Shown here one piece after another: positions 1 to 64,000 of a stretch of DNA of 64,000 nt. The position numbers and the translations under genes are program-made. The notes beneath the pieces are model-generated. The model saw only the letters and a list, made by a program, of their open reading frames with translations, made no database searches and was not told the DNA's origin. Each line of letters starts with the position of its first letter. The stretch's first letter is position 1. The DNA is from Pseudomonadota bacterium (GTDB taxonomy: Bacteria > Pseudomonadota > Gammaproteobacteria > Steroidobacterales > Steroidobacteraceae), in assembly GCA_018241505.1 (NCBI GenBank), contig JAFEDS010000016.1, forward strand, positions 744,001 through 808,000. The letters run 5' to 3'.

Positions 1-287
1 GGGAACTCAACTTCCGCATCATCCTCGGTGCGCATCTCCGAGAAGAAGCGCCAACGCCGGCGATAACGCGACAGGTGATTCAGAGTCAGCCGGGTGGTCA
101 CTGTCTTGAGCCAGCCGCCAGCGGTTGGACTGGTGCGCAGAGTGGGAAAGTTTTCATACGCCTTGATGAAAACCTCCTGCGCGATGTCTTCCGCCTGCGC
201 ATCGTTGCCCGTGAGGCGCACGGCAGTCGAGAAGACCATGTCCTGATAGGAATGCATAAATGTCGCGAATTCGGCCTGGTTTTCCAC
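1..287 (-). CDS. ECF-type RNA polymerase sigma factor, partial (N-terminal part)
   Basis: Reading leftward from a GTG at 285-287, the frame stays open to the window edge and encodes about 95 residues of a sigma-70 region 2. Visible are the segment YQDMVFSTAVRLTGNDAQAE, then DIAQEVFIKAYENF, then GGWLKTVTTRLTLNHLSRYR, the usual core-binding and -10 recognition helices of ECF (RpoE-like) factors. Region 4 lies outside the window. No ATG, GTG or TTG occurs in the roughly 45 bases upstream in this frame, so the GTG is the most likely start, although I see no strong ribosome site. It follows the MFS gene in the same direction with a 51-base gap, so the two may be cotranscribed. The cognate anti-sigma factor is not visible. 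Confidence 0.85.
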   Translation of the reverse strand, partial: MENQAEFATFMHSYQDMVFSTAVRLTGNDAQAEDIAQEVFIKAYENFPTLRTSPTAGGWLKTVTTRLTLNHLSRYRRRWRFFSEMRTEDDAEVEF

Positions 288-338
288 TGGCGTACTTGCG
301 TTTGTACGTAGAACACCGCTCGGCGGAAAAAGTCGCAA

Positions 339-1559
339 TTATTTTTGGAGCTCGGCCCCCTGCACAATCTGCCCCGTCATCCCCTGCGGCTGGGCGGTAA
401 TAAACGGCCCCTTCTGCGCCGCCGGAGTGGCACTGCGACGCAACTTGCGCCACAGGTCATAAATCGTCAGGGCGCCCGTCAGAATGGCGAGCGTCTCAAA
501 GTACGACTGCGGCCCAAACGCGGCCATCAGACTGCCGGCCAGTATCGGCGCAATCGCCGCCGCCGTTCCATTCAATGACAACAACGCACTGCTCGCGGCA
601 ATCATTTGTCCGGGCTCCAGCTTGTCGTTCACGTGGGAAACCGCCAGGGAATACAACGTCAACACGAACGCACTGAACGCTCCCGCCATCGTCAGGAACA
701 GGAAATGAGGCATATGCGGGAAGACTACTATGCTGCCCGCGGAGAACGTCGCAATCGTACAGACGATGGCGATCACGGTCCGACGGTCCATGCGATCCGA
801 TAGTCGGCCCATGGGGTACTGAGTCAGTGTTCCGCAGAGAATACTGACCGCCATGAACTCGGCAACGCCCGCGGTATCGAGGCCGCTCAGGCGCGCATAG
901 ACAGGTCCCATCGCGAAGATCGTTGAGCTGATCATTCCGGACACCGTCACTGCGACCACACCCAGGGGCGAATTCTTATAAAGGTCCCGGTACCGCACCT
1001 TCATCGGCACATGCGTCTCGGGTGAATGGTGCGAAGACAGGACGATCGGGATCATCGCCAGCGAGATCAGCACCGAGACCAGCATGAAGGGTGTGGCAGT
1101 GCTGGGATCGGCCAGATTGAGCAGAAATTGCGCAGACCCCAGACCTACATAGAGTACGAGCATGTACGTGGCGAGCAGTGTTCCACGATTGGAACGACTT
1201 GCTCCGGCGTTGAGCCAGCTTTCGGCCACCACATAAATGCCCGCAAAGCACACGCCCGAGACCAATCGCATAACGGCCCAGAGAGGGGCATTTACGAATG
1301 AACCCTGCACCAGGATGGTGGCCGAGGCGACTGCCGCGAGGGCCGCAAATACCCGGATATGCCCCACTTTGCGCACCAATCGGGGTGCGCCGAAGGTACC
1401 CAATAGGTACCCTACGTAGTAACAGGACATGATGGCACCAGTGACAGGTGCCGGAATTCCTTCGAGCGTGGCACGGAGGCCGAGTAGCGTGCCCTGCAGG
1501 CCGGCGCCCAGCATAAGGACGCCCATGCCCAGCAATAAGGGCCACACGGTGGAGATCAT
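339..1559 (-). CDS. MFS transporter, YcaD-like family
   Basis: The protein is about 406 residues with around twelve hydrophobic segments and the MFS loop signature GRLSDRMDRR between the two halves. Its first transmembrane stretch follows MISTVWPLLLGMGVLMLGAG, so the ATG at 1557-1559 is preferred. Longer frames reach 1760 but would run into the divergent formate dehydrogenase gene at 1690 and add a non-hydrophobic leader. The short N-terminus, the GLRATLEG segment and the SWLNAG motif resemble the YcaD group of putative exporters, whose substrates are unknown. It shares its promoter region with fdsA, including the AT-rich operator-like sequence, so it may be regulated with the oxalate/formate genes and could move a product or by-product of that pathway; that is inference. 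Confidence 0.8.
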   Translation of the reverse strand: MISTVWPLLLGMGVLMLGAGLQGTLLGLRATLEGIPAPVTGAIMSCYYVGYLLGTFGAPRLVRKVGHIRVFAALAAVASATILVQGSFVNAPLWAVMRLVSGVCFAGIYVVAESWLNAGASRSNRGTLLATYMLVLYVGLGSAQFLLNLADPSTATPFMLVSVLISLAMIPIVLSSHHSPETHVPMKVRYRDLYKNSPLGVVAVTVSGMISSTIFAMGPVYARLSGLDTAGVAEFMAVSILCGTLTQYPMGRLSDRMDRRTVIAIVCTIATFSAGSIVVFPHMPHFLFLTMAGAFSAFVLTLYSLAVSHVNDKLEPGQMIAASSALLSLNGTAAAIAPILAGSLMAAFGPQSYFETLAILTGALTIYDLWRKLRRSATPAAQKGPFITAQPQGMTGQIVQGAELQK

Positions 1560-1627
1560 GGTGGCTGAAATTGAGTCGCGTGCGGTTGGCCGGCGCGCAT
1601 CATATCCCGCCCATGGTTGGTAACGGT

Positions 1628-1669
1628 TTGAGTTGGCACACTTCTGAGTTAATATATTTGATATATCAG
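1628..1669. promoter_or_regulatory. Candidate fdsA promoter with AT-rich operator (site A)
   Basis: In a GC-rich region, the gap between the divergent MFS and fdsA genes holds a very AT-rich stretch. TTGAGT (1628-1633) and TAATAT (1650-1655), 16 bases apart, form a plausible sigma-70 promoter toward fdsA. TGATATATCA (1659-1668) is a perfect 10-base palindrome lying where transcription would begin. TAATATAT recurs upstream of sgaA and the GntR gene, and TGATATAYCAG recurs (inverted) upstream of the OxlT gene. I infer a binding site for the GntR regulator at 16129-16848. Confidence 0.5.
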
Positions 1670-1689
1670 AGTGCCAGGGTGGGACAGGC

Positions 1690-4542
1690 ATGATATCGAT
1701 CGACGAACAGGATCTGGGTACCCCTGCACGTGTGAGCGAAAAGCTCGTCACACTGACCATCGATGGTCAGGAAGTGACGGTGCCCGCCGGCACGTCCGTC
1801 ATGCGCGCTGCCGCGCTGGCGGGTACGAAGATTCCGAAGTTGTGTGCCACCGAGCAGCTCGAAGCGTTCGGCTCGTGCCGCCTCTGCCTCGTACAGATCG
1901 AGGGCATGAAGGGCCTGCCCGCCTCGTGCACCACCCTGGTCAGCCAGGGCATGAAGGTCACGACCCAGAATTCGAAGATTGCCGACGTCCGCCGTGGCGT
2001 GATGGAGTTGTACATCTCCGATCACCCCCTCGACTGCCTTACCTGCCCCGCCAACGGTCACTGCGAATTGCAGGATATGGCGGGTGCTGTTGGTTTGCGC
2101 GAAGTGCGGTACGGCTATCAGGGTGAGAATCACCTCAGCCTCGGCAAGGACACCAGCAATCCTTACTTCACCTACGATGCGAGCAAGTGCATCGTCTGCT
2201 CCCGTTGCGTGCGCGCTTGCGAAGAGCAACAGGGTACCTTTGCGCTCACCATCCAGGGCCGCGGCTTTGACTCGAAAGTCTCGCCGAGCCAGAACGACTC
2301 GTTCATGGACTCCGAGTGCGTGTCGTGCGGTGCCTGCGTGCAGGCTTGTCCGACCGCGACCCTGACCGAGAAGAGCATCATCGACAAGGGCCAGCCCGAG
2401 CACAGTGTTGTAACGACCTGCGCCTACTGCGGTGTCGGCTGTTCGTTCCGCGCCGAAATGAAGGGCGAGGAAGTCGTGCGTATGGTTCCCAACAAGGACG
2501 GCCATGCCAACCACGGCCACTCCTGTGTGAAAGGGCGGTTCGCGATCGGCTACGCCACTCACAAGGATCGCATCCTGAAGCCCATGATCCGGGCCAACAT
2601 CAGCGATCCATGGCGCGAGGTTTCCTGGCAGGAAGCCATCGGCTACGCGGCCGGCGAGTTCAAGCGCATCCAGGCGAAGTACGGCCGCGACTCCATCGGC
2701 GGCATCACCTCATCCCGCTGCAGCAACGAAGAAACCTATCTCGTCCAGAAGCTGATTCGCGCCGGCTTCGGCAACAACAACGTCGATACCTGCGCGCGCG
2801 TCTGCCACTCGCCCACCGGTTATGGCCTGAAGTCAACCATCGGTGAGTCGGCCGGCACCCAGGACTTCGACTCGGTCATGCAATCCGATGTGATCTTCGT
2901 CATCGGCGCCAACCCGACCGACGGCCACCCGGTGTTTGGTTCCGTCATGAAGCGGCGCCTGCGCCAGGGAGCGAAGCTGATTGTAGCGGACCCCCGCCGC
3001 ATCGATCTGGTCCGCAGCCCCCATATTGAAGCCAGGCACCACCTGAAGCTGTTCCCGGGAACCAACGTCGCCCTGCTCAACAGCATGGCGCACGTGATCG
3101 TCACCGAAGGCCTGGTGAAAGAGGAATACGTCCGCGAGCGCTGCGAAAAGGACGCCTTCGACAAATGGCGTGCGTTCGTTGCGCAGGAGCGCAACTCTCC
3201 CGAGGCAATGGAATCTGTCACCGGTGTGCCGGCGTCGGAGGTTCGTGCGGCCGCGCGGCTGTACGCCACCGCCGGCAACGGCGCCATCTACTACGGCCTG
3301 GGCGTCACGGAACACAGCCAGGGATCAACGGCGGTCATGGGTATCGCCAACCTGGCAATGGCCACGGGTAATGTCGGCCGCGAAGGTGTTGGGATCAATC
3401 CTCTGCGCGGTCAGAACAATGTGCAGGGCTCATGCGACATGGGCTCTTTTCCACACGAGTTCCCCGGCTATCGGCACGTGTCGGACGACAACGTTCGCCA
3501 CCTGTTTGAAACCAACTGGGGTGTGACTCTGCAGCAGGAGCCCGGCCTGCGCATCCCGAACATGTTTGAAGCGGCATTGGACGGCGAGTTCAAGGGCCTG
3601 TACCTCGAAGGCGAGGATATCGCGCAGTCGGACCCCAACACACAACACGTCACCGCCGCGCTGACTTCGATGGAATGCATCGTAGTGCAGGACTTGTTTC
3701 TGAACGAGACGGCGAAATTCGCTCACGTGTTTCTGCCGGGCTCCTCCTTCCTGGAGAAGGACGGAACGTTCATCAATGCGGAACGTCGAATCTCGCGCGT
3801 CCGCAAGGTCATGCGACCGAAGGCGGGATATGCGGACTGGGAGATCACCCAATTGCTGTCGAACGCAATGGGCTATCCCATGAACTACAAGCATCCGTCC
3901 GAGATCATGGACGAGATCGCGCTGCTGACGCCGACATTCACGCGCGTCAGCTACAAGCGAATCGACGAGATGGGCAGCATCCAGTGGCCGTGCAACGATG
4001 AGCATCCAAACGGAACACCGACCATGCACGTCGATCAGTTCGTGCGTGGCAAGGGCCGCTTCCTGGTCACGGAATACGTTCCGACGCGTGAGAAGGTCAA
4101 CGCGAAGTTCCCGTTGATCCTGACCACAGGCCGTATTCTGAGTCAGTACAACGTAGGTGCACAGACACGCCGTACCGACAACAACGTGTGGCACGATGAA
4201 GATCGCATCGAGATGCATCCTCACGACGCCGAGGAGCGCGGAATTGCGAACGACGACTGGGTCGGCGTTCGTAGCCGCGCCGGCGAGACTGTGCTGCGTG
4301 CGAAGGTGACTGACCGGGTTCAGCCCGGCGTCGTATACACAACCTTCCACTTCCCTGACTCGGGTGCGAATGTCATCACCACGGACAACTCGGATTGGGC
4401 AACCAACTGTCCCGAGTACAAGGTCACGGCAGTACAGGCGACACGAGTCAGCCAGCCCTCGGAGTGGCAGAAGCGGTTCCGCGATTTCTCCGGGCAGCAG
4501 GAAAGCCTGTTGAAAGCAGCGGAGACGGCGTCAGTCAAATGA
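1690..4542 (+). CDS. fdsA: Formate dehydrogenase alpha subunit (molybdopterin, FdsA/FdhF type)
   Basis: This 950-residue enzyme subunit oxidises formate to CO2 at a bis-molybdopterin centre in the cytoplasm. The N-terminus has a [2Fe-2S] ferredoxin domain (Cys52, 63, 66, 80), a His-Cys3 [4Fe-4S] site (His112, Cys116, 119, 125) and two ferredoxin clusters (Cys167/170/173/177 and 210/213/216/220). A further [4Fe-4S] site (Cys244, 247, 251, 279) leads into the molybdopterin oxidoreductase domains. The motif CARVCHSPT gives the expected metal-ligand Cys372 followed by His373, a pair typical of formate dehydrogenases. Length and layout match FdsA of soluble NAD-linked enzymes. fdsD overlaps its end, but the NADH-binding partners FdsG and FdsB are not in the window. 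Formate would come from formyl-CoA made by the oxalate genes downstream. Confidence 0.93.
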   Translation: MISIDEQDLGTPARVSEKLVTLTIDGQEVTVPAGTSVMRAAALAGTKIPKLCATEQLEAFGSCRLCLVQIEGMKGLPASCTTLVSQGMKVTTQNSKIADVRRGVMELYISDHPLDCLTCPANGHCELQDMAGAVGLREVRYGYQGENHLSLGKDTSNPYFTYDASKCIVCSRCVRACEEQQGTFALTIQGRGFDSKVSPSQNDSFMDSECVSCGACVQACPTATLTEKSIIDKGQPEHSVVTTCAYCGVGCSFRAEMKGEEVVRMVPNKDGHANHGHSCVKGRFAIGYATHKDRILKPMIRANISDPWREVSWQEAIGYAAGEFKRIQAKYGRDSIGGITSSRCSNEETYLVQKLIRAGFGNNNVDTCARVCHSPTGYGLKSTIGESAGTQDFDSVMQSDVIFVIGANPTDGHPVFGSVMKRRLRQGAKLIVADPRRIDLVRSPHIEARHHLKLFPGTNVALLNSMAHVIVTEGLVKEEYVRERCEKDAFDKWRAFVAQERNSPEAMESVTGVPASEVRAAARLYATAGNGAIYYGLGVTEHSQGSTAVMGIANLAMATGNVGREGVGINPLRGQNNVQGSCDMGSFPHEFPGYRHVSDDNVRHLFETNWGVTLQQEPGLRIPNMFEAALDGEFKGLYLEGEDIAQSDPNTQHVTAALTSMECIVVQDLFLNETAKFAHVFLPGSSFLEKDGTFINAERRISRVRKVMRPKAGYADWEITQLLSNAMGYPMNYKHPSEIMDEIALLTPTFTRVSYKRIDEMGSIQWPCNDEHPNGTPTMHVDQFVRGKGRFLVTEYVPTREKVNAKFPLILTTGRILSQYNVGAQTRRTDNNVWHDEDRIEMHPHDAEERGIANDDWVGVRSRAGETVLRAKVTDRVQPGVVYTTFHFPDSGANVITTDNSDWATNCPEYKVTAVQATRVSQPSEWQKRFRDFSGQQESLLKAAETASVK

Positions 4543-4802
4543 GCAGCAGCGAAGGCCCCGAGCAGATCGTCCGGATGGCGAACGACATTGGCAACTTCTT
4601 CCGCGCCGAGCCCGACCGCAAGGTGGCGCTGGATGGTATTTCCAATCACATCAACAAGTTCTGGACGCGCCGCATGCGCCAGCGAATTCTCGACTACGTC
4701 GCACAAGGGGGCAACGAGCTCGATGAGCTGCCGCTCGCGGCCATGAAGCAGGTCGTCGCCGCGCCGACGTCGGCGCAGCCTGCCGCGACGGCTGCGAAGT
4801 AG
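4539..4802 (+). CDS. fdsD: Formate dehydrogenase delta subunit (FdsD)
   Basis: This small protein of 87 residues starts with an ATG that overlaps the fdsA stop in an ATGA arrangement, which implies translational coupling. The sequence IVRMANDIGNFFRAEPDR, then ISNHINKFWTRRMRQRI, is the characteristic FdsD family pattern (MANQI..FF...P and H..FW.PRMR). FdsD is the small subunit of multimeric formate dehydrogenases and is associated with assembly or stability of the complex. The last 17 residues are alanine-rich and poorly conserved in type. A longer in-frame extension back to 4395 exists inside fdsA but has no support. No fdsC (sulfurtransferase chaperone) follows; the next gene converges from the other strand. 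Confidence 0.88.
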   Translation: MSSSEGPEQIVRMANDIGNFFRAEPDRKVALDGISNHINKFWTRRMRQRILDYVAQGGNELDELPLAAMKQVVAAPTSAQPAATAAK

Positions 4803-4820
4803 ACTCTCGGGGCGCTGCGG

Positions 4821-5765
4821 TTAGGCGGGGCGCGAGTCGGCTGCCAGACTCCGTACATGCGCCACCGCGCTTCGGCCCAGGGCCGACAGGTTGTAACCCC
4901 CCTCCAACATCGACACGATGCGGTGATTTGCATGCTTCGCCGCAACCGCCATCAGCTCGCGCGTCATGAACTCGTAGTCCGACTCCACGAGCGCGAGCCC
5001 GCCCAGAGTGTCCTCGCGGTGCGCGTCGAACCCCGCTGAAATCAACACCAGCTCCGGTTTGAACTTTTCCAGCGCCGGCGCCCAGTCGTTCTCAAACGCC
5101 TTGCGAACTGCCCTGCCGTCGCTGCCCGCGGAAAACGGGACATTGATCATGTTGGGAGCCGGATGCTGCGTGCCGCTCCCCGGATAGAACGGATGCTGAA
5201 AGAAGCTGACCATCAGGACCTTGTCCTGCCACTGCGGCTTGCTGAACATGTCCTCGGTGCCGTTGCCGTGGTGCACATCAAAATCGACTATGGCCACTCG
5301 CTTCACACCCATCTTCTGTATGGCGAACGCCGCGGCAACACCAATGTTGTTGAAAAGGCAAAAGCCCATCGGGCGGCCGGTCGTAGCGTGATGACCACAC
5401 GGCCGGACCGCGCAAAACGCATTGGCTGCGCGTCCCGACATGACCTCATCGACCGCCATGACACCGGCGCCTGCGGCCCGCCTCGCGGCGGACAGCGTGT
5501 AAGGATTCATGGAGGTGTCGGGATCCAACTGCACGTACCCTTCTGTCGGAGCGTGCTCGAAAATCAGGTCGACGTAGGCTTCGGCGTGCACACGCTTCAG
5601 ATCCTCGGGCGCGGCCAGGGGCGCCTCGAGGACCCGCAGTTGCTCCAGCAGGCCGGACGACTTCATGTGGTCGTTGACCGCCCTCAGGCGATCCGGACAT
5701 TCCGGGTGACCCACACCCATTTCGTGTTTCAGGCAATCGGTATGGGTGATATAGGCAGTCGTCAT
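4821..5765 (-). CDS. Histone deacetylase superfamily amidohydrolase
   Basis: The 314-residue protein belongs to the arginase/deacetylase fold that hydrolyses acetylated amines with a catalytic zinc. It shows GHPECPDRL near residue 20, the RPCGHHA motif (His125-His126), the zinc-binding DFDVHHGNGT (Asp163, His165) and the later SAGFDAH aspartate, followed by LEGGYN, all characteristic of bacterial class II-type deacetylases and acetylpolyamine amidohydrolases. The ATG at 5763-5765 starts MTTAYITHTDC; a longer frame to 5831 adds an unlikely leader. It converges with fdsD and diverges from sgaA, sharing the 5766-5920 promoter region with its inverted repeat. Its role in an oxalate/formate island is unknown; a deacetylase acting on lysine-acetylated CoA enzymes or on a small acyl-amide is possible. 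Confidence 0.88.
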   Translation of the reverse strand: MTTAYITHTDCLKHEMGVGHPECPDRLRAVNDHMKSSGLLEQLRVLEAPLAAPEDLKRVHAEAYVDLIFEHAPTEGYVQLDPDTSMNPYTLSAARRAAGAGVMAVDEVMSGRAANAFCAVRPCGHHATTGRPMGFCLFNNIGVAAAFAIQKMGVKRVAIVDFDVHHGNGTEDMFSKPQWQDKVLMVSFFQHPFYPGSGTQHPAPNMINVPFSAGSDGRAVRKAFENDWAPALEKFKPELVLISAGFDAHREDTLGGLALVESDYEFMTRELMAVAAKHANHRIVSMLEGGYNLSALGRSAVAHVRSLAADSRPA

Positions 5766-5863
5766 GGTGATTCCCTCATAACTCGCTCCGAGCCTCCGCA
5801 CATTGTGTACCGCTGGCGATGCATCCCGCATCGCAGCGTCACTCCCCGCTCCAATTATATGTA

Positions 5864-5897
5864 CTCATACTGATATCTAATATATGTTCAGTATGAG
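5864..5897. promoter_or_regulatory. Inverted repeat with AT-rich core, candidate operator (site B)
   Basis: CTCATACTGA (5864-5873) and TCAGTATGAG (5888-5897) form a perfect 10-base inverted repeat around a 14-base AT-rich centre. The centre contains CTAATATAT (5877-5885), the same nine bases found upstream of the GntR gene at 15877-15885. It lies between the deacetylase gene and sgaA. A long dyad like this suits a dimeric repressor or activator, most simply the GntR/FCD protein of the same island. Confidence 0.55.
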
Positions 5898-5920
5898 AGC
5901 GCTTACATGGGGGATTTACT

Positions 5921-7129
5921 ATGGCTGGCCGCAACTTCCTGTTCGTTCCCGGACCGACGAATGTCCCTGATCGCGTGCTGCGCGCAATGGCGGTTCCGAT
6001 GGAGGATCACCGGTCGCCGATTTTTCCCGAGCTGACCCGGACAGTCCTGGCCGGGCTCAAGCCCGTCTTCAAAACCACGGCCGCTACACCCATCCTGTTC
6101 CCGTCGTCGGGAACTGGCTGCTGGGAAGCCGCCCTGACGAACTGCCTGAATTTGGGAGACAAGGTGCTCGTTGCACGCTTCGGCCAGTTCAGCCACCTGT
6201 GGGTGGATATGTGCCAGCGCCTGGGATTCGAGGTCGAGGTCCTCGAAACGCCCTGGGGCGAAGGCGCGCCACCGGAACGATACCTAACCTCACTGGCCGC
6301 CGACAAACAGCACAAAATCAAAGCGGTGTTGGTGTGCCAAAACGAGACAGCTACGGGCGTCACCAGCGACGTGGCAGCCATCCGCAAGGCTCTGGATAGC
6401 GCGAAGCACCCTGCCCTGCTGTTTGTGGACTCCGTCAGTGCCCTCGCCAGTATCGACTTCCGTATGGACGAATGGGGCGTCGATGTATGCGTCAGCGGCT
6501 CGCAGAAAGGCCTGATGTTACCTGCAGGGCTGGGGGTCACTTGCGTCAGCCAGAAGGCGCTGGAGGCGTCGAAGACCGCCAAAGCCCCGCGCTGTTATTT
6601 CGACTACGCCGCTATGGTGAACGCCAACGCGCAAGGGTTTTTCCCCTACACGCCTTCAGTGCCGATGATGTACGGACTGAAGGAATCGCTTGCCTTGATC
6701 GCCGAGGAAGGCCTCGAGAATATATTCGCGCGGCATGCTCATCTCGCTCGTGGCGTGCGGGCAGCGGTGTTCGAAGGATGGGGATTGAAGCTGTGTGCCA
6801 CGGAACCGAGGTGGTACTCCGATACCGTATCCGCAATCATGGTCCCCGACGGTATCAATGGCGCCGAAGTGATCTCCAGGGCATTCAAGCGCTATAACCT
6901 TGCGCTGGGTGCGGGATTGTCGAAAGTCGCTGGTAAACTGTTCCGCATCGGCCACCTGGGCGATCTGAACGAGCTGATGTTGCTCGGCGCGATCGCCGGT
7001 GCCGAAATGGCAATGCTCGATGTAGGTGTCAAAGTCGAGCCGGGCAGCGGCGTGGCCGCCGCCCAGAAATTCTGGCGTAACCATGCGCCGGCGAACGCGG
7101 CCGGCGCGAAGGCAAGTAAAGCAGCATGA
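5921..7129 (+). CDS. sgaA: Serine-glyoxylate aminotransferase
   Basis: A PLP-dependent class V aminotransferase of 402 residues. In the serine cycle it transfers the amino group of serine to glyoxylate, giving hydroxypyruvate and glycine. The N-terminus NFLFVPGPTNVPDRVLRAM is typical of the SgaA/alanine-glyoxylate group. Asp170 in LFVDSVSALA should hold the pyridine nitrogen, and Lys196 in SGSQKGLMLPAG is the expected PLP Schiff-base residue. It starts at an ATG after GGGGG at 5910-5914 and overlaps hprA by four bases (ATGA), so the two consecutive enzymes of glyoxylate assimilation are translationally coupled. The upstream inverted repeat suggests regulation with the rest of the island. Substrate choice (serine versus alanine) is inferred from the hprA partner. 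Confidence 0.92.
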   Translation: MAGRNFLFVPGPTNVPDRVLRAMAVPMEDHRSPIFPELTRTVLAGLKPVFKTTAATPILFPSSGTGCWEAALTNCLNLGDKVLVARFGQFSHLWVDMCQRLGFEVEVLETPWGEGAPPERYLTSLAADKQHKIKAVLVCQNETATGVTSDVAAIRKALDSAKHPALLFVDSVSALASIDFRMDEWGVDVCVSGSQKGLMLPAGLGVTCVSQKALEASKTAKAPRCYFDYAAMVNANAQGFFPYTPSVPMMYGLKESLALIAEEGLENIFARHAHLARGVRAAVFEGWGLKLCATEPRWYSDTVSAIMVPDGINGAEVISRAFKRYNLALGAGLSKVAGKLFRIGHLGDLNELMLLGAIAGAEMAMLDVGVKVEPGSGVAAAQKFWRNHAPANAAGAKASKAA

Positions 7130-8076
7130 CGCAGCGAGTCGTTTTCCTCGACCGCGATTCTCTCAAGGCGAAGGTCCGTAAGCCCTCGTGCGCCACGGAC
7201 TACATTGAGTTCGCAAAGACCTCTGTCGAGGAAATCGTGCCGCGTCTGAAGGACGCGACCGTCGCGATTATCAACAAGGTGCCGCTGCGTGCCGACACGT
7301 TGAAGCAGTTGCCGAAGCTGAAGATGATTGCGGTCGCGGCAACCGGCTACGACGTTGTTGATGTGCCGTATTGCAAGGAGCACGGCATTGCCGTTGCGAA
7401 CATCCGCAACTACGCCATCCACACCGTGCCGGAACACACATTCGCGCTGATCCTGGCGTTGCGCAGAAACATCCTGGCCTACCGGCAGGATGTTGAAAAA
7501 GGGGTCTGGCAGAAGTCCGACCAGTTTTGCTTCTTCACCCACGACATCGGCGACCTGCACGGCTCTACGCTGGGCATCATCGGCGAAGGGGCGATCGGCC
7601 AGGGTACCGCGGCAATCGGCCGTGCCTTCGGCATGCGCGTGTTATTTGCCGATCACGCGCCGCCAAAGGCTGAGGGTGTGACCTTCACTCCGTTGGAACA
7701 GGTGCTCGCCCAATCCGACGTGATTTCGCTTCATATGCCGCTGACAGCCACGACCCGCAACCTGATCGACATGAGCGCTTTTCGCAAAATGAAGCGCAAT
7801 GCGCTGCTGGTCAACACCGCACGCGGCGGGTTGGTCGATGAAGCGGCGTTGATCCAGGCGCTCGACGAGGGGTTGATTGCGGGCGCCGGATTCGATGTGC
7901 TCACCGTGGAACCGCCGCGCGACGGCCATCCGTTGTTGGATGTCCGGCGCCCCAATTTTATTCTCACCCCGCACGTCGCATGGGCATCAGACGGTGCGAT
8001 GCAATTCCTGGCCGATCAGCTCATAGACAACATCGAAGCCTGGTGCGCCGGCAAACCGCAACACCTGGTCAGTTAG
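7126..8076 (+). CDS. hprA: Hydroxypyruvate reductase / D-2-hydroxyacid dehydrogenase
   Basis: This 316-residue protein is an NAD(P)-dependent D-2-hydroxyacid dehydrogenase. The Rossmann motif G-E-G-A-I-G is at residues 153-158. The catalytic triad is present as Arg233 (NTARGGLVDE), Glu262 (TVEPP) and His283 (TPHVAWAS). The TPHVAWAS ending and ATGYD segment are as in glycerate/hydroxypyruvate reductases such as HprA. Coupled to sgaA by ATGA overlap, it most likely reduces hydroxypyruvate to D-glycerate, the step that brings glyoxylate carbon into glycolytic intermediates after phosphorylation; no glycerate kinase gene is in the window. It converges with panE2, and the two stop codons overlap by four bases, leaving no room for a terminator. 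Confidence 0.9.
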   Translation: MTQRVVFLDRDSLKAKVRKPSCATDYIEFAKTSVEEIVPRLKDATVAIINKVPLRADTLKQLPKLKMIAVAATGYDVVDVPYCKEHGIAVANIRNYAIHTVPEHTFALILALRRNILAYRQDVEKGVWQKSDQFCFFTHDIGDLHGSTLGIIGEGAIGQGTAAIGRAFGMRVLFADHAPPKAEGVTFTPLEQVLAQSDVISLHMPLTATTRNLIDMSAFRKMKRNALLVNTARGGLVDEAALIQALDEGLIAGAGFDVLTVEPPRDGHPLLDVRRPNFILTPHVAWASDGAMQFLADQLIDNIEAWCAGKPQHLVS

Positions 8077-9065
8077 CCAGACACCCTGCTTTCCTGCAGG
8101 TTCCTGGCCAGCAGCCTGGTCAGGGCATACACAGTATCCAGGTGCGGTGTGGCCGTGTCCGTCAACCGGGCCAATTCCACGACCGCGCCCAGCAAGGCAT
8201 CAATCTCGAGATCGCGGCCCGCCTCGACGTCCTGCAGCATCGAGGTCTTGTGGTGCCCCACCTTCTCCGCGCCGGCAATTCGCTTCTCCAGTGGCACCCG
8301 GAACGTGATCCCGAGCTTGTGCGCAATCGTTTGCGCCTCCGTCATCATCGCGGCAGCGAGCTCCCGGGTAGGCGGGTATTGGCAGATCCCAGCCAGGGTG
8401 GCGCGCGACAGTGCGCTGATGGGGTTGAAAGTCATGTTGCCCCAGAGCTTCAACCAGATCTCGGCGCGAATATCCTCCAGCACCGGTGACTTCAATCCCG
8501 CCCGCGTCAGACTGTCCGCAACCCGTGTGACCCGCTCGGTAGTGATGCCGTCGAGCTCGCCCACCGGAAATCGGGTGCCTTCGACATGCTTGACGACCCC
8601 ATGCGACAGGAGCTCGGTGGCCGGATACACGACACATCCAATGACCCGCTCACCGGGAACGTTCGCGCCAATGACGCCTGTTGGATCGACACTCTTTACC
8701 TGGGTACCGGCCAGAGCGCCGCCATGGCGGTGAAAGTACCAATACGGAATACCGTTCTGCATGGGAACAACCACTGTGTCAGGCCCGAACAATTTCGGTA
8801 CATCCGCGGCAACCGCCGCCACCTGATGTGCCTTCATGGCCAGAATCACGAGGTCCTGCGGTCCCGCTTCGGCATAGTCAGATGTTGCATTCACCTGCGG
8901 CACAGACTCTTCTCTGCCGTCCGCACCGACCAGGCGCAGTCCATTGCTGCGCAAAGCCTGCAAATTGGCGCCTCGCGCAATGAATGTGACATCCTCACCC
9001 GCCAGGGCGAGCCGGATGCCGACGTAGCCGCCAATAGCGCCGACACCCACCACTGCAATTCTCAT
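8073..9065 (-). CDS. panE2: 2-dehydropantoate 2-reductase family protein, likely oxalyl-CoA reductase (PanE2-like)
   Basis: The 330-residue protein begins with the dinucleotide motif VGVGAIGG (Gly7, 9, 12), carries AMKAHQ near residue 78 and QNGIP at 103-107, and has the C-terminal catalytic lysine pattern EIWLKLWGNMTFNP (Lys206), all standard for ketopantoate reductases. In Methylobacterium extorquens a PanE homologue encoded beside frc and oxc was reported to reduce oxalyl-CoA to glyoxylate. Here it is the last gene of an operon with frc, a ThDP enzyme and an OxlT-type transporter, and it ends next to sgaA-hprA, which would consume glyoxylate. I therefore favour oxalyl-CoA reductase over pantothenate synthesis. 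The specificity is an inference from context. Confidence 0.8.
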   Translation of the reverse strand: MRIAVVGVGAIGGYVGIRLALAGEDVTFIARGANLQALRSNGLRLVGADGREESVPQVNATSDYAEAGPQDLVILAMKAHQVAAVAADVPKLFGPDTVVVPMQNGIPYWYFHRHGGALAGTQVKSVDPTGVIGANVPGERVIGCVVYPATELLSHGVVKHVEGTRFPVGELDGITTERVTRVADSLTRAGLKSPVLEDIRAEIWLKLWGNMTFNPISALSRATLAGICQYPPTRELAAAMMTEAQTIAHKLGITFRVPLEKRIAGAEKVGHHKTSMLQDVEAGRDLEIDALLGAVVELARLTDTATPHLDTVYALTRLLARNLQESRVSG

Positions 9066-9112
9066 GGGACGCCCATCAACTCAGTGACACCGAGGCCACT
9101 ATAGTTGATTTT

Positions 9113-11251
9113 CTAGCCTGATGGGATCAGACCGGCCCCCCGGGCCCACTTGTATTTGGCGCCCAACACGGCCACGGGAATCTCCGTCGAGTAGGCGTAC
9201 GCCGGTATTCCATGTTGATACAGATACTCGGCGGCTTCCTCGACCTCGACGTCGCCTGCAAGAGAGGCCACCACAGGCTTTTCGATCCCCTTGGCGCGCA
9301 TCTGGTCCACGACCTCGACCATCAGGCGCGCAAACACCATCGGAGGCGTGATGATTGTGTGCCAATAGCCGAGAATGAGCGCGTGAATGCGCGGATCCTC
9401 GAGACCGAGGCGCACGGTGTTCTGATAGGTGGTTGGCGGCTCGCCTCCGGTAATGTCCACCGGATTTCCAGCAGCCCCAAACGGGGGAATGAACTTCCTG
9501 AACGCCGCATCCAGATCCTGCGGCATCGCCATGAGAGACAGACCGTTGTCCACGCAGGCATCCGACAGCAGAACGCCCGAACCACCGGCACCGGTAATGA
9601 TGACGACGTTGTTGCCTTTGGGAGTGGGGAGCACCGGGATTCCCCGGGCAAACTCCAGCAGATCTCGCAGCGAGCGCGCGCGAATGACGCCCGACTGTTT
9701 GAAAACATCTTCATAAATCTTGTCATTTCCGGCCAAAGCACCGGTATGAGAGCTGGCAGCGCGCGCGCCCATGCTCGTCCGCCCCGCCTTCAGCACCACC
9801 ACGGGCTTCTTCCTGGAGACTCGTTTCGCAACTTCCGCGAAGCCGCGGCCGTCCTTCAGGTCTTCGCAGTGCTGCGCAATGATCTGTGTGTTGTCGTCCT
9901 GCTCAAAGAACGTCAGCAGATCGTCTTCGTCAATGTCGGATTTGTTGCCCAGTCCCACAATGGCCGACACGCCCATTTTCGCGGATCGCGAGAAGCCGAT
10001 GATGGCCATGCCAATGCCACCCGACTGGGATGACAGCGCTGCCTTGCCTTTGACGTCATATGCCGTGCAGAACGTGGCGCACAGGTTTGCGGGCGTGTAG
10101 TAGAAACCGTAAATGTTGGGACCCATCAAGCGCACACCATATTTGCGCCCGATCTCAATCAGCTCCTGCTGACCCTTGACGTTACCGGTCTCCGCGAATC
10201 CCGACGGGATCAGCACGGCGCCGGGAATCTTCTTCTCCCCTACTTCCATGAGCGCCTGGGGCACGAATTTGGCCGGAATGGCAAACACGGCCACATCGAT
10301 CTCCTCCGGCACGTCCTTGACGCTCTTGTAGGCCTTCTTGCCCAGGATGCTGTCGGCGCTCGGGTGAATCGGGTAGATGGTGCCCTGATAACCGCCGTTG
10401 ATGAGGTTCTTCATCACGGAGTTGCCAATCTTGCCTGTTTCCGCCGAAGCACCGATGACCGCCACGGCTTTAGGCCGCATGATGCGGTTCATCTGCTCGA
10501 CAATCCGCTTCTGTTCGGGACGATAACGTGCCGGTGCCGGATTGAAGTTGAGAACGACGCGTACGTCGGCGGCCGTCGCACCCCGGTCAGTTGCAAAGAC
10601 GGGATTGAGATCGAGCTCCGCGATTTCGGGAAAGTCGGCAACGAGTGTGGAGACTCGTTGAATCATGGAAGCCAGTGCCTCACGGTCAACGGGCTTCGCG
10701 CCGCGTACACCCCGCAGGATCTCAGCGGCCTGGATGCCATCCAACATGGACAGCGCGTCCTCTGCTGTCGCCGGCGCCAGGCGGAATGTAATGTCCTTCA
10801 ACACTTCCACGAGCACACCGCCCATGCCGAAGGCAACCAGCTTGCCGAATGCAGGATCGGTCACGGCGCCAATGATGACCTCATGGCCACCCGTCAACAT
10901 CTGTTGAATCTGTACGCCCTGGACTTCAGCCTTCGGGTCGTACTTGCGGGCGCTCTCGACAATCGTCGCAAAGCCGTTGGCAACCTCGTCAGCGGACCTG
11001 ACGCCCACGAGCACCCCGCCCGCCTCGGTTTTGTGTAGAATCTGGGGTGAGACAATTTTCATGACCACGGGGAAGCCGATGTTGCTCGCGAGCTGCACCG
11101 CTTCCGCGCCGGTGGTGGCGACGCCTTCCTGGGGAATGTTGATGCCGTAGGCCTCGCAAATACCGCGTGCCTCGGGGGCCGTGAGCGCTTCGCGACCCGC
11201 CGCGCGGGCAGCCTCGAGAATACGACGAACAACACTCTTTTCTGTAGACAT
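9113..11251 (-). CDS. ADP-forming acyl-CoA synthetase (acetate-CoA ligase family, fused subunits)
   Basis: This 712-residue protein fuses both halves of an NDP-forming acyl-CoA synthetase in the less common order ATP-grasp first. Residues about 1-220 form the ATP-grasp (beta) part, with KIVSPQILHKTEAGG, and from about 260 come the CoA-binding (MRPKAVAVIGAS) and succinyl-CoA-ligase-like domains. The SSHTGALAG motif contains the histidine expected to be phosphorylated. The ATG at 11249-11251 follows GGGAGAAGTT. It sits between frc and panE2. Members interconvert an acid plus ATP plus CoA with acyl-CoA plus ADP; here oxalate, formate or glycolate are candidate acids. An oxalate- or formate-CoA ligase would prime the CoA-transferase cycle, but the sequence does not reveal the acid. 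Confidence 0.82.
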   Translation of the reverse strand: MSTEKSVVRRILEAARAAGREALTAPEARGICEAYGINIPQEGVATTGAEAVQLASNIGFPVVMKIVSPQILHKTEAGGVLVGVRSADEVANGFATIVESARKYDPKAEVQGVQIQQMLTGGHEVIIGAVTDPAFGKLVAFGMGGVLVEVLKDITFRLAPATAEDALSMLDGIQAAEILRGVRGAKPVDREALASMIQRVSTLVADFPEIAELDLNPVFATDRGATAADVRVVLNFNPAPARYRPEQKRIVEQMNRIMRPKAVAVIGASAETGKIGNSVMKNLINGGYQGTIYPIHPSADSILGKKAYKSVKDVPEEIDVAVFAIPAKFVPQALMEVGEKKIPGAVLIPSGFAETGNVKGQQELIEIGRKYGVRLMGPNIYGFYYTPANLCATFCTAYDVKGKAALSSQSGGIGMAIIGFSRSAKMGVSAIVGLGNKSDIDEDDLLTFFEQDDNTQIIAQHCEDLKDGRGFAEVAKRVSRKKPVVVLKAGRTSMGARAASSHTGALAGNDKIYEDVFKQSGVIRARSLRDLLEFARGIPVLPTPKGNNVVIITGAGGSGVLLSDACVDNGLSLMAMPQDLDAAFRKFIPPFGAAGNPVDITGGEPPTTYQNTVRLGLEDPRIHALILGYWHTIITPPMVFARLMVEVVDQMRAKGIEKPVVASLAGDVEVEEAAEYLYQHGIPAYAYSTEIPVAVLGAKYKWARGAGLIPSG

Positions 11252-11332
11252 AACTTCTCCCTGGTGCGGACATATGGCGGTCCGCTCCTTGATGGGCGCG
11301 GCACTGGCCGCGCGGAGCCCGGGTTCTTTTAC

Positions 11333-11360
11333 GCCAGCAAAAAGCGTGGTTTTTGCTGGC
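11333..11360 (-). promoter_or_regulatory. Intercistronic stem-loop between frc and the acyl-CoA synthetase
   Basis: GCCAGCAAAAA (11333-11343) pairs perfectly with TTTTTGCTGGC (11350-11360) around a six-base loop, in the 119-base gap after frc. Because the stem itself contains the A and T runs, it could work as an attenuating or bidirectional terminator-like element, or as an RNA stabiliser setting the ratio of frc to downstream messages. Confidence 0.55.
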
Positions 11361-11370
11361 TGCGTCGTCA

Positions 11371-12618
11371 CTAAATCACTTTGCCGCTCCTCAAAGCCGC
11401 AATGTCCTGAGCCCCATAGCCGAGCTCACCCAACACCTCTTCCGTGTGCTCACCCAACAGCGGGGAGCGCTTCACTTCGGTGACGCTGTCACTCAGCTTG
11501 ATGGGGTTACCCACGGTCAGATACTTGCCGCGCTTGGGATGATCCACTTCCACAATCGTGCCCGTGGCCCGCAACGAGGGCTCATAGGCAAGCTCTTTCA
11601 TGGACAGGATCGGACCGCACGGAATGTCGTGCTCATTCAGGATGGCCATGGCCTCGAGCTTGGTTTTGGTCATGGTCCACTGCTCAATGGCTTCAAACAC
11701 CTGCTTCAACCGGGGCAGGCGCGCGTTGGGTGTGGAGTAGTCGGGATCGCTCACCCAGTGTTCCTTGCCGATGACTTTGCAGATCTCCTTCCACACCGGC
11801 GCCTGGCAGATGAAATACAAGTAGGCATTGGGGTCGGTTTCCCAACCTTTGCATTTGAGGATGGAGCCGGGCTGCCCGCCACCGGAGGCGTTGGCCGCCC
11901 GGGGCACCGCCTCGCCGAATTTGCCATCGGGATACTGGGGATATTCCTTCATGACGCCGGTGCGCTCGAGTCGCTGTTGATCGCGCAACTTCACGCGGCA
12001 CAGGTTCAACACGCCGTCCTGCATCGCGGCGAGCACTCTCTGTCCCCGGCCCGTCGTGTTGCGCTGGTACAGCGCCGCCACGATTCCGAGCGCCAGATGC
12101 AGGCCAGTGCCGCTGTCGCCGATCTGGGCGCCGGTGACGAGCGGAGGACCGTCGTCGAAGCCGGTCGTCGATGCGGCACCGCCGGCACACTGAGCCACAT
12201 TCTCGTAAACCTTGCATTCCTCGTAGGGTCCCGGTCCAAACCCCTTCACTGAAGCCACAATCATTTTCGGATTGAGCGACTGGATCCGCTGCCACGTGAA
12301 ACCCATCCGATCGAGAGCCCCGGGTGCAAAGTTCTCCACCAGCACGTCACAGCGCTTGATCAGCCTTTCGAGCACTTCCTTGCCGGCCGCGCTCTTGGTG
12401 TCGAGCGTGATCGAGCGCTTGTTGTGATTGAGCATCGTGAAATAGAGACTGTCGGCATCGGGCACGTCGCGAAGCTGTTCGCGCGTGACATCACCCGCGC
12501 CGGCGCGCTCAACCTTGATGACGTCGGCGCCAAACCACGCCAAAAGCTGAGTGCAGGTCGGCCCTGACTGCACGTGGGTGAAATCGAGAATGCGAACACC
12601 GTCGAGTGCCTTGCCCAT
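11371..12618 (-). CDS. frc: Formyl-CoA:oxalate CoA-transferase
   Basis: This 415-residue class III CoA-transferase moves CoA from formyl-CoA to oxalate, giving oxalyl-CoA and formate. Residues known from Oxalobacter Frc are conserved: Gln17 (THVQSGP), the catalytic aspartate (Asp168 in [12 protein letters not shown]; Asp169 in Oxalobacter) and the glycine loop ASGGGQPG. The ATG at 12616-12618 gives a protein starting [20 protein letters not shown], which aligns with the family start; a longer frame runs back into the upstream gene and is rejected. Ten bases separate it from the ThDP enzyme gene. Many class III transferases act on other acids, but the Gln17 and glycine-loop pattern and the OxlT-type neighbour favour oxalate. 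Confidence 0.9.
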
Positions 12619-12628
12619 ACTGACTCCG

Positions 12629-14389
12629 TCACTTGTACATAGTCTGGTTCTTGGTACCCGGCGCATACTCGCGCGGATCCACCCAGATATTGACCACCGC
12701 CGATTTTCCCAGACGGTGCACAGACTCGCGAGCCCGTTGCAGGGCGGGCGCGATTTGCGCGGGATCGCGAACTTCCTCGCCATGCCCGCCCAACATTTCC
12801 GCGAATTTTCCAAACGGCACATCGCCCAGCAGGTTCCCCACATTGCCCCGCTGATCGCCGTACTTCGCGAGCTGGCCGTAGCGGATCTGGTTCATGGCCG
12901 AGTTGTTGCCAATCACCGCAATATAGGGCACCCCAAAGCGGTTGGCCGTCTCCATATCAAAGGCCGTCATGCCGAACGAGCCGTCGCCGTAGTAACAGAG
13001 CACCTCCTTGTTGGGATTGGCGAGCCCTGCGGCAATGGCGAATCCCGTACCCACACCGAGCGAACCCAGCGCACCCGGGTCCATCCACTGCCCCGGACCC
13101 CGTGGCCGCACCGCCTGGGCCGAAATCGTCACCACATCGCCACCATCACCGATGTAAATGGTGTTGTCGGCGAGGAATTCGTTCAGCTCGTACGCAACGC
13201 GGTAAGGATGGATCGGCGTGCTGTTCGACTTGAACAGCGGCAGCAGCTTCTCGGTTGCCACTGCTTCTGCATCCGCCAGCTTCTTCATCCACTGTTGACG
13301 CAGTTGGCGCTTGTCCTGCTTGATGCGCCCCGAAGCCGCCTGTAGCACGGCACCGAGAATGGCTCCCGGGTGACCCACGAGGCCGAGGCTGATATCCCGG
13401 TTCTTGCCGACAGTGCGGTAGTCCATGTCAATCTGGACCAGCGTCAGCTCGTTGCTGATGCGTTTGCCGTATCCCATCCGGAAGTCAAACGGTGTACCGA
13501 CAATCAGAATGACATCCGCCTCGGCGAATGCGTTGCCACGGGTACGATCGAAATGATGCGGATCCCCGGGCGGCAACAAGCCGCGGCTGCCGCCGTTGAA
13601 GTAGCCGGGAATGTCCAAGCCGCGCAGCAATGCGATGGCCTCTTCCTGGCCCCGTGCAGTCCACACCTGTTGTCCGTAGAGAATCGCGGGCCGCTCGGAG
13701 TTGACAAGAATGTCCGCCAGCTTCTGGATATCCGCGGGGTCGCCAATGGATCGGCTGGAAGCGCGATAGTGACCGGGCTTCGGAATGACCGCCTTGGTCA
13801 AATCGACCTCACGATCCAGAACATCCCGGGGAATTTCCAGGTACGCCGGACCCGGTGCGCCGTTGAAGGCCTCGCGCGCGGCCATGCTCACCATGTCGGC
13901 AACGCGCTCAGTGCTCGGCACGCTCGCGGCGAACTTGGTAATCGGGCTCATCATGTCGACGTGCGGCAAGTCCTGCAGCGAGCCCATCTTGTGTTGAGTC
14001 AACGCACCCTGCCCGCCAATATGCAGGATCGGGCTTTCGGAACGAAACGCGGTCGCAATGCCGGTCACGGCATTGGTACAACCGGGGCCCGCCGTGGTCA
14101 CTACACAACCCAGCTTGCCGGTCTGCCGCGCATAACCATCGGCGGCGTGAGCCGCAACCTGCTCATGGCGTACGTCGATGATGCGGATGCCTTCATCCAC
14201 ACACCCATCGTAGATGTCAATGATGTGGCCGCCGCACAGCGTGAAGATCGTGTCGACTCCTTCGTTCTTCAGTGCCTTGGCCACGAGATGGCCGCCCGAA
14301 GCGACACCCGCTTCCCGACTCTTTTTTTGCAAAGTGTCTTCGGCGGTCGTGGACTTGATTAGGGTGGGCACTGGGTTGACGCTTGCCAT
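12629..14389 (-). CDS. ThDP-dependent oxalyl-CoA decarboxylase or 2-hydroxyacyl-CoA lyase
   Basis: The 586-residue protein has the three-domain thiamine diphosphate fold: Glu76 in [15 protein letters not shown] for cofactor activation, a central domain from about 215, and the metal/ThDP motif GDGSFGMT (468-475) ending in NN (495-496). Its place between frc and the OxlT-type transporter predicts oxalyl-CoA to formyl-CoA plus CO2. However, the sequence is unlike the Oxalobacter-type decarboxylase I know: it has [20 protein letters not shown] and [10 protein letters not shown] where that enzyme has a different pattern, GDGSFGM instead of GDSAFGF, and an extra N-terminal 30 residues. It reads more like acetolactate-synthase-like 2-hydroxyacyl-CoA lyases, which join or split formyl-CoA and aldehydes or ketones. 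Either function fits a formyl-CoA operon. Confidence 0.72.
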
Positions 14390-14403
14390 GGTTCCTTAGC
14401 TCC

Positions 14404-15708
14404 TCACGTGGTCCGGCGATCGCCTACAGCGGGCGCACCGGGCGCGAAGCTGGCCTTGCTGGCGGCAAAGTGACGTGCCCGCAGCGGCTTCAGAACCAAC
14501 AGCGCCAGGACGGCGGCCAGCAGGTTGAAGCTCATGGCGATCATAAAAACGGTATTCCAACCATTGGTCTTGGCAAGGGCCGCGGCCACGGGGACGAGCA
14601 GGGCTCCCGAGCCTTTGGCGGTGTAGAGCATGCCGGCATTCGATGCGGCATATTTGGCACCGAAGGTGTCGCCCTGGGTGGCCGGGAACAGGCTGAAGAT
14701 CTCGCCGTAAACACCGAAGTAAAACGCCGTGACCAGAACAAACACCGCGGGGTTGGTGCCCGACTGGCTGAGTACGTAGAGCGAGGCAGCACCGAGAATG
14801 AAGGCGATGGCCATGGTGTACTCACGGCCGATCTGATCGGAAACCCAGCCGAAGAACGGGCGCCCGACGCCATCGAATATCCTGTTGAGTTTCAGAGCAA
14901 ACACGACCGCCGGCATCGAAACGCCGAACAACTCAACCAACTCATTCTCGATCTTGAAGTCCTTGGCAATCGGCGCCATCGAGGCCGCCATGGTGAGACC
15001 ACCCGCGGCAATCAGCACAAACATCAAATACATCACCCAGAAACAGGGGCTGCGCAGCACTTCGGCGGGCGTGTAACCGTAGGTGGTTTGATTGGCTTTG
15101 ACTTTGGCTGACTGCAGCGAGGCCGGTGCCACTTCCAGTGCCCAGGACATGACGAACACGATGCCGCCCTGGATGAGACCAAACATCAGGAAGGCGTGCT
15201 CGTAACCGGATGCCTCGATCATGGTGGCGATCGGCCCGATGGTGATCGCCGCGCCCGCGCCAAAGCCCGACGCGGTGATACCGGCGGCCAGGCCGCGCCG
15301 GCCGGGAAACCACTTCAGCGCATTTCCAACGCACGTCCCATACACACAGCCCGTGCCGACACCACCGATGGCGGCTGCGACATACAACACCGGAAGCGAG
15401 CTGGCGACGGAATTGATAGACCAGGCGATGGCCACCAGGAAGGAGCCGCCCATGACCACCCAACGAGGCCCGAACCGGTCGACCAGGTAGCCCTCAACGG
15501 GAATCAGCCAGGTCTCAACGAGCACAAACAATGTGAAAGCCACCTGGATGGCCGTGCGCCCCCAGTGATACTTGTCATCAATCGGGTTGACGAACAATGT
15601 CCAGCCATACTGGAGATTCGCTACGCTGGCCATGCAGATGACGCCAATGATCAATTGCAGCCATGGATTCCCGAATGCTCCGCGATCCCCATCCGAATGC
15701 GCATTCAT
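14404..15708 (-). CDS. oxlT: OFA-family MFS transporter, oxalate/formate antiporter type
   Basis: A 434-residue twelve-helix MFS protein of the oxalate:formate antiporter family. The two basic residues that bind oxalate in Oxalobacter OxlT (Arg272 and Lys355) have clear counterparts here, Arg283 in VGRPFFGW and Lys365 in LYTAKGSG. The N-terminus (NLQYGWTLFVNPI) and KWFPGRRGLAAGITASGFG also match OxlT closely. It is the first gene of the minus-strand operon continuing into the ThDP enzyme, frc, the acyl-CoA synthetase and panE2. The ATG at 15708 is preceded by GAGGGGGACC, a good ribosome site. It probably imports oxalate in exchange for formate; since a formate dehydrogenase is also encoded, some formate is likely oxidised rather than exported. 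Confidence 0.87.
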   Translation of the reverse strand: MNAHSDGDRGAFGNPWLQLIIGVICMASVANLQYGWTLFVNPIDDKYHWGRTAIQVAFTLFVLVETWLIPVEGYLVDRFGPRWVVMGGSFLVAIAWSINSVASSLPVLYVAAAIGGVGTGCVYGTCVGNALKWFPGRRGLAAGITASGFGAGAAITIGPIATMIEASGYEHAFLMFGLIQGGIVFVMSWALEVAPASLQSAKVKANQTTYGYTPAEVLRSPCFWVMYLMFVLIAAGGLTMAASMAPIAKDFKIENELVELFGVSMPAVVFALKLNRIFDGVGRPFFGWVSDQIGREYTMAIAFILGAASLYVLSQSGTNPAVFVLVTAFYFGVYGEIFSLFPATQGDTFGAKYAASNAGMLYTAKGSGALLVPVAAALAKTNGWNTVFMIAMSFNLLAAVLALLVLKPLRARHFAASKASFAPGAPAVGDRRTT

Positions 15709-15755
15709 GGTCCGGTCCCCCTCGCTTTTTTCACTAGCGGTCCTGCCCTATCGGG

Positions 15756-15766
15756 CTGGTATATCA
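15756..15766. promoter_or_regulatory. Candidate operator in the oxlT upstream region (site C)
   Basis: CTGGTATATCA, read on the minus strand as TGATATACCAG, matches TGATATATCAG at site A upstream of fdsA in ten of eleven positions. It is followed by a T-rich stretch (15767-15774) about 50 bases upstream of the oxlT start. Nothing else in this gap is as AT-rich, and the match ties the transporter operon to the formate dehydrogenase promoter. Confidence 0.45.
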
Positions 15767-15870
15767 TATTTTTTAAAGCTGTATAGATGGGCAGCGCATC
15801 TGCAGCGGAAAAAGCGTGTCGAAATGCGAATTTTCGGCCAAACGGCTCGCCGAGTGTCCCGTGTTTGCCG

Positions 15871-15890
15871 TATAATCTAATATATCTAGT
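15871..15890. promoter_or_regulatory. TATAAT -10 box overlapped by CTAATATAT operator (site D)
   Basis: TATAAT at 15871-15876 is a consensus -10 element reading toward the GntR gene, although I see no good -35. It is directly followed by CTAATATATCTAG (15877-15889), which shares nine bases with the core of site B upstream of sgaA. Overlap with a -10 box fits autoregulation by the GntR protein. Confidence 0.5.
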
Positions 15891-15919
15891 ACAAACCACG
15901 GCGAGGGTCAGCAGTTTCG

Positions 15920-16132
15920 ATGCAAGCTATTGGTTCAATTGCTCTTATTGCGGGCGGTGTGGCCGCTCTGACGGGATTGTCGGTCTGTCTGTACGCCGCT
16001 CTGCCCGATGCATTGCTGGCTCATGCTGAGCGTCATGGCCGCTTCCAAGGCCTACGCGTTCAGGAGACACTTACGAATGGCACCCGTGCGGGACTCCCGC
16101 CAGTAGGACGAACCATGGCCTTGGCAGAATGA
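15920..16132 (+). CDS. Possible small single-pass membrane protein or leader peptide
   Basis: A 70-residue frame starts with an ATG 20 bases after the GAGGG at 15903-15907 and ends by overlapping the GntR start in an ATGA. Residues 1-27 (MQAIGSIALIAGGVAALTGL and on) form one hydrophobic segment, and the rest is soluble and unremarkable. The coupling overlap and the position just downstream of the site D promoter argue that it is translated; the lack of a recognised family and the weak spacing of the ribosome site argue for caution. It could also be untranslated leader of the regulator message. Confidence 0.35.
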   Translation: MQAIGSIALIAGGVAALTGLSVCLYAALPDALLAHAERHGRFQGLRVQETLTNGTRAGLPPVGRTMALAE

Positions 16133-16848
16133 GCACGACTGAAAACCTGATACAGCGCGCCAGCGTCTCCACACCCCTGGCGCTCGCGCCGCTCAACGCA
16201 ACCAGCCTTCGCGATCAGGCCTACTCGCTGATCAAGGCAGCCATTGCGGACACGGACATCTACAACCCGAACCAGGAGCTGCGGCTCGATGAGCGGCAGT
16301 TGATTACGGCCCTGGGGGTCAGCCGAACTCCCATTCGGGAGGCCTTGTCCCTCCTCGAGCAGGAAGGCTTCGTCCGCACCATCCCGCGTCGCGGGATCTA
16401 CATCATCCGCAAGTCCAAGCGCCAGATCATTGAGATGATCCAGATGTGGGCCGCGCTCGAGTCCATGGCCGCACGGCTTGCGACTTTGCACGCGCCCGAT
16501 GCGGAGATTGCCAAGTTGCGGCATTTGTTCGCTGAGTTCCAGAGCTCGCCGCCCAATGAGCATCTCGATGAATACTCGGATGCCAACATTGCATTCCATA
16601 CCGAGGTCATCCGCCTCGGTGGCTCGCAGACCATCATTGATGCGACCCGCAACCTGTTGCTCCACGTGCGTGCCATCCGGCGGGCGACCATCTCACAGCA
16701 GGACCGCGCGTCCCGCTCCATCATCGATCATCTGAAGATCATCGAAGCATTGGAGAAGCGCGATACGGAGCTGGCGGAGCGTTTGACCCGCCAACATACA
16801 TTGGATCTGGCGACTCACGTCGACCGCTACGGTGACTTTCTCGGCTGA
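16129..16848 (+). CDS. GntR-family transcriptional regulator (FCD/FadR subfamily)
   Basis: The 239-residue protein has an N-terminal winged helix (about 28-93, with LDERQLITALGVSRTPIREA, the usual GntR recognition helix) and a C-terminal all-helical FCD ligand domain. The FCD metal/acid-binding residues are visible as Asp151, His157, His201 and His223. FCD regulators generally bind small organic acids, so oxalate, glyoxylate or glycolate is a natural effector guess. It diverges from the oxlT operon and converges on ppc with only ten bases between stop codons. The AT-rich motifs before fdsA, sgaA, oxlT and its own message are its proposed targets. Confidence 0.9.
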   Translation: MSTTENLIQRASVSTPLALAPLNATSLRDQAYSLIKAAIADTDIYNPNQELRLDERQLITALGVSRTPIREALSLLEQEGFVRTIPRRGIYIIRKSKRQIIEMIQMWAALESMAARLATLHAPDAEIAKLRHLFAEFQSSPPNEHLDEYSDANIAFHTEVIRLGGSQTIIDATRNLLLHVRAIRRATISQQDRASRSIIDHLKIIEALEKRDTELAERLTRQHTLDLATHVDRYGDFLG

Positions 16849-16858
16849 GGGTGCCGGG

Positions 16859-19507
16859 TTATCCACTATTTCTCAGGGCGGTCGCAATCGCGTTGATGGA
16901 CAACTGGATGCCCTCACGCACCCGCGGATCCTTCTCTCCCGCGCGATGCCGCTTCAGCATTTCCACCTGCAGCAGGTTGAGCGGCTCGATGTAGGGCAAC
17001 CGCAACCGGATCGAGGCATCCAGTGCCGGATGTCTCTCCAACAGCCGCGTTTGACCGGTCACGGTCAGCAACGATTCCACGGTCACCGTCCACGTGTCGC
17101 GGATGTGGCCGAAAATCGCGCCGGCGAGCGTCCGGTCCTCAACTAACATCGCATACAGGGCCGCAATCCCCATATCCGACTTGGAGAGCACCATTTCCAG
17201 GTTGTCCACGGTCGCGCGGAAAAAGGGCCACGCCGCCAGCATCTCCTGCAGCAGCGCTGGATCGGGGAAGGATTTGAGAGCCTGCCCTACTCCGTACCAT
17301 CCCGGCAACATGACACGCGCCTGCGCCCAACTGAATACCCACGGAATGGCGCGCAGATCCTCAATTCGTTCCGAGCTGGTTCGGGATGCGGGACGCGAGC
17401 CGATTTTCAACTCCGCGATCTCTACCAGCGGAGTCATCTGGCGGAAGAACCGCGGGAAACCTTCCGTTTCGTACACGAGCTTGCGGTAGGCGTGGAACGC
17501 GTCCTTGGACAGCGTGTTCATTGCGCCCGCGAAGCGGGATCGATCGGCCGTTGAAAGCTGCGCGTTTTCCAGTGAAGTCAACAGCGTCGCGGCCGTGATC
17601 GACTCGAGATTGACCGCGGCACTCTCTCGGGTACCGTACTTCGCGGCGATGATTTCGCCCTGTTCGGTAATACGGATCCGGCCTTTCACAGTCCCGTACG
17701 GCTGGGCTCGAATGGCATCGAAAGACGAGCCGCCACCACGCCCCACCGCGCCGCCGCGTCCGTGAAAAACCTGCATGACTGTCTGCGCCTTGCGGAACAC
17801 TTCGGCCAGCGCCGTGGTTGCCTGTTGCAGGCTCCAGACGGAGGTCAGATAGCCGCCATCCTTGTTGGAGTCGGAGTATCCGACCATGACCTCCTGGAAA
17901 CCGCGGCTCTTCGTGATCGCAGCGACTTCGGGCAGCGCCAGCCATGTCGTCATGACCGTGGAGGAATTCCGCAGGTCACCGATGGTTTCAAACAGCGGAA
18001 CGGCCATGATGGCCGCGTGCCCTGCGCGGTACAACCCCGCCTCCTTCAGCAGGATGTTGACCTCCAGCAGGTCCGAAACGCTGTCGCATTTGGAGATGAT
18101 GTAGGTGGTGATGCATTCCGGCCCGTAAATCCTGTGAGCCTCGGCCGCGGCCCGCACGATCGCCAGCTCCGAGTCGGTTTCGGGGCTGTAGGTTGCGAAC
18201 GGGCTGGCCAGTAGACGCTCACTCGACAGCTCCTGCCGGAGCAGCCCGATGCGAGTGGCTTCGTTCATCTGCTCGTAATCGGCCGCAACGCCGGCTACCT
18301 TCAACAGCTCGGCGACTACGCGCGCGTGGACATCCGAGTTCTGTCTCAGATCCAACGTCGCCAGATGAAAACCAAACGTCTCGACAGCGCGAATGAGCCG
18401 GGTTAGGGCGCTCGATTCATTGCCCTGGCTTTGCAAGGATTTTTCGAGGATCTGCAGATCGTCGCGCAGTGTCCTGGCATCGGCATAGGCTTCAGCCGGG
18501 ACCAACGCAGGCCTGGCCGGTACCTGGCCGGTGATCTTCTTGTAGGTTTCCGCGAGTCGCGCATAAATCCCGGTGATTGCCCTTCTGTAGGGCTCGTCGG
18601 CGCGGACCGCGTGATTATCGCCGCCGCGCTCAGCCAACTCGTTCAACTCGCGTGAGACTTCTGCCTGCTCATTCGAGATGGAGAGCTCGGCACCCAAGGC
18701 GTGCAATTGCGCGAGATAGTTGGCCAGCAACGCTTGCGACGACCGACTCAAGGTGACTTTCAGGGAGTCGGCCGTGACATGCGGATTGCCATCGCGATCA
18801 CCACCGATCCAGCTCCCCGGGCGAAGGAAACTGGCGGGTCGACGCCCCAGAGACCGCTCCCATCGCGCATATAGCGCCGGAATCACCGGCAAAAAAACCT
18901 CGCGCAGATAAGCGAGCGCAATATCGACCTCGTCGGATACGTACAGCCGTTCGCGCCGCAGCGCGCGCGTCTGCCAAAGCAACGCCACCTGCCTCGCAAT
19001 AGCCTCGTCAATCAGCTCGCCATCCGCAGTCTCGGTACGGCCGGCATCCCGCAACCGCATCAGATCAAAGATGCGATTACGATGGTCGATCATGCTTTTG
19101 CGCATGACCTCCGTGGGATGCGCCGTGAGCACTGGAACAATCAATGCCCGGTCCAGAAGGTCACTCGCCTTCTCAGCATCCACACCCTGCGTCTTCAGGT
19201 AATCCAGCGTGGCGGGGAGAGTGCTCTCCTTCTCGGCTGTCACACCCTGGCGGTCTTCCGCAAGGTTCGCCAGCATCGAAAAAAGCATGAAGCTGCGTGC
19301 GAATGCGACGGTCTCGTCGAGCGTCAGGGACTCCAGGCCGGCATCCAGACCCCGCGGTTTTGAGATGCCACGATAGCGGTCCACGGAGCCGGCGCGGATG
19401 GCCTCGATGCGCTGAAATAGTGCATCGCCGCCGTGGGCGCGGATGACGTCGCCGAGGATCTTGCCCAGGAAGCGGACGTCGGCGTTCTGAGTGAGCGGTT
19501 GATTCAT
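16859..19507 (-). CDS. ppc: Phosphoenolpyruvate carboxylase
   Basis: An 882-residue PEP carboxylase that makes oxaloacetate from PEP and bicarbonate. The catalytic histidine motif VLTAHPTEV is at residues 126-134 (His130), and the glycine loop FHGRGGAVGRGGG is present, followed by KGRIRITEQGE. The protein ends RNSG rather than the more common RNTG; the final Gly, which completes the active site, is kept. The ATG at 19505-19507 is preferred; the longer frame to 19627 would overlap the next gene. In methylotrophs with a serine cycle this enzyme supplies C4 acids, so its place beside sgaA, hprA and panE2 is suggestive, although ppc is also a general anaplerotic gene. Confidence 0.95.
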   Translation of the reverse strand: MNQPLTQNADVRFLGKILGDVIRAHGGDALFQRIEAIRAGSVDRYRGISKPRGLDAGLESLTLDETVAFARSFMLFSMLANLAEDRQGVTAEKESTLPATLDYLKTQGVDAEKASDLLDRALIVPVLTAHPTEVMRKSMIDHRNRIFDLMRLRDAGRTETADGELIDEAIARQVALLWQTRALRRERLYVSDEVDIALAYLREVFLPVIPALYARWERSLGRRPASFLRPGSWIGGDRDGNPHVTADSLKVTLSRSSQALLANYLAQLHALGAELSISNEQAEVSRELNELAERGGDNHAVRADEPYRRAITGIYARLAETYKKITGQVPARPALVPAEAYADARTLRDDLQILEKSLQSQGNESSALTRLIRAVETFGFHLATLDLRQNSDVHARVVAELLKVAGVAADYEQMNEATRIGLLRQELSSERLLASPFATYSPETDSELAIVRAAAEAHRIYGPECITTYIISKCDSVSDLLEVNILLKEAGLYRAGHAAIMAVPLFETIGDLRNSSTVMTTWLALPEVAAITKSRGFQEVMVGYSDSNKDGGYLTSVWSLQQATTALAEVFRKAQTVMQVFHGRGGAVGRGGGSSFDAIRAQPYGTVKGRIRITEQGEIIAAKYGTRESAAVNLESITAATLLTSLENAQLSTADRSRFAGAMNTLSKDAFHAYRKLVYETEGFPRFFRQMTPLVEIAELKIGSRPASRTSSERIEDLRAIPWVFSWAQARVMLPGWYGVGQALKSFPDPALLQEMLAAWPFFRATVDNLEMVLSKSDMGIAALYAMLVEDRTLAGAIFGHIRDTWTVTVESLLTVTGQTRLLERHPALDASIRLRLPYIEPLNLLQVEMLKRHRAGEKDPRVREGIQLSINAIATALRNSG

Positions 19508-19606
19508 CGTTAGGACAATACAGCAAATATTCGCGGTGCAGCAGCGCGATATCCGGCCACTTGCGGACAGTCTGTTGTCAAGGGAGGGGGCAAGCGGACC
19601 AACATC

Positions 19607-22600
19607 ATGAAGAAGTGGGCTGCGCAACTGACCCGCACAATTCTGTGCGCGCTACTCATTGGCCCGACACTATTGTCGGCAGTCCGCGCGGCGGACCAAG
19701 CTGTACCGAAAGCGCTAACGCCCGCAACCCGCAAACCGGGCCTGGTGCAACGCCAACAACTGAATCCCGCGGTCAGTCTGGCCACGCTCCTGCCGGAAGC
19801 AGCCGAAATCGACCTGGGTGTGGTGGTCGTTCCGGACCCGCGCGTCGCCCGATACCAACGGCCGTACGACCTGGGACTCGTCGCCATCGAGCTGGGCATG
19901 CTGAAGAACGGCTACGTTCTCGACCGCTTCTACCTGCCCTGGTACGGCGATGCACCCGCCGAAGAAACCGATACCGCCGCAAACACCGGCCCGTCCGAGT
20001 CGCCCAAGTACGGGCTCATGTTGTTTCGATGTGACGCGTGGCGTGCCGATGATACATCGCAGCAATCTCGTGCCAGGCCCGGGGAGTGCACAACACCCTC
20101 CACGGATCAAACGCGACGCCGCAGCCGCTTTCGCGCGCTTTACATTGTCCCTGACGTTTCGACAACGGGTATCGATGCGCATTCATTCCAGTGTGTAGTC
20201 AGTCGGATTGCCTCACAGTTGTCACCGGCCCCTGCCGGCGAGTCGCCGCCAGACGAGCTGAAGTGCCCGAAGCCGCCGGCGGTGCATTTCACGACCCACT
20301 CGCAGCAGCTTCCTGCAGTGGGCCTGCTCACATTTCCAGGTCTGTACGAGGCGGAGTTTGCTTCCGCGCTCGTCGTACTGGGCCCCTCCTTTTCAGGTTC
20401 GGTCGACTCACTCGGCGCCCTGTCAGAACGGCTGGATGCCACGCAGACGCGCATCTCACGGATTTGCGCCATTTCCAGCTCGACCAGTGACAGCTCCAAC
20501 TTCCGGGCCAATGCCCGTTACCCCAACCTGCAGTTCACCAGTCTCGCGCTCGAGAACAACCGCAAGCTCGCGCACCTGGCCAGGCTCGTCGCTTCACTGA
20601 CGCAGTGGGCGCCCGCCGCCGTCGACACTCGCAGGGATCTCAAACAACAGGTGGCCCATTTGAAAAACAGAGTGGCCATCCTCGCGGAAGCATCCACGTT
20701 TGGCAGCGGCGTGTGTCTCGGCGACCTGCAGTCCGCGGACAGCGATGATCGCTACCGCCTGTTCGCCGAAGCCTTGTGCGATTCGGCCGTGTACCTGTAT
20801 TTTCCCGCGAATATCGCCGATGTGCGTTACGGCCTGCTGCAGGCGCGCGCCGACGACGATGCCAACAGCCCCTTGAACCTCAAACTGCACACCCCGACCG
20901 ACCATCTGCCGCTGCAGTTGGGAACCGAGAATGGCAGTGAGTTCCCCGAGAGCCGGCAATCGGGCCTGACTTCTGTGAGTGCGGAGCTCGCGCTCGAACG
21001 AGGCTTGGACGCGCTGAAGGACTTGGCTCCCGTTCCGCAGATTGTCATCGTCGTGGCGACCGATGTCCGCGACCGGCTGTTTCTGTTCGATGAAGTCAGA
21101 GCCCGCCTTCCCGGTGCACTGCTCATCGACCTGGAAGCGGACAATCTGCTGGCACATCCGGACTTCCTGCACGCGAGCCGCAGCGCTTTGTCGTTTGCAT
21201 CCGCCGAGCTCACGGGCCGGTCGCGTGTCTATGGCTGCGAATCGACCCCGGATGACCAGGACGCGCATTCGCGCTGGAATCCCATTTCATCGTGGTCGAG
21301 TGATGTGCAGGCGCTGCTCTCCGATGCCGTCGCGGGATTGGCCTCGGGCTCTGTTGCCGGTAATGCGCCCTGTCTGTTCGACGGCAGCTTTGAGCCACGC
21401 AGCCGGCGCGCCACCCTCCAGGTTGTAACGCTGACAGGGTTTCATAAAGTCAGCACCGGTTATGTCACCGGTTCCGCTCGCCACACCCGGGCGTCCATCA
21501 CAGCCGCGGCCAACATCGACTCGACGCGATTCGAAATCATCGAGGCCAGCGCCCCGATGTTGTGTCTCACGGCGGCGTGGCTGTGGATCTCGCCCCTGGT
21601 GCTGCCGCGCAGGCGCGAGGTGCCGATCAAGCCGGCACACCTGTCGTTTGCAGACACCTTTTCGCTGGGAATCTGCCTGCTGTGCGCGGCCCTGCTGACC
21701 CTGGGCGGCTACTATGTCAACCAGTTCGACCCGGACAATGCGATCCCATTCTGGCTGGTGATCGCGCTGTTGGGGGGATTCGTCGGGCTGTATTTCTGGA
21801 TCAAGGCGCTGCGCCGGGTGCGGCGGGCCGCGCAACAATTCAACTCCCGCAGTGCCGTGGCCCCGGCCGCACTGGCATTGTCAGCGGTGATTCTGGCGTG
21901 CGCGCCGCTGTTGTGGCTCGGCAGCAGCCACGCAACCTACAAAGACATCGTGGACATTGCGGAACTGATCGAGCTCGCCGTGGATCCCCAGTCCGGAATG
22001 GCGCTCTTCCTGGTCATCGGCCTGGCCACTCTCGCCCTGCTGCACGCCTCGATCATACTCAGCAGCGGAGCGGGAATCGTGAACCGCAACTCCAACGTGC
22101 TGCGCGGCGCGGAAGAGTTGGCCAGGCCTGCCAACAAGAATGGGGCCGGCGCAAAGCGCCATCGGCGCGGCTTGCCCGCGCTCAACCCTTATGGACTGTT
22201 GGCGCTGGCGTCGAGCGTAATTGCGTTGGTCGTCCTGCGAGCCATCGTGTATCGCGAAGTGCGGCTCACCCTCTTTGGGACGTTTGCTTCCCATGCGGCG
22301 TTGTTCGCCATTGTCGCCACCTCGTTTTCCGCGGCACTGTTGGCTTGCTCGGCCATTGGCTCAGCCCGGCGGGTGCGCTCCATATCCCGGTTCTTCTCGA
22401 TGGCTCGCGCTCAAACTACTCCAACCACGACGCTTTGGCCGCCGGGACCGCAAACACCCCGCATCTTTGCAACCACTCCTGTGGTCGCCCTGGCTGCCAG
22501 CGGCGGGGAGCATGCCCGCACGCTGCTGGAAAGTGACCAATGCGATCATTGGATCCGGGAGCTGAAGGAATGGCTGTACGACTGCCAGGACGACAGCAGT

Positions 22601-22993
22601 CACCGCATCGCGGCTTTCACCTTGCTTGCCGTGGAAATCTCGCTATACCGATGGTTTGTGGTCGGTGGAGTCTCGTGCGCACTCGCCAGTGTCGCGACGG
22701 TCTGGTTGTTTCCCATCGAGGCGGACCAGTTGGTGATACTCAATCTCGGGCTGCTGGTGGCGCTCGGAGTGTCCTGCGGCCTGGTCGCCACCAGCCTGGA
22801 GCGGGATGAAGTGTTGAGCAGCATACTGTGCAACAGGAAGGCACGCCGCCGCTTTTCGACACCCTTGTTCATGTTCATTGCCCTGCCCTTCCTGGCGTTT
22901 GCACTGGCGCTTGCCATCGCGAATGTTCCGGGTGTCGTCGATTGGGGCGGCGGCTTGCTACAGCTTCTCGCTGCGCTGGGAATCCATCCTTAA
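19607..22993 (+). CDS. Large exported and polytopic membrane protein of unknown function
   Basis: I do not recognise a named family for this 1128-residue protein. A signal peptide is clear (MKKWAAQLTRTILCALLIGP, then cleavage near residues 28-29). About 640 residues of presumed periplasmic domain follow. The segment around 470-530, with IVIVVATDVRDRLFLFDEVR and then an aspartate-rich loop, has the look of a Rossmann-like type 1 periplasmic binding fold. From about residue 650 to the end there are roughly ten hydrophobic helices with two soluble loops. It diverges from ppc with 99 bases between and precedes the pump operon by 123 bases. A sensor or transport-associated protein is possible, but nothing in the sequence fixes the function. 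Confidence 0.75.
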   Translation: MKKWAAQLTRTILCALLIGPTLLSAVRAADQAVPKALTPATRKPGLVQRQQLNPAVSLATLLPEAAEIDLGVVVVPDPRVARYQRPYDLGLVAIELGMLKNGYVLDRFYLPWYGDAPAEETDTAANTGPSESPKYGLMLFRCDAWRADDTSQQSRARPGECTTPSTDQTRRRSRFRALYIVPDVSTTGIDAHSFQCVVSRIASQLSPAPAGESPPDELKCPKPPAVHFTTHSQQLPAVGLLTFPGLYEAEFASALVVLGPSFSGSVDSLGALSERLDATQTRISRICAISSSTSDSSNFRANARYPNLQFTSLALENNRKLAHLARLVASLTQWAPAAVDTRRDLKQQVAHLKNRVAILAEASTFGSGVCLGDLQSADSDDRYRLFAEALCDSAVYLYFPANIADVRYGLLQARADDDANSPLNLKLHTPTDHLPLQLGTENGSEFPESRQSGLTSVSAELALERGLDALKDLAPVPQIVIVVATDVRDRLFLFDEVRARLPGALLIDLEADNLLAHPDFLHASRSALSFASAELTGRSRVYGCESTPDDQDAHSRWNPISSWSSDVQALLSDAVAGLASGSVAGNAPCLFDGSFEPRSRRATLQVVTLTGFHKVSTGYVTGSARHTRASITAAANIDSTRFEIIEASAPMLCLTAAWLWISPLVLPRRREVPIKPAHLSFADTFSLGICLLCAALLTLGGYYVNQFDPDNAIPFWLVIALLGGFVGLYFWIKALRRVRRAAQQFNSRSAVAPAALALSAVILACAPLLWLGSSHATYKDIVDIAELIELAVDPQSGMALFLVIGLATLALLHASIILSSGAGIVNRNSNVLRGAEELARPANKNGAGAKRHRRGLPALNPYGLLALASSVIALVVLRAIVYREVRLTLFGTFASHAALFAIVATSFSAALLACSAIGSARRVRSISRFFSMARAQTTPTTTLWPPGPQTPRIFATTPVVALAASGGEHARTLLESDQCDHWIRELKEWLYDCQDDSSHRIAAFTLLAVEISLYRWFVVGGVSCALASVATVWLFPIEADQLVILNLGLLVALGVSCGLVATSLERDEVLSSILCNRKARRRFSTPLFMFIALPFLAFALALAIANVPGVVDWGGGLLQLLAALGIHP

Positions 22994-23116
22994 CACCGCT
23001 GTCGCAGCGATTCTATTCAATACACCCCCAGGATCATCGGGGCACAATCGCGAGCTGTCTCCCGCTTGGCTACACTGTGACGCCGCGGGGGCGTAGAGGC
23101 TTCAAGGGAGAGCTCG

Positions 23117-24196
23117 ATGACGGATACCCCATCCGCCTTCAATTGGCGCACGCCACCCGACTGGATCTGGCGGGCAATCGTCTTTCTGCTCGCAGTGGGC
23201 GTGCTCGTGCTCATCACCACACGCTGGAGCCGCTGGGAATCCAATTCGCGCCGGCAATCGACGGACGATGCCTACCTGCAATCCGACTTGACCCCGATCG
23301 CCGCAAAGGTTTCCGGGTACGTGCGCGCCATGCCCATCCAGGACTACGACCGCGTCCAACAGGGTCAGTTGATCGCCGAGATTGTCGACGACGACTACCG
23401 TGCCACCGTGGATCAACTCACCGCCAGTGTCGCGGCTGCCGCGGCACAAATCGAGGCCTTGAAGGCACAGCAGGAACTGCAGACAGCCAACGTCCAGGCC
23501 GCCCGGGCCAGCGTCGCCGCCGTGGCTGCCAATGCGGAACAGAACAAACGCGATCTCGCTCGACAGGCCCTGCTGTTCAAGACAGGATCGTCTTCAACCG
23601 AGGCGGCTGAAAAGCTGCAAACGGTCAAAGCCCAGCTTGCCGCCCAACTCGAGCAGTCGCGTGCCCAGGCGAGTGCCGCCGGCCGCCAACTGACGGTTCT
23701 GGCCGCCCAACAGGCCCAGGCCGAAGCGGCGCTTGCCGCTCAAAAGGCCAACCTCGCTCTTGCCAGAATCAACTTGGGCTACACGCGCATCGTGGCCCCG
23801 CAGGACGGTGTCATCGGCCAGCGCCAGGTGAAACCGGGTCAGTGGGTGGGTGTGGGCGGCCAGGTCACCTCATTGACGCCCCTGCCGAATGTCTGGGTGG
23901 TCGCCAACTTCAAGGAAACCCAATTGACGCACATGTCGATTGGCGAGAAAGCCGATATCCGCGTGGATACGTTTCCGGGGCGGACCCTGCATGGACACGT
24001 CATCGCCTTCGCCCCCGGGGCCGGCTCGCAGTTCGCACTGTTGCCGCCCGACAATGCCACCGGCAATTTCACCAAAGTGGTGCAACGTGTTGCCGTCAAG
24101 ATTGTCATCGACGATGCCGACGGCTTGAAGGACAAGTTGCGACCCGGAATGTCAGTGGTGGCGACGGTCGATACCAAGTCGGGTCAGCGTTCATGA
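23117..24196 (+). CDS. HlyD/EmrA-family periplasmic adaptor of a multidrug pump
   Basis: The 359-residue membrane fusion protein has one N-terminal transmembrane helix (about 16-35), a first lipoyl half (SDLTPIAAKVSGYVRAMPI), a long alanine- and glutamine-rich coiled coil hairpin (about 85-220), the second lipoyl half (GYTRIVAPQDGVIGQRQV) and a beta-barrel domain with NFKETQL. This is the EmrA layout. The next two genes overlap in turn by four bases and encode the inner membrane MFS pump and the outer membrane channel, so all three are one translationally coupled operon. GGGAG upstream of the ATG is the ribosome site. The substrate is likely a hydrophobic or aromatic toxic compound, as for EmrAB. 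Confidence 0.9.
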   Translation: MTDTPSAFNWRTPPDWIWRAIVFLLAVGVLVLITTRWSRWESNSRRQSTDDAYLQSDLTPIAAKVSGYVRAMPIQDYDRVQQGQLIAEIVDDDYRATVDQLTASVAAAAAQIEALKAQQELQTANVQAARASVAAVAANAEQNKRDLARQALLFKTGSSSTEAAEKLQTVKAQLAAQLEQSRAQASAAGRQLTVLAAQQAQAEAALAAQKANLALARINLGYTRIVAPQDGVIGQRQVKPGQWVGVGGQVTSLTPLPNVWVVANFKETQLTHMSIGEKADIRVDTFPGRTLHGHVIAFAPGAGSQFALLPPDNATGNFTKVVQRVAVKIVIDDADGLKDKLRPGMSVVATVDTKSGQRS

Positions 24197-25875
24197 ATGC
24201 ACCGGGCCCAGCGGGGCCAGCGGGGGCAGCAGCGGCGCCTCCAGCGGCAGCAGCTACTCCAGCGGCGGCGGCTCCGGCGACACTCGCGCCCTCGCGACCC
24301 ATCACGCCGCCCGCCACGTCATTCCCGTGGCTCGGACTCACCGCCGTGCTGATGGGTACATTCATTTCAACCCTCAACACGCGCCTTTCAACCCTGGGCC
24401 TCGCTGACATCCGCGGTGCCGTCCACGCCGGCTTTGATGAGGGCGCCTGGATTTCCACCGCGCAGACGGTCGCCCAGATGCTGATCACGCTCGTGGCCAT
24501 CTGGCTCGGCGCGATCTACGGCACGCGCAAGGTGTTGATGGAAGCGGCCGCGGCTTTCGCCGTCATTTCCCTGCTGGAGCCCTTCTCCCCCAACCTGCAG
24601 ACCTTGTTGGTATTCCAGTTCGTGGGCGGCCTCGCATCCGGTTTCTTCATCCCCCTGACCTTGAGCTTCGTGCTGCGCAATACGCCACCGAAGGCCTGGG
24701 CATACGGCGTCGCGGTGTATGCACTCAACCTCGAAGTGTCGTTGAATGTCTCGGCGTCGCTCGAAGGTTGGTACACCGACCACCTGTCCTGGCGCTTCAT
24801 CTTCTGGCAGAACATTCCGTTCGCGCTGATCATGGTGGCCTGCCTGTACTTCGGAGTGAAACCGGAACCCGTCAATCCCAACCGCCCGCGCGCCGATATT
24901 TTTGGATTCCTGTACGGCGGCTGCGGCTTCGCGCTCATTTATGCCGCGCTCGACCAGGGCAACCGGCTCGACTGGCTCAATTCAACCCTCGTCCTGGGCC
25001 TGCTGGCCGCCGGCTTTATGTTGTTGTTGCTTTTTTTCGTACACGAATGGCGCTGCCCGTTCCCGGCTGTCGACCTGCGAGTGGTGTTTGAGCCGCCCAT
25101 GCCGCGAATGTTGCTGCTCGTGTCATTCCTGCGCCTGACCATTCTGTCCACGGCTCTCGTCATACCGCAGTTCTTACAGACCGTCCGCGGGTTTCGTGCC
25201 CTCGAGGTCGGCGATACGCTGGCGTGGATTGCGGCTCCCCAATTGCTCATTTGTTTTCTCGCGGGCTTTACCCTGCGGCGCGCCGATCCCCGCATGGTCG
25301 CGGTGTTTGGTTTCATGTGCATCTGCGTCGCATGCCTGATGGTGGCATACGGTCTCACACCGCTGTGGGGTTCGGATCAATTCCTGCCGTCGGCAATCCT
25401 CCAGGCCGTTGGACAGAGCTTCGCCCTGTCGGGCACGATTTTTTTCGCGGTCCTGCACCTGCGCCCGCAGGTTGCCTTGAGCTTCGGGGCCGCCATCCAG
25501 ACTGCCCGTCTGTTTGGCGGCGAGATCGGCAGTGCGTTCATTCAAACGTTTGTGCGAGTGCGCGGCCAGGTGGCCTCGAACCACCTGGGACAACACATCC
25601 AGGTCGGCGACGGATCGGTAATCCAGCGCATGCAAGCGTACGGTGCGGCCACGGCTCGCGCCGGGGATCCACTGTCCGCCACAACACGCGGAGCCGCGGT
25701 CCTCAACAACGTAGTCCATGGTTCCGCCATCACGCAGGGAATCATCGATGCATTTGTGGTCATCGCCGCGGCCACCGCACTGACAGTCATCTTTATTGTT
25801 ACGAGGCGCGCAGCCCCACCGGGGCCTGCCTCGCACGTGCCCATATTTGCCCGCCGCCCGGAGACGCCGCTATGA
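24193..25875 (+). CDS. EmrB/DHA2-type MFS drug transporter
   Basis: A 560-residue drug:proton antiporter predicted to have about fourteen helices, as in the DHA2 (EmrB/QacA) family. It begins with an unusual 45-residue leader rich in alanine and proline before the first helix (WLGLTAVLMGTFISTLNTRL). The family motif region AVALNLEV is replaced here by AVYALNLEVSLNVSASLEGW. It starts in the ATGA at the end of the adaptor gene and its own stop overlaps the next start. An upstream in-frame extension back to 23842 lies inside the adaptor gene and is not credible. No local regulator gene is adjacent. Confidence 0.88.
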   Translation: MNAPGPAGPAGAAAAPPAAAATPAAAAPATLAPSRPITPPATSFPWLGLTAVLMGTFISTLNTRLSTLGLADIRGAVHAGFDEGAWISTAQTVAQMLITLVAIWLGAIYGTRKVLMEAAAAFAVISLLEPFSPNLQTLLVFQFVGGLASGFFIPLTLSFVLRNTPPKAWAYGVAVYALNLEVSLNVSASLEGWYTDHLSWRFIFWQNIPFALIMVACLYFGVKPEPVNPNRPRADIFGFLYGGCGFALIYAALDQGNRLDWLNSTLVLGLLAAGFMLLLLFFVHEWRCPFPAVDLRVVFEPPMPRMLLLVSFLRLTILSTALVIPQFLQTVRGFRALEVGDTLAWIAAPQLLICFLAGFTLRRADPRMVAVFGFMCICVACLMVAYGLTPLWGSDQFLPSAILQAVGQSFALSGTIFFAVLHLRPQVALSFGAAIQTARLFGGEIGSAFIQTFVRVRGQVASNHLGQHIQVGDGSVIQRMQAYGAATARAGDPLSATTRGAAVLNNVVHGSAITQGIIDAFVVIAAATALTVIFIVTRRAAPPGPASHVPIFARRPETPL

Positions 25876-27332
25876 GGGCCTGCATATCGGGCGGTCTGCT
25901 CGCGCCCGTGCTGGCCGCCCTGACGACGGTGCTGGGCGCCGTGGCGGGTTGCACCCTCGGTCCCAACTATCATCCAGCCCCTCCAACACCGGGAGCGGCC
26001 GGTCCGCTGGTGTCGGTTTCACCGTCGGCAGAGACTTCCGCCGAACCCCCTGATGACTGGTGGCGCCTCTATCACGATCCAACACTCGACCGGTTGTTGG
26101 ATGAAGCCTTCAAAGCCAACACAGACCTGAAGGCTGCGGAGGCCAACCTGCAAGCCGCGAGCGCGGCGCTCGACATTGCGCGCGACGCCTTTCTCCCCCA
26201 GACGAAGGCCGAAATCGGCTCAACCCGCGGTCGCGACGGGCTGACGGACGAGATTCTCGAACTGACTGGCCGGCGGCCCCAGACCATCTGGATTCATGAG
26301 GCCGCCCTCAGCCTCGGATACGAGCTCGACTACCTTGGTCGGGTTCGCAGGTCGGTGGAATCTGCCCGTGCGGACGCGGAAGCCGTTGCCGCCGTTCATG
26401 ACAGCGTAAAGATCACCGTGGCTGCGGAGACTGCGCGGTCGTACGCGCAGATCTGCGCTTTTGGGGAGCAGATTGAGGTTGCGAAGCGGTCGCTCGATAT
26501 CGTCAGCCGTGAGGCAGATATCACCGTTCATCGGAACGAGGCCGGCGCCGGCTCGCAGTTCGATGTGGTGCGTGCTCAGCAGCTTGTTGCGCAAGTGAGG
26601 GCGAGCATTCCGCCGTTGGAAGGCCAGCGCCGTGCGGCGGTCTTCCAGCTAGCGGCCTTGCTCGGGCGGGCCCCTTCGATGGCACCCACTGAGGTCAATC
26701 CGTGCGTCCTCCCGCCTCACCTTTCAGATCTTGTGCCTGTGGGTGACGGGACCGGCCTGCTCAAGCGGCGCCCGGACGTCCGCCAAGCTGATCGGAGAAT
26801 GGCCTCCGCGACGGCCCGCATCGGCATAGCCACCGCGGACCTGTATCCGAGGATCACCCTGAAAGCCCTGTACGGCACTGTCACGGCGGACATCAATGAG
26901 TTCACGGCGCCCGATTCGGTCATCTGGGGTATCGGACCCAGCGTCAGTTGGACGTTTCCGAACATGGCGGGTCCCCGTGCCCGGGTCCGCGCTGCAAAAG
27001 CCAGCGCCGCCGCGGCGTTGGCGAACTTCGACTCGGTCGTCCTTAAGGCCCTGAAAGAGACCGAACAATCGCTATCGACCTACGGCTCGGAGCTGGAGCG
27101 CCGGCAAGCCTTGTCCGATGCGCAACAAAAGGCTCACCAGGCCTTCGATATGGCCCACAACCAGTTTCTTGCCGGCTCCCTCAGCAATCTGGACCTGCTG
27201 ACCACGGAGCAAGCACTCGTCGCCGCCGACGCCGCGGTCGCTATCTCGGATACGGCGCTGATTCAGGATCAGATCGCTGTGTTCAAGGCACTGGGTGGCG
27301 GATGGCGCGGGGTTGAGGTGGGCCGCCGCTAA
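25872..27332 (+). CDS. Outer membrane factor lipoprotein (NodT/TolC-like)
   Basis: The 486-residue protein starts with a lipoprotein signal peptide; the lipobox is VAGC with the modified Cys27, followed by TLGPNYHPAPP, a typical NodT-family start (GPxYxxP). Two outer-membrane-efflux repeats follow, about 75-250 and 280-470, with the usual LYHDPTLDRLLDEAFKANTD and RRPDVRQADRRMASATARIG motifs. It completes the tripartite pump as the exit channel. Its ATG lies in the ATGA overlap with the MFS gene. The 66 bases after the stop hold no clear terminator. Confidence 0.92.
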   Translation: MRACISGGLLAPVLAALTTVLGAVAGCTLGPNYHPAPPTPGAAGPLVSVSPSAETSAEPPDDWWRLYHDPTLDRLLDEAFKANTDLKAAEANLQAASAALDIARDAFLPQTKAEIGSTRGRDGLTDEILELTGRRPQTIWIHEAALSLGYELDYLGRVRRSVESARADAEAVAAVHDSVKITVAAETARSYAQICAFGEQIEVAKRSLDIVSREADITVHRNEAGAGSQFDVVRAQQLVAQVRASIPPLEGQRRAAVFQLAALLGRAPSMAPTEVNPCVLPPHLSDLVPVGDGTGLLKRRPDVRQADRRMASATARIGIATADLYPRITLKALYGTVTADINEFTAPDSVIWGIGPSVSWTFPNMAGPRARVRAAKASAAAALANFDSVVLKALKETEQSLSTYGSELERRQALSDAQQKAHQAFDMAHNQFLAGSLSNLDLLTTEQALVAADAAVAISDTALIQDQIAVFKALGGGWRGVEVGRR

Positions 27333-27398
27333 AGATTTCTGCCATTTTGGCCGCTAAAGCGTCAAAATCCTGGGTCAAGCTGGAGCAATTGGTAGCGA

Positions 27399-28757
27399 AT
27401 GCGGGTTCTCGTAGTAGGTCGAAATGCTGAAGTACTGGCCAAAGCCGCCGGTACGTTCGCGAGCGACCTGCAGTTATGCACCGCCGCGAGCAAAGCCGAT
27501 TGCTTAGTCCTCCTCGCGAATTCCGACTTCGATCTCATCATCGCCTGCGAGACACTGGCGGACGGGCCGGGGCTCGAGGTACTGAGCCACGTCGTCGTCA
27601 ACTCGCCCAACACCCTTCGAATCTTCGCCGCCCGCCCCGCCACACTCGAGCTGCTCAAGGGTGAATTGGGGTTCTTCGGCCTATTTCGCACGCTCCCATA
27701 CCCGATCAACTTCCGGAAGCTTTGGGCAGCTATCGCCTTGGCTCAGGGGGCTTGTGATGGGCAGGCGCCAGGGGCGCTGCCCGCAGCAGGTGCGGTGCCC
27801 GCACCGGGGCCCTTGTCCGCAGCGCTGGCGTCCGCGTTGCAGGCGTCCTCCGCGCAGGGATCCGCGCCACTGGCAGAGCGGCACCCGGCGCCGCCTACTT
27901 CGCCGCCTCCGCCCATTCGGCATGTTGTTTTAGAGGACACGTGGGAGCTCGAGGTGCTCTCCGCATCTCAACAGCAGGAACCCGCACCCCAACAGCACCG
28001 ACCCACGCAGCAACAGCAATGGCCGGTGCCGCAACAGCAGCCGCCTACGCCGCTTCACGAGGCAACGCCCGGCATGCGCGCCGCCGCGCGATACGCCGCC
28101 GCACACGATGTACGCGACGCAGCAACACCCCCGGCGCGCATTCCCGAAAGCGAGGCCTTCAAACGCGCACGTGCTCGGCGCAACGCGGCCAATCGCGACG
28201 CCGCAGATCGCAACACAGCCAACTCCAACGCCGACAAACGCATCACCGACAAGCGCGATGCAGCCAACCGCAGCGTCAGCAAACGCGAACCGGTCATCAG
28301 CAACCAGTCATTAGCTGAGATCGCCAGACGCTTTACAACCCAACGCCCATTCGCTCAATTGGGCCGCTTACCGACAGGAATCCAGCGGGCCGCACTGTTC
28401 GTAGGCTCTGGTGTTTTCGCCGTGATCACTTTGGCAGTACTGACTTTCTTCATGGCCCACACCGACAAAGCCGCGAAGCCTGCGAAGCTGCCGATCATCG
28501 CGTCGCTCAATCAACCGCTGCCGCACAAGGCCTTCCCGTGGCAGCCCGAAACACAGCAACCAACACAGCAGGCAGCGCCAACGGAAAGTGAGGCACCGCC
28601 CGCCCCGACAGGGGACCTCGAAGCACAGGACCCCGCTGCCTCGGACACCCCCGCCGACCGCGACCCGGCCCCTCCCGATCCAGCGCCGATGTCGCCGCAA
28701 CCACCGCCACAAGCCCAAGCCTTGGAATCGCAGCAGGCTCAGCCAGTCGACAACTAG
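27399..28757 (+). CDS. Membrane protein with degenerate response-regulator receiver domain
   Basis: The first about 115 of 452 residues read as a CheY-like receiver (MRVLVVGRN, then FDLIIACETLADGPGLEVL), but the phosphoacceptor aspartate position is occupied by Cys50 and the conserved lysine-proline near residue 100 is not evident. A low-complexity region rich in Pro, Gln, Ala and then Arg/Asn/Asp (about 120-310) leads to one transmembrane helix (about 337-357) and a Pro/Ala/Gln-rich C-terminal tail. The layout predicts a cytoplasmic pseudo-receiver tethered to the inner membrane with a disordered periplasmic tail. I do not recognise the full-length family. The codon use of the repeat section (NA, DA, TA pairs) suggests recent internal expansion. 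Confidence 0.7.
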   Translation: MRVLVVGRNAEVLAKAAGTFASDLQLCTAASKADCLVLLANSDFDLIIACETLADGPGLEVLSHVVVNSPNTLRIFAARPATLELLKGELGFFGLFRTLPYPINFRKLWAAIALAQGACDGQAPGALPAAGAVPAPGPLSAALASALQASSAQGSAPLAERHPAPPTSPPPPIRHVVLEDTWELEVLSASQQQEPAPQQHRPTQQQQWPVPQQQPPTPLHEATPGMRAAARYAAAHDVRDAATPPARIPESEAFKRARARRNAANRDAADRNTANSNADKRITDKRDAANRSVSKREPVISNQSLAEIARRFTTQRPFAQLGRLPTGIQRAALFVGSGVFAVITLAVLTFFMAHTDKAAKPAKLPIIASLNQPLPHKAFPWQPETQQPTQQAAPTESEAPPAPTGDLEAQDPAASDTPADRDPAPPDPAPMSPQPPPQAQALESQQAQPVDN

Positions 28758-28842
28758 CGCGCAAGCGCCGGCCGGCCCAATATGCCACGGCGCATCTGGG
28801 CTCCCCCCGACCATTCCCTCCTAGGGATAGGACCGCGTCCAT

Positions 28843-29112
28843 TTAGACGGCATGCCAATAGGCATCGCGAATACTCAACGCCTGGTTCAGCTTCGCGGTG
28901 ATCAGCGAGATACGTTCCTCTGGCATCCCTGAGACATCCACTTGGATATAGAGGATGTCCCCAATGCCCATTTCCGCTACCACGCGGCGGGGCACCACAT
29001 TCAGATTCTGGAATCGCTCGAGGACGCGCGACAGCGCCCCAAGGTCGGCCTCAGCCGTGACCCTCAGGCGGTAAAGCGCTGATGTTTCAGGGGATAATTC
29101 TGTGACAGTCAT
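28843..29112 (-). CDS. Small ACT-domain-like protein
   Basis: An 89-residue protein starting at the ATG 29110-29112. The fold pattern is a single beta-alpha-beta-beta-alpha-beta unit: ALYRLRVTAEADLGALSRVL, RFQNLNVVPRRVVAEM, ILYIQVDVSG, then a helix. This resembles stand-alone ACT proteins and the small subunits of acetolactate synthase (IlvM-like), in which the domain binds amino acids. No large subunit of acetolactate synthase is adjacent, so a regulatory or orphan role is more likely here. The gene is isolated between an unknown membrane protein on the other strand and a creatininase-family gene. Confidence 0.65.
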   Translation of the reverse strand: MTVTELSPETSALYRLRVTAEADLGALSRVLERFQNLNVVPRRVVAEMGIGDILYIQVDVSGMPEERISLITAKLNQALSIRDAYWHAV

Positions 29113-29268
29113 GAACCTGCAACCTCGTACTGGAACTGGGAACACCGCACGCAACGTCGACCCGGCTTTCAGCGAAAGCCGGGTAGGTAATGCATGCAAT
29201 GGTCCGTACGAGGCGGTTCATGGCTGGCTCAATATACCTGAATCAGGCGGATGCTGCCCCGCCCCCCT

Positions 29269-30138
29269 TCAGCCCTTGGGCGGTATGAATGTCCGGATCT
29301 GCTTGACCGCGTAATCAACCTTGATATCAAAGGCTTCTTTCCCCAGCTTGGCGCTCGAGCGGCGGCCATCGCCAATAATCCCGTTTTTCACAGCCCCCGG
29401 CGCCGCGGCGTCCGGCTTTCCATCCGGCCCCACAGGAATGCCGACCGCTTCGGAGAGCTTGTCCTTACGCACGTAGGTTCCGTCCTTATCCAGATACATC
29501 ATGAGTGCTGTATCCGGAATGCCGCCGTGCAGGCTCTTCGGATAACCCCGTTCCTCGAGAGTCTTGTTGAACGCATCGTTGGCCGGGGTATAGACCTGAT
29601 CGCAGTAGAAGACGTGAATTCCCTTCGGGCCGTACTCTCCATCCATTTTTTTCGCCACCCGGGCATACACATTCTGCTCGCCGGGGCCCTGGCCACCGCC
29701 GTGATCGCCCATGATCACCACGTTCTTGAATCCGGTCGTGACCGACTGTTCAACGAATCGCTCCAACACCGCTTCCAACAGCTCGTTGGTGAGGCCGATG
29801 GTGCCGGGAAACTCCGCGCTCGCGTTGTTCGGGGTCAATGGCAACACGGGCATGGCGATGGCATTGCCCAGGCGAATGGCAATGGCTTTGACAGTTCCCC
29901 GTGCCATCAGGTTGTGACCCCCGTTGGCATTCTGAGGCCCACGCTCTTCAACGCCACCCGTGTAGATCAGCGCCGTCGTCTTGCCGGCGGCCAGCGCGTC
30001 CCTGACTTCCGGCCAGGTCATCAGCTCAAACTCGACGAGATCGGAGTGAGAACCTGCCGCCATTGACGGCGCGGCAGTCAGCGCCGCCATTGCGAAGACC
30101 GCGGACGCGAGGCCCGCCACCAGAACTTTGCGCACCAC
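29269..30138 (-). CDS. Exported creatininase-family protein
   Basis: A protein of about 289 residues with a signal peptide (VLVAGLASAVFAMAALTAAP, cleavage after SMA) followed by a creatininase-type domain. GGVEERGPQNANGGHNLMA and VIMGDHGGGQ carry the acidic and histidine residues expected for the two-metal site of this amidohydrolase family. I prefer the GTG at 30136-30138 because AAGGTGG stands seven bases upstream; a GTG at 30183 gives a longer form. Most creatininase homologues are cytoplasmic, so secretion is a notable variation, seen also in some proteobacterial members. The substrate cannot be inferred. Confidence 0.78.
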   Translation of the reverse strand: MVRKVLVAGLASAVFAMAALTAAPSMAAGSHSDLVEFELMTWPEVRDALAAGKTTALIYTGGVEERGPQNANGGHNLMARGTVKAIAIRLGNAIAMPVLPLTPNNASAEFPGTIGLTNELLEAVLERFVEQSVTTGFKNVVIMGDHGGGQGPGEQNVYARVAKKMDGEYGPKGIHVFYCDQVYTPANDAFNKTLEERGYPKSLHGGIPDTALMMYLDKDGTYVRKDKLSEAVGIPVGPDGKPDAAAPGAVKNGIIGDGRRSSAKLGKEAFDIKVDYAVKQIRTFIPPKG

Positions 30139-30233
30139 TGTCAATCCACCTTTGCCCCCGGATGTTGGCGGCAAATATGACACACCGCGCGTTCCCCGGG
30201 TATGGCGTTGGTCTCGGGAACTGAGAAGAACTG

Positions 30234-31391
30234 TCAGGCGGGTAGCCGCTCGAGCTGGAAGCGTTCAAACGCACCCAACGCCGACTCGATCCTCTTTTTG
30301 TGAGCCCGGGCTGATCCCCGGCCCACCCAGGTCCATTTCTGGATGAGCAGTTTGCGCCGCTCGCGATCCGTCTTCAGATCGATCGCAGCCACAATCTCAT
30401 CGCCACACAACACCGGGCAGGCGAAATAACCAAACACGCGCTTCGCCTTGGGCACGTAGGCCTCGAAGCGGTGCTCATAGTCCAATATCAACAATGAGCG
30501 CTTGCGTTGATTGACCAACGGATCAAACGGCGACAGGATGTGAACGAGATCGGGGCTGTCTTCCAAGCGCTGTTCGAGCATCTCGGGCTGTGCCCAGTGC
30601 TGCCACTTCCCCGCCCCCGCCAGCGCGACCGGAATCAGCTCCTTGCGACGTACTCGCCGCTCGATGACTCGTTTGATTGCAGGTTTGCCGGACGGATTCA
30701 GGTAACAGATGGATTCGAGACTGACGATACCTTGAGCGCGCAATGCACGATCCACGAGGTACTCGGCCACTTCGCCGGCACTCGCGGCCGCCGGCAAGCG
30801 CTGCCAACCGAAGTGCCGCGCTGTCAGCTCGTAGGTTTTCAACATGCCGGCGCGCTGGCTGACAGTCACCAGCCCTTTGAAGAAGGCCAATTGCAGCGCG
30901 CGCTTGGAAGGTTTGCGGCTCGCCCAGGCGTGATCCTTCTCCACCAGCACGTCATCCTCGATATCACGAATGGTGAGCGCACCGCCCTTGCGGATCCGGG
31001 TCATCACGCGGCGAACTTCGTTGTCCTTGACGTTGGTGAACCAGACCGCGCGGCGCGACCAGTAGGTGCGCATATCGCGGACATAGAAACGGAAATCTTC
31101 TATGGGCAGAAAGCTGAGCGCATGCGTCCAGTATTCAAACAGGGTCTTGTCGGCTGATTGCGCCTGGTGCAGGTGCTCGCGGCGATAATCGGGAATCCGC
31201 GTAAAGAGAATATGGTGGTGGCAGCGTTCGATGACATGGATGGTATCGATCTGTACATAGCCGAGCTGCCGGACGGCCGCGGGAATCGCGCCGGGACCGC
31301 TGCCAAAAGGCGCCACCGTATCGAGCTTCTGAGCGCGCAGCCAGATGCGCCTGGCCTGGGACTGGGAGACTGCGACTGGATCCTCTGACAT
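30234..31391 (-). CDS. YcaQ/AlkZ-type winged-helix DNA glycosylase
   Basis: The 385-residue protein belongs to the HTH_42 family, whose characterised members remove alkylated or cross-linked bases. The start RRIWLRAQ, the segment GYVQIDTIHVIERCHHHILF and the C-terminal FDPLVNQRKRSLLILDYEHRFEAYVPKAKR are diagnostic. The catalytic motif is Q-I-D (corresponding to Gln-hydrophobic-Asp), as in E. coli YcaQ, rather than the Q-hydrophobic-Q of AlkZ from antibiotic producers. Two ATGs are possible (31391 and 31409); neither has a strong ribosome site, and I chose the shorter. It is likely a housekeeping repair enzyme for interstrand cross-links or alkylation. Confidence 0.87.
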   Translation of the reverse strand: MSEDPVAVSQSQARRIWLRAQKLDTVAPFGSGPGAIPAAVRQLGYVQIDTIHVIERCHHHILFTRIPDYRREHLHQAQSADKTLFEYWTHALSFLPIEDFRFYVRDMRTYWSRRAVWFTNVKDNEVRRVMTRIRKGGALTIRDIEDDVLVEKDHAWASRKPSKRALQLAFFKGLVTVSQRAGMLKTYELTARHFGWQRLPAAASAGEVAEYLVDRALRAQGIVSLESICYLNPSGKPAIKRVIERRVRRKELIPVALAGAGKWQHWAQPEMLEQRLEDSPDLVHILSPFDPLVNQRKRSLLILDYEHRFEAYVPKAKRVFGYFACPVLCGDEIVAAIDLKTDRERRKLLIQKWTWVGRGSARAHKKRIESALGAFERFQLERLPA

Positions 31392-31569
31392 ACGCTCACG
31401 TGTCCGCATTCAAATGCACGCCGGCAATCCAACATTGTACAGCCGTGATCAATTCGCGGAAGCTGCACCACACAATAGCTGCCGAATGAGCAGCGCGACC
31501 ATCCGCGAGTTTTGCAATAACAACCGTTTTTATAGTAACTTGAAAATAGCGCGACCGCCCGTCTTTACC

Positions 31570-32241
31570 ATGGCCCACGCTCTCGTCAACCGGAAAGATC
31601 TAAAACCAGGCGACGTACTGTACGGATTTGATTCCTCCACGCGCTCACACGGAGGAGCGTTGGCTAGCGGCTATTCGCATGCGGGCATTTTCATCGGGAG
31701 AAATCGCATATTGGAAGCGACCCCTCCCACGGTCCGGAAAATCGACTTCCAAGGATTCGCGGCAGGCTTCAGCCACATTGCCGTATTTCGTTGCATTGAA
31801 CCCTGGCCGCCAGAGCGAATTGACGCGCTGAAATCCTTTGCACGAAAAGCCATCGGCAAGCCTTTCAATGAGATCGGGCTGCGAAGATGCGAACTGCGTA
31901 GAGAGACAACCCCGGCAACAGCGATGGAACGATATCTCGCCTACCGGGATGGTAGATACGTCGTACGCAGCGAAAGAGGTGTCTACTTTTGTTCGGAGCT
32001 CGTCGCAGCCGCCTTCGTTTCTTCGGGAATGATCAGCCTCGGCGCAGCCACTCAATTATTGCCCGAGGCATTCGCCCCAATTGACCTTACCAGGGACAAA
32101 GTGTTTGGGTTTTTTCTCGGCTTCGCAGTTCCTTATCGCGGTTACAAAATCCCAAAGGACGACGTATTCATTGATTCAGTTTTACCGCGGCGCAGAGGCA
32201 AGAGTTCGGTGCGCGCTGACAGGATCGAAGGCCGGGGCTAA
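31570..32241 (+). CDS. Papain-like permuted NlpC/P60 (YiiX-like) hydrolase
   Basis: A 223-residue protein starting at the ATG at 31570. It has the order of a circularly permuted NlpC/P60 fold: LKPGDVLYGF, then the histidine motif SGYSHAGIFIGRNRILEATP, and later the cysteine motif GVYFCSELVAAAFVSSGMI. There is no signal peptide. The DNA is visibly more AT-rich than neighbours, suggesting transfer. The last residues (SVRADRIEGRG) are encoded by a stretch that copies the 3' end of tRNA-Val, so the original C-terminus may have been replaced by recombination at that point. Function in the family ranges from peptidoglycan amidase to lipid acyltransferase and is unresolved here. Confidence 0.72.
   Translation: MAHALVNRKDLKPGDVLYGFDSSTRSHGGALASGYSHAGIFIGRNRILEATPPTVRKIDFQGFAAGFSHIAVFRCIEPWPPERIDALKSFARKAIGKPFNEIGLRRCELRRETTPATAMERYLAYRDGRYVVRSERGVYFCSELVAAAFVSSGMISLGAATQLLPEAFAPIDLTRDKVFGFFLGFAVPYRGYKIPKDDVFIDSVLPRRRGKSSVRADRIEGRG
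32208..32229 (-). repeat. Partial copy of the tRNA-Val 3' end, candidate attachment site
   Basis: These 22 bases match 35546-35567, the 3' end of the tRNA-Val gene, at 21 of 22 positions and in the same orientation. A tRNA 3' end duplicated on the tRNA's downstream side, 3.3 kb away, is the layout left by site-specific integration at a tRNA gene. No integrase is encoded between the copies. Confidence 0.6.
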
Positions 32242-32369
32242 GTTCAAACGTGGCCTGAGTGCCGATTTGGAAACTGCGAAGTTACTGCCGAGTCGTGAAG
32301 CACCAACAGACCGCTCGAGTTCGCAGTCGGAACCTCAGGTCACGGTTACGGCCCGCGCTCACGAGCCCT

Positions 32370-33155
32370 TCAGTTCAACCGAATAGACCCATCCGTAGTC
32401 GCGAGCGTCAGCTCCTGTCCACCGCCATTCAATGCTCCGTTGACCTCGGATTTACTCACATCACCCTGAACAGTCACGGGCAGGCCGAGTTTGATGCTTC
32501 CATCGACGGTGGTGGCATGAATGTTGGCCTGGAAGTCCCGGGGAAGTGATACCTCGAGACTGCCATCGACCGAACGGATGCTCCAGGGGGAGCTCATCTT
32601 CGAGCCGTCGGCGATCTTGGCAACCACGCTTCCGTCAGTGGTCTGGAGATTCAGCGCATCGAATCGACCTTGCGCGCGCAGCGATCCATCGGTGCTCGAC
32701 GCATCGCATCTACCATCGAAGTGCGCAATCGTCACGGCGCCATCCGTGCTGTGCAACTGAACGTCCCCTGTCAGGGAATCGACCGTGATCGAACCGTCGA
32801 CGGATTCAACCCTCAGATTGCCTTCCCGCGGCATGCGAACTTCGGTGACGAGCCTCTTGTCATTGAAACCAAGGGCAATACCGGGTTTGTGCAGCACGGT
32901 GAGCTCCACGCGGTCACCGTCCTGGTGGGATTCTATTTTCAATCCGCCGCCGAGATTGAGAGCGACCGATGAACCGGCGCGTTTCACATTGAACTCAACA
33001 TTTTGCGTGTCCGAGGCAATCACGTGGACGCTGCTGTCATCGACATGAACGTGCACCTGCGGCCGTCCGGTCACGACGTATGACTTTGAATATTCCTCAG
33101 CACTTGCGTTCGAAACCGCACCCAGCGCCACGAGCACGGCAGCCATGAGTCGCAT
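32370..33155 (-). CDS. DUF4097-family exported beta-strand repeat protein
   Basis: About 261 residues with a signal peptide (MRLMAAVLVALGAVSNASA). The rest is a run of short beta-strand units of the form S-x-D-G-S-[IVL], for example SVDGSITVDSL, STDGAVTIAHF, STDGSLRAQG, TTDGSVVAKI, SVDGSLEVSL and TVDGSIKLGL. This repeating pattern defines DUF4097 adhesin-like solenoids, which are usually exported or membrane-tethered and of unknown role. The ATG at 33153-33155 is eight bases from GGAAGG and is preferred over another ATG at 33161. It lies inside the region flanked by tRNA-Val repeats. Confidence 0.82.
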   Translation of the reverse strand: MRLMAAVLVALGAVSNASAEEYSKSYVVTGRPQVHVHVDDSSVHVIASDTQNVEFNVKRAGSSVALNLGGGLKIESHQDGDRVELTVLHKPGIALGFNDKRLVTEVRMPREGNLRVESVDGSITVDSLTGDVQLHSTDGAVTIAHFDGRCDASSTDGSLRAQGRFDALNLQTTDGSVVAKIADGSKMSSPWSIRSVDGSLEVSLPRDFQANIHATTVDGSIKLGLPVTVQGDVSKSEVNGALNGGGQELTLATTDGSIRLN

Positions 33156-33394
33156 CACCATTACCTTCCCGTCACGTTGTGTCAGGGCTCCCAGTTGAGC
33201 TGAGAAATCTACAGCCTTCAACCCGCTTTCGCCCAGTGGATTTGGTGGTGCGACATTGCGTTCACTCGGCACCTTGATGCTATAGAAGTAAGCCCCCATG
33301 GTGCGCGAATCGCGGCAGCCTCTCCATCACCGACGGGAGGCGCCGCTACATTCCCGGCTCACAGATCATCCGCCGTTCGACTCTATCTTCACAG

Positions 33395-35158
33395 TCAGCC
33401 TGATTTGCTCGAATGCAGTCGGTACTTAGCTCCGGGCGACCTCTCGCTACTAGTGGTGAGTTCGATCTCACGGTCCTTCAACATCCGCCTGAGCCAGCGG
33501 CTGACAATCGACTGCCCCAGACCCAATTCGGCCTGCAAAGCGGCGCGTGACATTTCGCCACGCCCTGCGAGTAATTGCCGTATCTCAGGACGCCGATCTG
33601 CTCTCTCACCTCGCTCCGATCGCTCACCGGGCTTTGTGTCAGCCTGCCCTACGAGACTCGCGAGAACGTACTCTGTGTATCGACCTCCACCGACGACCTC
33701 GGCGAGTCCACGGTTTACGAGGTCGGCGAGTTCTCGCGTGGCTACGCGACTGTCCGCATCGCTGATCTGTCGATAGCGTACGTTGCTCATAGCCTCCCCC
33801 GCTTTCATGAGCACCAACGCATTACGTTGATCACGCGAAAGTCCGCGAGCCGTATCCCCCAATCCAGCAAGCCAATTCAGAGTCTGGGGGTCGACAAGGG
33901 AGTGCCGTGGAAACGTCACACAGAAGGTGCTGACTCCGTCTTCAAATCGGGGCGGACTCATGTCGGCCGCACGCAATGCCTGGATCATCACAGGGATACC
34001 CGTCCCGCGGTGCTCAACGATGGCTTCACCGGTTCGGGGCGTCACGGCATCTTCTAACAGTTGCATCAAGGTTGCGTTGCGTGCACTGGTAACCCCAGCT
34101 GACCCTAATGTATCGACTGAGACAGGCCCGAAAAGTCCGCCAGGGTTGGTGATGATCAATCGATCGAGGAAAAGTTGGACCTGTACTGCGGTACCACGCG
34201 ACTGCGGCGAAAGGTCCCGGTGTGCGAGCGCGTTGACAACAGCTTCGCTCAACGCTGCCACAGGAATTTCTAAAGCGCCACGGCGGGTAGGGCCTGTGGC
34301 GATGCGTGGTTGACGCAAGTTCCGCGCGATCACAACCAACGTCTCGGCAAGCATGCGGCCGATCGAGCCATCGATGCGCGCATCGTCAAGCATCCGCTCA
34401 GCATGCGGCCCTGGCTCACCGATCTCGCGGCCAGGATACGCAGTTACGAGTACCGAGAACTGCGGGAAGAAAGATTGCGGCTCCCGACCGAAGACAAGCA
34501 ACCCCGCGACCGATGGCACGAAGCGGTTACTATCATCAGGGTGAGGCACCAGAACTTTGAGCGACCGGAGGATTCGCTGGTCCGCGGCCGCACGAAACCG
34601 AGGACGGCGCTCTCTCACGTGTTTCAGAAATGCTGTTAGAGAAGCTTGGTCGAGGTCCTTAGGTCCCGCGTTCGGGACGGCCCCTTGATCGTCGACAGGC
34701 TGTCCGCGTGAGGAGAGCATTAGCTGCACCTCGTAGCTATTCAGCTTGCGATCACCATCGGCAACTCGCACAAATGCGCCGTTGGAGTGGCCTGCAGGCC
34801 GGTAGTAGCATGGTTTCTGGCTTGGAAGCATCTCGGGAACTTCGGCAACGACAAGTGCTCGGCCGTCGATCTCCTTGATGTCGATGACAGGTGTGAGGCG
34901 CGGCTCCATCTCAGCGGTCATGCTCGCCAGGTCTTGAAGAGTCTTGCGAGGATTCTCGACACCGACCACCTCGAAATTGTGTCCTTCATCGAGCCCGAGA
35001 ATGATTACTCCGCCACCGGATGTGTTCGCAAAAGCCGAGAGAGTCTCCCACAGACGCGTGGGTAGTCCTCCCCATGCCAGCTTCGCCTCCACGTGCCTGA
35101 AGTCGGTGCGCATCCGCCGCAGTAGGGCTATATGCTCTTGAAGTTCCTCGTCCGTCAC
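33395..35158 (-). CDS. AlbA_2/Schlafen-type ATP-binding transcriptional regulator
   Basis: A protein of about 587 residues. The N-terminal AlbA_2 domain shows RHVEAKLAWGGLPTRLWETL and FANTSGGGVIILGLDE. A GHKL-type ATPase part (HATPase_c_4) carries SEAVVNALAHRDL and TNPGGLFG. Winged-helix segments make up the last 200 residues, ending in a helix-turn-helix like LQAELGLGQSIVSRWLRRML. Proteins of this layout are regulators often found on mobile elements and defence islands. The GTG at 35158 has GAGG eight bases upstream. Three tandem TAGTACTTAGCA repeats just upstream are its likely operator. A related TACTTAGC also occurs inside its own 3' end at 33423-33430. Confidence 0.82.
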   Translation of the reverse strand: MTDEELQEHIALLRRMRTDFRHVEAKLAWGGLPTRLWETLSAFANTSGGGVIILGLDEGHNFEVVGVENPRKTLQDLASMTAEMEPRLTPVIDIKEIDGRALVVAEVPEMLPSQKPCYYRPAGHSNGAFVRVADGDRKLNSYEVQLMLSSRGQPVDDQGAVPNAGPKDLDQASLTAFLKHVRERRPRFRAAADQRILRSLKVLVPHPDDSNRFVPSVAGLLVFGREPQSFFPQFSVLVTAYPGREIGEPGPHAERMLDDARIDGSIGRMLAETLVVIARNLRQPRIATGPTRRGALEIPVAALSEAVVNALAHRDLSPQSRGTAVQVQLFLDRLIITNPGGLFGPVSVDTLGSAGVTSARNATLMQLLEDAVTPRTGEAIVEHRGTGIPVMIQALRAADMSPPRFEDGVSTFCVTFPRHSLVDPQTLNWLAGLGDTARGLSRDQRNALVLMKAGEAMSNVRYRQISDADSRVATRELADLVNRGLAEVVGGGRYTEYVLASLVGQADTKPGERSERGERADRRPEIRQLLAGRGEMSRAALQAELGLGQSIVSRWLRRMLKDREIELTTSSERSPGAKYRLHSSKSG

Positions 35159-35189
35159 GAGAAGCACCTCGAACCAGACCCTGGTGGCT

Positions 35190-35225
35190 TAGTACTTAGC
35201 ATAGTACTTAGCATAGTACTTAGCA
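35190..35225. repeat. Three perfect tandem 12-base repeats, candidate operator
   Basis: TAGTACTTAGCA is repeated three times without a mismatch at 35190-35201, 35202-35213 and 35214-35225. A further AGTACTAAGC stands at 35241-35250, one base different from the repeat core. The core AGTACT is itself palindromic. The array starts 31 bases upstream of the AlbA_2 regulator gene start, where a promoter or autoregulatory operator would be. The 12-base period is close to one helical turn, so bound proteins would stack on nearly the same face. Confidence 0.75.
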
Positions 35226-35544
35226 CCAGCGAAAGAGCCAAGTACTAAGCTCATGCTGCCTCCCATTCGCACATCATTTCGCTTAGCCGCACCAACACAT
35301 GGCGCTGATATCGGTCAGGTCTGCCGACTTGCTCGCATCCTCCACGGCTTCACTCGCGGCTGTGCCGGCATCGTCTTCCCAACACGACTGAGGGCCAGAG
35401 GGGGTGGTGTGGTCAGCCGGTGCGGCTGTGTTGACGCACGGTCGCGGCGGCGCTTTACGCAAAGCGCTCTTGCGCAGTCTGCAACGCCACGAGTGGGCAC
35501 AAAGTGGGCACACCCACTTTTAACCCACATAGGCGCTTGATTTT
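35226..35544. other. Non-coding interval with integrase-arm-like direct repeats
   Basis: I see no credible gene in these 319 bases. AGTGGGCACA occurs twice, at 35493-35502 and 35504-35513, with an 11-base period, followed by CCCACTT in inverted sense. Short direct repeats beside a tRNA attachment site are typical of integrase arm sites. Frames here on the minus strand run through the tRNA and are not genes. Confidence 0.45.
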
Positions 35545-35620
35545 TGGTGCGCGCTGACGGGATCGAACCGCCGACATTCGCCTTGTAAGGGCGACGCTCT
35601 ACCAGCTGAGCTAAGCGCGC
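35545..35620 (-). tRNA. tRNA-Val (anticodon TAC)
   Basis: On the minus strand a complete cloverleaf is visible. The acceptor stem GCGCGCT pairs with AGCGCGC, the D arm is GCTCAGCTGGTAGAGC, the anticodon stem is TCGCC/GGCGA around the loop CTTACAA, and the T arm carries GGTTCGATCCC-type sequence. The anticodon TAC reads valine GTA codons. CCA is encoded (35545-35547). Its 3' end is the element duplicated at 32208-32229. It lies downstream of lon, where many relatives have hupB and ppiD. Confidence 0.95.
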
Positions 35621-35642
35621 AGTGCGGGGCAGGAGGCAGCGA

Positions 35643-35663
35643 AGGGTACGCGAACCGTACCCT
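35643..35663. terminator. Hairpin downstream of lon
   Basis: AGGGTACG (35643-35650) pairs with CGTACCCT (35656-35663) around a five-base loop, 15 bases after the lon stop. There is no T run on the lon strand, so it may be a weak terminator or a 3'-end stabiliser before the tRNA. Confidence 0.4.
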
Positions 35664-35678
35664 CCGCTCAACTTTCGC

Positions 35679-38135
<2,457 letters not shown>

Positions 38136-38230
38136 GCTCGAGCCCTCGATGAAGATGGGACACGGCCCCGGTGCGAACGGGTGCCGGCGTACTCATTTGG
38201 AGTTTAACGGGAAATGGGCCCAAAGAGCAT

Positions 38231-38256
38231 GCGGCGCTGTTCCTTAACAGCGCCGC
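38231..38256. promoter_or_regulatory. Strong stem-loop between clpX and lon
   Basis: GCGGCGCTGTT (38231-38241) and AACAGCGCCGC (38246-38256) make a perfect 11-base-pair stem with a CCTT loop. It has no T tract on either side, so it is not a standard intrinsic terminator. It may mark the 3' end of clpX message or a leader structure of lon. Confidence 0.5.
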
Positions 38257-38281
38257 AGGGGTCCCTGAACGGAAGGAACGG

Positions 38282-39601
<1,320 letters not shown>

Positions 39602-39782
39602 CGAAAGTCCTCATGAGCGCGCAGCTCAATTTCGTTATAGCACGGCCCGAAGCCGTGAAGCAAAGCGCTGGCGCACCGCTAAGCCCTTGTGTCGTCGAGG
39701 ATTGTATGACCGGATTCACTGTCGTGGGTGCAACCTTTACATTTTCCTTCAATCTGGTGCGCGGCAAGCCGACTTCACATTA

Positions 39783-39815
39783 TCCGGATGGGTGGGGGCA
39801 TCCCACCCATCCGGA
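39783..39815 (-). terminator. Intrinsic-terminator-like hairpin after clpP
   Basis: TCCGGATGGGTGGG (39783-39796) pairs perfectly with CCCACCCATCCGGA (39802-39815) across a five-base loop, immediately after the clpP stop. The stem is strong, but only a short AT stretch follows on the minus strand. Partial termination that lowers clpX relative to clpP is likely. Confidence 0.7.
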
Positions 39816-39820
39816 GCGGA

Positions 39821-40444
39821 TTACTTGCCGGGGGTCGCGATGACCTCGCCCCGCTTCTCCAGCACGCGGTCCACCAGACCGTACTTCACAGCCTCGTTCC
39901 AATCCATGAACCGGTCGCGATCCGTGTCCTGTTTTATGCGATCGACGCTCTGGCCGGTGTGCTTGGCCAGGATTTTGTTGAGCCGGTCACGCGTCTCGAG
40001 CATTTCCTTGGCGTGGATTTCCATGTCCGCCGCCTGCCCCTGGAAGCCGCCGAGCGGCTGGTGGATCATCACCCGCGCGTGCGGCAGGCAAAAACGCTTG
40101 CCCGCAGCACCCGCAGCAAGCAGGACCGCGCCCATGCTGGCCGCCTGGCCAATGCAGATGGTGCCCACGTCCGGCTTGATGAACTGCATGGTGTCGTAAA
40201 TGGCCAAGCCCGCGGTCACGACGCCACCGGGTGAATTGATGTACAGCGAGATGTCCTTGTCGGGGTTCTCCGATTCCAGGAACAGAAGCTGTGCCACCAC
40301 AATATTGGCCATGTAGTCGTCCACGGGACCGACCACGAACACCACGCGCTCCTTCAGGAGGCGGGAATAGATGTCATACGCCCGTTCGCCGCGGGCCGTC
40401 TGTTCGACGACCATGGGAACGAGATTCAGTGCCCGCTCGATCAT
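39821..40444 (-). CDS. clpP: ATP-dependent Clp protease proteolytic subunit ClpP
   Basis: A 207-residue serine peptidase forming the double-heptamer chamber. The catalytic triad is visible as Ser103 (GQAASMGA), His128 (MIHQPLGG) and Asp177 (TDRDRF). The N-terminus [20 protein letters not shown] with a short propeptide is the usual proteobacterial form. It lies nine bases after trigger factor, the standard operon arrangement. Length and all active-site motifs are normal, so a canonical housekeeping role with ClpX (and ClpA) is expected. Confidence 0.97.
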
Positions 40445-40453
40445 GTCTGTGTC

Positions 40454-41767
40454 TCACTGTGTCGATTCAATGTTCTGCCCGAATCCGGTCAGGTCTTTGA
40501 AGGTCATAGGTTTGTCCGTAACCTGCGCGTGGTCCACGATCCAGTCCACGACTTGATTCTCGAGTACGACGGATTCCACCTGGCGCATGGCATCGGCATT
40601 CTGGAGATACGCACGCCGAGCCTCGTCCGGATTCGGATACTGGGCAACCAGGTCATTCAGGTGAGTCTGAACCGACTCCCGATCGACCTTGATGCTTTGC
40701 GCTTGCACAATCTGGCCCATCAACAAACCCAGGGCGGCACGGCGTCGTGCCTGATCCTCAAAAACCTCTCGCGGGGGGACCTGGCTAGCGTCCTTCGCGC
40801 CGATCCGACGCGCGGCATCTACCTGTAAACGCTGCACCTGCTCATCAACCATTGAGCGAGGCACTTCGAAGGTGTTCTCCCGATAGAGCGCGTCCATCAC
40901 CTGCCCGCGGACGCGGTTGCGAATGACCTCTCCCAGCTCGCGCTCCATGCTCTTTCGAACCTCGTCGCGCAGCGCCTGGAGCCCACCCTCTTCTACACCG
41001 TACGCGCGGCAGAACTCGTCGTCCACTTCCGGAAGGCTGTGCTGTTCCACCTGCTTTACGGTGACCTCGAGCTCGCCCGTCTTGCCCGCAATCTGCTTGT
41101 TGGGGCTGTCCGCCGGGAATGAAAGGGATACCGCCTTTTTCTCACCCGCGGTTACACCCTTGAGGGCTGCCTCGAGGTCCGGAAGCGACTGGCGCGAGCC
41201 GATAACGACGGGCACATCACGCCCCTCACCGCCTTCGAACGGCTGCCCGTCGATCTTGCCGTCGAAATCGATCGTCACCCGATCTGTGTCCTGCGCCGGT
41301 CGCTCAACTGCCGTGAACACGGGGCGCTGCCGCCGCATGCTCTCGATCATCGCGTCGATGTCTTCGTCAGTTACCGACGATGTCGGCCGCTCAATGGCCA
41401 GCGCGTCGAACGGCTTGACCTGAAATTCCGGCAGCACTTCGAAAATGGCGGCGTACTTGAGGCCATCTCCCGGCCCGATGGCAATAGGCTCAATTCGGGA
41501 GCCCCCAGCAGGCGTCAGCTTCTCCTGGGTCAGGGCCTGGGTGAACGAGCTGCGCATGAGGTCCTGTACGACCTCCGCGTGGACCTGCTCGCCGAACTGC
41601 TTGCGCACCACGGTGAGGGGGGCTTTACCGGGGCGAAAACCCTTCAGCCGCGCCGTCCGAGAGATGTGCTTGAGCCGCTGTTCAATCTCGCCCTTGACCT
41701 CAGTCTCAGGCACGGCCACTTCCAGGCGCCGCTCCAGACCACTCGTGGTGGTCAGTGATACTTGCAT
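40454..41767 (-). CDS. tig: Trigger factor (ribosome-associated chaperone)
   Basis: A 437-residue chaperone with peptidyl-prolyl isomerase activity. The N-terminal ribosome-binding domain contains the signature GFRPGKAPLTVVRKQFG, the FKBP-type PPIase domain lies at about 160-245 (DRVTIDFDGKIDGQPFEGGE), and the long helical C-terminal arms follow. It is the first gene of the tig-clpP-clpX-lon series and lies 26 bases downstream of tRNA-Leu on the same strand. No anomaly is seen. Confidence 0.97.
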   Translation of the reverse strand: MQVSLTTTSGLERRLEVAVPETEVKGEIEQRLKHISRTARLKGFRPGKAPLTVVRKQFGEQVHAEVVQDLMRSSFTQALTQEKLTPAGGSRIEPIAIGPGDGLKYAAIFEVLPEFQVKPFDALAIERPTSSVTDEDIDAMIESMRRQRPVFTAVERPAQDTDRVTIDFDGKIDGQPFEGGEGRDVPVVIGSRQSLPDLEAALKGVTAGEKKAVSLSFPADSPNKQIAGKTGELEVTVKQVEQHSLPEVDDEFCRAYGVEEGGLQALRDEVRKSMERELGEVIRNRVRGQVMDALYRENTFEVPRSMVDEQVQRLQVDAARRIGAKDASQVPPREVFEDQARRRAALGLLMGQIVQAQSIKVDRESVQTHLNDLVAQYPNPDEARRAYLQNADAMRQVESVVLENQVVDWIVDHAQVTDKPMTFKDLTGFGQNIESTQ

Positions 41768-41793
41768 GACGATTCCTCAACCTCAGTAATACA

Positions 41794-41875
41794 TGCGAAA
41801 GGCGGGACTCGAACCCGCACGGGTTACCCCGCTGGAACCTAAATCCAGTGCGTCTACCAGTTCCGCCACTTTCGC
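41794..41875 (-). tRNA. tRNA-Leu (anticodon TAG)
   Basis: Minus-strand class II tRNA. The acceptor stem GCGAAAG pairs with CTTTCGC, the D arm is GGCGGAACTGGTAGACGC, the anticodon stem is CTGGA/TCCAG around TTTAGGT (anticodon TAG, codon CTA), there is an extended variable arm, and the T arm is GCGGGTTCGAGTCCCGC. CCA is not encoded. tRNA-Leu directly before tig is a common arrangement in gammaproteobacteria. Confidence 0.94.
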
Positions 41876-42023
41876 CCGAGCAGCACGCGAAGAACGCGCG
41901 CAGGCAGACCCGCCATTATAGCGGTTGAGGGGCGCCTGCGGCGCGTCGGACGCGAGCAGCGTATGCTCCGACCACGGAAAAGGAACCCGGGGCCCGTGCG
42001 GCCGATGCCGCGCAAGCAACCAC

Positions 42024-42392
42024 ATGAAGTCTCTTCTAATCGCGTTTCTGGTTTCGCTGCTTACGATTACATCCGGCGTCATGGACGCTCGGGGCTTTGT
42101 TTACGCCGGCCGGGCGTGGCCTGGCGGCGCTCTGGACTGGACGGCCGTAGGCCAGTCACTGCTCGCGTTCCTTGCCGGCATTTCCCTCTATATAGGTGCC
42201 GTTCGTTTCATGCAGGCGATGGGGCTGAACGCCGTCGCGCTCCAAAGCGGCATCTGGTTCGTTGCGACGGCCATCGGCATTGCCGCCCTGGATGGGACGG
42301 TGGCCCAATGGACGCGGGCGCAGCAGGGTGTCGCGCTCGCGGTCATGGTGGGCCTGGCCTGGCTGATTTCAACGGCCCAGGAGGCTCACTGA
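42024..42392 (+). CDS. Small four-helix membrane protein of unknown function
   Basis: A 122-residue, almost wholly hydrophobic protein with about four membrane segments: residues 1-20, 42-62, 70-92 and 100-116. The ATG at 42024 begins MKSLLIAFLVSLLTITSGVM; longer frames upstream are not hydrophobic. I do not recognise a family. It stands alone between the divergent tRNA-Leu/tig block and the regulator gene at 42499, 106 bases upstream of that gene on the same strand, so cotranscription is possible. Confidence 0.6.
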   Translation: MKSLLIAFLVSLLTITSGVMDARGFVYAGRAWPGGALDWTAVGQSLLAFLAGISLYIGAVRFMQAMGLNAVALQSGIWFVATAIGIAALDGTVAQWTRAQQGVALAVMVGLAWLISTAQEAH

Positions 42393-42498
42393 AGGCACAC
42401 ATCTGTACGAGCGGTGCCATGAAAGTGATGACGTTTGGTGAAGCTGCGCAGCGGCGCTAGATTGGTGCTCTGGCTGCGCGACCCAAAGGGACACATCG

Positions 42499-42951
42499 AT
42501 GACCGATCGGCGCGAGAGGCAAGTAACGGGCGGGTTCGCCCTGCGCCTGCGTCAGGTCATCGATGCCTATGGCAGTGCCAACTCCATTGCCAAAACCATT
42601 GAGCGCTCGGAAGGCGCCGTGCGCAAATGGCTGCGCGGCGAGTCGGAACCCAACGTCACCGACCTGCGCACCCTGTGCGAGCAGACGCAAACGAGTATCG
42701 AGTGGTTGGTGACCGGGCGCGGCCGGCGCGAGGTGGTCCACACTCCGCCCCCACCATCCCACAACGGTCCGCTCAGTGTTACCTTGTTGGAGTCCATCAC
42801 CGACGCCGTCGAGAGCGAAATCAACAAGGACAACCTCACGCTCTCCTCTGCCAAGCGCTCCATGCTCGTGGCAACTCTGTATGGCATGTTCCAGGAGAGC
42901 CAGAAGATTGATCCCGACGCAGTAGCACGCCTCGTGCGTCTGGCACGCTGA
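42499..42951 (+). CDS. Phage-repressor-like helix-turn-helix regulator
   Basis: The 150-residue protein has an N-terminal HTH of the CI/Xre type: FALRLRQVIDAYGSANSIAK, then ERSEGAVRKWLRGESEPNVT as the recognition part, and the linker phrase SIEWLVTGRG common in phage-like repressors and Bacteroides/Xanthomonas HTH proteins. There is no LexA-type peptidase domain; residues 85-150 are helical and probably dimerise. No phage genes are adjacent. Its target is unknown; the iron uptake operon that converges on it is a candidate by position only. Confidence 0.72.
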   Translation: MTDRRERQVTGGFALRLRQVIDAYGSANSIAKTIERSEGAVRKWLRGESEPNVTDLRTLCEQTQTSIEWLVTGRGRREVVHTPPPPSHNGPLSVTLLESITDAVESEINKDNLTLSSAKRSMLVATLYGMFQESQKIDPDAVARLVRLAR

Positions 42952-42975
42952 GATTCGCGAGCTCATCGCGCGCGA

Positions 42976-43575
42976 TCACACAACCGCGCTGCCCCCGATA
43001 ACCAACAACACAATGGCCGCGATGCCCACGATGCTGAATGCCATCTGCTTCGCGTTGCGGCCCCGTGCCCACAGAATCAGGCCGCTGATTCCGAGGGCCA
43101 CCATGGCGATCGCGAAACTGTCGGTTAGCAGGATCCAGGCCGCACCGCCACCCACGCCCTTGTGCAGGCGCTCGAGTACCGCCAGCGGACTGTTCTGCGA
43201 TTTCCGAACGGTGGCGGTCGACCCGCCTTCGCTGTATTCAACCTGAGTGACCATCCGCGCGTTGCCCCCGTTGAACATCCAACGCTTGGCGTTGGCGCCC
43301 CCACGTCCGCCGCGCTGACTCTCAACATCAATATGGTGTGCATCGTGCAGCCAGGCACGCAGCGCCTCGCGTGAGGTACGCGCAAACTCGGGCACGTCCA
43401 ACTCGGCGCGGGAAATTTCCGTGGAGTCGCCCTGAGGCAGTTGCATGATGCCGCGATGATTCTGCATGAAGCCGCTGATACCAAACAGGATTGCCGCAAT
43501 GGCACCCCAGGCCCCAATCCACAGGTGCAATTGGCGAATGAGCCGGTGCGTCCGCAGGTTCACAGTTCCGACCAC
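42976..43575 (-). CDS. PepSY-associated transmembrane protein of an iron uptake locus
   Basis: A 199-residue protein with an N-terminal helix ([20 protein letters not shown], the typical PepSY-TM start with HLWIG), a periplasmic section of about 100 residues and two C-terminal helices (about 143-165 and 175-197, with [11 protein letters not shown]). Such proteins often accompany TonB-dependent siderophore receptors and may help ferric reduction or release. It overlaps piuC by 16 bases and is the last gene of the receptor operon, so it should share the Fur-controlled promoter. Confidence 0.82.
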
Positions 43576-44237
43576 CTTCTCAGCAGATTGTGATAAACGC
43601 CCACCAGCTTCACCGCCGACGCATGCCCGGCGTGATCCTGGTTGAGCTTTTGAATGGCCACATCGAGATCAAACAACAAGGAGCGCCCGCCATCGTCGCG
43701 CACCAGGCTCTGGATCCAGAAGAATGACGCGAGGCGCTCGCCGCGGGTAATCGCTTCCACCCGGTGAACAGTCGTTGCGGAATACAACACCAGGTCACCG
43801 GCAGGCAGCTTGATCCGCTGCGTCCCGCAAGTAGTGCCGATCGCCAGCTCACCACCGTCGTATTCCTCCGGCGCCGACAGAAACAACGTGGCTGACAGGT
43901 CCGTTCGCACGGGTTGTCCCGCCTGTTCGTAGCGAATGGCATTGTCCACGTGATCGCCGAAGCCGCTCCCCTCCTTGTAGCGGTTGAAAAGCGGCGTGAA
44001 AACGTGGCGTGGCAGCGCCGCCGCAAAAAACAGCGGGCTGCGATCCAGAGCCTTGCGAACAGCGGCACTGAGCTCGCGCGCGACCGGATCGCTTTCCGGT
44101 AGCTGCAGATTGTTCTTGGCACGCGCCGACTGAAATCCCGCCGTGATCCGGCCATCGGTCCAGCCGGCGGTTGCCAACCGCTTGCGAAAATCGGCCACCT
44201 GCGCGGCATCCAACACCCGGGGGACGTGCAACAGCAT
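43560..44237 (-). CDS. piuC: Fe(II)/2-oxoglutarate-dependent dioxygenase PiuC (PKHD-type)
   Basis: The 225-residue enzyme has the double-stranded beta-helix iron site: His96 and Asp98 in [12 protein letters not shown] and His158 in [18 protein letters not shown], with Arg168 as the expected 2-oxoglutarate anchor. Sequence phrases such as [18 protein letters not shown] are diagnostic of PiuC/YbiX. The family is found next to catecholate-type siderophore receptors in Pseudomonas and E. coli (fiu-ybiX). Here it follows such a receptor by two bases. Its biochemical substrate is not established; a role in processing siderophore or xenobiotic ligands is plausible. Confidence 0.93.
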
Positions 44238-44239
44238 GC

Positions 44240-46579
44240 TCAGAAAGTTACATTCGCGGCGAGCGTGGCGGTGCGTCCGGCGCCCGGATTCACCCAGCCG
44301 CTGGTCGTGGACACAGAGCGCAATTGCGTGAAGTATTCCTTGTCAAACAGGTTGCTGACATTCAGTTGCAAATTGACATGCCGGTTTACGTTGTATGCCG
44401 CCATGAGGTTGTGCACGACAAAACCCGGTATTGTTCTGCGATTGTAGATGGCCGTCGCGGTCGCATCGTTCGCGGTGGCCCACACCCACGACGTATAGTT
44501 CAAACCGTAACCCACCAGGAGGCCACGGTGCAGGTTGTAGGTCGTCCACAGGTTGGCTGAGTCCTGCGGTGTATTCGCCAAGGCGTTGCCGGCCTGAGCG
44601 TCAATGCCCGTGGTTGCGATGGTAAAGTCAGAAACACTTTGCAGTACTTTGCTGCGCAGGTGCGCGTAGTTAGTGAAGACGGCCCAGTCGCGCGTAATAT
44701 TCCCCGCCATTCCAATCTGCACCCCATCGACACGCGCCTTGCCATCGAGCTGCTGGGTCGGCACGGTGGGATCGCCTGATGCCACCAGGTAGTTCTTGCG
44801 ATCCGTTCGGAACACCGCGCCCGTGACAGCAGTTGCGCCGCCAAACAAGTCCCACTTCGCGCCCAGCTCGTACGTCACTGCGTTCTGCGGATCTACATTG
44901 CAGTTCGTCGTGCAACTGCCGTTCACGGTCGAAGTCGAAGGCAGCTTCGAGTTGCCATACGCAAAGTAGATGCTGCCGGGTTCAACCGGCTTATAGACCA
45001 CCGCGCCTCTATACGAAAGGAGGTTGTCGTCATTCACTAGGGGATTGGTCGCGGCGGGAACGAGCGGGCCCAGCGGCACCTTCAAGCTGGCAGCCGGCGT
45101 CGCCGTCCAGCTTTCATACCGCGCCTTATTGTGCTCGTAGCGCGCGCCGAAACCTACACTCCACTGATCGTTGAATTTCAACGTGTCAAACGCGTACAGC
45201 GCCTGATTCTGCACCACTGAATTGGCATGGCCGGCGATCTTGAGATTGATCGGCTGCGTGAAGGTATGCTGCGGGTCGTACAGGCTCTCGGGATTGAGCA
45301 GGTAGGTCGTGCCGTTGGCGTTGCGGTACTCGTTGCCGGTGTTTTGCGAATAGGCTTCGCGGGACAATGCTACACCGACCACCAGGGCGTGCGACACGAG
45401 CCCCGTGTTGAATCGGACGGTGAAATCGGTCTGATTCGCGATGATCCGGTTGTTGGTGTCTCTCAGGTTGCCAATCGGCCCACCTGGCGTATACGTCACC
45501 CCGCCGACGCCTTCGAGCGGATTGGCACCCGCCGCCCCGCAACGCAAAGTGGCACCAGGCACCCGAAGGTTCGTTCCCAGCGGGTAGTCGCCGGGCACGA
45601 GACAGATTCGTCCCTCCGGAGCGTCGGTGATGCTGTAACGGTCATAGTTTTCCCATCGCGTCAGGTTCCGGATGGTGGCCGTCGCCCCGAAATCATGAGT
45701 GAAGATCGCCGTGACAGCGTCGCTGTCGATGCGCTCGACGTCAACATTGCTGAAGCCATAGTAGTTGCTGCGATTCACGCCCGGCACGGGTTGAAAGTTG
45801 CGCAGCGGTATTCCGTATTCCGGGAGGTTGCGATCGTGCTCATGAACATACGCCAGCGTGAGACGAGTGGGCGTATTCAGTCCCCACGTAAATGACGGCG
45901 CAACACCCCAACGCGTATAGCTGGTCACATCCCGATCAGCCACCATGTTCCGGTGCCCCATGACATTGAGCCGTGCCGCCATACCCTGGTCGGGATCGCC
46001 GACCATGCGATTCACATCAGCCGCACCACGCAAGTAGTCGGCGGTGCCCCCGCCGACACTGATGGCTGCATAGTCGGAAGCCGTAGGCAGCTTCGACACC
46101 AGGTTGATTGTGCCGCCCAACGCGCCAACACCGGAGTAGACGGAGCTCGTACCCTGAACGACCTCGATCGATTGTGTGTTGAATGGGTCAGTGTGCGTGG
46201 TATTCGCACTTTGGCGCACACCGTCTACCGCAATGTCGTTGGTCGCCGTGAACCCGCGGATGTTGATGCTGTCGCCGTAACTGCCGCCCTCCCCGGCCCC
46301 GAAAGTGATGCCCGGCACGTTCTGGCGCAGGACGTCGCGCAACAGGAGACCTCCTTGTTGTTGGATCAGATCCGCCGGGATCACCGTGATGGTCTGCGCC
46401 GTATCGCGCAGCAGCTCGGTGTATTTCGGCGATGACGGTACTTCGGCCTTATAGGCGCCCGCCTGTGCATCGACGTCGATCTTGCCGAGCTCCGTAACCT
46501 TCTCATCCTCCGCGGCGACGGCGGACAGACTCGTACCGATGGCTGCTAGAGCCAGGAAACCACGCGACTGATTGCCCAT
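44240..46579 (-). CDS. TonB-dependent siderophore receptor (Fiu/PiuA type)
   Basis: A 779-residue outer membrane receptor with a signal peptide (cleavage near residue 23), a plug domain at about 50-165 ([40 protein letters not shown]) and a 22-strand barrel ending in TLAANVTF with the terminal aromatic residue. Plug sequence and the piuC partner point to the Fiu/PiuA group, which takes up catecholate iron complexes and catechol-bearing antibiotics. The divergent tonB and the Fur box between the two starts imply iron repression of both transcripts. Confidence 0.92.
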
Positions 46580-46625
46580 AGACCCGTAAATGACCTCGTG
46601 TTGTTGCTCCCCCGGTGGCAGTTAC

Positions 46626-46644
46626 GCTAATACGAATCATTCTC
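46626..46644. promoter_or_regulatory. Fur box between the siderophore receptor and tonB
   Basis: GCTAATACGAATCATTCTC matches the 19-base Fur consensus at 14 positions by hand count, including the central AATCATT. It lies in the 103-base divergent region, 47 bases upstream of the receptor start and 39 bases upstream of tonB. Iron-dependent repression of both is expected. Confidence 0.8.
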
Positions 46645-46682
46645 ATTTGCAATCCCATTGCGAGCCAGTTAGAGTCGAACCC

Positions 46683-47303
46683 ATGAGCGTCGCTGAAACA
46701 GTTGCGAGTCGCGGTACGGTCGGCGCGGGAATCCTGGTAGCCCATGTGGCACTCGTTGCGGTGCTGGCGAGTGCCGGTGTGATCAGAACATCGCCCATTG
46801 CCCCACCGGTGTCCGTTACCTTCCTCCAACAGGAGGAAAAACGCGCCGAACGGCCTCCGGTCGACCAACCGGTCCTCACACCCGTGCATCAGGTGTTGAT
46901 ACCGCCACCCGATGTGGTCGTTGAGATTGAGCCTGGCAGCACGGCGATTGCCGCCAGCGCCGCGGATACTCCGCCACCCCCGCCGCCTTCAGCTCCTGCG
47001 TCGGGAAGCGCGACCATTCCGGAAATATCGGATGTCGCATACCTGGTGCAACCCGCGCCGCGCTACCCGCCCGAATCGCGACGGATTCGCGAACAGGGAC
47101 TCGTCATGTTGCGGGTTCTCATTGACGAGCGGGGGCACGCAAAAGCGGTCGAGATCTATAAATCGAGCGGCCACCCGCGGCTCGACGAAGCCGCCCGGGC
47201 GGCTGTGACACGGGCCGTGTTCAAGCCGTATATCGATGGCGGCATTGCGCGGGCAGCCGCCGCCATTGTCCCGGTGGAATTCTCATTGCGGGCGGCTTCA
47301 TAA
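46683..47303 (+). CDS. tonB: TonB-family energy transducer
   Basis: The 206-residue protein has one N-terminal membrane anchor (about 13-33), a proline-rich spacer (around 75-110, with runs of prolines and the PP repeats typical of TonB), and a C-terminal TonB domain (about 125-205) containing RYPPESRRIREQGLVMLRVL and GHPRLDEAA. It energises outer membrane receptors using ExbB/ExbD, which are not in this window. Divergence from the siderophore receptor with a shared Fur box suggests it is the dedicated transducer of that receptor. Confidence 0.9.
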   Translation: MSVAETVASRGTVGAGILVAHVALVAVLASAGVIRTSPIAPPVSVTFLQQEEKRAERPPVDQPVLTPVHQVLIPPPDVVVEIEPGSTAIAASAADTPPPPPPSAPASGSATIPEISDVAYLVQPAPRYPPESRRIREQGLVMLRVLIDERGHAKAVEIYKSSGHPRLDEAARAAVTRAVFKPYIDGGIARAAAAIVPVEFSLRAAS

Positions 47304-47368
47304 ATCTGACATAAAGTCACTGTGGACTAGGGTTTGGCCGTGGGGCCATTCCCAACAGGAGCTGCGCA

Positions 47369-48286
47369 GTGACCGATTCCACCACCCCGCCTCTGGACCA
47401 CGAAGAACTCATGCGGCGCCTCAGCCGCGACCTCATCGATGGTTACGATGAGGAGCTCGAGCTGGAAATCGAGGACCGGGATGGCCCTGCGCAAATCCGT
47501 ACCGACGACGAGCGTGCCGCCCGGCACTTCTATTTCCAGGAGCTGTTCCGGCTGCAGAGCGAGCTGGTGAAGCTGCAGGACTGGGTGGTCGCCACCCGGC
47601 AGAAGGTCGTCATTCTATTCGAGGGACGGGACGCTGCCGGCAAAGGCGGTGCCATCAAGCGGCTCACCCAGCGCCTGAACCCTCGCGTCTGCCGCGTCGT
47701 CGCGCTCCCTGCTCCCAACGACCGCGAGCGGACTCAATGGTATTTCCAACGCTATGCCGCCCACCTGCCCGCGGCCGGCGAAATCGTTCTGTTTGACCGG
47801 AGTTGGTACAACCGCGCCGGCGTCGAGCGCGTGATGGGCTTCTGCACCGAAGAGGAAGTCGAAGAGTTCTTCCGCTCCGTCCCCGAGTTTGAACGGATGC
47901 TCGGGCGCTCGGGCATCAAGCTACTGAAGTACTGGTTCTCCATCACGGACGAAGAACAACATGTCCGCTTCCTGGGCCGCATCAACGACCCGCTCAAACA
48001 GTGGAAGTTGAGCCCGATGGACCTGGAGTCGCGGCGCCGCTGGGAGGACTACACGCGCGCCAAGGAAATCATGTTGGAACGCACGCACATCCCCGAGGCG
48101 CGCTGGTGGGTGGTGCACGCCGTGGACAAGAAGCGCGCGCGACTCAACATGATCTATCACCTGCTGCAGCAGTTCGAATACACGGAGACTCCCAAGGCAC
48201 CGATCGTGTTACCGGCCCGGGAACGGCACGAGCATTACTCGCGGCAGGCGGTGCCGGCGGAAATGGTGGTGCCGGAGATTTTTTAA
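47369..48286 (+). CDS. ppk2: Polyphosphate kinase 2
   Basis: A 305-residue one-domain PPK2. The Walker A is FEGRDAAGKGGAIKR (about 85-98), the Walker B/lid region is LFDRSWYNRAGVERVMGFC, and KYWFSITDEEQHVRF is a family signature. Members transfer phosphate between polyphosphate and nucleotides; one-domain class I enzymes phosphorylate nucleoside diphosphates. It starts with GTG 47369, with AGGAG seven bases upstream. It is a single-gene unit, between tonB and an exported protease-like gene, and appears unconnected to them. Confidence 0.94.
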   Translation: MTDSTTPPLDHEELMRRLSRDLIDGYDEELELEIEDRDGPAQIRTDDERAARHFYFQELFRLQSELVKLQDWVVATRQKVVILFEGRDAAGKGGAIKRLTQRLNPRVCRVVALPAPNDRERTQWYFQRYAAHLPAAGEIVLFDRSWYNRAGVERVMGFCTEEEVEEFFRSVPEFERMLGRSGIKLLKYWFSITDEEQHVRFLGRINDPLKQWKLSPMDLESRRRWEDYTRAKEIMLERTHIPEARWWVVHAVDKKRARLNMIYHLLQQFEYTETPKAPIVLPARERHEHYSRQAVPAEMVVPEIF

Positions 48287-48418
48287 ACAACCCAATCCCT
48301 GTCACTTTGTTGCGGCGCGTAACTCCTGTAATTCAAATGGTTACGCATCGCTCCGTTCACGCTGGAATCGCTCGAATGGCGAGCGTACGGTCCCCGGCTT
48401 CGCAGGGAGGCGCGTCTC

Positions 48419-49726
48419 ATGGACTGGAAGACGGTGCGGATCGGGGCAGTGCTGGCGTGGGTCGGGTCGGCGCCGGCTTGGGGACTGGATTTCGGGACCG
48501 ACACTACGGTTCGGTCCGCCACTTTCGAGCTGTATGCGCCAGGGGCGTTCAACGGTGCCAAGGGACTGGTGGGAACCGCGTTCGCCATCGGTGCCAACCG
48601 GTTCGTCACCACCGCCCACCTGTTGGATTCCGCCGCCGGTAGCCGTTTCGGTCATCCGCTGGTGGTGGATGCGCGGCATGTTGAATACCCGATTGCCGAC
48701 ATCCTGCAGTATTCGGAACAACACGACTACGTTATTTTCACCTTGAAGCATCCGCCCCGCGTCAGGCCACTGGAGGTACAAAGCAACGGGCGGGCCCCGG
48801 GTCACCTTTATTTCAGCGGCTGGCGGCTGAATGGTGCGGTCACTACCGAGCGCGGCAGTTACACAGCGTTGACATCCGAGTGGCTGCGCTTTTCGGGACC
48901 CGTGTGGGGCGCGGCTGGTGGCGGTCCCGTCATCAATGAATCGGGTCAGGTCATCGGCATCGTCCAGGGCGTGTCGTTGAATGGCGAGCCCAACTACGCC
49001 GTCCCGATTGACGTACTGTCCAACGATCCAACCAACACGGCGCAACTGCATGGCATGGAGTTGCTGAGGCAGCTCATGCCCACAGTGTCGGCGGTTCAGC
49101 CTTTGCTCGCAGCGATCCCCCTGCCGCTGGCCTGGGACGACTTCTCGCGTGAGGTGCAACAACTGCGCCATGCATACTATGACAAGATGGTCGGCCCCCT
49201 GCTGGAGGCAACGCGCCAGCGGTTTGTGTTGACCGGCGAGACCTCAGCGGACACATGCAGCTTCCTCAACGGCGGCGACTGCCAGTGCAAACCGCGCGCC
49301 GACGCTACGGGCGAGCTCGTAATGAGCGAACCGCCCCGCGACGGCGATTCGCAAATGGTTGCTGGAGTTGGCGTGGTACGCGTGAGTGATCCGGTGGACA
49401 ACACCTCCCGGCACTTGAAGATCGCACTGCGCTCGCCCGCCCGCTCGGAACGGCCCTCATCCGAGCTGGTGCGCCAGAAGGACGCGGCGTATGTCGATTT
49501 CCACAATCGCGGCTGGCGCCTGCGAACCTGGGTTGCCCTGGATCGGGACCAGGAAGTGCTGTCGATGGAACGGCCCCTGGACGGCGGCTCCATTGTACTG
49601 ACACGGAGTGTGCCCACCGCGCTCGACTACGCCGCGCAATTGCAGCTCGAGTTCATTGCGAACCTGGTTTACTACCAGTGCGAAGAACTGTCGGGTGAAG
49701 GCATCGCCCGCCTGGCGTTCAACTGA
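48419..49726 (+). CDS. Exported trypsin-fold protein lacking the catalytic serine
   Basis: The 435-residue protein starts MDWKTVRIGAVLAWVGSAPA, a signal peptide, with GGGAGG eight bases upstream of the ATG. Residues about 35-200 fit a chymotrypsin-like fold: His67 in FVTTAHLLD and Asp103 in QHDYVIF. The usual GNSGGP motif reads GAAGGGP (164-170), placing Gly167 where the nucleophilic serine should be, in an otherwise intact substrate-binding loop. The second half (about 210-435) contains a CSFLNGGDCQCKP segment and resembles no family I know. I expect a catalytically silent, perhaps ligand-binding, pseudo-protease in the periplasm or outside the cell. Confidence 0.78.
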   Translation: MDWKTVRIGAVLAWVGSAPAWGLDFGTDTTVRSATFELYAPGAFNGAKGLVGTAFAIGANRFVTTAHLLDSAAGSRFGHPLVVDARHVEYPIADILQYSEQHDYVIFTLKHPPRVRPLEVQSNGRAPGHLYFSGWRLNGAVTTERGSYTALTSEWLRFSGPVWGAAGGGPVINESGQVIGIVQGVSLNGEPNYAVPIDVLSNDPTNTAQLHGMELLRQLMPTVSAVQPLLAAIPLPLAWDDFSREVQQLRHAYYDKMVGPLLEATRQRFVLTGETSADTCSFLNGGDCQCKPRADATGELVMSEPPRDGDSQMVAGVGVVRVSDPVDNTSRHLKIALRSPARSERPSSELVRQKDAAYVDFHNRGWRLRTWVALDRDQEVLSMERPLDGGSIVLTRSVPTALDYAAQLQLEFIANLVYYQCEELSGEGIARLAFN

Positions 49727-49806
49727 CCCGCCTTCCGCGGCGGGACTTGACCGGTCCTCGGGCCGCCAAGGATCATGGCGGCAAGCAAGGTCATGGAGGA
49801 CCTCAA

Positions 49807-50679
49807 ATGCAACAATACGCGGACTCCGGTATTGTATTTGGGTCCGCGGCAGCCGCCGCGGCAATGAAACCCGACAGCGTCAGAGCCACCTGCGAGGCCA
49901 TCGGCCTGGCGCGGTCGACTTACTACTATCAGTCGCACCGCTCGGTCACGGCGATTGAGCTGGAGCAGAAGATCGTTCTGCGCTTGCACGAGTTGCGTGA
50001 GTTGCATCCACGGGATGGCTACCGGCGGATGACTGCGCATCTGCAGTCGGAAGGACTGCATGTCAATCGGAAACGAATCGCGCGGCTGATGCACTTGCAC
50101 GGACTGAGCGGGCAACCGTCCCGCCCTCCGGACGGCAGCGTCAGAAACTGGCACGCGCGCGCGCCAACCGCGAACTTGCACGACAGCACACGCCTCACCG
50201 GGCCCTGTCAGGTGTGGGTGACCGATTTGGCGTATGCGCGCATTCGCACCAACCTGGTGTATGTCGCGGTAGTCATCGATGCCTGGTCGCGTGAGGTGAT
50301 TGGATACGCCGCTTCCCTGCAGATCACGAGTCGATTGACTCGAATCGCGTTGCATTCGGCAGTGCGGTCACATCGACCGGCGGCGGGGTGCATTCATCAC
50401 TCAACTTGCGCAGCCCATTACCTGACACATGGCTACTGTGAGCTGTTGCGTCAGTACGGGCTGATTCCCTCGATCGGCGCGCCGGCCGGGCGGCCAGGCA
50501 CCGGGGGGCGCAGCCCGCGGAATATCATAGAGGTACAGGGTTTTGAAAGTTGGAAAGCGGTGCTCAGCGGGCCGAGGTCCTTTATTCGCGCGCTGTATTC
50601 AGCCGAACACCTCGACTACGTGCTCGGGCACCCTTACGCGACGCGGATGGCGCGCCGGGAGTCCGTTGTGCCGGATTGA
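49807..50679 (+). CDS. IS3-family transposase OrfB-like gene, catalytic residues lost
   Basis: This frame of 290 residues has a strong GGAGG seven bases before the ATG at 49807. The N-terminal half matches IS3 OrfB (SVRATCEAIGLARSTYYYQS, HPRDGYRRMTAHLQSEGLHV NRKRIARLM region), followed by the first catalytic aspartate (Asp140 in VWVTDLAYA). The second aspartate is gone: the HHSDxGxQY motif reads HHSTCAAHY with Thr200, and the final glutamate region is replaced by unrelated sequence. Yet the frame is uninterrupted. No OrfA or flanking terminal repeats were found. It is either a decayed insertion sequence or a repurposed DNA-binding protein. Confidence 0.7.
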   Translation: MQQYADSGIVFGSAAAAAAMKPDSVRATCEAIGLARSTYYYQSHRSVTAIELEQKIVLRLHELRELHPRDGYRRMTAHLQSEGLHVNRKRIARLMHLHGLSGQPSRPPDGSVRNWHARAPTANLHDSTRLTGPCQVWVTDLAYARIRTNLVYVAVVIDAWSREVIGYAASLQITSRLTRIALHSAVRSHRPAAGCIHHSTCAAHYLTHGYCELLRQYGLIPSIGAPAGRPGTGGRSPRNIIEVQGFESWKAVLSGPRSFIRALYSAEHLDYVLGHPYATRMARRESVVPD

Positions 50680-51677
50680 GTAGGGGCCAGCAACCGGTGC
50701 AACGGCTCACGGCTGGTCCAGAACCGTACGTTTTCCCGGCTTCCCCGCCCCGTATGCCGCTTGATCTGCCGTTCCGGGACTTCACTGACGCAATTCGCGC
50801 CCAGGAAATCAATGAACGAACGTACCGCGGGCAGCATGCCCCTGCGGGACGGGAAAACGACTTGAACCTCGTGCAGCGGAGCGAGGTAGTCGGGTAAAAC
50901 AATCTCCAGGCCGCCCTGACGGATCTCATTGACACACACAGCAAGAGGAAGCTGCGCGATTCCCAGTCCACCCTCCGCGGCCTGGCGTACAACAACCATG
51001 TCATCCGCGATCAAAGTGGGCTCGTGACGAATCTGAAGCTCGTTCTCGTCAGGATCCACGAGTTTCCACACATGAGGCCCTTGCACGGAGCCGTAAGCCA
51101 ACGTCTTCATGCGCGACACATCGGCCGGCGAGGTCGGGCGGCCGTGGCGGTCCAGGAACGCACGGCTGGCCACCAGGACCTGCTGGATGATTCCCAATGA
51201 ACGCATGATCAGGCCGGAGTCTTCGGTGGGCACCTGCCGGACCCGGATACACAGGTCGAAGTTTTCCTCCAGATCGACCTCGCGGTCGGTTGCCGCAATG
51301 GCAATGCGGACTTGGGGGTTCTGCTCCACGAAGCGCGGAATCAGGGGGCCTACCACCAACTGCGCAATCATCGCAGGACAGCTCACACGGATCGTTCCAG
51401 ACGGAGCGGCACGAGCGCACGCGACACGCTCATAGGCGGCCTTCGCTTCCGCGACCATGCGGACGCAGTAGCCATGGAATTCCATTCCCAGGTCGGTGAC
51501 GGCGAAGTGACGAGTTGTGCGCTGGACCAGGCGGATACCCAGGCGCTCCTCGAGAGCACTGACACGGCGGCAGATGCTGGAGCGGGCTACGCCAAGGGCT
51601 TTGGCCGCCCCGGTGAACCCATTGTGTTCAACTACTTGCGAAAATACGTAAAGATCGTTCAGGTCTTGCATGTCCAT
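50634..51677 (-). CDS. LysR-family regulator with abnormal C-terminal extension
   Basis: The 347-residue protein has an N-terminal LysR winged helix (LYVFSQVVEHNGFTGAAKAL, then SSICRRVSALEERLGIRL) and an effector-binding domain from about residue 92. A normal LysR protein would end near residue 300, after FPSRRGMLPAVRSFIDFLGA. The remaining 40 or more residues are arginine- and serine-rich and unlike the family, and the last 46 bases overlap the transposase-derived gene on the other strand. The original stop was probably lost when that element inserted. It diverges from the GlxA-like regulator gene with 122 bases between. Confidence 0.82.
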   Translation of the reverse strand: MDMQDLNDLYVFSQVVEHNGFTGAAKALGVARSSICRRVSALEERLGIRLVQRTTRHFAVTDLGMEFHGYCVRMVAEAKAAYERVACARAAPSGTIRVSCPAMIAQLVVGPLIPRFVEQNPQVRIAIAATDREVDLEENFDLCIRVRQVPTEDSGLIMRSLGIIQQVLVASRAFLDRHGRPTSPADVSRMKTLAYGSVQGPHVWKLVDPDENELQIRHEPTLIADDMVVVRQAAEGGLGIAQLPLAVCVNEIRQGGLEIVLPDYLAPLHEVQVVFPSRRGMLPAVRSFIDFLGANCVSEVPERQIKRHTGRGSRENVRFWTSREPLHRLLAPTQSGTTDSRRAIRVA

Positions 51678-51799
51678 GCCCGAAGCCGTTCAACCATTAA
51701 ACGTTCGGGCTCCGCTTTTCCGTTACCAACGCATGGCCGAATTGGTCGGATGCGCGACCTTTCCGCTACTGTAGCCCACGCCTTAGTCTGTCGGGGTAC

Positions 51800-52804
51800 A
51801 TGATGATGAAGGGTACAAAGCGCGTAGGCGTGCTCGGATTCAATGGAGTGAACGCAGTGGACGTGGTCGGTCCGACTGAGGTCTTCGCCAATGCCGGGCG
51901 CCCCGACTTCACCCGCGGGGAGTCCAAGGGACACTATCGCACGTACCTGATTGGACTCTCCGACGCGCCATTCATTGCCGAATCCGGCGTTCGCTTTGTA
52001 CCAGACTGCCGTTTGGCGGATGCTCCGGCCCTCGACACTCTCGTTGTACCGGGCGGCTGGGGACTACGCGAATCCGCAACGAACGCGGCTGTTTCGAGCT
52101 GGTTGCGCAGTCGCGCGCCTCGAATCCGACGGGTTGCCTGCGTATGTACGGGAGTGTATGGCCTCGCGCCGACCGGGTTGCTCGATGGACGGCGAGTCAC
52201 AACCCACTGGCGCTTTGCCGGAGACCTGTCCGAGCGCTTTCCACGCCTCGCGGTCGACTCGAAGGCGCTGTTTATCAAGGACGGCCGGTACTACACCTCC
52301 GGCGGCGTCACCGCCGGTATCGATCTGGCGCTCGCGCTCGTTGAAGAGGATCTCGGTCCGAGGGTGGCCCTCGCGGTGGCGCGCGAGTTGGTTGTGTACT
52401 TGAAGCGGCCCGGTGGCCAGGAACAATTCTCCGAGCCCCTGCGATTTCAGGTGCATGCCGCCGATCGGTTTGCCGACCTGGTTGCCTGGATTTGCGCGCA
52501 CCTGGAACACGATCTGTCCATAGCGACACTCGCCGAGCGGGCCCGGCTGAGCCCGCGACATTTCAGCCGCCGGTTTCACGACACTTTCGGCTGCACTCCC
52601 GCCCAATTCGTGGACGGGCTGCGTCTGACCGAAGCCCGGGAACGACTGACGGCTCCGGGCCGAACGGTCGACAGCATCGCTGCCTCGGTGGGTTTCGCCA
52701 GTGCCGATGTTTTCCGCCGGCGCTTCCGGCGCCGTTTCGGTGTTGCACCCAGTAACTATCGCGAGCGCTTCCTGACAGCCCGCTCGCCAGGAGAGTCATC
52801 ATGA
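51800..52804 (+). CDS. GlxA-family transcriptional regulator (DJ-1/PfpI plus AraC HTH)
   Basis: The 334-residue protein has an N-terminal class I glutamine amidotransferase-like domain of the DJ-1/PfpI type (about 5-180, with VGVLGFNGVNAVDVVGPTEV, RRVACVCTGVYGLAPTGLLD and THW) and a C-terminal AraC HTH (about 225-325, LSIATLAERARLSPRHFSRR and VGFASADVFRRRFRRRFGV). Cys in VCTG is the usual conserved cysteine of this domain, in GlxA regulators a ligand-sensing rather than catalytic residue. Three ATGs in a row allow starts at 51800, 51803 or 51806. Its stop overlaps the cytochrome P460 start in ATGA, so the pair is translationally coupled. Confidence 0.88.
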   Translation: MMMKGTKRVGVLGFNGVNAVDVVGPTEVFANAGRPDFTRGESKGHYRTYLIGLSDAPFIAESGVRFVPDCRLADAPALDTLVVPGGWGLRESATNAAVSSWLRSRAPRIRRVACVCTGVYGLAPTGLLDGRRVTTHWRFAGDLSERFPRLAVDSKALFIKDGRYYTSGGVTAGIDLALALVEEDLGPRVALAVARELVVYLKRPGGQEQFSEPLRFQVHAADRFADLVAWICAHLEHDLSIATLAERARLSPRHFSRRFHDTFGCTPAQFVDGLRLTEARERLTAPGRTVDSIAASVGFASADVFRRRFRRRFGVAPSNYRERFLTARSPGESS

Positions 52805-53364
52805 GGTTTCGTTCCGCCGCGATTCTGTTGTTGGTTTCCGCAGCCGCCAGCGGCGCGGGCGCGGATGACCCCAACTATACCCAGGATGGCAAACTGAAGC
52901 CGCCGGCGGATTACCGCGAGTGGATTTTCCTGTCCTCGAGCCTCGACATGAGCTACCGGAAGCTCGGAGGTCTGATGGGCCATTCGATGTTCGACAATGT
53001 CTTTGTCGATCCGTCGTCCTACCGGGAGTTCGTCAAGACCGGCACGTGGCCGGAAAAGACCCGCCTGGTCATGGAGGTCCGCGCCGCCACTGAGAAAGGC
53101 TCCATCAACGAGCACGGCAGGTTCCAGTCGGGCGATTCCATGGGGCTCGAGGTGCACATCAAGGACTCGGCGCGCTTTGCGGGCGGCTGGGCATTCTTCG
53201 CATTCAACGGCAGCGAGCCCGCTGTACAGATTCCATCAGGCGCCGACTGCTACTCCTGCCATCAACAGCACGGCGCGGTGAATACGACGTTTGTGCAGTT
53301 CTACCCAACGCTGCTGAAGATTGCGACCGAGAAAAAGACTCTCAGCCCGAACTATCACCCCTGA
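52801..53364 (+). CDS. Cytochrome P460-family protein
   Basis: A 187-residue exported haem protein: signal peptide (MRFRSAAILLLVSAAASGAG), then a P460-type beta-rich domain (ADYREWIFLSSSLDMSYRKL, residues about 35-180) and a C-terminal c-type haem motif CYSCH (Cys150, Cys153, His154), followed by QQHGAVNTTFVQFYPTL. Members oxidise hydroxylamine or are cytochrome c'-beta proteins that bind NO; the sequence alone does not decide between them. It overlaps the GlxA-like regulator by four bases. It converges with the P1 peptidase gene, which overlaps its 3' end by ten bases. Confidence 0.85.
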   Translation: MRFRSAAILLLVSAAASGAGADDPNYTQDGKLKPPADYREWIFLSSSLDMSYRKLGGLMGHSMFDNVFVDPSSYREFVKTGTWPEKTRLVMEVRAATEKGSINEHGRFQSGDSMGLEVHIKDSARFAGGWAFFAFNGSEPAVQIPSGADCYSCHQQHGAVNTTFVQFYPTLLKIATEKKTLSPNYHP

Positions 53365-54491
53365 TCGACCTTGGCACGCCCGTATAGCCGCATGATCGCC
53401 ATCAATTGTGTGTGATTGATGGCCTCGAGTGTCCGGCCGGCGGGTTTGAGGGTGGGAACGGACTCCGCCGCAATCATTGCATTCAACACCGACTCTTCTA
53501 CGCAGTCGACGGTTGCACGATAGATCTCGTCGAGGTGGGCATCGTTCAGCCACTCAACGCGGAAGCTGTGCGGCTGATGCTCGCCTATTGCCGGCAGGTA
53601 GGTTTCGTTCGCCACCGAGAACGCCAACATCAGATCGCCGGAGTAGTGACCTCCGCTGGTACCGGTGCGGCCTATCCCGAGAGCCCCCCGTTTGGCCACT
53701 CTACGCAACTGGGTCGAGCTCAGGGGAGCATCGGTAGCGATCAATACAATAATCGACCCTTGCTCGCGCCCTGCGCATTCGGAAATCACCCGGTCTTCGG
53801 TCAGATACCACCCGACAGGCACGCCGAGAATGCGTAGCTCCTCCCGAATACCGAAGTTGGACTGGACGAGAACCCCTACCGTGTACTCATGGGACTCAAT
53901 TTTGACGCGCCGTGAGCTGGTCCCCGTTCCTCCTTTGAATTCGTATGTCGAGTTACCTGCGCCTCCTCCCACGTTACCTTCCGCAAGTAAGCCGCTACGG
54001 GCACCGCGAATGGCCTCCAACACGTGATGTTCCCGCACGTGCCGGCCGCAGATATCGTTCACCATCCCGTCGTAGGTCTCTGCCACGACCGGCATCGCCC
54101 AAGCGTAGTGTTTGCGGAAATATTCAGCGTAGTGCTCGACCATCCAGCCGACAACGGCGTGGTGGACCATACCGACTGAGTGAGTGTTGGTCAGACAGAC
54201 CGGGCCGGTGAAATAGCCCGCGTCGGCGATCCAATGACTGCCGGTCATCTCTCCATTGCCGTTGAAGTCAAATTGTCCGGCCCAAACGGGAGTGGGTTTA
54301 GTGGCATGTCCACGGGGCAACACGGCCGTAACACCGGTGTAAATCTGTCGATCGCCCGGACTCGCGGCCAGGGACTTTATGGTTGAGTACCCCACTTCGA
54401 CGCCGGGCACGTCGGTGATCGCATTGTAGGGTCCGGGCGTCCCCGATAGCGGCAGCCCAATATCGCGCGCACGGGGTCGGGGTGTCGACAT
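53355..54491 (-). CDS. P1-family (DmpA/BapA-like) aminopeptidase
   Basis: The 378-residue protein is an N-terminal nucleophile hydrolase of the DmpA/beta-peptidyl aminopeptidase group. It begins RPRARDIGLPLSGTPGPYNA and shows VTAVLPRG, NVGGGAG and GVLVQSNFG. Autocleavage is predicted between Gly245 and Ser246 in EQGSIIVLIATDAPL, which frees Ser246 as the nucleophile. Such enzymes release N-terminal D- or beta-amino acids, or L-amino acids from amides. The ATG 54489-54491 is preferred over a longer frame to 54566. It is the third gene of an operon with the TonB-dependent receptor and APC permease, which suggests that imported peptides or amides are its substrate. Confidence 0.9.
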   Translation of the reverse strand: MSTPRPRARDIGLPLSGTPGPYNAITDVPGVEVGYSTIKSLAASPGDRQIYTGVTAVLPRGHATKPTPVWAGQFDFNGNGEMTGSHWIADAGYFTGPVCLTNTHSVGMVHHAVVGWMVEHYAEYFRKHYAWAMPVVAETYDGMVNDICGRHVREHHVLEAIRGARSGLLAEGNVGGGAGNSTYEFKGGTGTSSRRVKIESHEYTVGVLVQSNFGIREELRILGVPVGWYLTEDRVISECAGREQGSIIVLIATDAPLSSTQLRRVAKRGALGIGRTGTSGGHYSGDLMLAFSVANETYLPAIGEHQPHSFRVEWLNDAHLDEIYRATVDCVEESVLNAMIAAESVPTLKPAGRTLEAINHTQLMAIMRLYGRAKVDQG

Positions 54492-54501
54492 TCCTGTGAC
54501 C

Positions 54502-55848
54502 TCAGATCGAGAGTTCGTTTCGGTTCCGCTGCCGCAGTGCCAGGCCGTAGACCAGACCGACCGCAAGCCATACGAGGCCGAGCGTCATGGCCAGCGGGCT
54601 CATACCGGACATCACCGCCAGCACCACGGCGATGCCCAACAGGGGCACCACCAGGTGCACCAGCCATTGGCCGGAGCGCCGCCGGACCCAAAACAAGGTG
54701 ATGACAGAGATATGCAGCAGCAGAAATGCGGTCAGCGCACCGAAGTTGACCAGTGAGACCAGCTCATCCATTGCGTAGCGCATGGCCAGCGCGACTGTCA
54801 GCGATATGGCCGTGGTAACCAGCATCCCGATGTACGGGGTTCCGTATTTGGGATGCAGCGCCGAGAGCGAGCGAGGTAGTTGTCGGTCCCGGCCCATGGC
54901 GAACAACACGCGAGCGACGCCGACTTGCATGGGTAGTGCGTTTGTGAAGCCAACCAAGGTGGCCGTAACCCAGGCGAGCAATGCGCCAGCCCACGGTCCA
55001 ATGGCCCACGCCGTCAGGTCGTAACTGGCCGCCGCCGCATCCTTGAAAGCGAATCCGCTCATGAGATTGCCCAATATCCACGCCATCAACGCAAACAACA
55101 TCGCCGACAGCACCAGCACGCCAATAATGGCGCGGCCCATGACGCGCTTGTCGTTGCCTTTGACCTCCTCACCCAGTGTCGAGATGGCATCGAACCCGAG
55201 GAAGGACATCACACAGATCGAAGTTGCCGCGAAAATACCACTGGGATGAAAGAGCCCGGGAGCGTACAGCGGCCGCAGCGTCAGCCCACCATTGCCCAGG
55301 CCCCTGTGCAGGGCCATCCACGACAGAATCAGCAATCCGCCAATGAAGAATATCTGCAGGGTCACCGAGACCAGATTGACGCGGGAGGTAACCGTAACGC
55401 CGAACCAGTTGATGCTGAGCGTTACCGTGCCCAGCAGGATGATCCAGATGGCGCGATCGACTTGCGGCAAGAGGGCGCTGATTGCTACAGCCATCAACAC
55501 GTAGATGTAGGACGGGATGAGGAGGTAATCGAGTAACACCATCCAGCCTGCCATGAATCCTGCAAACGGTCCCAGGGCGTAGCGTGCGAAGCCGTATACC
55601 GATCCAGCGGACGTGACGGTTTCGGTCATTACGGCATAGCTTTTAGCCGTGAAATACATACAGACCGCGCCCAGCACATAGGCGAGCAGGATCAGTCCAT
55701 TGGCGGCATTCCAGACAAAGCCGATCGTCTGCAGCGGCGCAAAGGGCGAGACGTACGCAAGACCGTAGATCAGCAGGTCGACATAGGTCAGCTCTCTGCG
55801 AAGCTGCGGGGCCGCTTCCGGCCCTTCGCTCAATACCGTTTGCTGCAC
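54502..55848 (-). CDS. APC-family amino acid permease
   Basis: About 448 residues with twelve membrane segments; characteristic APC phrases include ELTYVDLLIYGLAYVSPFAP, SAGSVYGFARYALGPFAG, FLGFDAISTLGEEVKG and GRAIIGVLVLSA. It lies two bases after the TonB receptor stop and ten bases before the P1 peptidase gene. The start is a GTG (55846-55848); a TTG at 55833 is an alternative. No strong ribosome site is visible, so translational coupling to the receptor gene is probable. The likely cargo is an amino acid, amine or amide released by or fed to the peptidase. Confidence 0.85.
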   Translation of the reverse strand: MQQTVLSEGPEAAPQLRRELTYVDLLIYGLAYVSPFAPLQTIGFVWNAANGLILLAYVLGAVCMYFTAKSYAVMTETVTSAGSVYGFARYALGPFAGFMAGWMVLLDYLLIPSYIYVLMAVAISALLPQVDRAIWIILLGTVTLSINWFGVTVTSRVNLVSVTLQIFFIGGLLILSWMALHRGLGNGGLTLRPLYAPGLFHPSGIFAATSICVMSFLGFDAISTLGEEVKGNDKRVMGRAIIGVLVLSAMLFALMAWILGNLMSGFAFKDAAAASYDLTAWAIGPWAGALLAWVTATLVGFTNALPMQVGVARVLFAMGRDRQLPRSLSALHPKYGTPYIGMLVTTAISLTVALAMRYAMDELVSLVNFGALTAFLLLHISVITLFWVRRRSGQWLVHLVVPLLGIAVVLAVMSGMSPLAMTLGLVWLAVGLVYGLALRQRNRNELSI

Positions 55849-55850
55849 AT

Positions 55851-58244
55851 TCAGAACCGGTACGTGGCGGTCGCGCCGACCGTGAGCGGCCGTATCGAGC
55901 GATCGAAGTACAGTGGCGAGCCGGTTGTGTCGCGAGATCGAACCAACAGCGGGTGCGAGTTGGTCAGGTTCTGCCCGAACACCGAGACATCGAACCCATC
56001 GAACCGCAAGCCGGCACGCAGACCGAGTGTCGAGAACCCGGGTATGTCGGGCAAGGTCGCATCCGCCGCCCCGTTGGCCGGATTCTGTATGGACAGCTTG
56101 CCGGAGGGGTCCGTGGTCACGTGATAGTCGAGCCGCACATAGGGAGCCCTTGCCGTCCATACGGGCAATTGATACTCACTCGAGACCGTCACGGTCCAGG
56201 GGGCACTCGGCAGCCGATCGCCTTTGGTCACGAGATTGCCTCCGGGGGCGCAACCGCCAAAGCACACCGTTTGGGTGTACTGAGCGTTCGTGTAGGCGGC
56301 TTGCAACTGCAGTGACAGCTTGTCCACGGGACGATACTGAATATCGATGTCACCGCCTTTGCTGTTGGCCTTGCCGAGATTGGCCACGAATTGCTGGCCG
56401 CAGCTCGTGAGGTACAAATTCTGTTGAATGTCTTTCCAGTCAATATAGAACAGGCTGGCGTTGATCTGCATGCGGTAGTCCAGGGTCGTGATTTTGGCAC
56501 CGAGCTCGTAGCTCCACAAACTGTCCGGCCGATACGTGCCCGGCGATCGCCCCAGCCCGAGTTGCTGCTCTTGCGAGATGCAGGTCACCCCCAAGCCGTT
56601 GTTGATGCCGCCCTCGCGATAGCCCTTGGCGGCGCTCGCGTAAAACATCGTGTCGCGATTGGGTTTGTAGTTGATCACCGCGCGCGGGGTAATCGGTGTA
56701 GCAGAATCCGCGCCGGCGGATACCAGCGGTGTCGTCGGCCCAAACGCGGGGCCGAGGAACGGCCCATATTGCTCATACAACCCGTTATAACTGGCATGCT
56801 CGACACGCACCCCGCCGGTGACACTGAATCCATGTCCGAGCTTCACTGTAGCCTCACCATACCCCGCAATCTGTTTGTCAATGATCCGGAATACCGGCTG
56901 TTTGGCAATGAGGCCGTTCGGGCAAGGCGCGGCATCCGTGCAGTAAGGTGCGAACTGCGGATACGCCTGGTTGAATTCGTCGTTCAGGTGGGGATCGTAG
57001 ATGTCCTGCAATTCGTTTTCATTGAGATGCGCGTAATACACGCCGCCGGTCCAGCTCAGCGGTCCCTCGCTGTCTTTGGACTGAAGCCTGACTTCCGCGA
57101 CGGTGTTGTCCTGGTTGTCGTGGAAGAAGGACTCGGCGAATACCCCATAGGCGGCGTAGGGCGACAAGCCGTAGTTGGCGCGATCAAACTGTGTGTAGTC
57201 CGGAACGTCCCACTGGCGGCGTGAGAAGTACGAGACATTGCCGATCAACTGCACCGGACCCAGGTCCCAATCGAGCTTGACTGCGCTCAGAGTAAACGGA
57301 TCGGTACTGGGATTGCGCTGGGCGTTGCCGTTCAGAAAGCGCTCGGCACCCGGGTCGGACAACTGGGGCCAGTATGAGCCCGTGTCGTTCAAGTGCAGGC
57401 GCTGCAGATAAACCGACGGTGTGATGCTCAGGTTGTCAGTAACCGCCCACTTGAAGGCCAGGCGCAGCGAGGCGGTGTACTGCCAGTTGGCATTCGGCTG
57501 GGAAACAACTCCCGTACGGTAGTCGGCGCGATCCACGTAGCCACCGTCCTGACGATACTGCGCGCTCATGCGAAACCCAAGCTTGCCATCAATGACCGGG
57601 CCGCCGATACCGACACCGGCCTCATAACTTTGGCCCCCGTGATCGGTGGTGGCGAGCTCGCCGCGCATGTAGCCGCTATAGGTGTTCAGGCTCGGCTGAG
57701 GTGTGATGAAGCGCAGGGCACCGCCTTCGGCGCTGGCACCAAACAAGGTGCCCTGGGGACCGCGCAGTACCTCAACTCGCTCCAGGTCGAACAGCACGGG
57801 AAAGGGAATCACTGTGCCGAAGCCTATGTGCCGGCCTTGAATGGGCGTGTCATCGACATAAATGGCCGTGGTCGAGGTACCCGCGTTCGAGTCGATACCG
57901 CGGAAGGCGATGTCCGAATTCTCGTCATTGTAGTTCGACGCTGCGGTCAGGCCCATGCGCACAAAGGATACGCCCGGCGAGAACAGTGTCAGATCGTCGA
58001 TGTCGCGAAGTCCCTGGGCATCGAGCTTCTCCGGACTGAAGGCGCTCACGCTGATGGGGACATCCTGGAGCCGCTCGGCGCGGCGCTGCGAAGTGACAAT
58101 GACCTCCTCGAGAGCCCCCGGCGAACTGTCGGCAGCCGCCGGCTGGGCTGTAGTCCCATCGGCGGATGCTGCAGTGCAACATACGCCCAGGGCCATGCAC
58201 CCTGCGGTCAATGAGCCCAGCCAGTTGGTTTTGTTTATACGCAT
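55851..58244 (-). CDS. TonB-dependent outer membrane receptor
   Basis: A 797-residue receptor: signal peptide (about 1-28), TonB box region EEVIVTSQRRAERLQDVPIS (46-65), plug domain to about residue 190 (AFRGIDSNAGTSTTAIYVDD, VEVLRGPQGTLFGASAEGGA) and beta barrel ending ATYRF. The plug belongs to the sterol/sugar-type TBDR group rather than siderophore receptors, and no Fur box is seen upstream. It heads the operon with the APC permease and P1 peptidase, and diverges from an AraC-type regulator across 148 bases. The ligand is probably a peptide or amide; this rests on the partners only. Confidence 0.9.
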   Translation of the reverse strand: MRINKTNWLGSLTAGCMALGVCCTAASADGTTAQPAAADSSPGALEEVIVTSQRRAERLQDVPISVSAFSPEKLDAQGLRDIDDLTLFSPGVSFVRMGLTAASNYNDENSDIAFRGIDSNAGTSTTAIYVDDTPIQGRHIGFGTVIPFPVLFDLERVEVLRGPQGTLFGASAEGGALRFITPQPSLNTYSGYMRGELATTDHGGQSYEAGVGIGGPVIDGKLGFRMSAQYRQDGGYVDRADYRTGVVSQPNANWQYTASLRLAFKWAVTDNLSITPSVYLQRLHLNDTGSYWPQLSDPGAERFLNGNAQRNPSTDPFTLSAVKLDWDLGPVQLIGNVSYFSRRQWDVPDYTQFDRANYGLSPYAAYGVFAESFFHDNQDNTVAEVRLQSKDSEGPLSWTGGVYYAHLNENELQDIYDPHLNDEFNQAYPQFAPYCTDAAPCPNGLIAKQPVFRIIDKQIAGYGEATVKLGHGFSVTGGVRVEHASYNGLYEQYGPFLGPAFGPTTPLVSAGADSATPITPRAVINYKPNRDTMFYASAAKGYREGGINNGLGVTCISQEQQLGLGRSPGTYRPDSLWSYELGAKITTLDYRMQINASLFYIDWKDIQQNLYLTSCGQQFVANLGKANSKGGDIDIQYRPVDKLSLQLQAAYTNAQYTQTVCFGGCAPGGNLVTKGDRLPSAPWTVTVSSEYQLPVWTARAPYVRLDYHVTTDPSGKLSIQNPANGAADATLPDIPGFSTLGLRAGLRFDGFDVSVFGQNLTNSHPLLVRSRDTTGSPLYFDRSIRPLTVGATATYRF

Positions 58245-58392
58245 GTACCCCCCTTGCGTCGAAAACTTCGAGCGCGACCTAACAACAAGTGGCTTGCCTG
58301 GTTATGGGAATCGTTGCCCGCGCTGCTGCCGACGACTATATTGGCTTTCAGTCCAGTGGCATTGACAGGCGCTCGGCTAAATACGCCATCTG

Positions 58393-59460
58393 ATGTCAAC
58401 TCATGATCTGCCAGGCTCGAGAACGCTGACCATCCACATCAGCTACGTGGGTGCGGTCGGGCTGCATTTGTCGCGTCGTGGGCACGATCCGGCGCCGCTG
58501 TATGCCCGCATTGGCCTTACAGCGGCTGCGGTTGACGACGGTCAGCTTCGCGTACCGCTTCACGATTTCTTCGAGCTGCTCGATGCAGCGGCCCGGCACG
58601 CACACGACCCTCATCTGGGCCTGCATGTCTATGAACGATTCGATTTTGCCGATCTCGGTGTACTGGGTTTCGCGCTGCTGTCTTCCAAGGATGTGGGTGC
58701 CGCCCTGCGAGTGTTGATGCGCTATGGCGCCGTGTTCCAGGACGGCGATGAGGGGCAACTGCTGCTGGAGCGTAATTACGCCCACATGTGGTATCGGGTG
58801 AATGCCCCCGACCTGCCCCTGTCGCGCCACGACTGCGACATGTCCACTGCGTTCACCCTGTTCTTCCTGCGCAAAGTGTTGGACCCGGACTGGACCCCGG
58901 TAGCGGTACAGTTGCAACATCCACAGCCTTCCACCGCGCTGCTCGGCGAATATCAACGGGTCTTTGGCTGCCCTTTGACCTTTGGCGCCGCGACCAATCA
59001 GATCACCCTGCCGCGGCGTGTCCTGGATGCACCGATCCGCTCATCCGACAAGCGCCTGTTCGATATCATCGAGCGCAATCTTCGGCTGTTGCAGGAACAA
59101 ACCCGGCTGGAGAACTCACTGGCACAGAAGGTTGAGGCCGCCATCGCGGAGAGTCTGTCAACGGGACCGCCGCGTCTGGAGCAGATTGCGCGCATGCTCA
59201 ATGTCTCGTCGGGGACTTTGCAGAGCCAGTTGTTGGCGCGCGAGCTGAAGTTCAACGAGTTGTTGGACAAAGTGCGCCGCGAGCTGGCGTTGCGCTTGTT
59301 GGCGACCACCGAGCGGTCGCTGGCTGAGGTCACCTACCTCCTGGGATATTCGGATGAGAGCGCGTTCAATCGGGCCTTTCGGCGCTGGATCGGACGGACG
59401 CCCAATGACTATCGACGTTCGATCCGCGTACGCCTCGATGGCAACGTCGCCGTGAGATAG
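58393..59460 (+). CDS. AraC-family regulator (OruR/ArgR-like, arabinose-binding-like N-terminus)
   Basis: The 355-residue protein has an N-terminal ligand domain of the Arabinose_bd type (about 20-215, HDFFELLDAAARHAHDPHLG) and a C-terminal AraC HTH (about 245-345, PRLEQIARMLNVSSGTLQSQ and TYLLGYSDESAFNRAFRRWI). This form is common in regulators of amino acid or lipid catabolism, for example OruR. It diverges from the receptor-permease-peptidase operon and is its most likely regulator. Its 3' end overlaps that of the TetR gene by 52 bases tail to tail. Confidence 0.88.
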   Translation: MSTHDLPGSRTLTIHISYVGAVGLHLSRRGHDPAPLYARIGLTAAAVDDGQLRVPLHDFFELLDAAARHAHDPHLGLHVYERFDFADLGVLGFALLSSKDVGAALRVLMRYGAVFQDGDEGQLLLERNYAHMWYRVNAPDLPLSRHDCDMSTAFTLFFLRKVLDPDWTPVAVQLQHPQPSTALLGEYQRVFGCPLTFGAATNQITLPRRVLDAPIRSSDKRLFDIIERNLRLLQEQTRLENSLAQKVEAAIAESLSTGPPRLEQIARMLNVSSGTLQSQLLARELKFNELLDKVRRELALRLLATTERSLAEVTYLLGYSDESAFNRAFRRWIGRTPNDYRRSIRVRLDGNVAVR

Positions 59461-60050
59461 GTTTGTAGATACGCCGTCATGGCGCGCTCGGCCTCCGCAC
59501 ACATCTCGACGGTGACGGTCGCGTTGTCCAGGACCGACAGAGAAAACATGAGATCGGCGATCTCCACCGCCCGGAAGAATACGGCGGAGAGATTGGGAAT
59601 CGCCGGCAGCTCGAACCAGACCTCCAGGTGCTGAGCGATTAGCCGGCCGATCGCCGCATCGCTGTGCCGATCGCGGCGCTTGAGCTCGGGTGGGGTCTTG
59701 GGCCCAATCTGCAACTGCCGCGCCGCCGGATTGCGGTTGTAGTAGTCCATACCGCGCCTCGTCAAAATGGCGACGACGTCCTGCCAGCCGCGGACGCGAG
59801 CACGGATGGGGCGTCTTTGATCCTCGAGCAGCTCCGTCTGCAATGACACCAGCAGGTTGGCATACAGATCCCCGATGTCATCGTAGAAGTGATAGGCGGA
59901 GCCCTTGGGCACGCCGGCACGTACGGCGACATCACCCAGACTGATGTCATCGAGCTCCCGCTCGGAGAGCATGGCACGCGCCGCCGCGAGGAGCCGCTTG
60001 CGCCGCTCTATGCCGCGGGCGTGCATTGTCCCGCGCCTGGTCCCCAACAT
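59409..60050 (-). CDS. TetR-family transcriptional regulator
   Basis: A 213-residue regulator. The N-terminal TetR HTH is clear (ERRKRLLAAARAMLSERELD, DVAVRAGVPKGSAYHFYDDI, DLYANLL), about residues 14-65. The helical C-terminal ligand domain is not recognisable to subfamily. Start at ATG 60050 or 60026. It diverges from the AraC-type gene at 60160, and the region between contains a clear palindrome at 60104-60132, where either protein could bind. Confidence 0.88.
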   Translation of the reverse strand: MLGTRRGTMHARGIERRKRLLAAARAMLSERELDDISLGDVAVRAGVPKGSAYHFYDDIGDLYANLLVSLQTELLEDQRRPIRARVRGWQDVVAILTRRGMDYYNRNPAARQLQIGPKTPPELKRRDRHSDAAIGRLIAQHLEVWFELPAIPNLSAVFFRAVEIADLMFSLSVLDNATVTVEMCAEAERAMTAYLQTYLTATLPSRRTRIERR

Positions 60051-60103
60051 ACCGGATCGATCTCCCGCCCTCCCCCCGTAACCCGTTTGCGAGGCAGAGT
60101 GGA

Positions 60104-60132
60104 TCGAGTATACTCGAATTGAATCGAGTATA
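60104..60132. promoter_or_regulatory. Palindrome plus half-site in TetR/AraC divergent region
   Basis: TCGAGTATACTCGA (60104-60117) is a perfect 14-base palindrome, and TCGAGTATA is repeated at 60124-60132, 20 bases on (about two helical turns). It is 28 bases before the AraC-type gene start. A dimeric TetR protein suits the palindrome; an AraC protein suits the direct repeat. Confidence 0.65.
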
Positions 60133-60159
60133 AGGTCGACTATTGGAGATATTGCAGCA

Positions 60160-61095
60160 ATGCACAGGTCCGGGCCGAACGGCTGCGATTACGAAACCTC
60201 CAATGAGGCCCTGAGCCGCATCTGCGGTGCCTATCGGATTGCCTGCGATCGCTGGTGGGAGTTTCGCGGCAACATCGCGACCCGGACCGCCGGGTCGCTG
60301 CACTTTGCCGACGTTAGATTTTCGCACGGCGCGGTAATTCGCGATCGCGGTGAAGGCCGCTACCGGGGCGATCACTACTTCCTGGTCCTGCAAGCGGCAG
60401 GCTCAGCAAGAATGCGTCAGCGCGGGAATGAGGCGGCCCTCGAGGCAGGCGATTGCACTCTCATAGACTCGAGGTTTGCTTCTGTATTCGAAGTGGGAAC
60501 GGACTTCCACCAGTACTCTTTTCATTTCCCAGCGCAGTTGATGCAGGAGCGCTTCGGCCGGCAGGCATTACCCTTGGCAGCCGTGATCGGGGGCCGGCGC
60601 GGAGCCGGTGCCATTCTGTCGGATTTGCTCACTTCCCTAGTACGCAATGCCTCCTCCCTCCAGGGAGTTGATCTGACTGGAGTGACACTACAAGCCCTCG
60701 CCGCAGCCCTCGGCACGGAGGGGGAGCCACGTCAGTGTACTAGTGAGTCAAACAGTATTCCCTCGCTACGGGAGATTGTGGAATACGTTGATATCCGGGC
60801 TCATGAGCCGGATCTGACACCGGCGGGTATCGCGAGCCATTTCAATATTTCGTTGCGCCGCCTGTATCGTCTGGCAGCACCGACGGGTTGCGCGCCCGCC
60901 GCCCTGGTGTGGCAGCGGCGCCTGGAGCAGGCGCGCAAGATGCTGGCCAGCGGCAATTCCCGCGTGCCCATTCTCGAGATTGCCTTGAGTTGCGGATTCA
61001 AAGACGGCGCGCATTTTTCGCGGGCCTATCGCAAGGCCTATGGTCACCCGCCCAAGCTGGCGCGTACCGCCGTGCGCTCGGCGCTGACGCTCTGA
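60160..61095 (+). CDS. AraC-family regulator (FeaR-like)
   Basis: The 311-residue protein has an AraC_binding_2 ligand domain at about 30-175 (FADVRFSHGAVIRDR, FLVLQAAGSARMRQRGNEAA) and an AraC HTH at about 205-305 (PDLTPAGIASHFNISLRRLY, ILEIALSCGFKDGAHFSRAY). The layout is that of FeaR, which activates amine catabolism genes in E. coli. It converges on the APC permease-aminotransferase operon, overlapping the permease 3' end by 52 bases, and so may regulate amine or amino acid degradation here. Confidence 0.87.
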   Translation: MHRSGPNGCDYETSNEALSRICGAYRIACDRWWEFRGNIATRTAGSLHFADVRFSHGAVIRDRGEGRYRGDHYFLVLQAAGSARMRQRGNEAALEAGDCTLIDSRFASVFEVGTDFHQYSFHFPAQLMQERFGRQALPLAAVIGGRRGAGAILSDLLTSLVRNASSLQGVDLTGVTLQALAAALGTEGEPRQCTSESNSIPSLREIVEYVDIRAHEPDLTPAGIASHFNISLRRLYRLAAPTGCAPAALVWQRRLEQARKMLASGNSRVPILEIALSCGFKDGAHFSRAYRKAYGHPPKLARTAVRSALTL

Positions 61096-62519
61096 GAGAG
61101 TTGCTCTTCGTCGAGAATCTGTTCCACGGAGGCCGGCGCGAACAACGGTGAGTGTTGCACGAAGCGCGTCCAGACAAACGCATACACCGCGGTCCCCGCC
61201 AACATCAAGCCGAACGGAATATAGACAGCGCTGCGTCGGGTGCCTGATGGAGCGATGTATGCGAGCGCGACGACGATTCCCACCATGGATACAATTTGCG
61301 GCAGCGGGAACCAGCGCGCCCGGTAAGGCCGCGGCAAGTCCGGTCGCCGCAACCTCAGGGAGACCACAGACAAAGTTACGAGGATGTAGGCCACACCCCA
61401 GGCGCAGACCGCGGCGAGCACCAGATTCGCGAGCCTGTCGAGGTCACCGTGAATCAGCCACGCATGGACACAGGGAATCGCGGCGGAAAATGCGATACCC
61501 ACCAGCGGAGTCTTGAACCGCGGATGCAGGTATGCAAAGGCCTTGGGCAGGGCGCCATCGAGGGCCATTCCGTACAAGATACGAGGTAGGCCGGCCATCA
61601 GCGTATTGATAGTCGCAGCACCCGCGAACAACAGGCCAATGCCGAGCCACACACGGCCTGCCGGTCCGAGGACCGCTTCCGCGAATTTCGGAATGGCCAT
61701 GGGTGTGTCGAGGAGATGGGTAATGCCGGCGGCGTCCAACGGTAAGTTGGGTACCTGGCGGCGCATCGCCGTCCCAAAGATCAACATGCAGGTGGCTACA
61801 GCCCACAGCCCGAGTTGCATCGCCCGCGGAATCTGAGTTGCCGGTTTCCGCAGCTCCGTTGCCAGCGGAGTGACAAATTCGAAACCGACAAACATGAACA
61901 TCGCCATGCCCACCAGCGACAACACCGCTGTTGAGCCCGAGCCGATAGTCGAAGAGCCGAAAAGACTCGTCAGCGGCACCGCCGGTGCGTGCAGCAGCCC
62001 CAGGATGCCAAAGATCATCAAAGTGGACCACATGCCGACGGTCAGGACGATCTCGATCTTGCCGTAGACGCGGATACCGAGGGCGTTGGTAACTGCAAAC
62101 ACCATCACCATGCCGACTCCCACCAGCCACGAGGTGCCGCTGCGCTCGAGAGCCGCATTCAGTGTGTCGAAGTTGACGAGCGCCATGATGCCGCTCAGCA
62201 CTGTTTCTGCGGTTCCGGCAAAAACGTGCACGAGCAGGTAAGCGGAAATCGTCCCGGTAATCGCGCAGAAGCGTCCGAGCCCGCAGGAGATGTAGTCGTA
62301 GACGGAGCCGGTTGTCGGCAGGATGGAAGCTGCTTCCGCAAACGAAGTCGCCTGTGCCTGCATGACGACAAACGCGATGCACATGGCGGCTACAAACGTG
62401 CCACCTCCCATGCCAAAGCCACTGGTCACTGTGAGAATGACCGGGCTGGCCATGATGAGGCCGACCGACGTGGCGAGCGCGGTTGGGAAACCGAGCGCGC
62501 CCTGAGCGATACGGCTCAC
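61044..62519 (-). CDS. APC-family amino acid or amine permease
   Basis: A 491-residue transporter with about twelve helices. APC signatures include GLIMASPVILTVTSGFGMGG, SFAEAASILPTTGSVYDYIS and MFMFVGFEFVTPLATELRKP. It starts with GTG 62519 in a GTGA overlap with the aminotransferase stop, so it is translationally coupled to that enzyme. The pairing indicates uptake of an amine or non-protein amino acid that the aminotransferase deaminates. The 30-residue soluble C-terminus is unremarkable. Confidence 0.88.
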   Translation of the reverse strand: MSRIAQGALGFPTALATSVGLIMASPVILTVTSGFGMGGGTFVAAMCIAFVVMQAQATSFAEAASILPTTGSVYDYISCGLGRFCAITGTISAYLLVHVFAGTAETVLSGIMALVNFDTLNAALERSGTSWLVGVGMVMVFAVTNALGIRVYGKIEIVLTVGMWSTLMIFGILGLLHAPAVPLTSLFGSSTIGSGSTAVLSLVGMAMFMFVGFEFVTPLATELRKPATQIPRAMQLGLWAVATCMLIFGTAMRRQVPNLPLDAAGITHLLDTPMAIPKFAEAVLGPAGRVWLGIGLLFAGAATINTLMAGLPRILYGMALDGALPKAFAYLHPRFKTPLVGIAFSAAIPCVHAWLIHGDLDRLANLVLAAVCAWGVAYILVTLSVVSLRLRRPDLPRPYRARWFPLPQIVSMVGIVVALAYIAPSGTRRSAVYIPFGLMLAGTAVYAFVWTRFVQHSPLFAPASVEQILDEEQLSQSVSAERTAVRASLGG

Positions 62520-63889
62520 ACTGTATCCAACACGCTCAGGAGGATCTCGAGCGCCGAGAACAGGTAGGCACGCGGAATCGTCAGGGACGGCATGAGCCGT
62601 AACACATTGCCATTGCGGCCACAGGGAACCATGATCACGCCGCGCCGCAGGGACTCGACAACGATTCGTCCAATCTTCTCTGCCGCGAGGGGTGTGCGAG
62701 AATCCCTGTCCTCCACCAACTCGATCCCAATCATGAGCCCGCGGCCACGGACCTCACCAATGCGCGGATGGTTGCGGGCCCGCACCCGCTCCAGGGTCTC
62801 TTCGCCGAGCTGGCGGGCGCGGTCGAGAAGCTCGAGCTTTGGATCGCGTAGTAACGCGATATTGGTGAGACACACCGCCGCCGACAGCGCATTTGCAGCG
62901 AATGTCCCGGGTTGCGATCCCGGCGGGATCTGTCTTGCGAGATCGGTGCGCAGAGCGACCCCCGCCATCGGCAAGTCGCCGCCCATCCCCTTGCCGAACG
63001 TCAACATATCCGGCCGGACACCGGAGTGCTCGACCGCCCACATCTTTCCAGTGCGGCCCGCGCCCGCTTGCACCTCGTCCACTACGAGAAGCGCACCGGA
63101 CTCGTCGCAAGCCTTGCGCAAGAGCTGCAGAAACTCGGGAGCCGGCGCGACATAACCGCCCTCCCCCTGAACCGGCTCGACGATGACGGCAGCAACATCG
63201 TCTGCCCCCGTATAGCGCGTATTCAGCAGGTAGTTGACGTACTCACCCGCGATTCGCTCGGCGCTCTTGGTTGTTGTGTCAAAGGGAAATCGATACGCGT
63301 AGGGATAGGGAGCGTGAATGACTCCGGGCATGAACGGCCCGTAGCCTGAGCGATACTGATTGCCGGTGGTGAGCGCATTCGACGCGTTCCAAACGCCATG
63401 GTAAGCGCCGTGAAATGCCAGGATCTGCTGGCGGCCGGTGACCCTCTTGGCAAACTTGATTGCCGCTTCGAGCGCATCGCTGCCACTTTGGGTGAAGTAG
63501 CTGATGCAGTTGCCCCGAAGTCCCTCCGGCATGACCTCTGCCAGGGTCGCGGCAAGCTCCACGCGTTTCGAGTTGCTGATATCGGACGCGTGCATCAACC
63601 GTTGCGACTGTGCCTGGATCGCTTCGACAACTCGAGGATGGCAGCGACCAACGCTATTAACACCGACGCCCGCGGAGATATCAATGTAGAGATTGCCGTC
63701 GGGGTCTTTCACGGTGACGCCAAATCCCTGATCGAACACGAGTGGGAAGTCACCGCCGCCCCGTGCCATCGACTCGACATCGAGTGAGCGCCGCAGGGAC
63801 TCCTGCGACCGGGGACCGGGGACCGATGTCGTCACCATTCGCGGTGCGCCGGGGTAGGAAAGGGCTTCCAGCTCAGCTTCACTAATCAT
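62516..63889 (-). CDS. Class III PLP-dependent aminotransferase
   Basis: A protein of about 457 residues of the omega-aminotransferase/GABA aminotransferase type. It shows DISAGVGVNSVGRCHPRVVE, the PLP phosphate-binding SGSDALEAAIKFAKR, the VVDEVQAGAGRTG aspartate and the PLP-lysine segment TFGKGMGGDLPMAG. The ATG 63887-63889 has GGTGG eight bases upstream and gives MISEAELEALSYPG. A GTG at 63901 and an open frame that continues to the right edge (with NRPPEVTYIGGTPRVFRVVE) mean that a longer N-terminus starting beyond the window cannot be excluded. With the coupled permease and FeaR-like regulator, an amine, beta- or gamma-amino acid substrate is likely. Confidence 0.85.
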   Translation of the reverse strand: MISEAELEALSYPGAPRMVTTSVPGPRSQESLRRSLDVESMARGGGDFPLVFDQGFGVTVKDPDGNLYIDISAGVGVNSVGRCHPRVVEAIQAQSQRLMHASDISNSKRVELAATLAEVMPEGLRGNCISYFTQSGSDALEAAIKFAKRVTGRQQILAFHGAYHGVWNASNALTTGNQYRSGYGPFMPGVIHAPYPYAYRFPFDTTTKSAERIAGEYVNYLLNTRYTGADDVAAVIVEPVQGEGGYVAPAPEFLQLLRKACDESGALLVVDEVQAGAGRTGKMWAVEHSGVRPDMLTFGKGMGGDLPMAGVALRTDLARQIPPGSQPGTFAANALSAAVCLTNIALLRDPKLELLDRARQLGEETLERVRARNHPRIGEVRGRGLMIGIELVEDRDSRTPLAAEKIGRIVVESLRRGVIMVPCGRNGNVLRLMPSLTIPRAYLFSALEILLSVLDTV

Positions 63890-64000
63890 TGTTTCGACCA
63901 CCCGAAAGACCCGTGGGGTACCTCCAATGTAGGTTACCTCGGGGGGGCGGTTCTTGCTTGCGCGCGCCGCGGCCTTGATTGCCCTTGCCAGGCGCGCCCA

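Follow-up and report, generated by a model that had tools for sequence, protein, structure and literature searches.

Which enzyme would decarboxylate oxalyl-CoA in an oxalate operon when a profile search finds no canonical oxalyl-CoA decarboxylase (Oxc) above cut-off elsewhere in the genome? The question is raised by a locus on the Steroidobacteraceae contig JAFEDS010000016.1 of assembly GCA_018241505.1, described as a soil bacterium, of which a stretch of 64 kb (the window) was analysed. A GntR regulator gene lies divergent to a minus-strand operon at 8073–15708 with the order oxlT–ThDP enzyme–frc–NDP-forming acyl-CoA ligase–panE; around these genes are ppc, an SGAT–HPR pair, an HDAC-like gene and fdsA–fdsD (Table 1). 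Oxalate use is the best reading of this locus, and the MFS transporter at its edge probably lies outside the oxalate system.

Table 1. Features of the oxalate locus (positions in the window)
Feature	Position	Strand	Basis and remarks
MFS transporter	339..1559	-	PF07690; start at ATG 1559 picked manually; the ORF reaches 1760, overlapping fdsA
FdsA, formate dehydrogenase alpha subunit	1690..4542	+	TIGR01591
FdsD-like small protein	4539..4802	+	Overlaps fdsA stop codon; start scan; homologue behind FdsA in Thiomonas (L071)
HDAC-like deacetylase	4821..5765	-	PF00850, 286 bits; PDB 5ji5; ATG at 5765, ORF to 5831
Class V aminotransferase, SGAT/BhcA group	5921..7129	+	BhcA model below cut-off; overlaps HPR start
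D-2-hydroxyacid dehydrogenase, probable hydroxypyruvate/glyoxylate reductase (HPR)	7126..8076	+	PF02826/PF00389; PRK06487 below cut-off
PanE/ApbA-type reductase, proposed oxalyl-CoA reductase	8073..9065	-	NF005089; homologues near N
NDP-forming acyl-CoA ligase, ATP-grasp and CoA-binding fusion, 752 aa	9113..11371	-	PF13549, PF13380, PF13607, PF19045; PDB relatives 8wzu/9y43; alternative start, ATG at 11251
Frc, formyl-CoA:oxalate CoA-transferase, 415 aa	11371..12618	-	TIGR03253; best PDB match E. coli YfdW; start at ATG 12618 by ribosome-site scan, ORF reaches 12843
N-lineage ThDP enzyme, proposed second oxalyl-CoA decarboxylase type, 586 aa	12629..14389	-	ThDP domains; Oxc model 218 bits; own clade; exchange with Oxc
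OxlT-type oxalate/formate MFS antiporter, 434 aa	14404..15708	-	TIGR04259; Arg283/Lys365
oxlT–regulator divergent intergenic region, probable control region	15709..16128		ORF map; control role inferred
GntR-family regulator	16129..16848	+	GntR-family models, none above its own cut-off
Ppc, phosphoenolpyruvate carboxylase	16859..19507	-	NF000584; ATG at 19507, ORF to 19627

All genes named in an earlier note on this DNA were found in place. OxlT and Frc score above the cut-offs of TIGR04259 (561 bits against 335) and TIGR03253 (717.6 against 504.2), and the residues singled out in that note were confirmed by alignment: OxlT Arg283 and Lys365 fall on Arg272 and Lys355 of OxlT, while Gln17 and Asp168 of Frc, numbered from its own methionine, fall on Gln17 and Asp169 of YfdW, the latter of which we take to be the catalytic residue. 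FdsA (TIGR01591, 931 bits against 666) and Ppc (NF000584, 1033.9 against 815) likewise exceed their cut-offs, and the more tentative name FdsD is supported by the position of the gene at the fdsA stop and by its Thiomonas counterpart. PanE exceeds the cut-off of NF005089 (464 bits against 223), which describes a broad subfamily, and its role as an oxalyl-CoA reductase is proposed from family assignment and gene context. For the aminotransferase the nearest model is BhcA, with 598.5 bits against a cut-off of 650, and HPR reaches 347 bits with PRK06487 (cut-off 448); since both score below the model cut-offs, SgaA and HprA, as the earlier note called them, are retained as class-level names backed by the pairing of the two genes.

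The gene between oxlT and frc, described earlier as a ThDP formyl-CoA enzyme, does encode a ThDP enzyme, but one outside the known Oxc family, belonging to a distinct lineage (here termed N) that apparently replaces Oxc. It reaches 218 bits with the Oxc model TIGR03254, far under the cut-off of 739.4; Oxc proteins above that cut-off scored 949–1053 bits in the same searches. The cut-offs of the 2-hydroxyacyl-CoA lyase (HACL) model NF058623 (354.6 bits, cut-off 600) and of PRK05858 (442 bits, cut-off 587) are also missed, and among the 25 listed NCBIfam models, of 51 matching, none is exceeded, the best being an acetolactate synthase. In a 40-row tree, for which the program warned of long branches, N stands next to OXC and HACL as a clade of its own, supported at 100/100, and the three are grouped at 100/100 apart from 10 other ThDP enzymes. 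No description of the N lineage as an oxalyl-CoA decarboxylase was found in the literature searched, most subscription journals being outside its reach.

The active site of N differs from those of both neighbouring families. Tyr120, Glu121 and Tyr483 (O. formigenes numbers) are active-site residues of OXC according to the accessible part of PMC7190790. These positions are Tyr, Glu and Tyr in 5/5 OXC rows and are replaced by Leu138, Gln139 and Ile502 in 93/93 N rows (88 distinct sequences over residues 61–500). AcHACL is the nearest solved sequence; its Gln128, His44 and Thr88 are preserved as Gln139, His55 and Thr99, and it likewise has Leu-Gln where OXC has Tyr-Glu. However, its acid/base Glu493 and the partner Gln41 have become Ile502 and Cys52 in all 93 N rows, and membership of N in HACL was ruled out by the first of these changes together with the sub-cut-off score. 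Arg273, which contacts CoA in AcHACL, is an arginine in 92 of the 93 N rows (one gap) and in 5/5 OXC, as compared with 0/10 other ThDP enzymes. The activator Glu76 is present in N; glyoxylate carboligase has a valine at this position. For a structure model of N (mean pLDDT 71.8), the Z scores of the matches to OXC, HACL and glyoxylate carboligase differ by no more than about 2 units, and the predicted structure is of no help on specificity.

The N lineage appears, from gene content, to replace Oxc in many soil bacteria. The exchange beside frc is directly visible within one genus, where two genomes (G128, G129) carry Oxc–Frc–ligase and two others (G130, G131) carry N–Frc–ligase. Comparison of the two types gives 84% identity for Frc (G129 with G130 and G131) and 82–84% for the ligase, whereas Oxc and N are only 25–26% identical. 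In a survey of 247 genomes from the order, N occurs in 19, Frc in 26 (25 above cut-off) and Oxc in 7 (5 above cut-off); of the 26 Frc genomes, 17 carry N alone, 5 carry Oxc alone, 1 has the two together and 3 have neither. With kinship ignored, N is associated with Frc (Fisher p = 3e-20) and set against Oxc among the Frc genomes (p = 0.0045). Three genomes have Frc with no decarboxylase candidate adjoining, with PanE in two of them; G182, counted as 'neither', shows 1.5 kb before Frc that holds neither N nor Oxc. For 24 of the 80 named loci described below, 23 N genomes were covered, and Oxc above cut-off is absent from 20 of these. In the genus of Paraburkholderia fungorum N is present in 37/144 genomes, and 7 of the 8 N genomes searched for Oxc had none above cut-off. 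P. kururiensis LMG19447 (L055) and P. graminis C4D1M (L069) both carry N and have no Oxc above cut-off; the latter is presumably strain LMG18924. Growth on oxalate is recorded for P. kururiensis LMG19447 and P. graminis LMG18924 in Table 1 of PMC3886118, a source available in part.

Gene order is conserved, and the arrangement is more than chance. In the named loci (the best 80 of at least 272 relatives) frc directly follows N in 76/80, and the contig stops at N in two of the remaining four; a GntR homologue lies near N in 63, an acyl-CoA ligase in 40 and a PanE homologue in 36. Streptomyces has the unit as well, with 66% identity, and in Thiomonas delicata the genes FdsB-type–FdsA–FdhD-type–FdsD immediately precede N–Frc–ligase. 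The earlier note knew of no parallel to the full arrangement, yet the larger part of it is also present in two further genera. A genome of another genus of the same family (G156) has SGAT-HPR, PanE, Frc, the ThDP enzyme, OxlT, GntR and HDAC in one stretch, in which no acyl-CoA ligase homologue was found, and a third genus (G173) has the same set without HDAC; in G005, Ppc lies in the same neighbourhood. The HDAC-like gene has a counterpart near N in one of these best 80 loci (L072, the G156 genome). G156 and G173 have ORFs between panE and frc that by eye resemble porins; at the limits used, neither has an NCBIfam match, and that of G156 has no Pfam match.

We consider it likely that this is an operon for oxalate catabolism in which decarboxylation is carried out by N as a putative unrecognised OXC/HACL lineage, that is, a second oxalyl-CoA decarboxylase. 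N is most likely such an enzyme because it forms its own lineage, adjoins frc, shows this phyletic pattern and exchanges with Oxc, and because P. kururiensis grows on oxalate with N and no Oxc above cut-off. We infer the reactions of the pathway, and foremost that N is a decarboxylase, as follows. OxlT would import oxalate, and Frc would convert it with formyl-CoA to oxalyl-CoA with release of formate, the NDP-forming ligase priming or refilling the CoA-thioester pool. N with ThDP would turn oxalyl-CoA into formyl-CoA, closing the Frc loop. FdsA/FdsD, together with FdsG/FdsB from genes outside the island, would oxidise formate. PanE would reduce part of the oxalyl-CoA, the resulting glyoxylate being taken on to glycerate by SGAT and HPR, and Ppc would refill C4. 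The oxalate island with a decarboxylation/formate and a reduction/glyoxylate branch, as proposed earlier, is supported; in Cupriavidus necator, apbA2 and frc-oxc are tied to oxalate growth (PMC7486775, accessible part).

The island is not self-contained as had been claimed. FdsB and FdsG types are absent from the window, and FdsB-type and FdsG-type genes (at Pfam level) lie with fdhD on another contig (C41); their products would form one complex with FdsA.

Other roles for N have to be weighed. N might be a HACL-type lyase or synthase that joins formyl-CoA to an aldehyde, or that makes formyl-CoA for Frc from a 2-hydroxyacyl-CoA, the operon then handling a 2-hydroxy acid or C1 units. The proximity to AcHACL and its shared Gln, His, Thr and Leu-Gln favour this, but the invariant loss of Glu493 and Gln41, the separate clade of the HACL rows, and the exchange with Oxc and linkage to OxlT, which would be unexplained, make it unlikely. 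There is also a slight chance that N may keep the formyl-CoA carbanion long enough for addition to an aldehyde such as glyoxylate or formaldehyde, combining decarboxylation with C–C bond making in a natural route of formyl-CoA assimilation in soil bacteria, because the OXC protonation residues are gone and a lyase-like Gln is in place.

It is very unlikely that N resembles acetolactate or tartronate-semialdehyde synthases, acting on free 2-oxo acids such as glyoxylate and travelling with oxalate genes while oxalyl-CoA is only reduced. Glyoxylate is an expected intermediate, the top NCBIfam model is a sub-cut-off acetolactate synthase, the predicted fold ties with glyoxylate carboligase, and the three Frc genomes with no adjoining candidate (PanE in two) would fit. 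However, N is placed with OXC and HACL, away from the other ThDP enzymes, has Glu76 and adjoins formate dehydrogenase genes in Thiomonas, and Frc would be left with no decarboxylase source of formyl-CoA. That the genes are chance neighbours with unconnected functions, and that other acids are the substrates of Frc and OxlT, is highly improbable: the genome has 14 CoA_transf_3 matches and the family is therefore broad, but both proteins exceed equivalog cut-offs, and the adjacency of Frc to N and its recurrence in Streptomyces speak against it.

If N is an oxalyl-CoA decarboxylase, part of soil oxalotrophy escapes oxc-based surveys; N is a distant cousin of known Oxc and would therefore be missed by gene surveys. 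The accessible part of PMC10192776 reports that 36 soil metatranscriptomes held 31,497 transcripts of frc but 2,452 of oxc; this excess could stem in part from a second decarboxylase, or from frc over-annotation. N would also show another way of building an active site for oxalyl-CoA decarboxylation, useful for engineering OXC/HACL into carboligases.

The methylotroph serine cycle has the gene order sga-hpr-mtd-mtkAB-ppc, with a dedicated malate-CoA ligase and methylene-H4F dehydrogenase. The source genome shares with it the SGAT-HPR pair and ppc, but the 'serine-cycle' label given earlier is overstated and the cycle looks incomplete. Searches of the genome turned up no dedicated homologue of MtkB or Mpt_N: its single malate-CoA-ligase-beta (MtkB-type) homologue is below cut-off, and Mpt_N gave no match in a search in which no control matched, though the model matched a relative. 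In that relative, G156, SucCD/MtkAB-like genes and one for an Mpt_N protein adjoin the same operon.

Among oxalate users, the available parts of PMC7486775 and PMC8411744 describe C. necator H16, where deletions tie apbA2 and frc-oxc to oxalate growth, and Methylorubrum extorquens, with an oxalate route using PanE2. As far as these describe them, the present locus is alike in Frc, an oxalyl-CoA decarboxylase slot, a nearby PanE2-like reductase and, as predicted here, oxidation of formate by Fds and both decarboxylation and reduction of oxalyl-CoA; it differs in having the N lineage in the decarboxylase slot and in glyoxylate likely passing through SGAT-HPR. The oxlT-oxc-frc cluster of Paraburkholderia phytofirmans PsJN, as given in part in PMC3886118, also has transporter, decarboxylase and Frc in series, and its delta-oxc mutant did not grow on oxalate. 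This mutant was considered as evidence against N and set aside. Of the 144 genomes only G356, presumably PsJN itself, contains the oxc primer given in print; it has OxlT-Oxc-Frc at that place and is outside the 37 N-positive genomes; unlike N, its decarboxylase is a canonical Oxc, 62% identical to E. coli Oxc with the primer inside, and the mutant is therefore neutral on N. As an enzyme, N is similar to OXC (O. formigenes, E. coli YfdU, MeOXC) in superfamily, place before frc and proposed reaction, but it is only 24–27% identical to E. coli Oxc and has Tyr120, Glu121 and Tyr483 replaced. With AcHACL it shares 29–30% identity over the structural alignment and Gln128, His44 and Thr88, while Glu493 and Gln41 have been replaced.

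The genome is 7.88 Mb in size, and the contig that holds the window measures 824 kb. Gene identities and conserved neighbourhood bear out the oxalate island described in the earlier note and its oxalate reading, and alignment confirms Arg283 and Lys365 of OxlT and Gln17 and Asp168 of Frc as named there. The new element of the island is its ThDP enzyme, whose lineage we call N: it branches as a third lineage within the OXC/HACL family and, as judged from genomics and from growth data published for other purposes, would take the place of oxalyl-CoA decarboxylase. Frc, OxlT, FdsA, Ppc and PanE passed the curated cut-offs of their profile models, while the aminotransferase and the hydroxyacid dehydrogenase (SGAT and HPR) fell below model cut-offs and carry class-level names only. 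The genes from oxlT to panE are likely to form a single transcript, because they share the minus strand at intervals of, in order, 14, 10, 0 and 47 bases; with the alternative start of the ligase, the interval in front of it would become 119. Adjoining ppc is a 1128-residue ORF (19607-22993, plus strand), for which Pfam and NCBIfam gave no match at the limits used, and after it comes an efflux pair of the EmrAB type. In G005, a genome of the same genus, ppc likewise lies together with the EmrAB pair.

Positions of the island genes in the window
Feature	Position	Strand	Remark
oxlT	14404-15708	minus	
ThDP enzyme (N)	12629-14389	minus	
frc	11371-12618	minus	
NDP-forming acyl-CoA ligase	9113-11371	minus	alternative start 11251
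panE	8073-9065	minus	
GntR gene	16129-16848	opposite (divergent) to oxlT operon	followed by ppc
SGAT-HPR	5921-8076		overlapping pair, other side of operon
fdsA-fdsD	1690-4802		overlapping; HDAC-like gene on same side as SGAT-HPR

The ThDP enzyme scored below every cut-off among the models shown (218 of 739 bits for Oxc, the canonical decarboxylase, and 354.6 of 600 for HACL, 2-hydroxyacyl-CoA lyase). Canonical Oxc was not found in the whole genome: its model matches ten ThDP enzymes, none over the cut-off, and the best of them is the window enzyme with its 218 bits. In a 40-row maximum-likelihood tree, flagged by the program for long branches that meet, N forms a clade of 17 rows with support of 100/100, comprising the window enzyme and relatives from Alpha-, Beta- and Gammaproteobacteria and Streptomyces/Nonomuraea. 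The eight Oxc sequences form their own clade (100/100), as do two HACLs with one neighbour (100/100), one of these HACLs being so named from its 2-hydroxyisobutyryl-CoA mutase operon. N, Oxc, HACL and three unplaced relatives are split from ten other ThDP enzymes, again at 100/100.

OXC residues Tyr120, Glu121 and Tyr483, whose active-site roles are described in PMC7190790, are replaced by Leu138, Gln139 and Ile502 in 93/93 N rows and are Tyr, Glu and Tyr in 5/5 OXC rows; the exact Tyr483 column hangs on a two-residue gap, but N columns 499-502 are without any Tyr. Among the residues assigned roles in the solved relative AcHACL (PMC8760513), Gln128, His44 and Thr88 are retained in the alignment as Gln139, His55 and Thr99, the acid/base Glu493 becomes Ile502 and Gln41 becomes Cys52. 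The CoA contact Arg273 of AcHACL is kept in 92/93 N rows (one gap), 5/5 OXC rows and 0/10 other ThDP enzymes, while at its Arg417 contact the window enzyme has Ala424. N thus departs from the textbook pattern of Oxc as well as from that of HACL, with CoA contacts only partly kept.

The neighbourhood of N is well conserved. Among 80 named loci (78-91% identity, the best 80 of 272 relatives), frc follows N directly on the same strand in 76. Two of the other four contigs end at N, L107 leaves 420 bases, and in L076 N is followed by the ligase, with a frc homologue upstream. At identity limits of 45-60%, and with both full 10-kb flanks in only 46 of the 80 loci, homologues were found near N for GntR in 63, OxlT in 48, the ligase in 40, PanE in 36, and FdsA, HPR and HDAC in one each; SGAT, Ppc and Oxc homologues were found in none. 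Annotated plasmids of Phyllobacterium and Streptomyces fungicidicus (66% identity) carry the N-frc unit with sucCD-type ligases, that of P. zundukense also having PEP carboxylase, a PanE-type gene and gcl nearby. N is widespread in soil bacteria and without a name in the annotations examined, being a 'thiamine pyrophosphate-binding protein' in all three plasmid records. SucCD-type ligases adjoin N-Frc in Cupriavidus, Phyllobacterium and Streptomyces (L046 7525-9610, L149, L151, L153) and are perhaps oxalate-, formate- or succinate-CoA ligases feeding Frc. The N-frc-ligase genes of Thiomonas delicata are directly preceded by an FdsB-type gene, fdsA, an fdhD-type gene and fdsD.

The strongest evidence for N doing the work of Oxc comes from their exchange within the order. 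Across 247 genomes at least 90% complete, N is present in 19, Frc in 26 (25 over cut-off) and Oxc in seven (five over cut-off; G128 gives a partial match, and G113 scores 549.5 and is without Frc). The 26 Frc genomes have N only (17), Oxc only (5), both (G146) or neither (G177, G182, G196). Frc is present in 18 of the 19 N genomes, the G127 contig ending inside the Frc gene directly behind N; the two genes are adjacent in 17, and the contigs of G026 and G033 end at or within N. In genus g50, the order is Oxc-Frc-ligase in G128 and G129 (with both Oxc and Frc of G128 recovered as two pieces) and N-Frc-ligase in G130 and G131. Frc of G129 is 84% identical to those of G130 and G131 and the ligases are 82-84% identical across types, against 25-26% for the exchanged Oxc and N. 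All four loci have a dehydrogenase-like gene upstream, at 2 kb from Oxc but, across other genes, at about 5-6 kb from N; the gene right after the ligase in G129 follows it only after about 6.5 kb in G130, and the G131 contig ends at the ligase. The exchange is thus tight at frc-ligase and looser outside.

However, the three genomes with neither enzyme count against N as a stand-in for Oxc, since their Frc is 79-83% identical to that of the window. PanE adjoins Frc in G177 and G196, and oxalyl-CoA may only be reduced in these three. Their loci (L164, L165, L166) have Frc without adjacent N or Oxc: in G177 Frc is accompanied by PanE, a glycerate-kinase-like gene, HPR and SucCD-like genes, and in G196 it lies between an OxlT piece, directly in front of it, and PanE.

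In the most likely pathway N would act as the decarboxylase, the ligase and, in other genomes, sucCD would load or recycle CoA, and PanE would divert some oxalyl-CoA to glyoxylate, which SGAT-HPR would carry to glycerate. Formate dehydrogenase is apparently split over two loci, fdsA-fdsD in the window and an FdsG/FdsB/FdhD-type set on contig C41 (L183, 3612-7381), where no fdsA occurs in the 12 kb read.

The earlier note knew of no other case of this full arrangement, but versions of it occur elsewhere. Among 25 loci, drawn from 24 genomes and 3.5 to 20 kb long, SGAT occurs in two (G156, G173), HPR in three, PanE in seven, HDAC in one and Ppc in one (G005). One stretch of G156, the genome of named locus L072, holds SGAT-HPR, an Mpt_N protein, SucCD/MtkAB-like genes, PanE, Frc, N, OxlT, GntR and HDAC, and no ligase homologue was found in it. 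Oxalate and serine-cycle-type genes are therefore linked, in several versions, in three or more genera of this family, and the linkage is not a one-off. The fullest island version (L170 of G156, 1-19901) runs SGAT-HPR-Mpt_N protein-pyruvate kinase-SucCD/MtkAB-like-PanE-porin-like ORF-Frc-N-OxlT-GntR-HDAC-zinc-type dehydrogenase. Two similar proteins that by eye resemble outer-membrane porins lie directly behind frc in L170 (7950-9707, minus) and L173 (7841-9658, minus); neither gave a family match, and both are candidates for an oxalate porin.

N can also be set beside measured growth. It is carried by L069 (C4D1M), which we take to be LMG 18924. Oxalate use is reported by Kost et al. (PMC3886118) for B. 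kururiensis LMG19447, B. graminis LMG18924, B. phenoliruptrix LMG22037, B. tuberum LMG21444 and B. fungorum LMG16225, and LMG 19447 (L055), LMG 22037 (L077) and LMG 21444 (L074), the same strains by their titles, each carry N. When the genomes L055, L069, L045 (a second P. phenoliruptrix) and L057 (another P. fungorum strain) were searched, Oxc was over the cut-off only in P. fungorum. G356, which bears the printed PsJN oxc primer, has OxlT-Oxc-Frc at that place and is absent from the set of N genomes, which agrees with the loss of growth on oxalate described for the PsJN oxc mutant (PMC3886118). Growth of C. necator on oxalate is lost when frc-oxc is deleted and slowed when apbA2 is deleted (PMC7486775).
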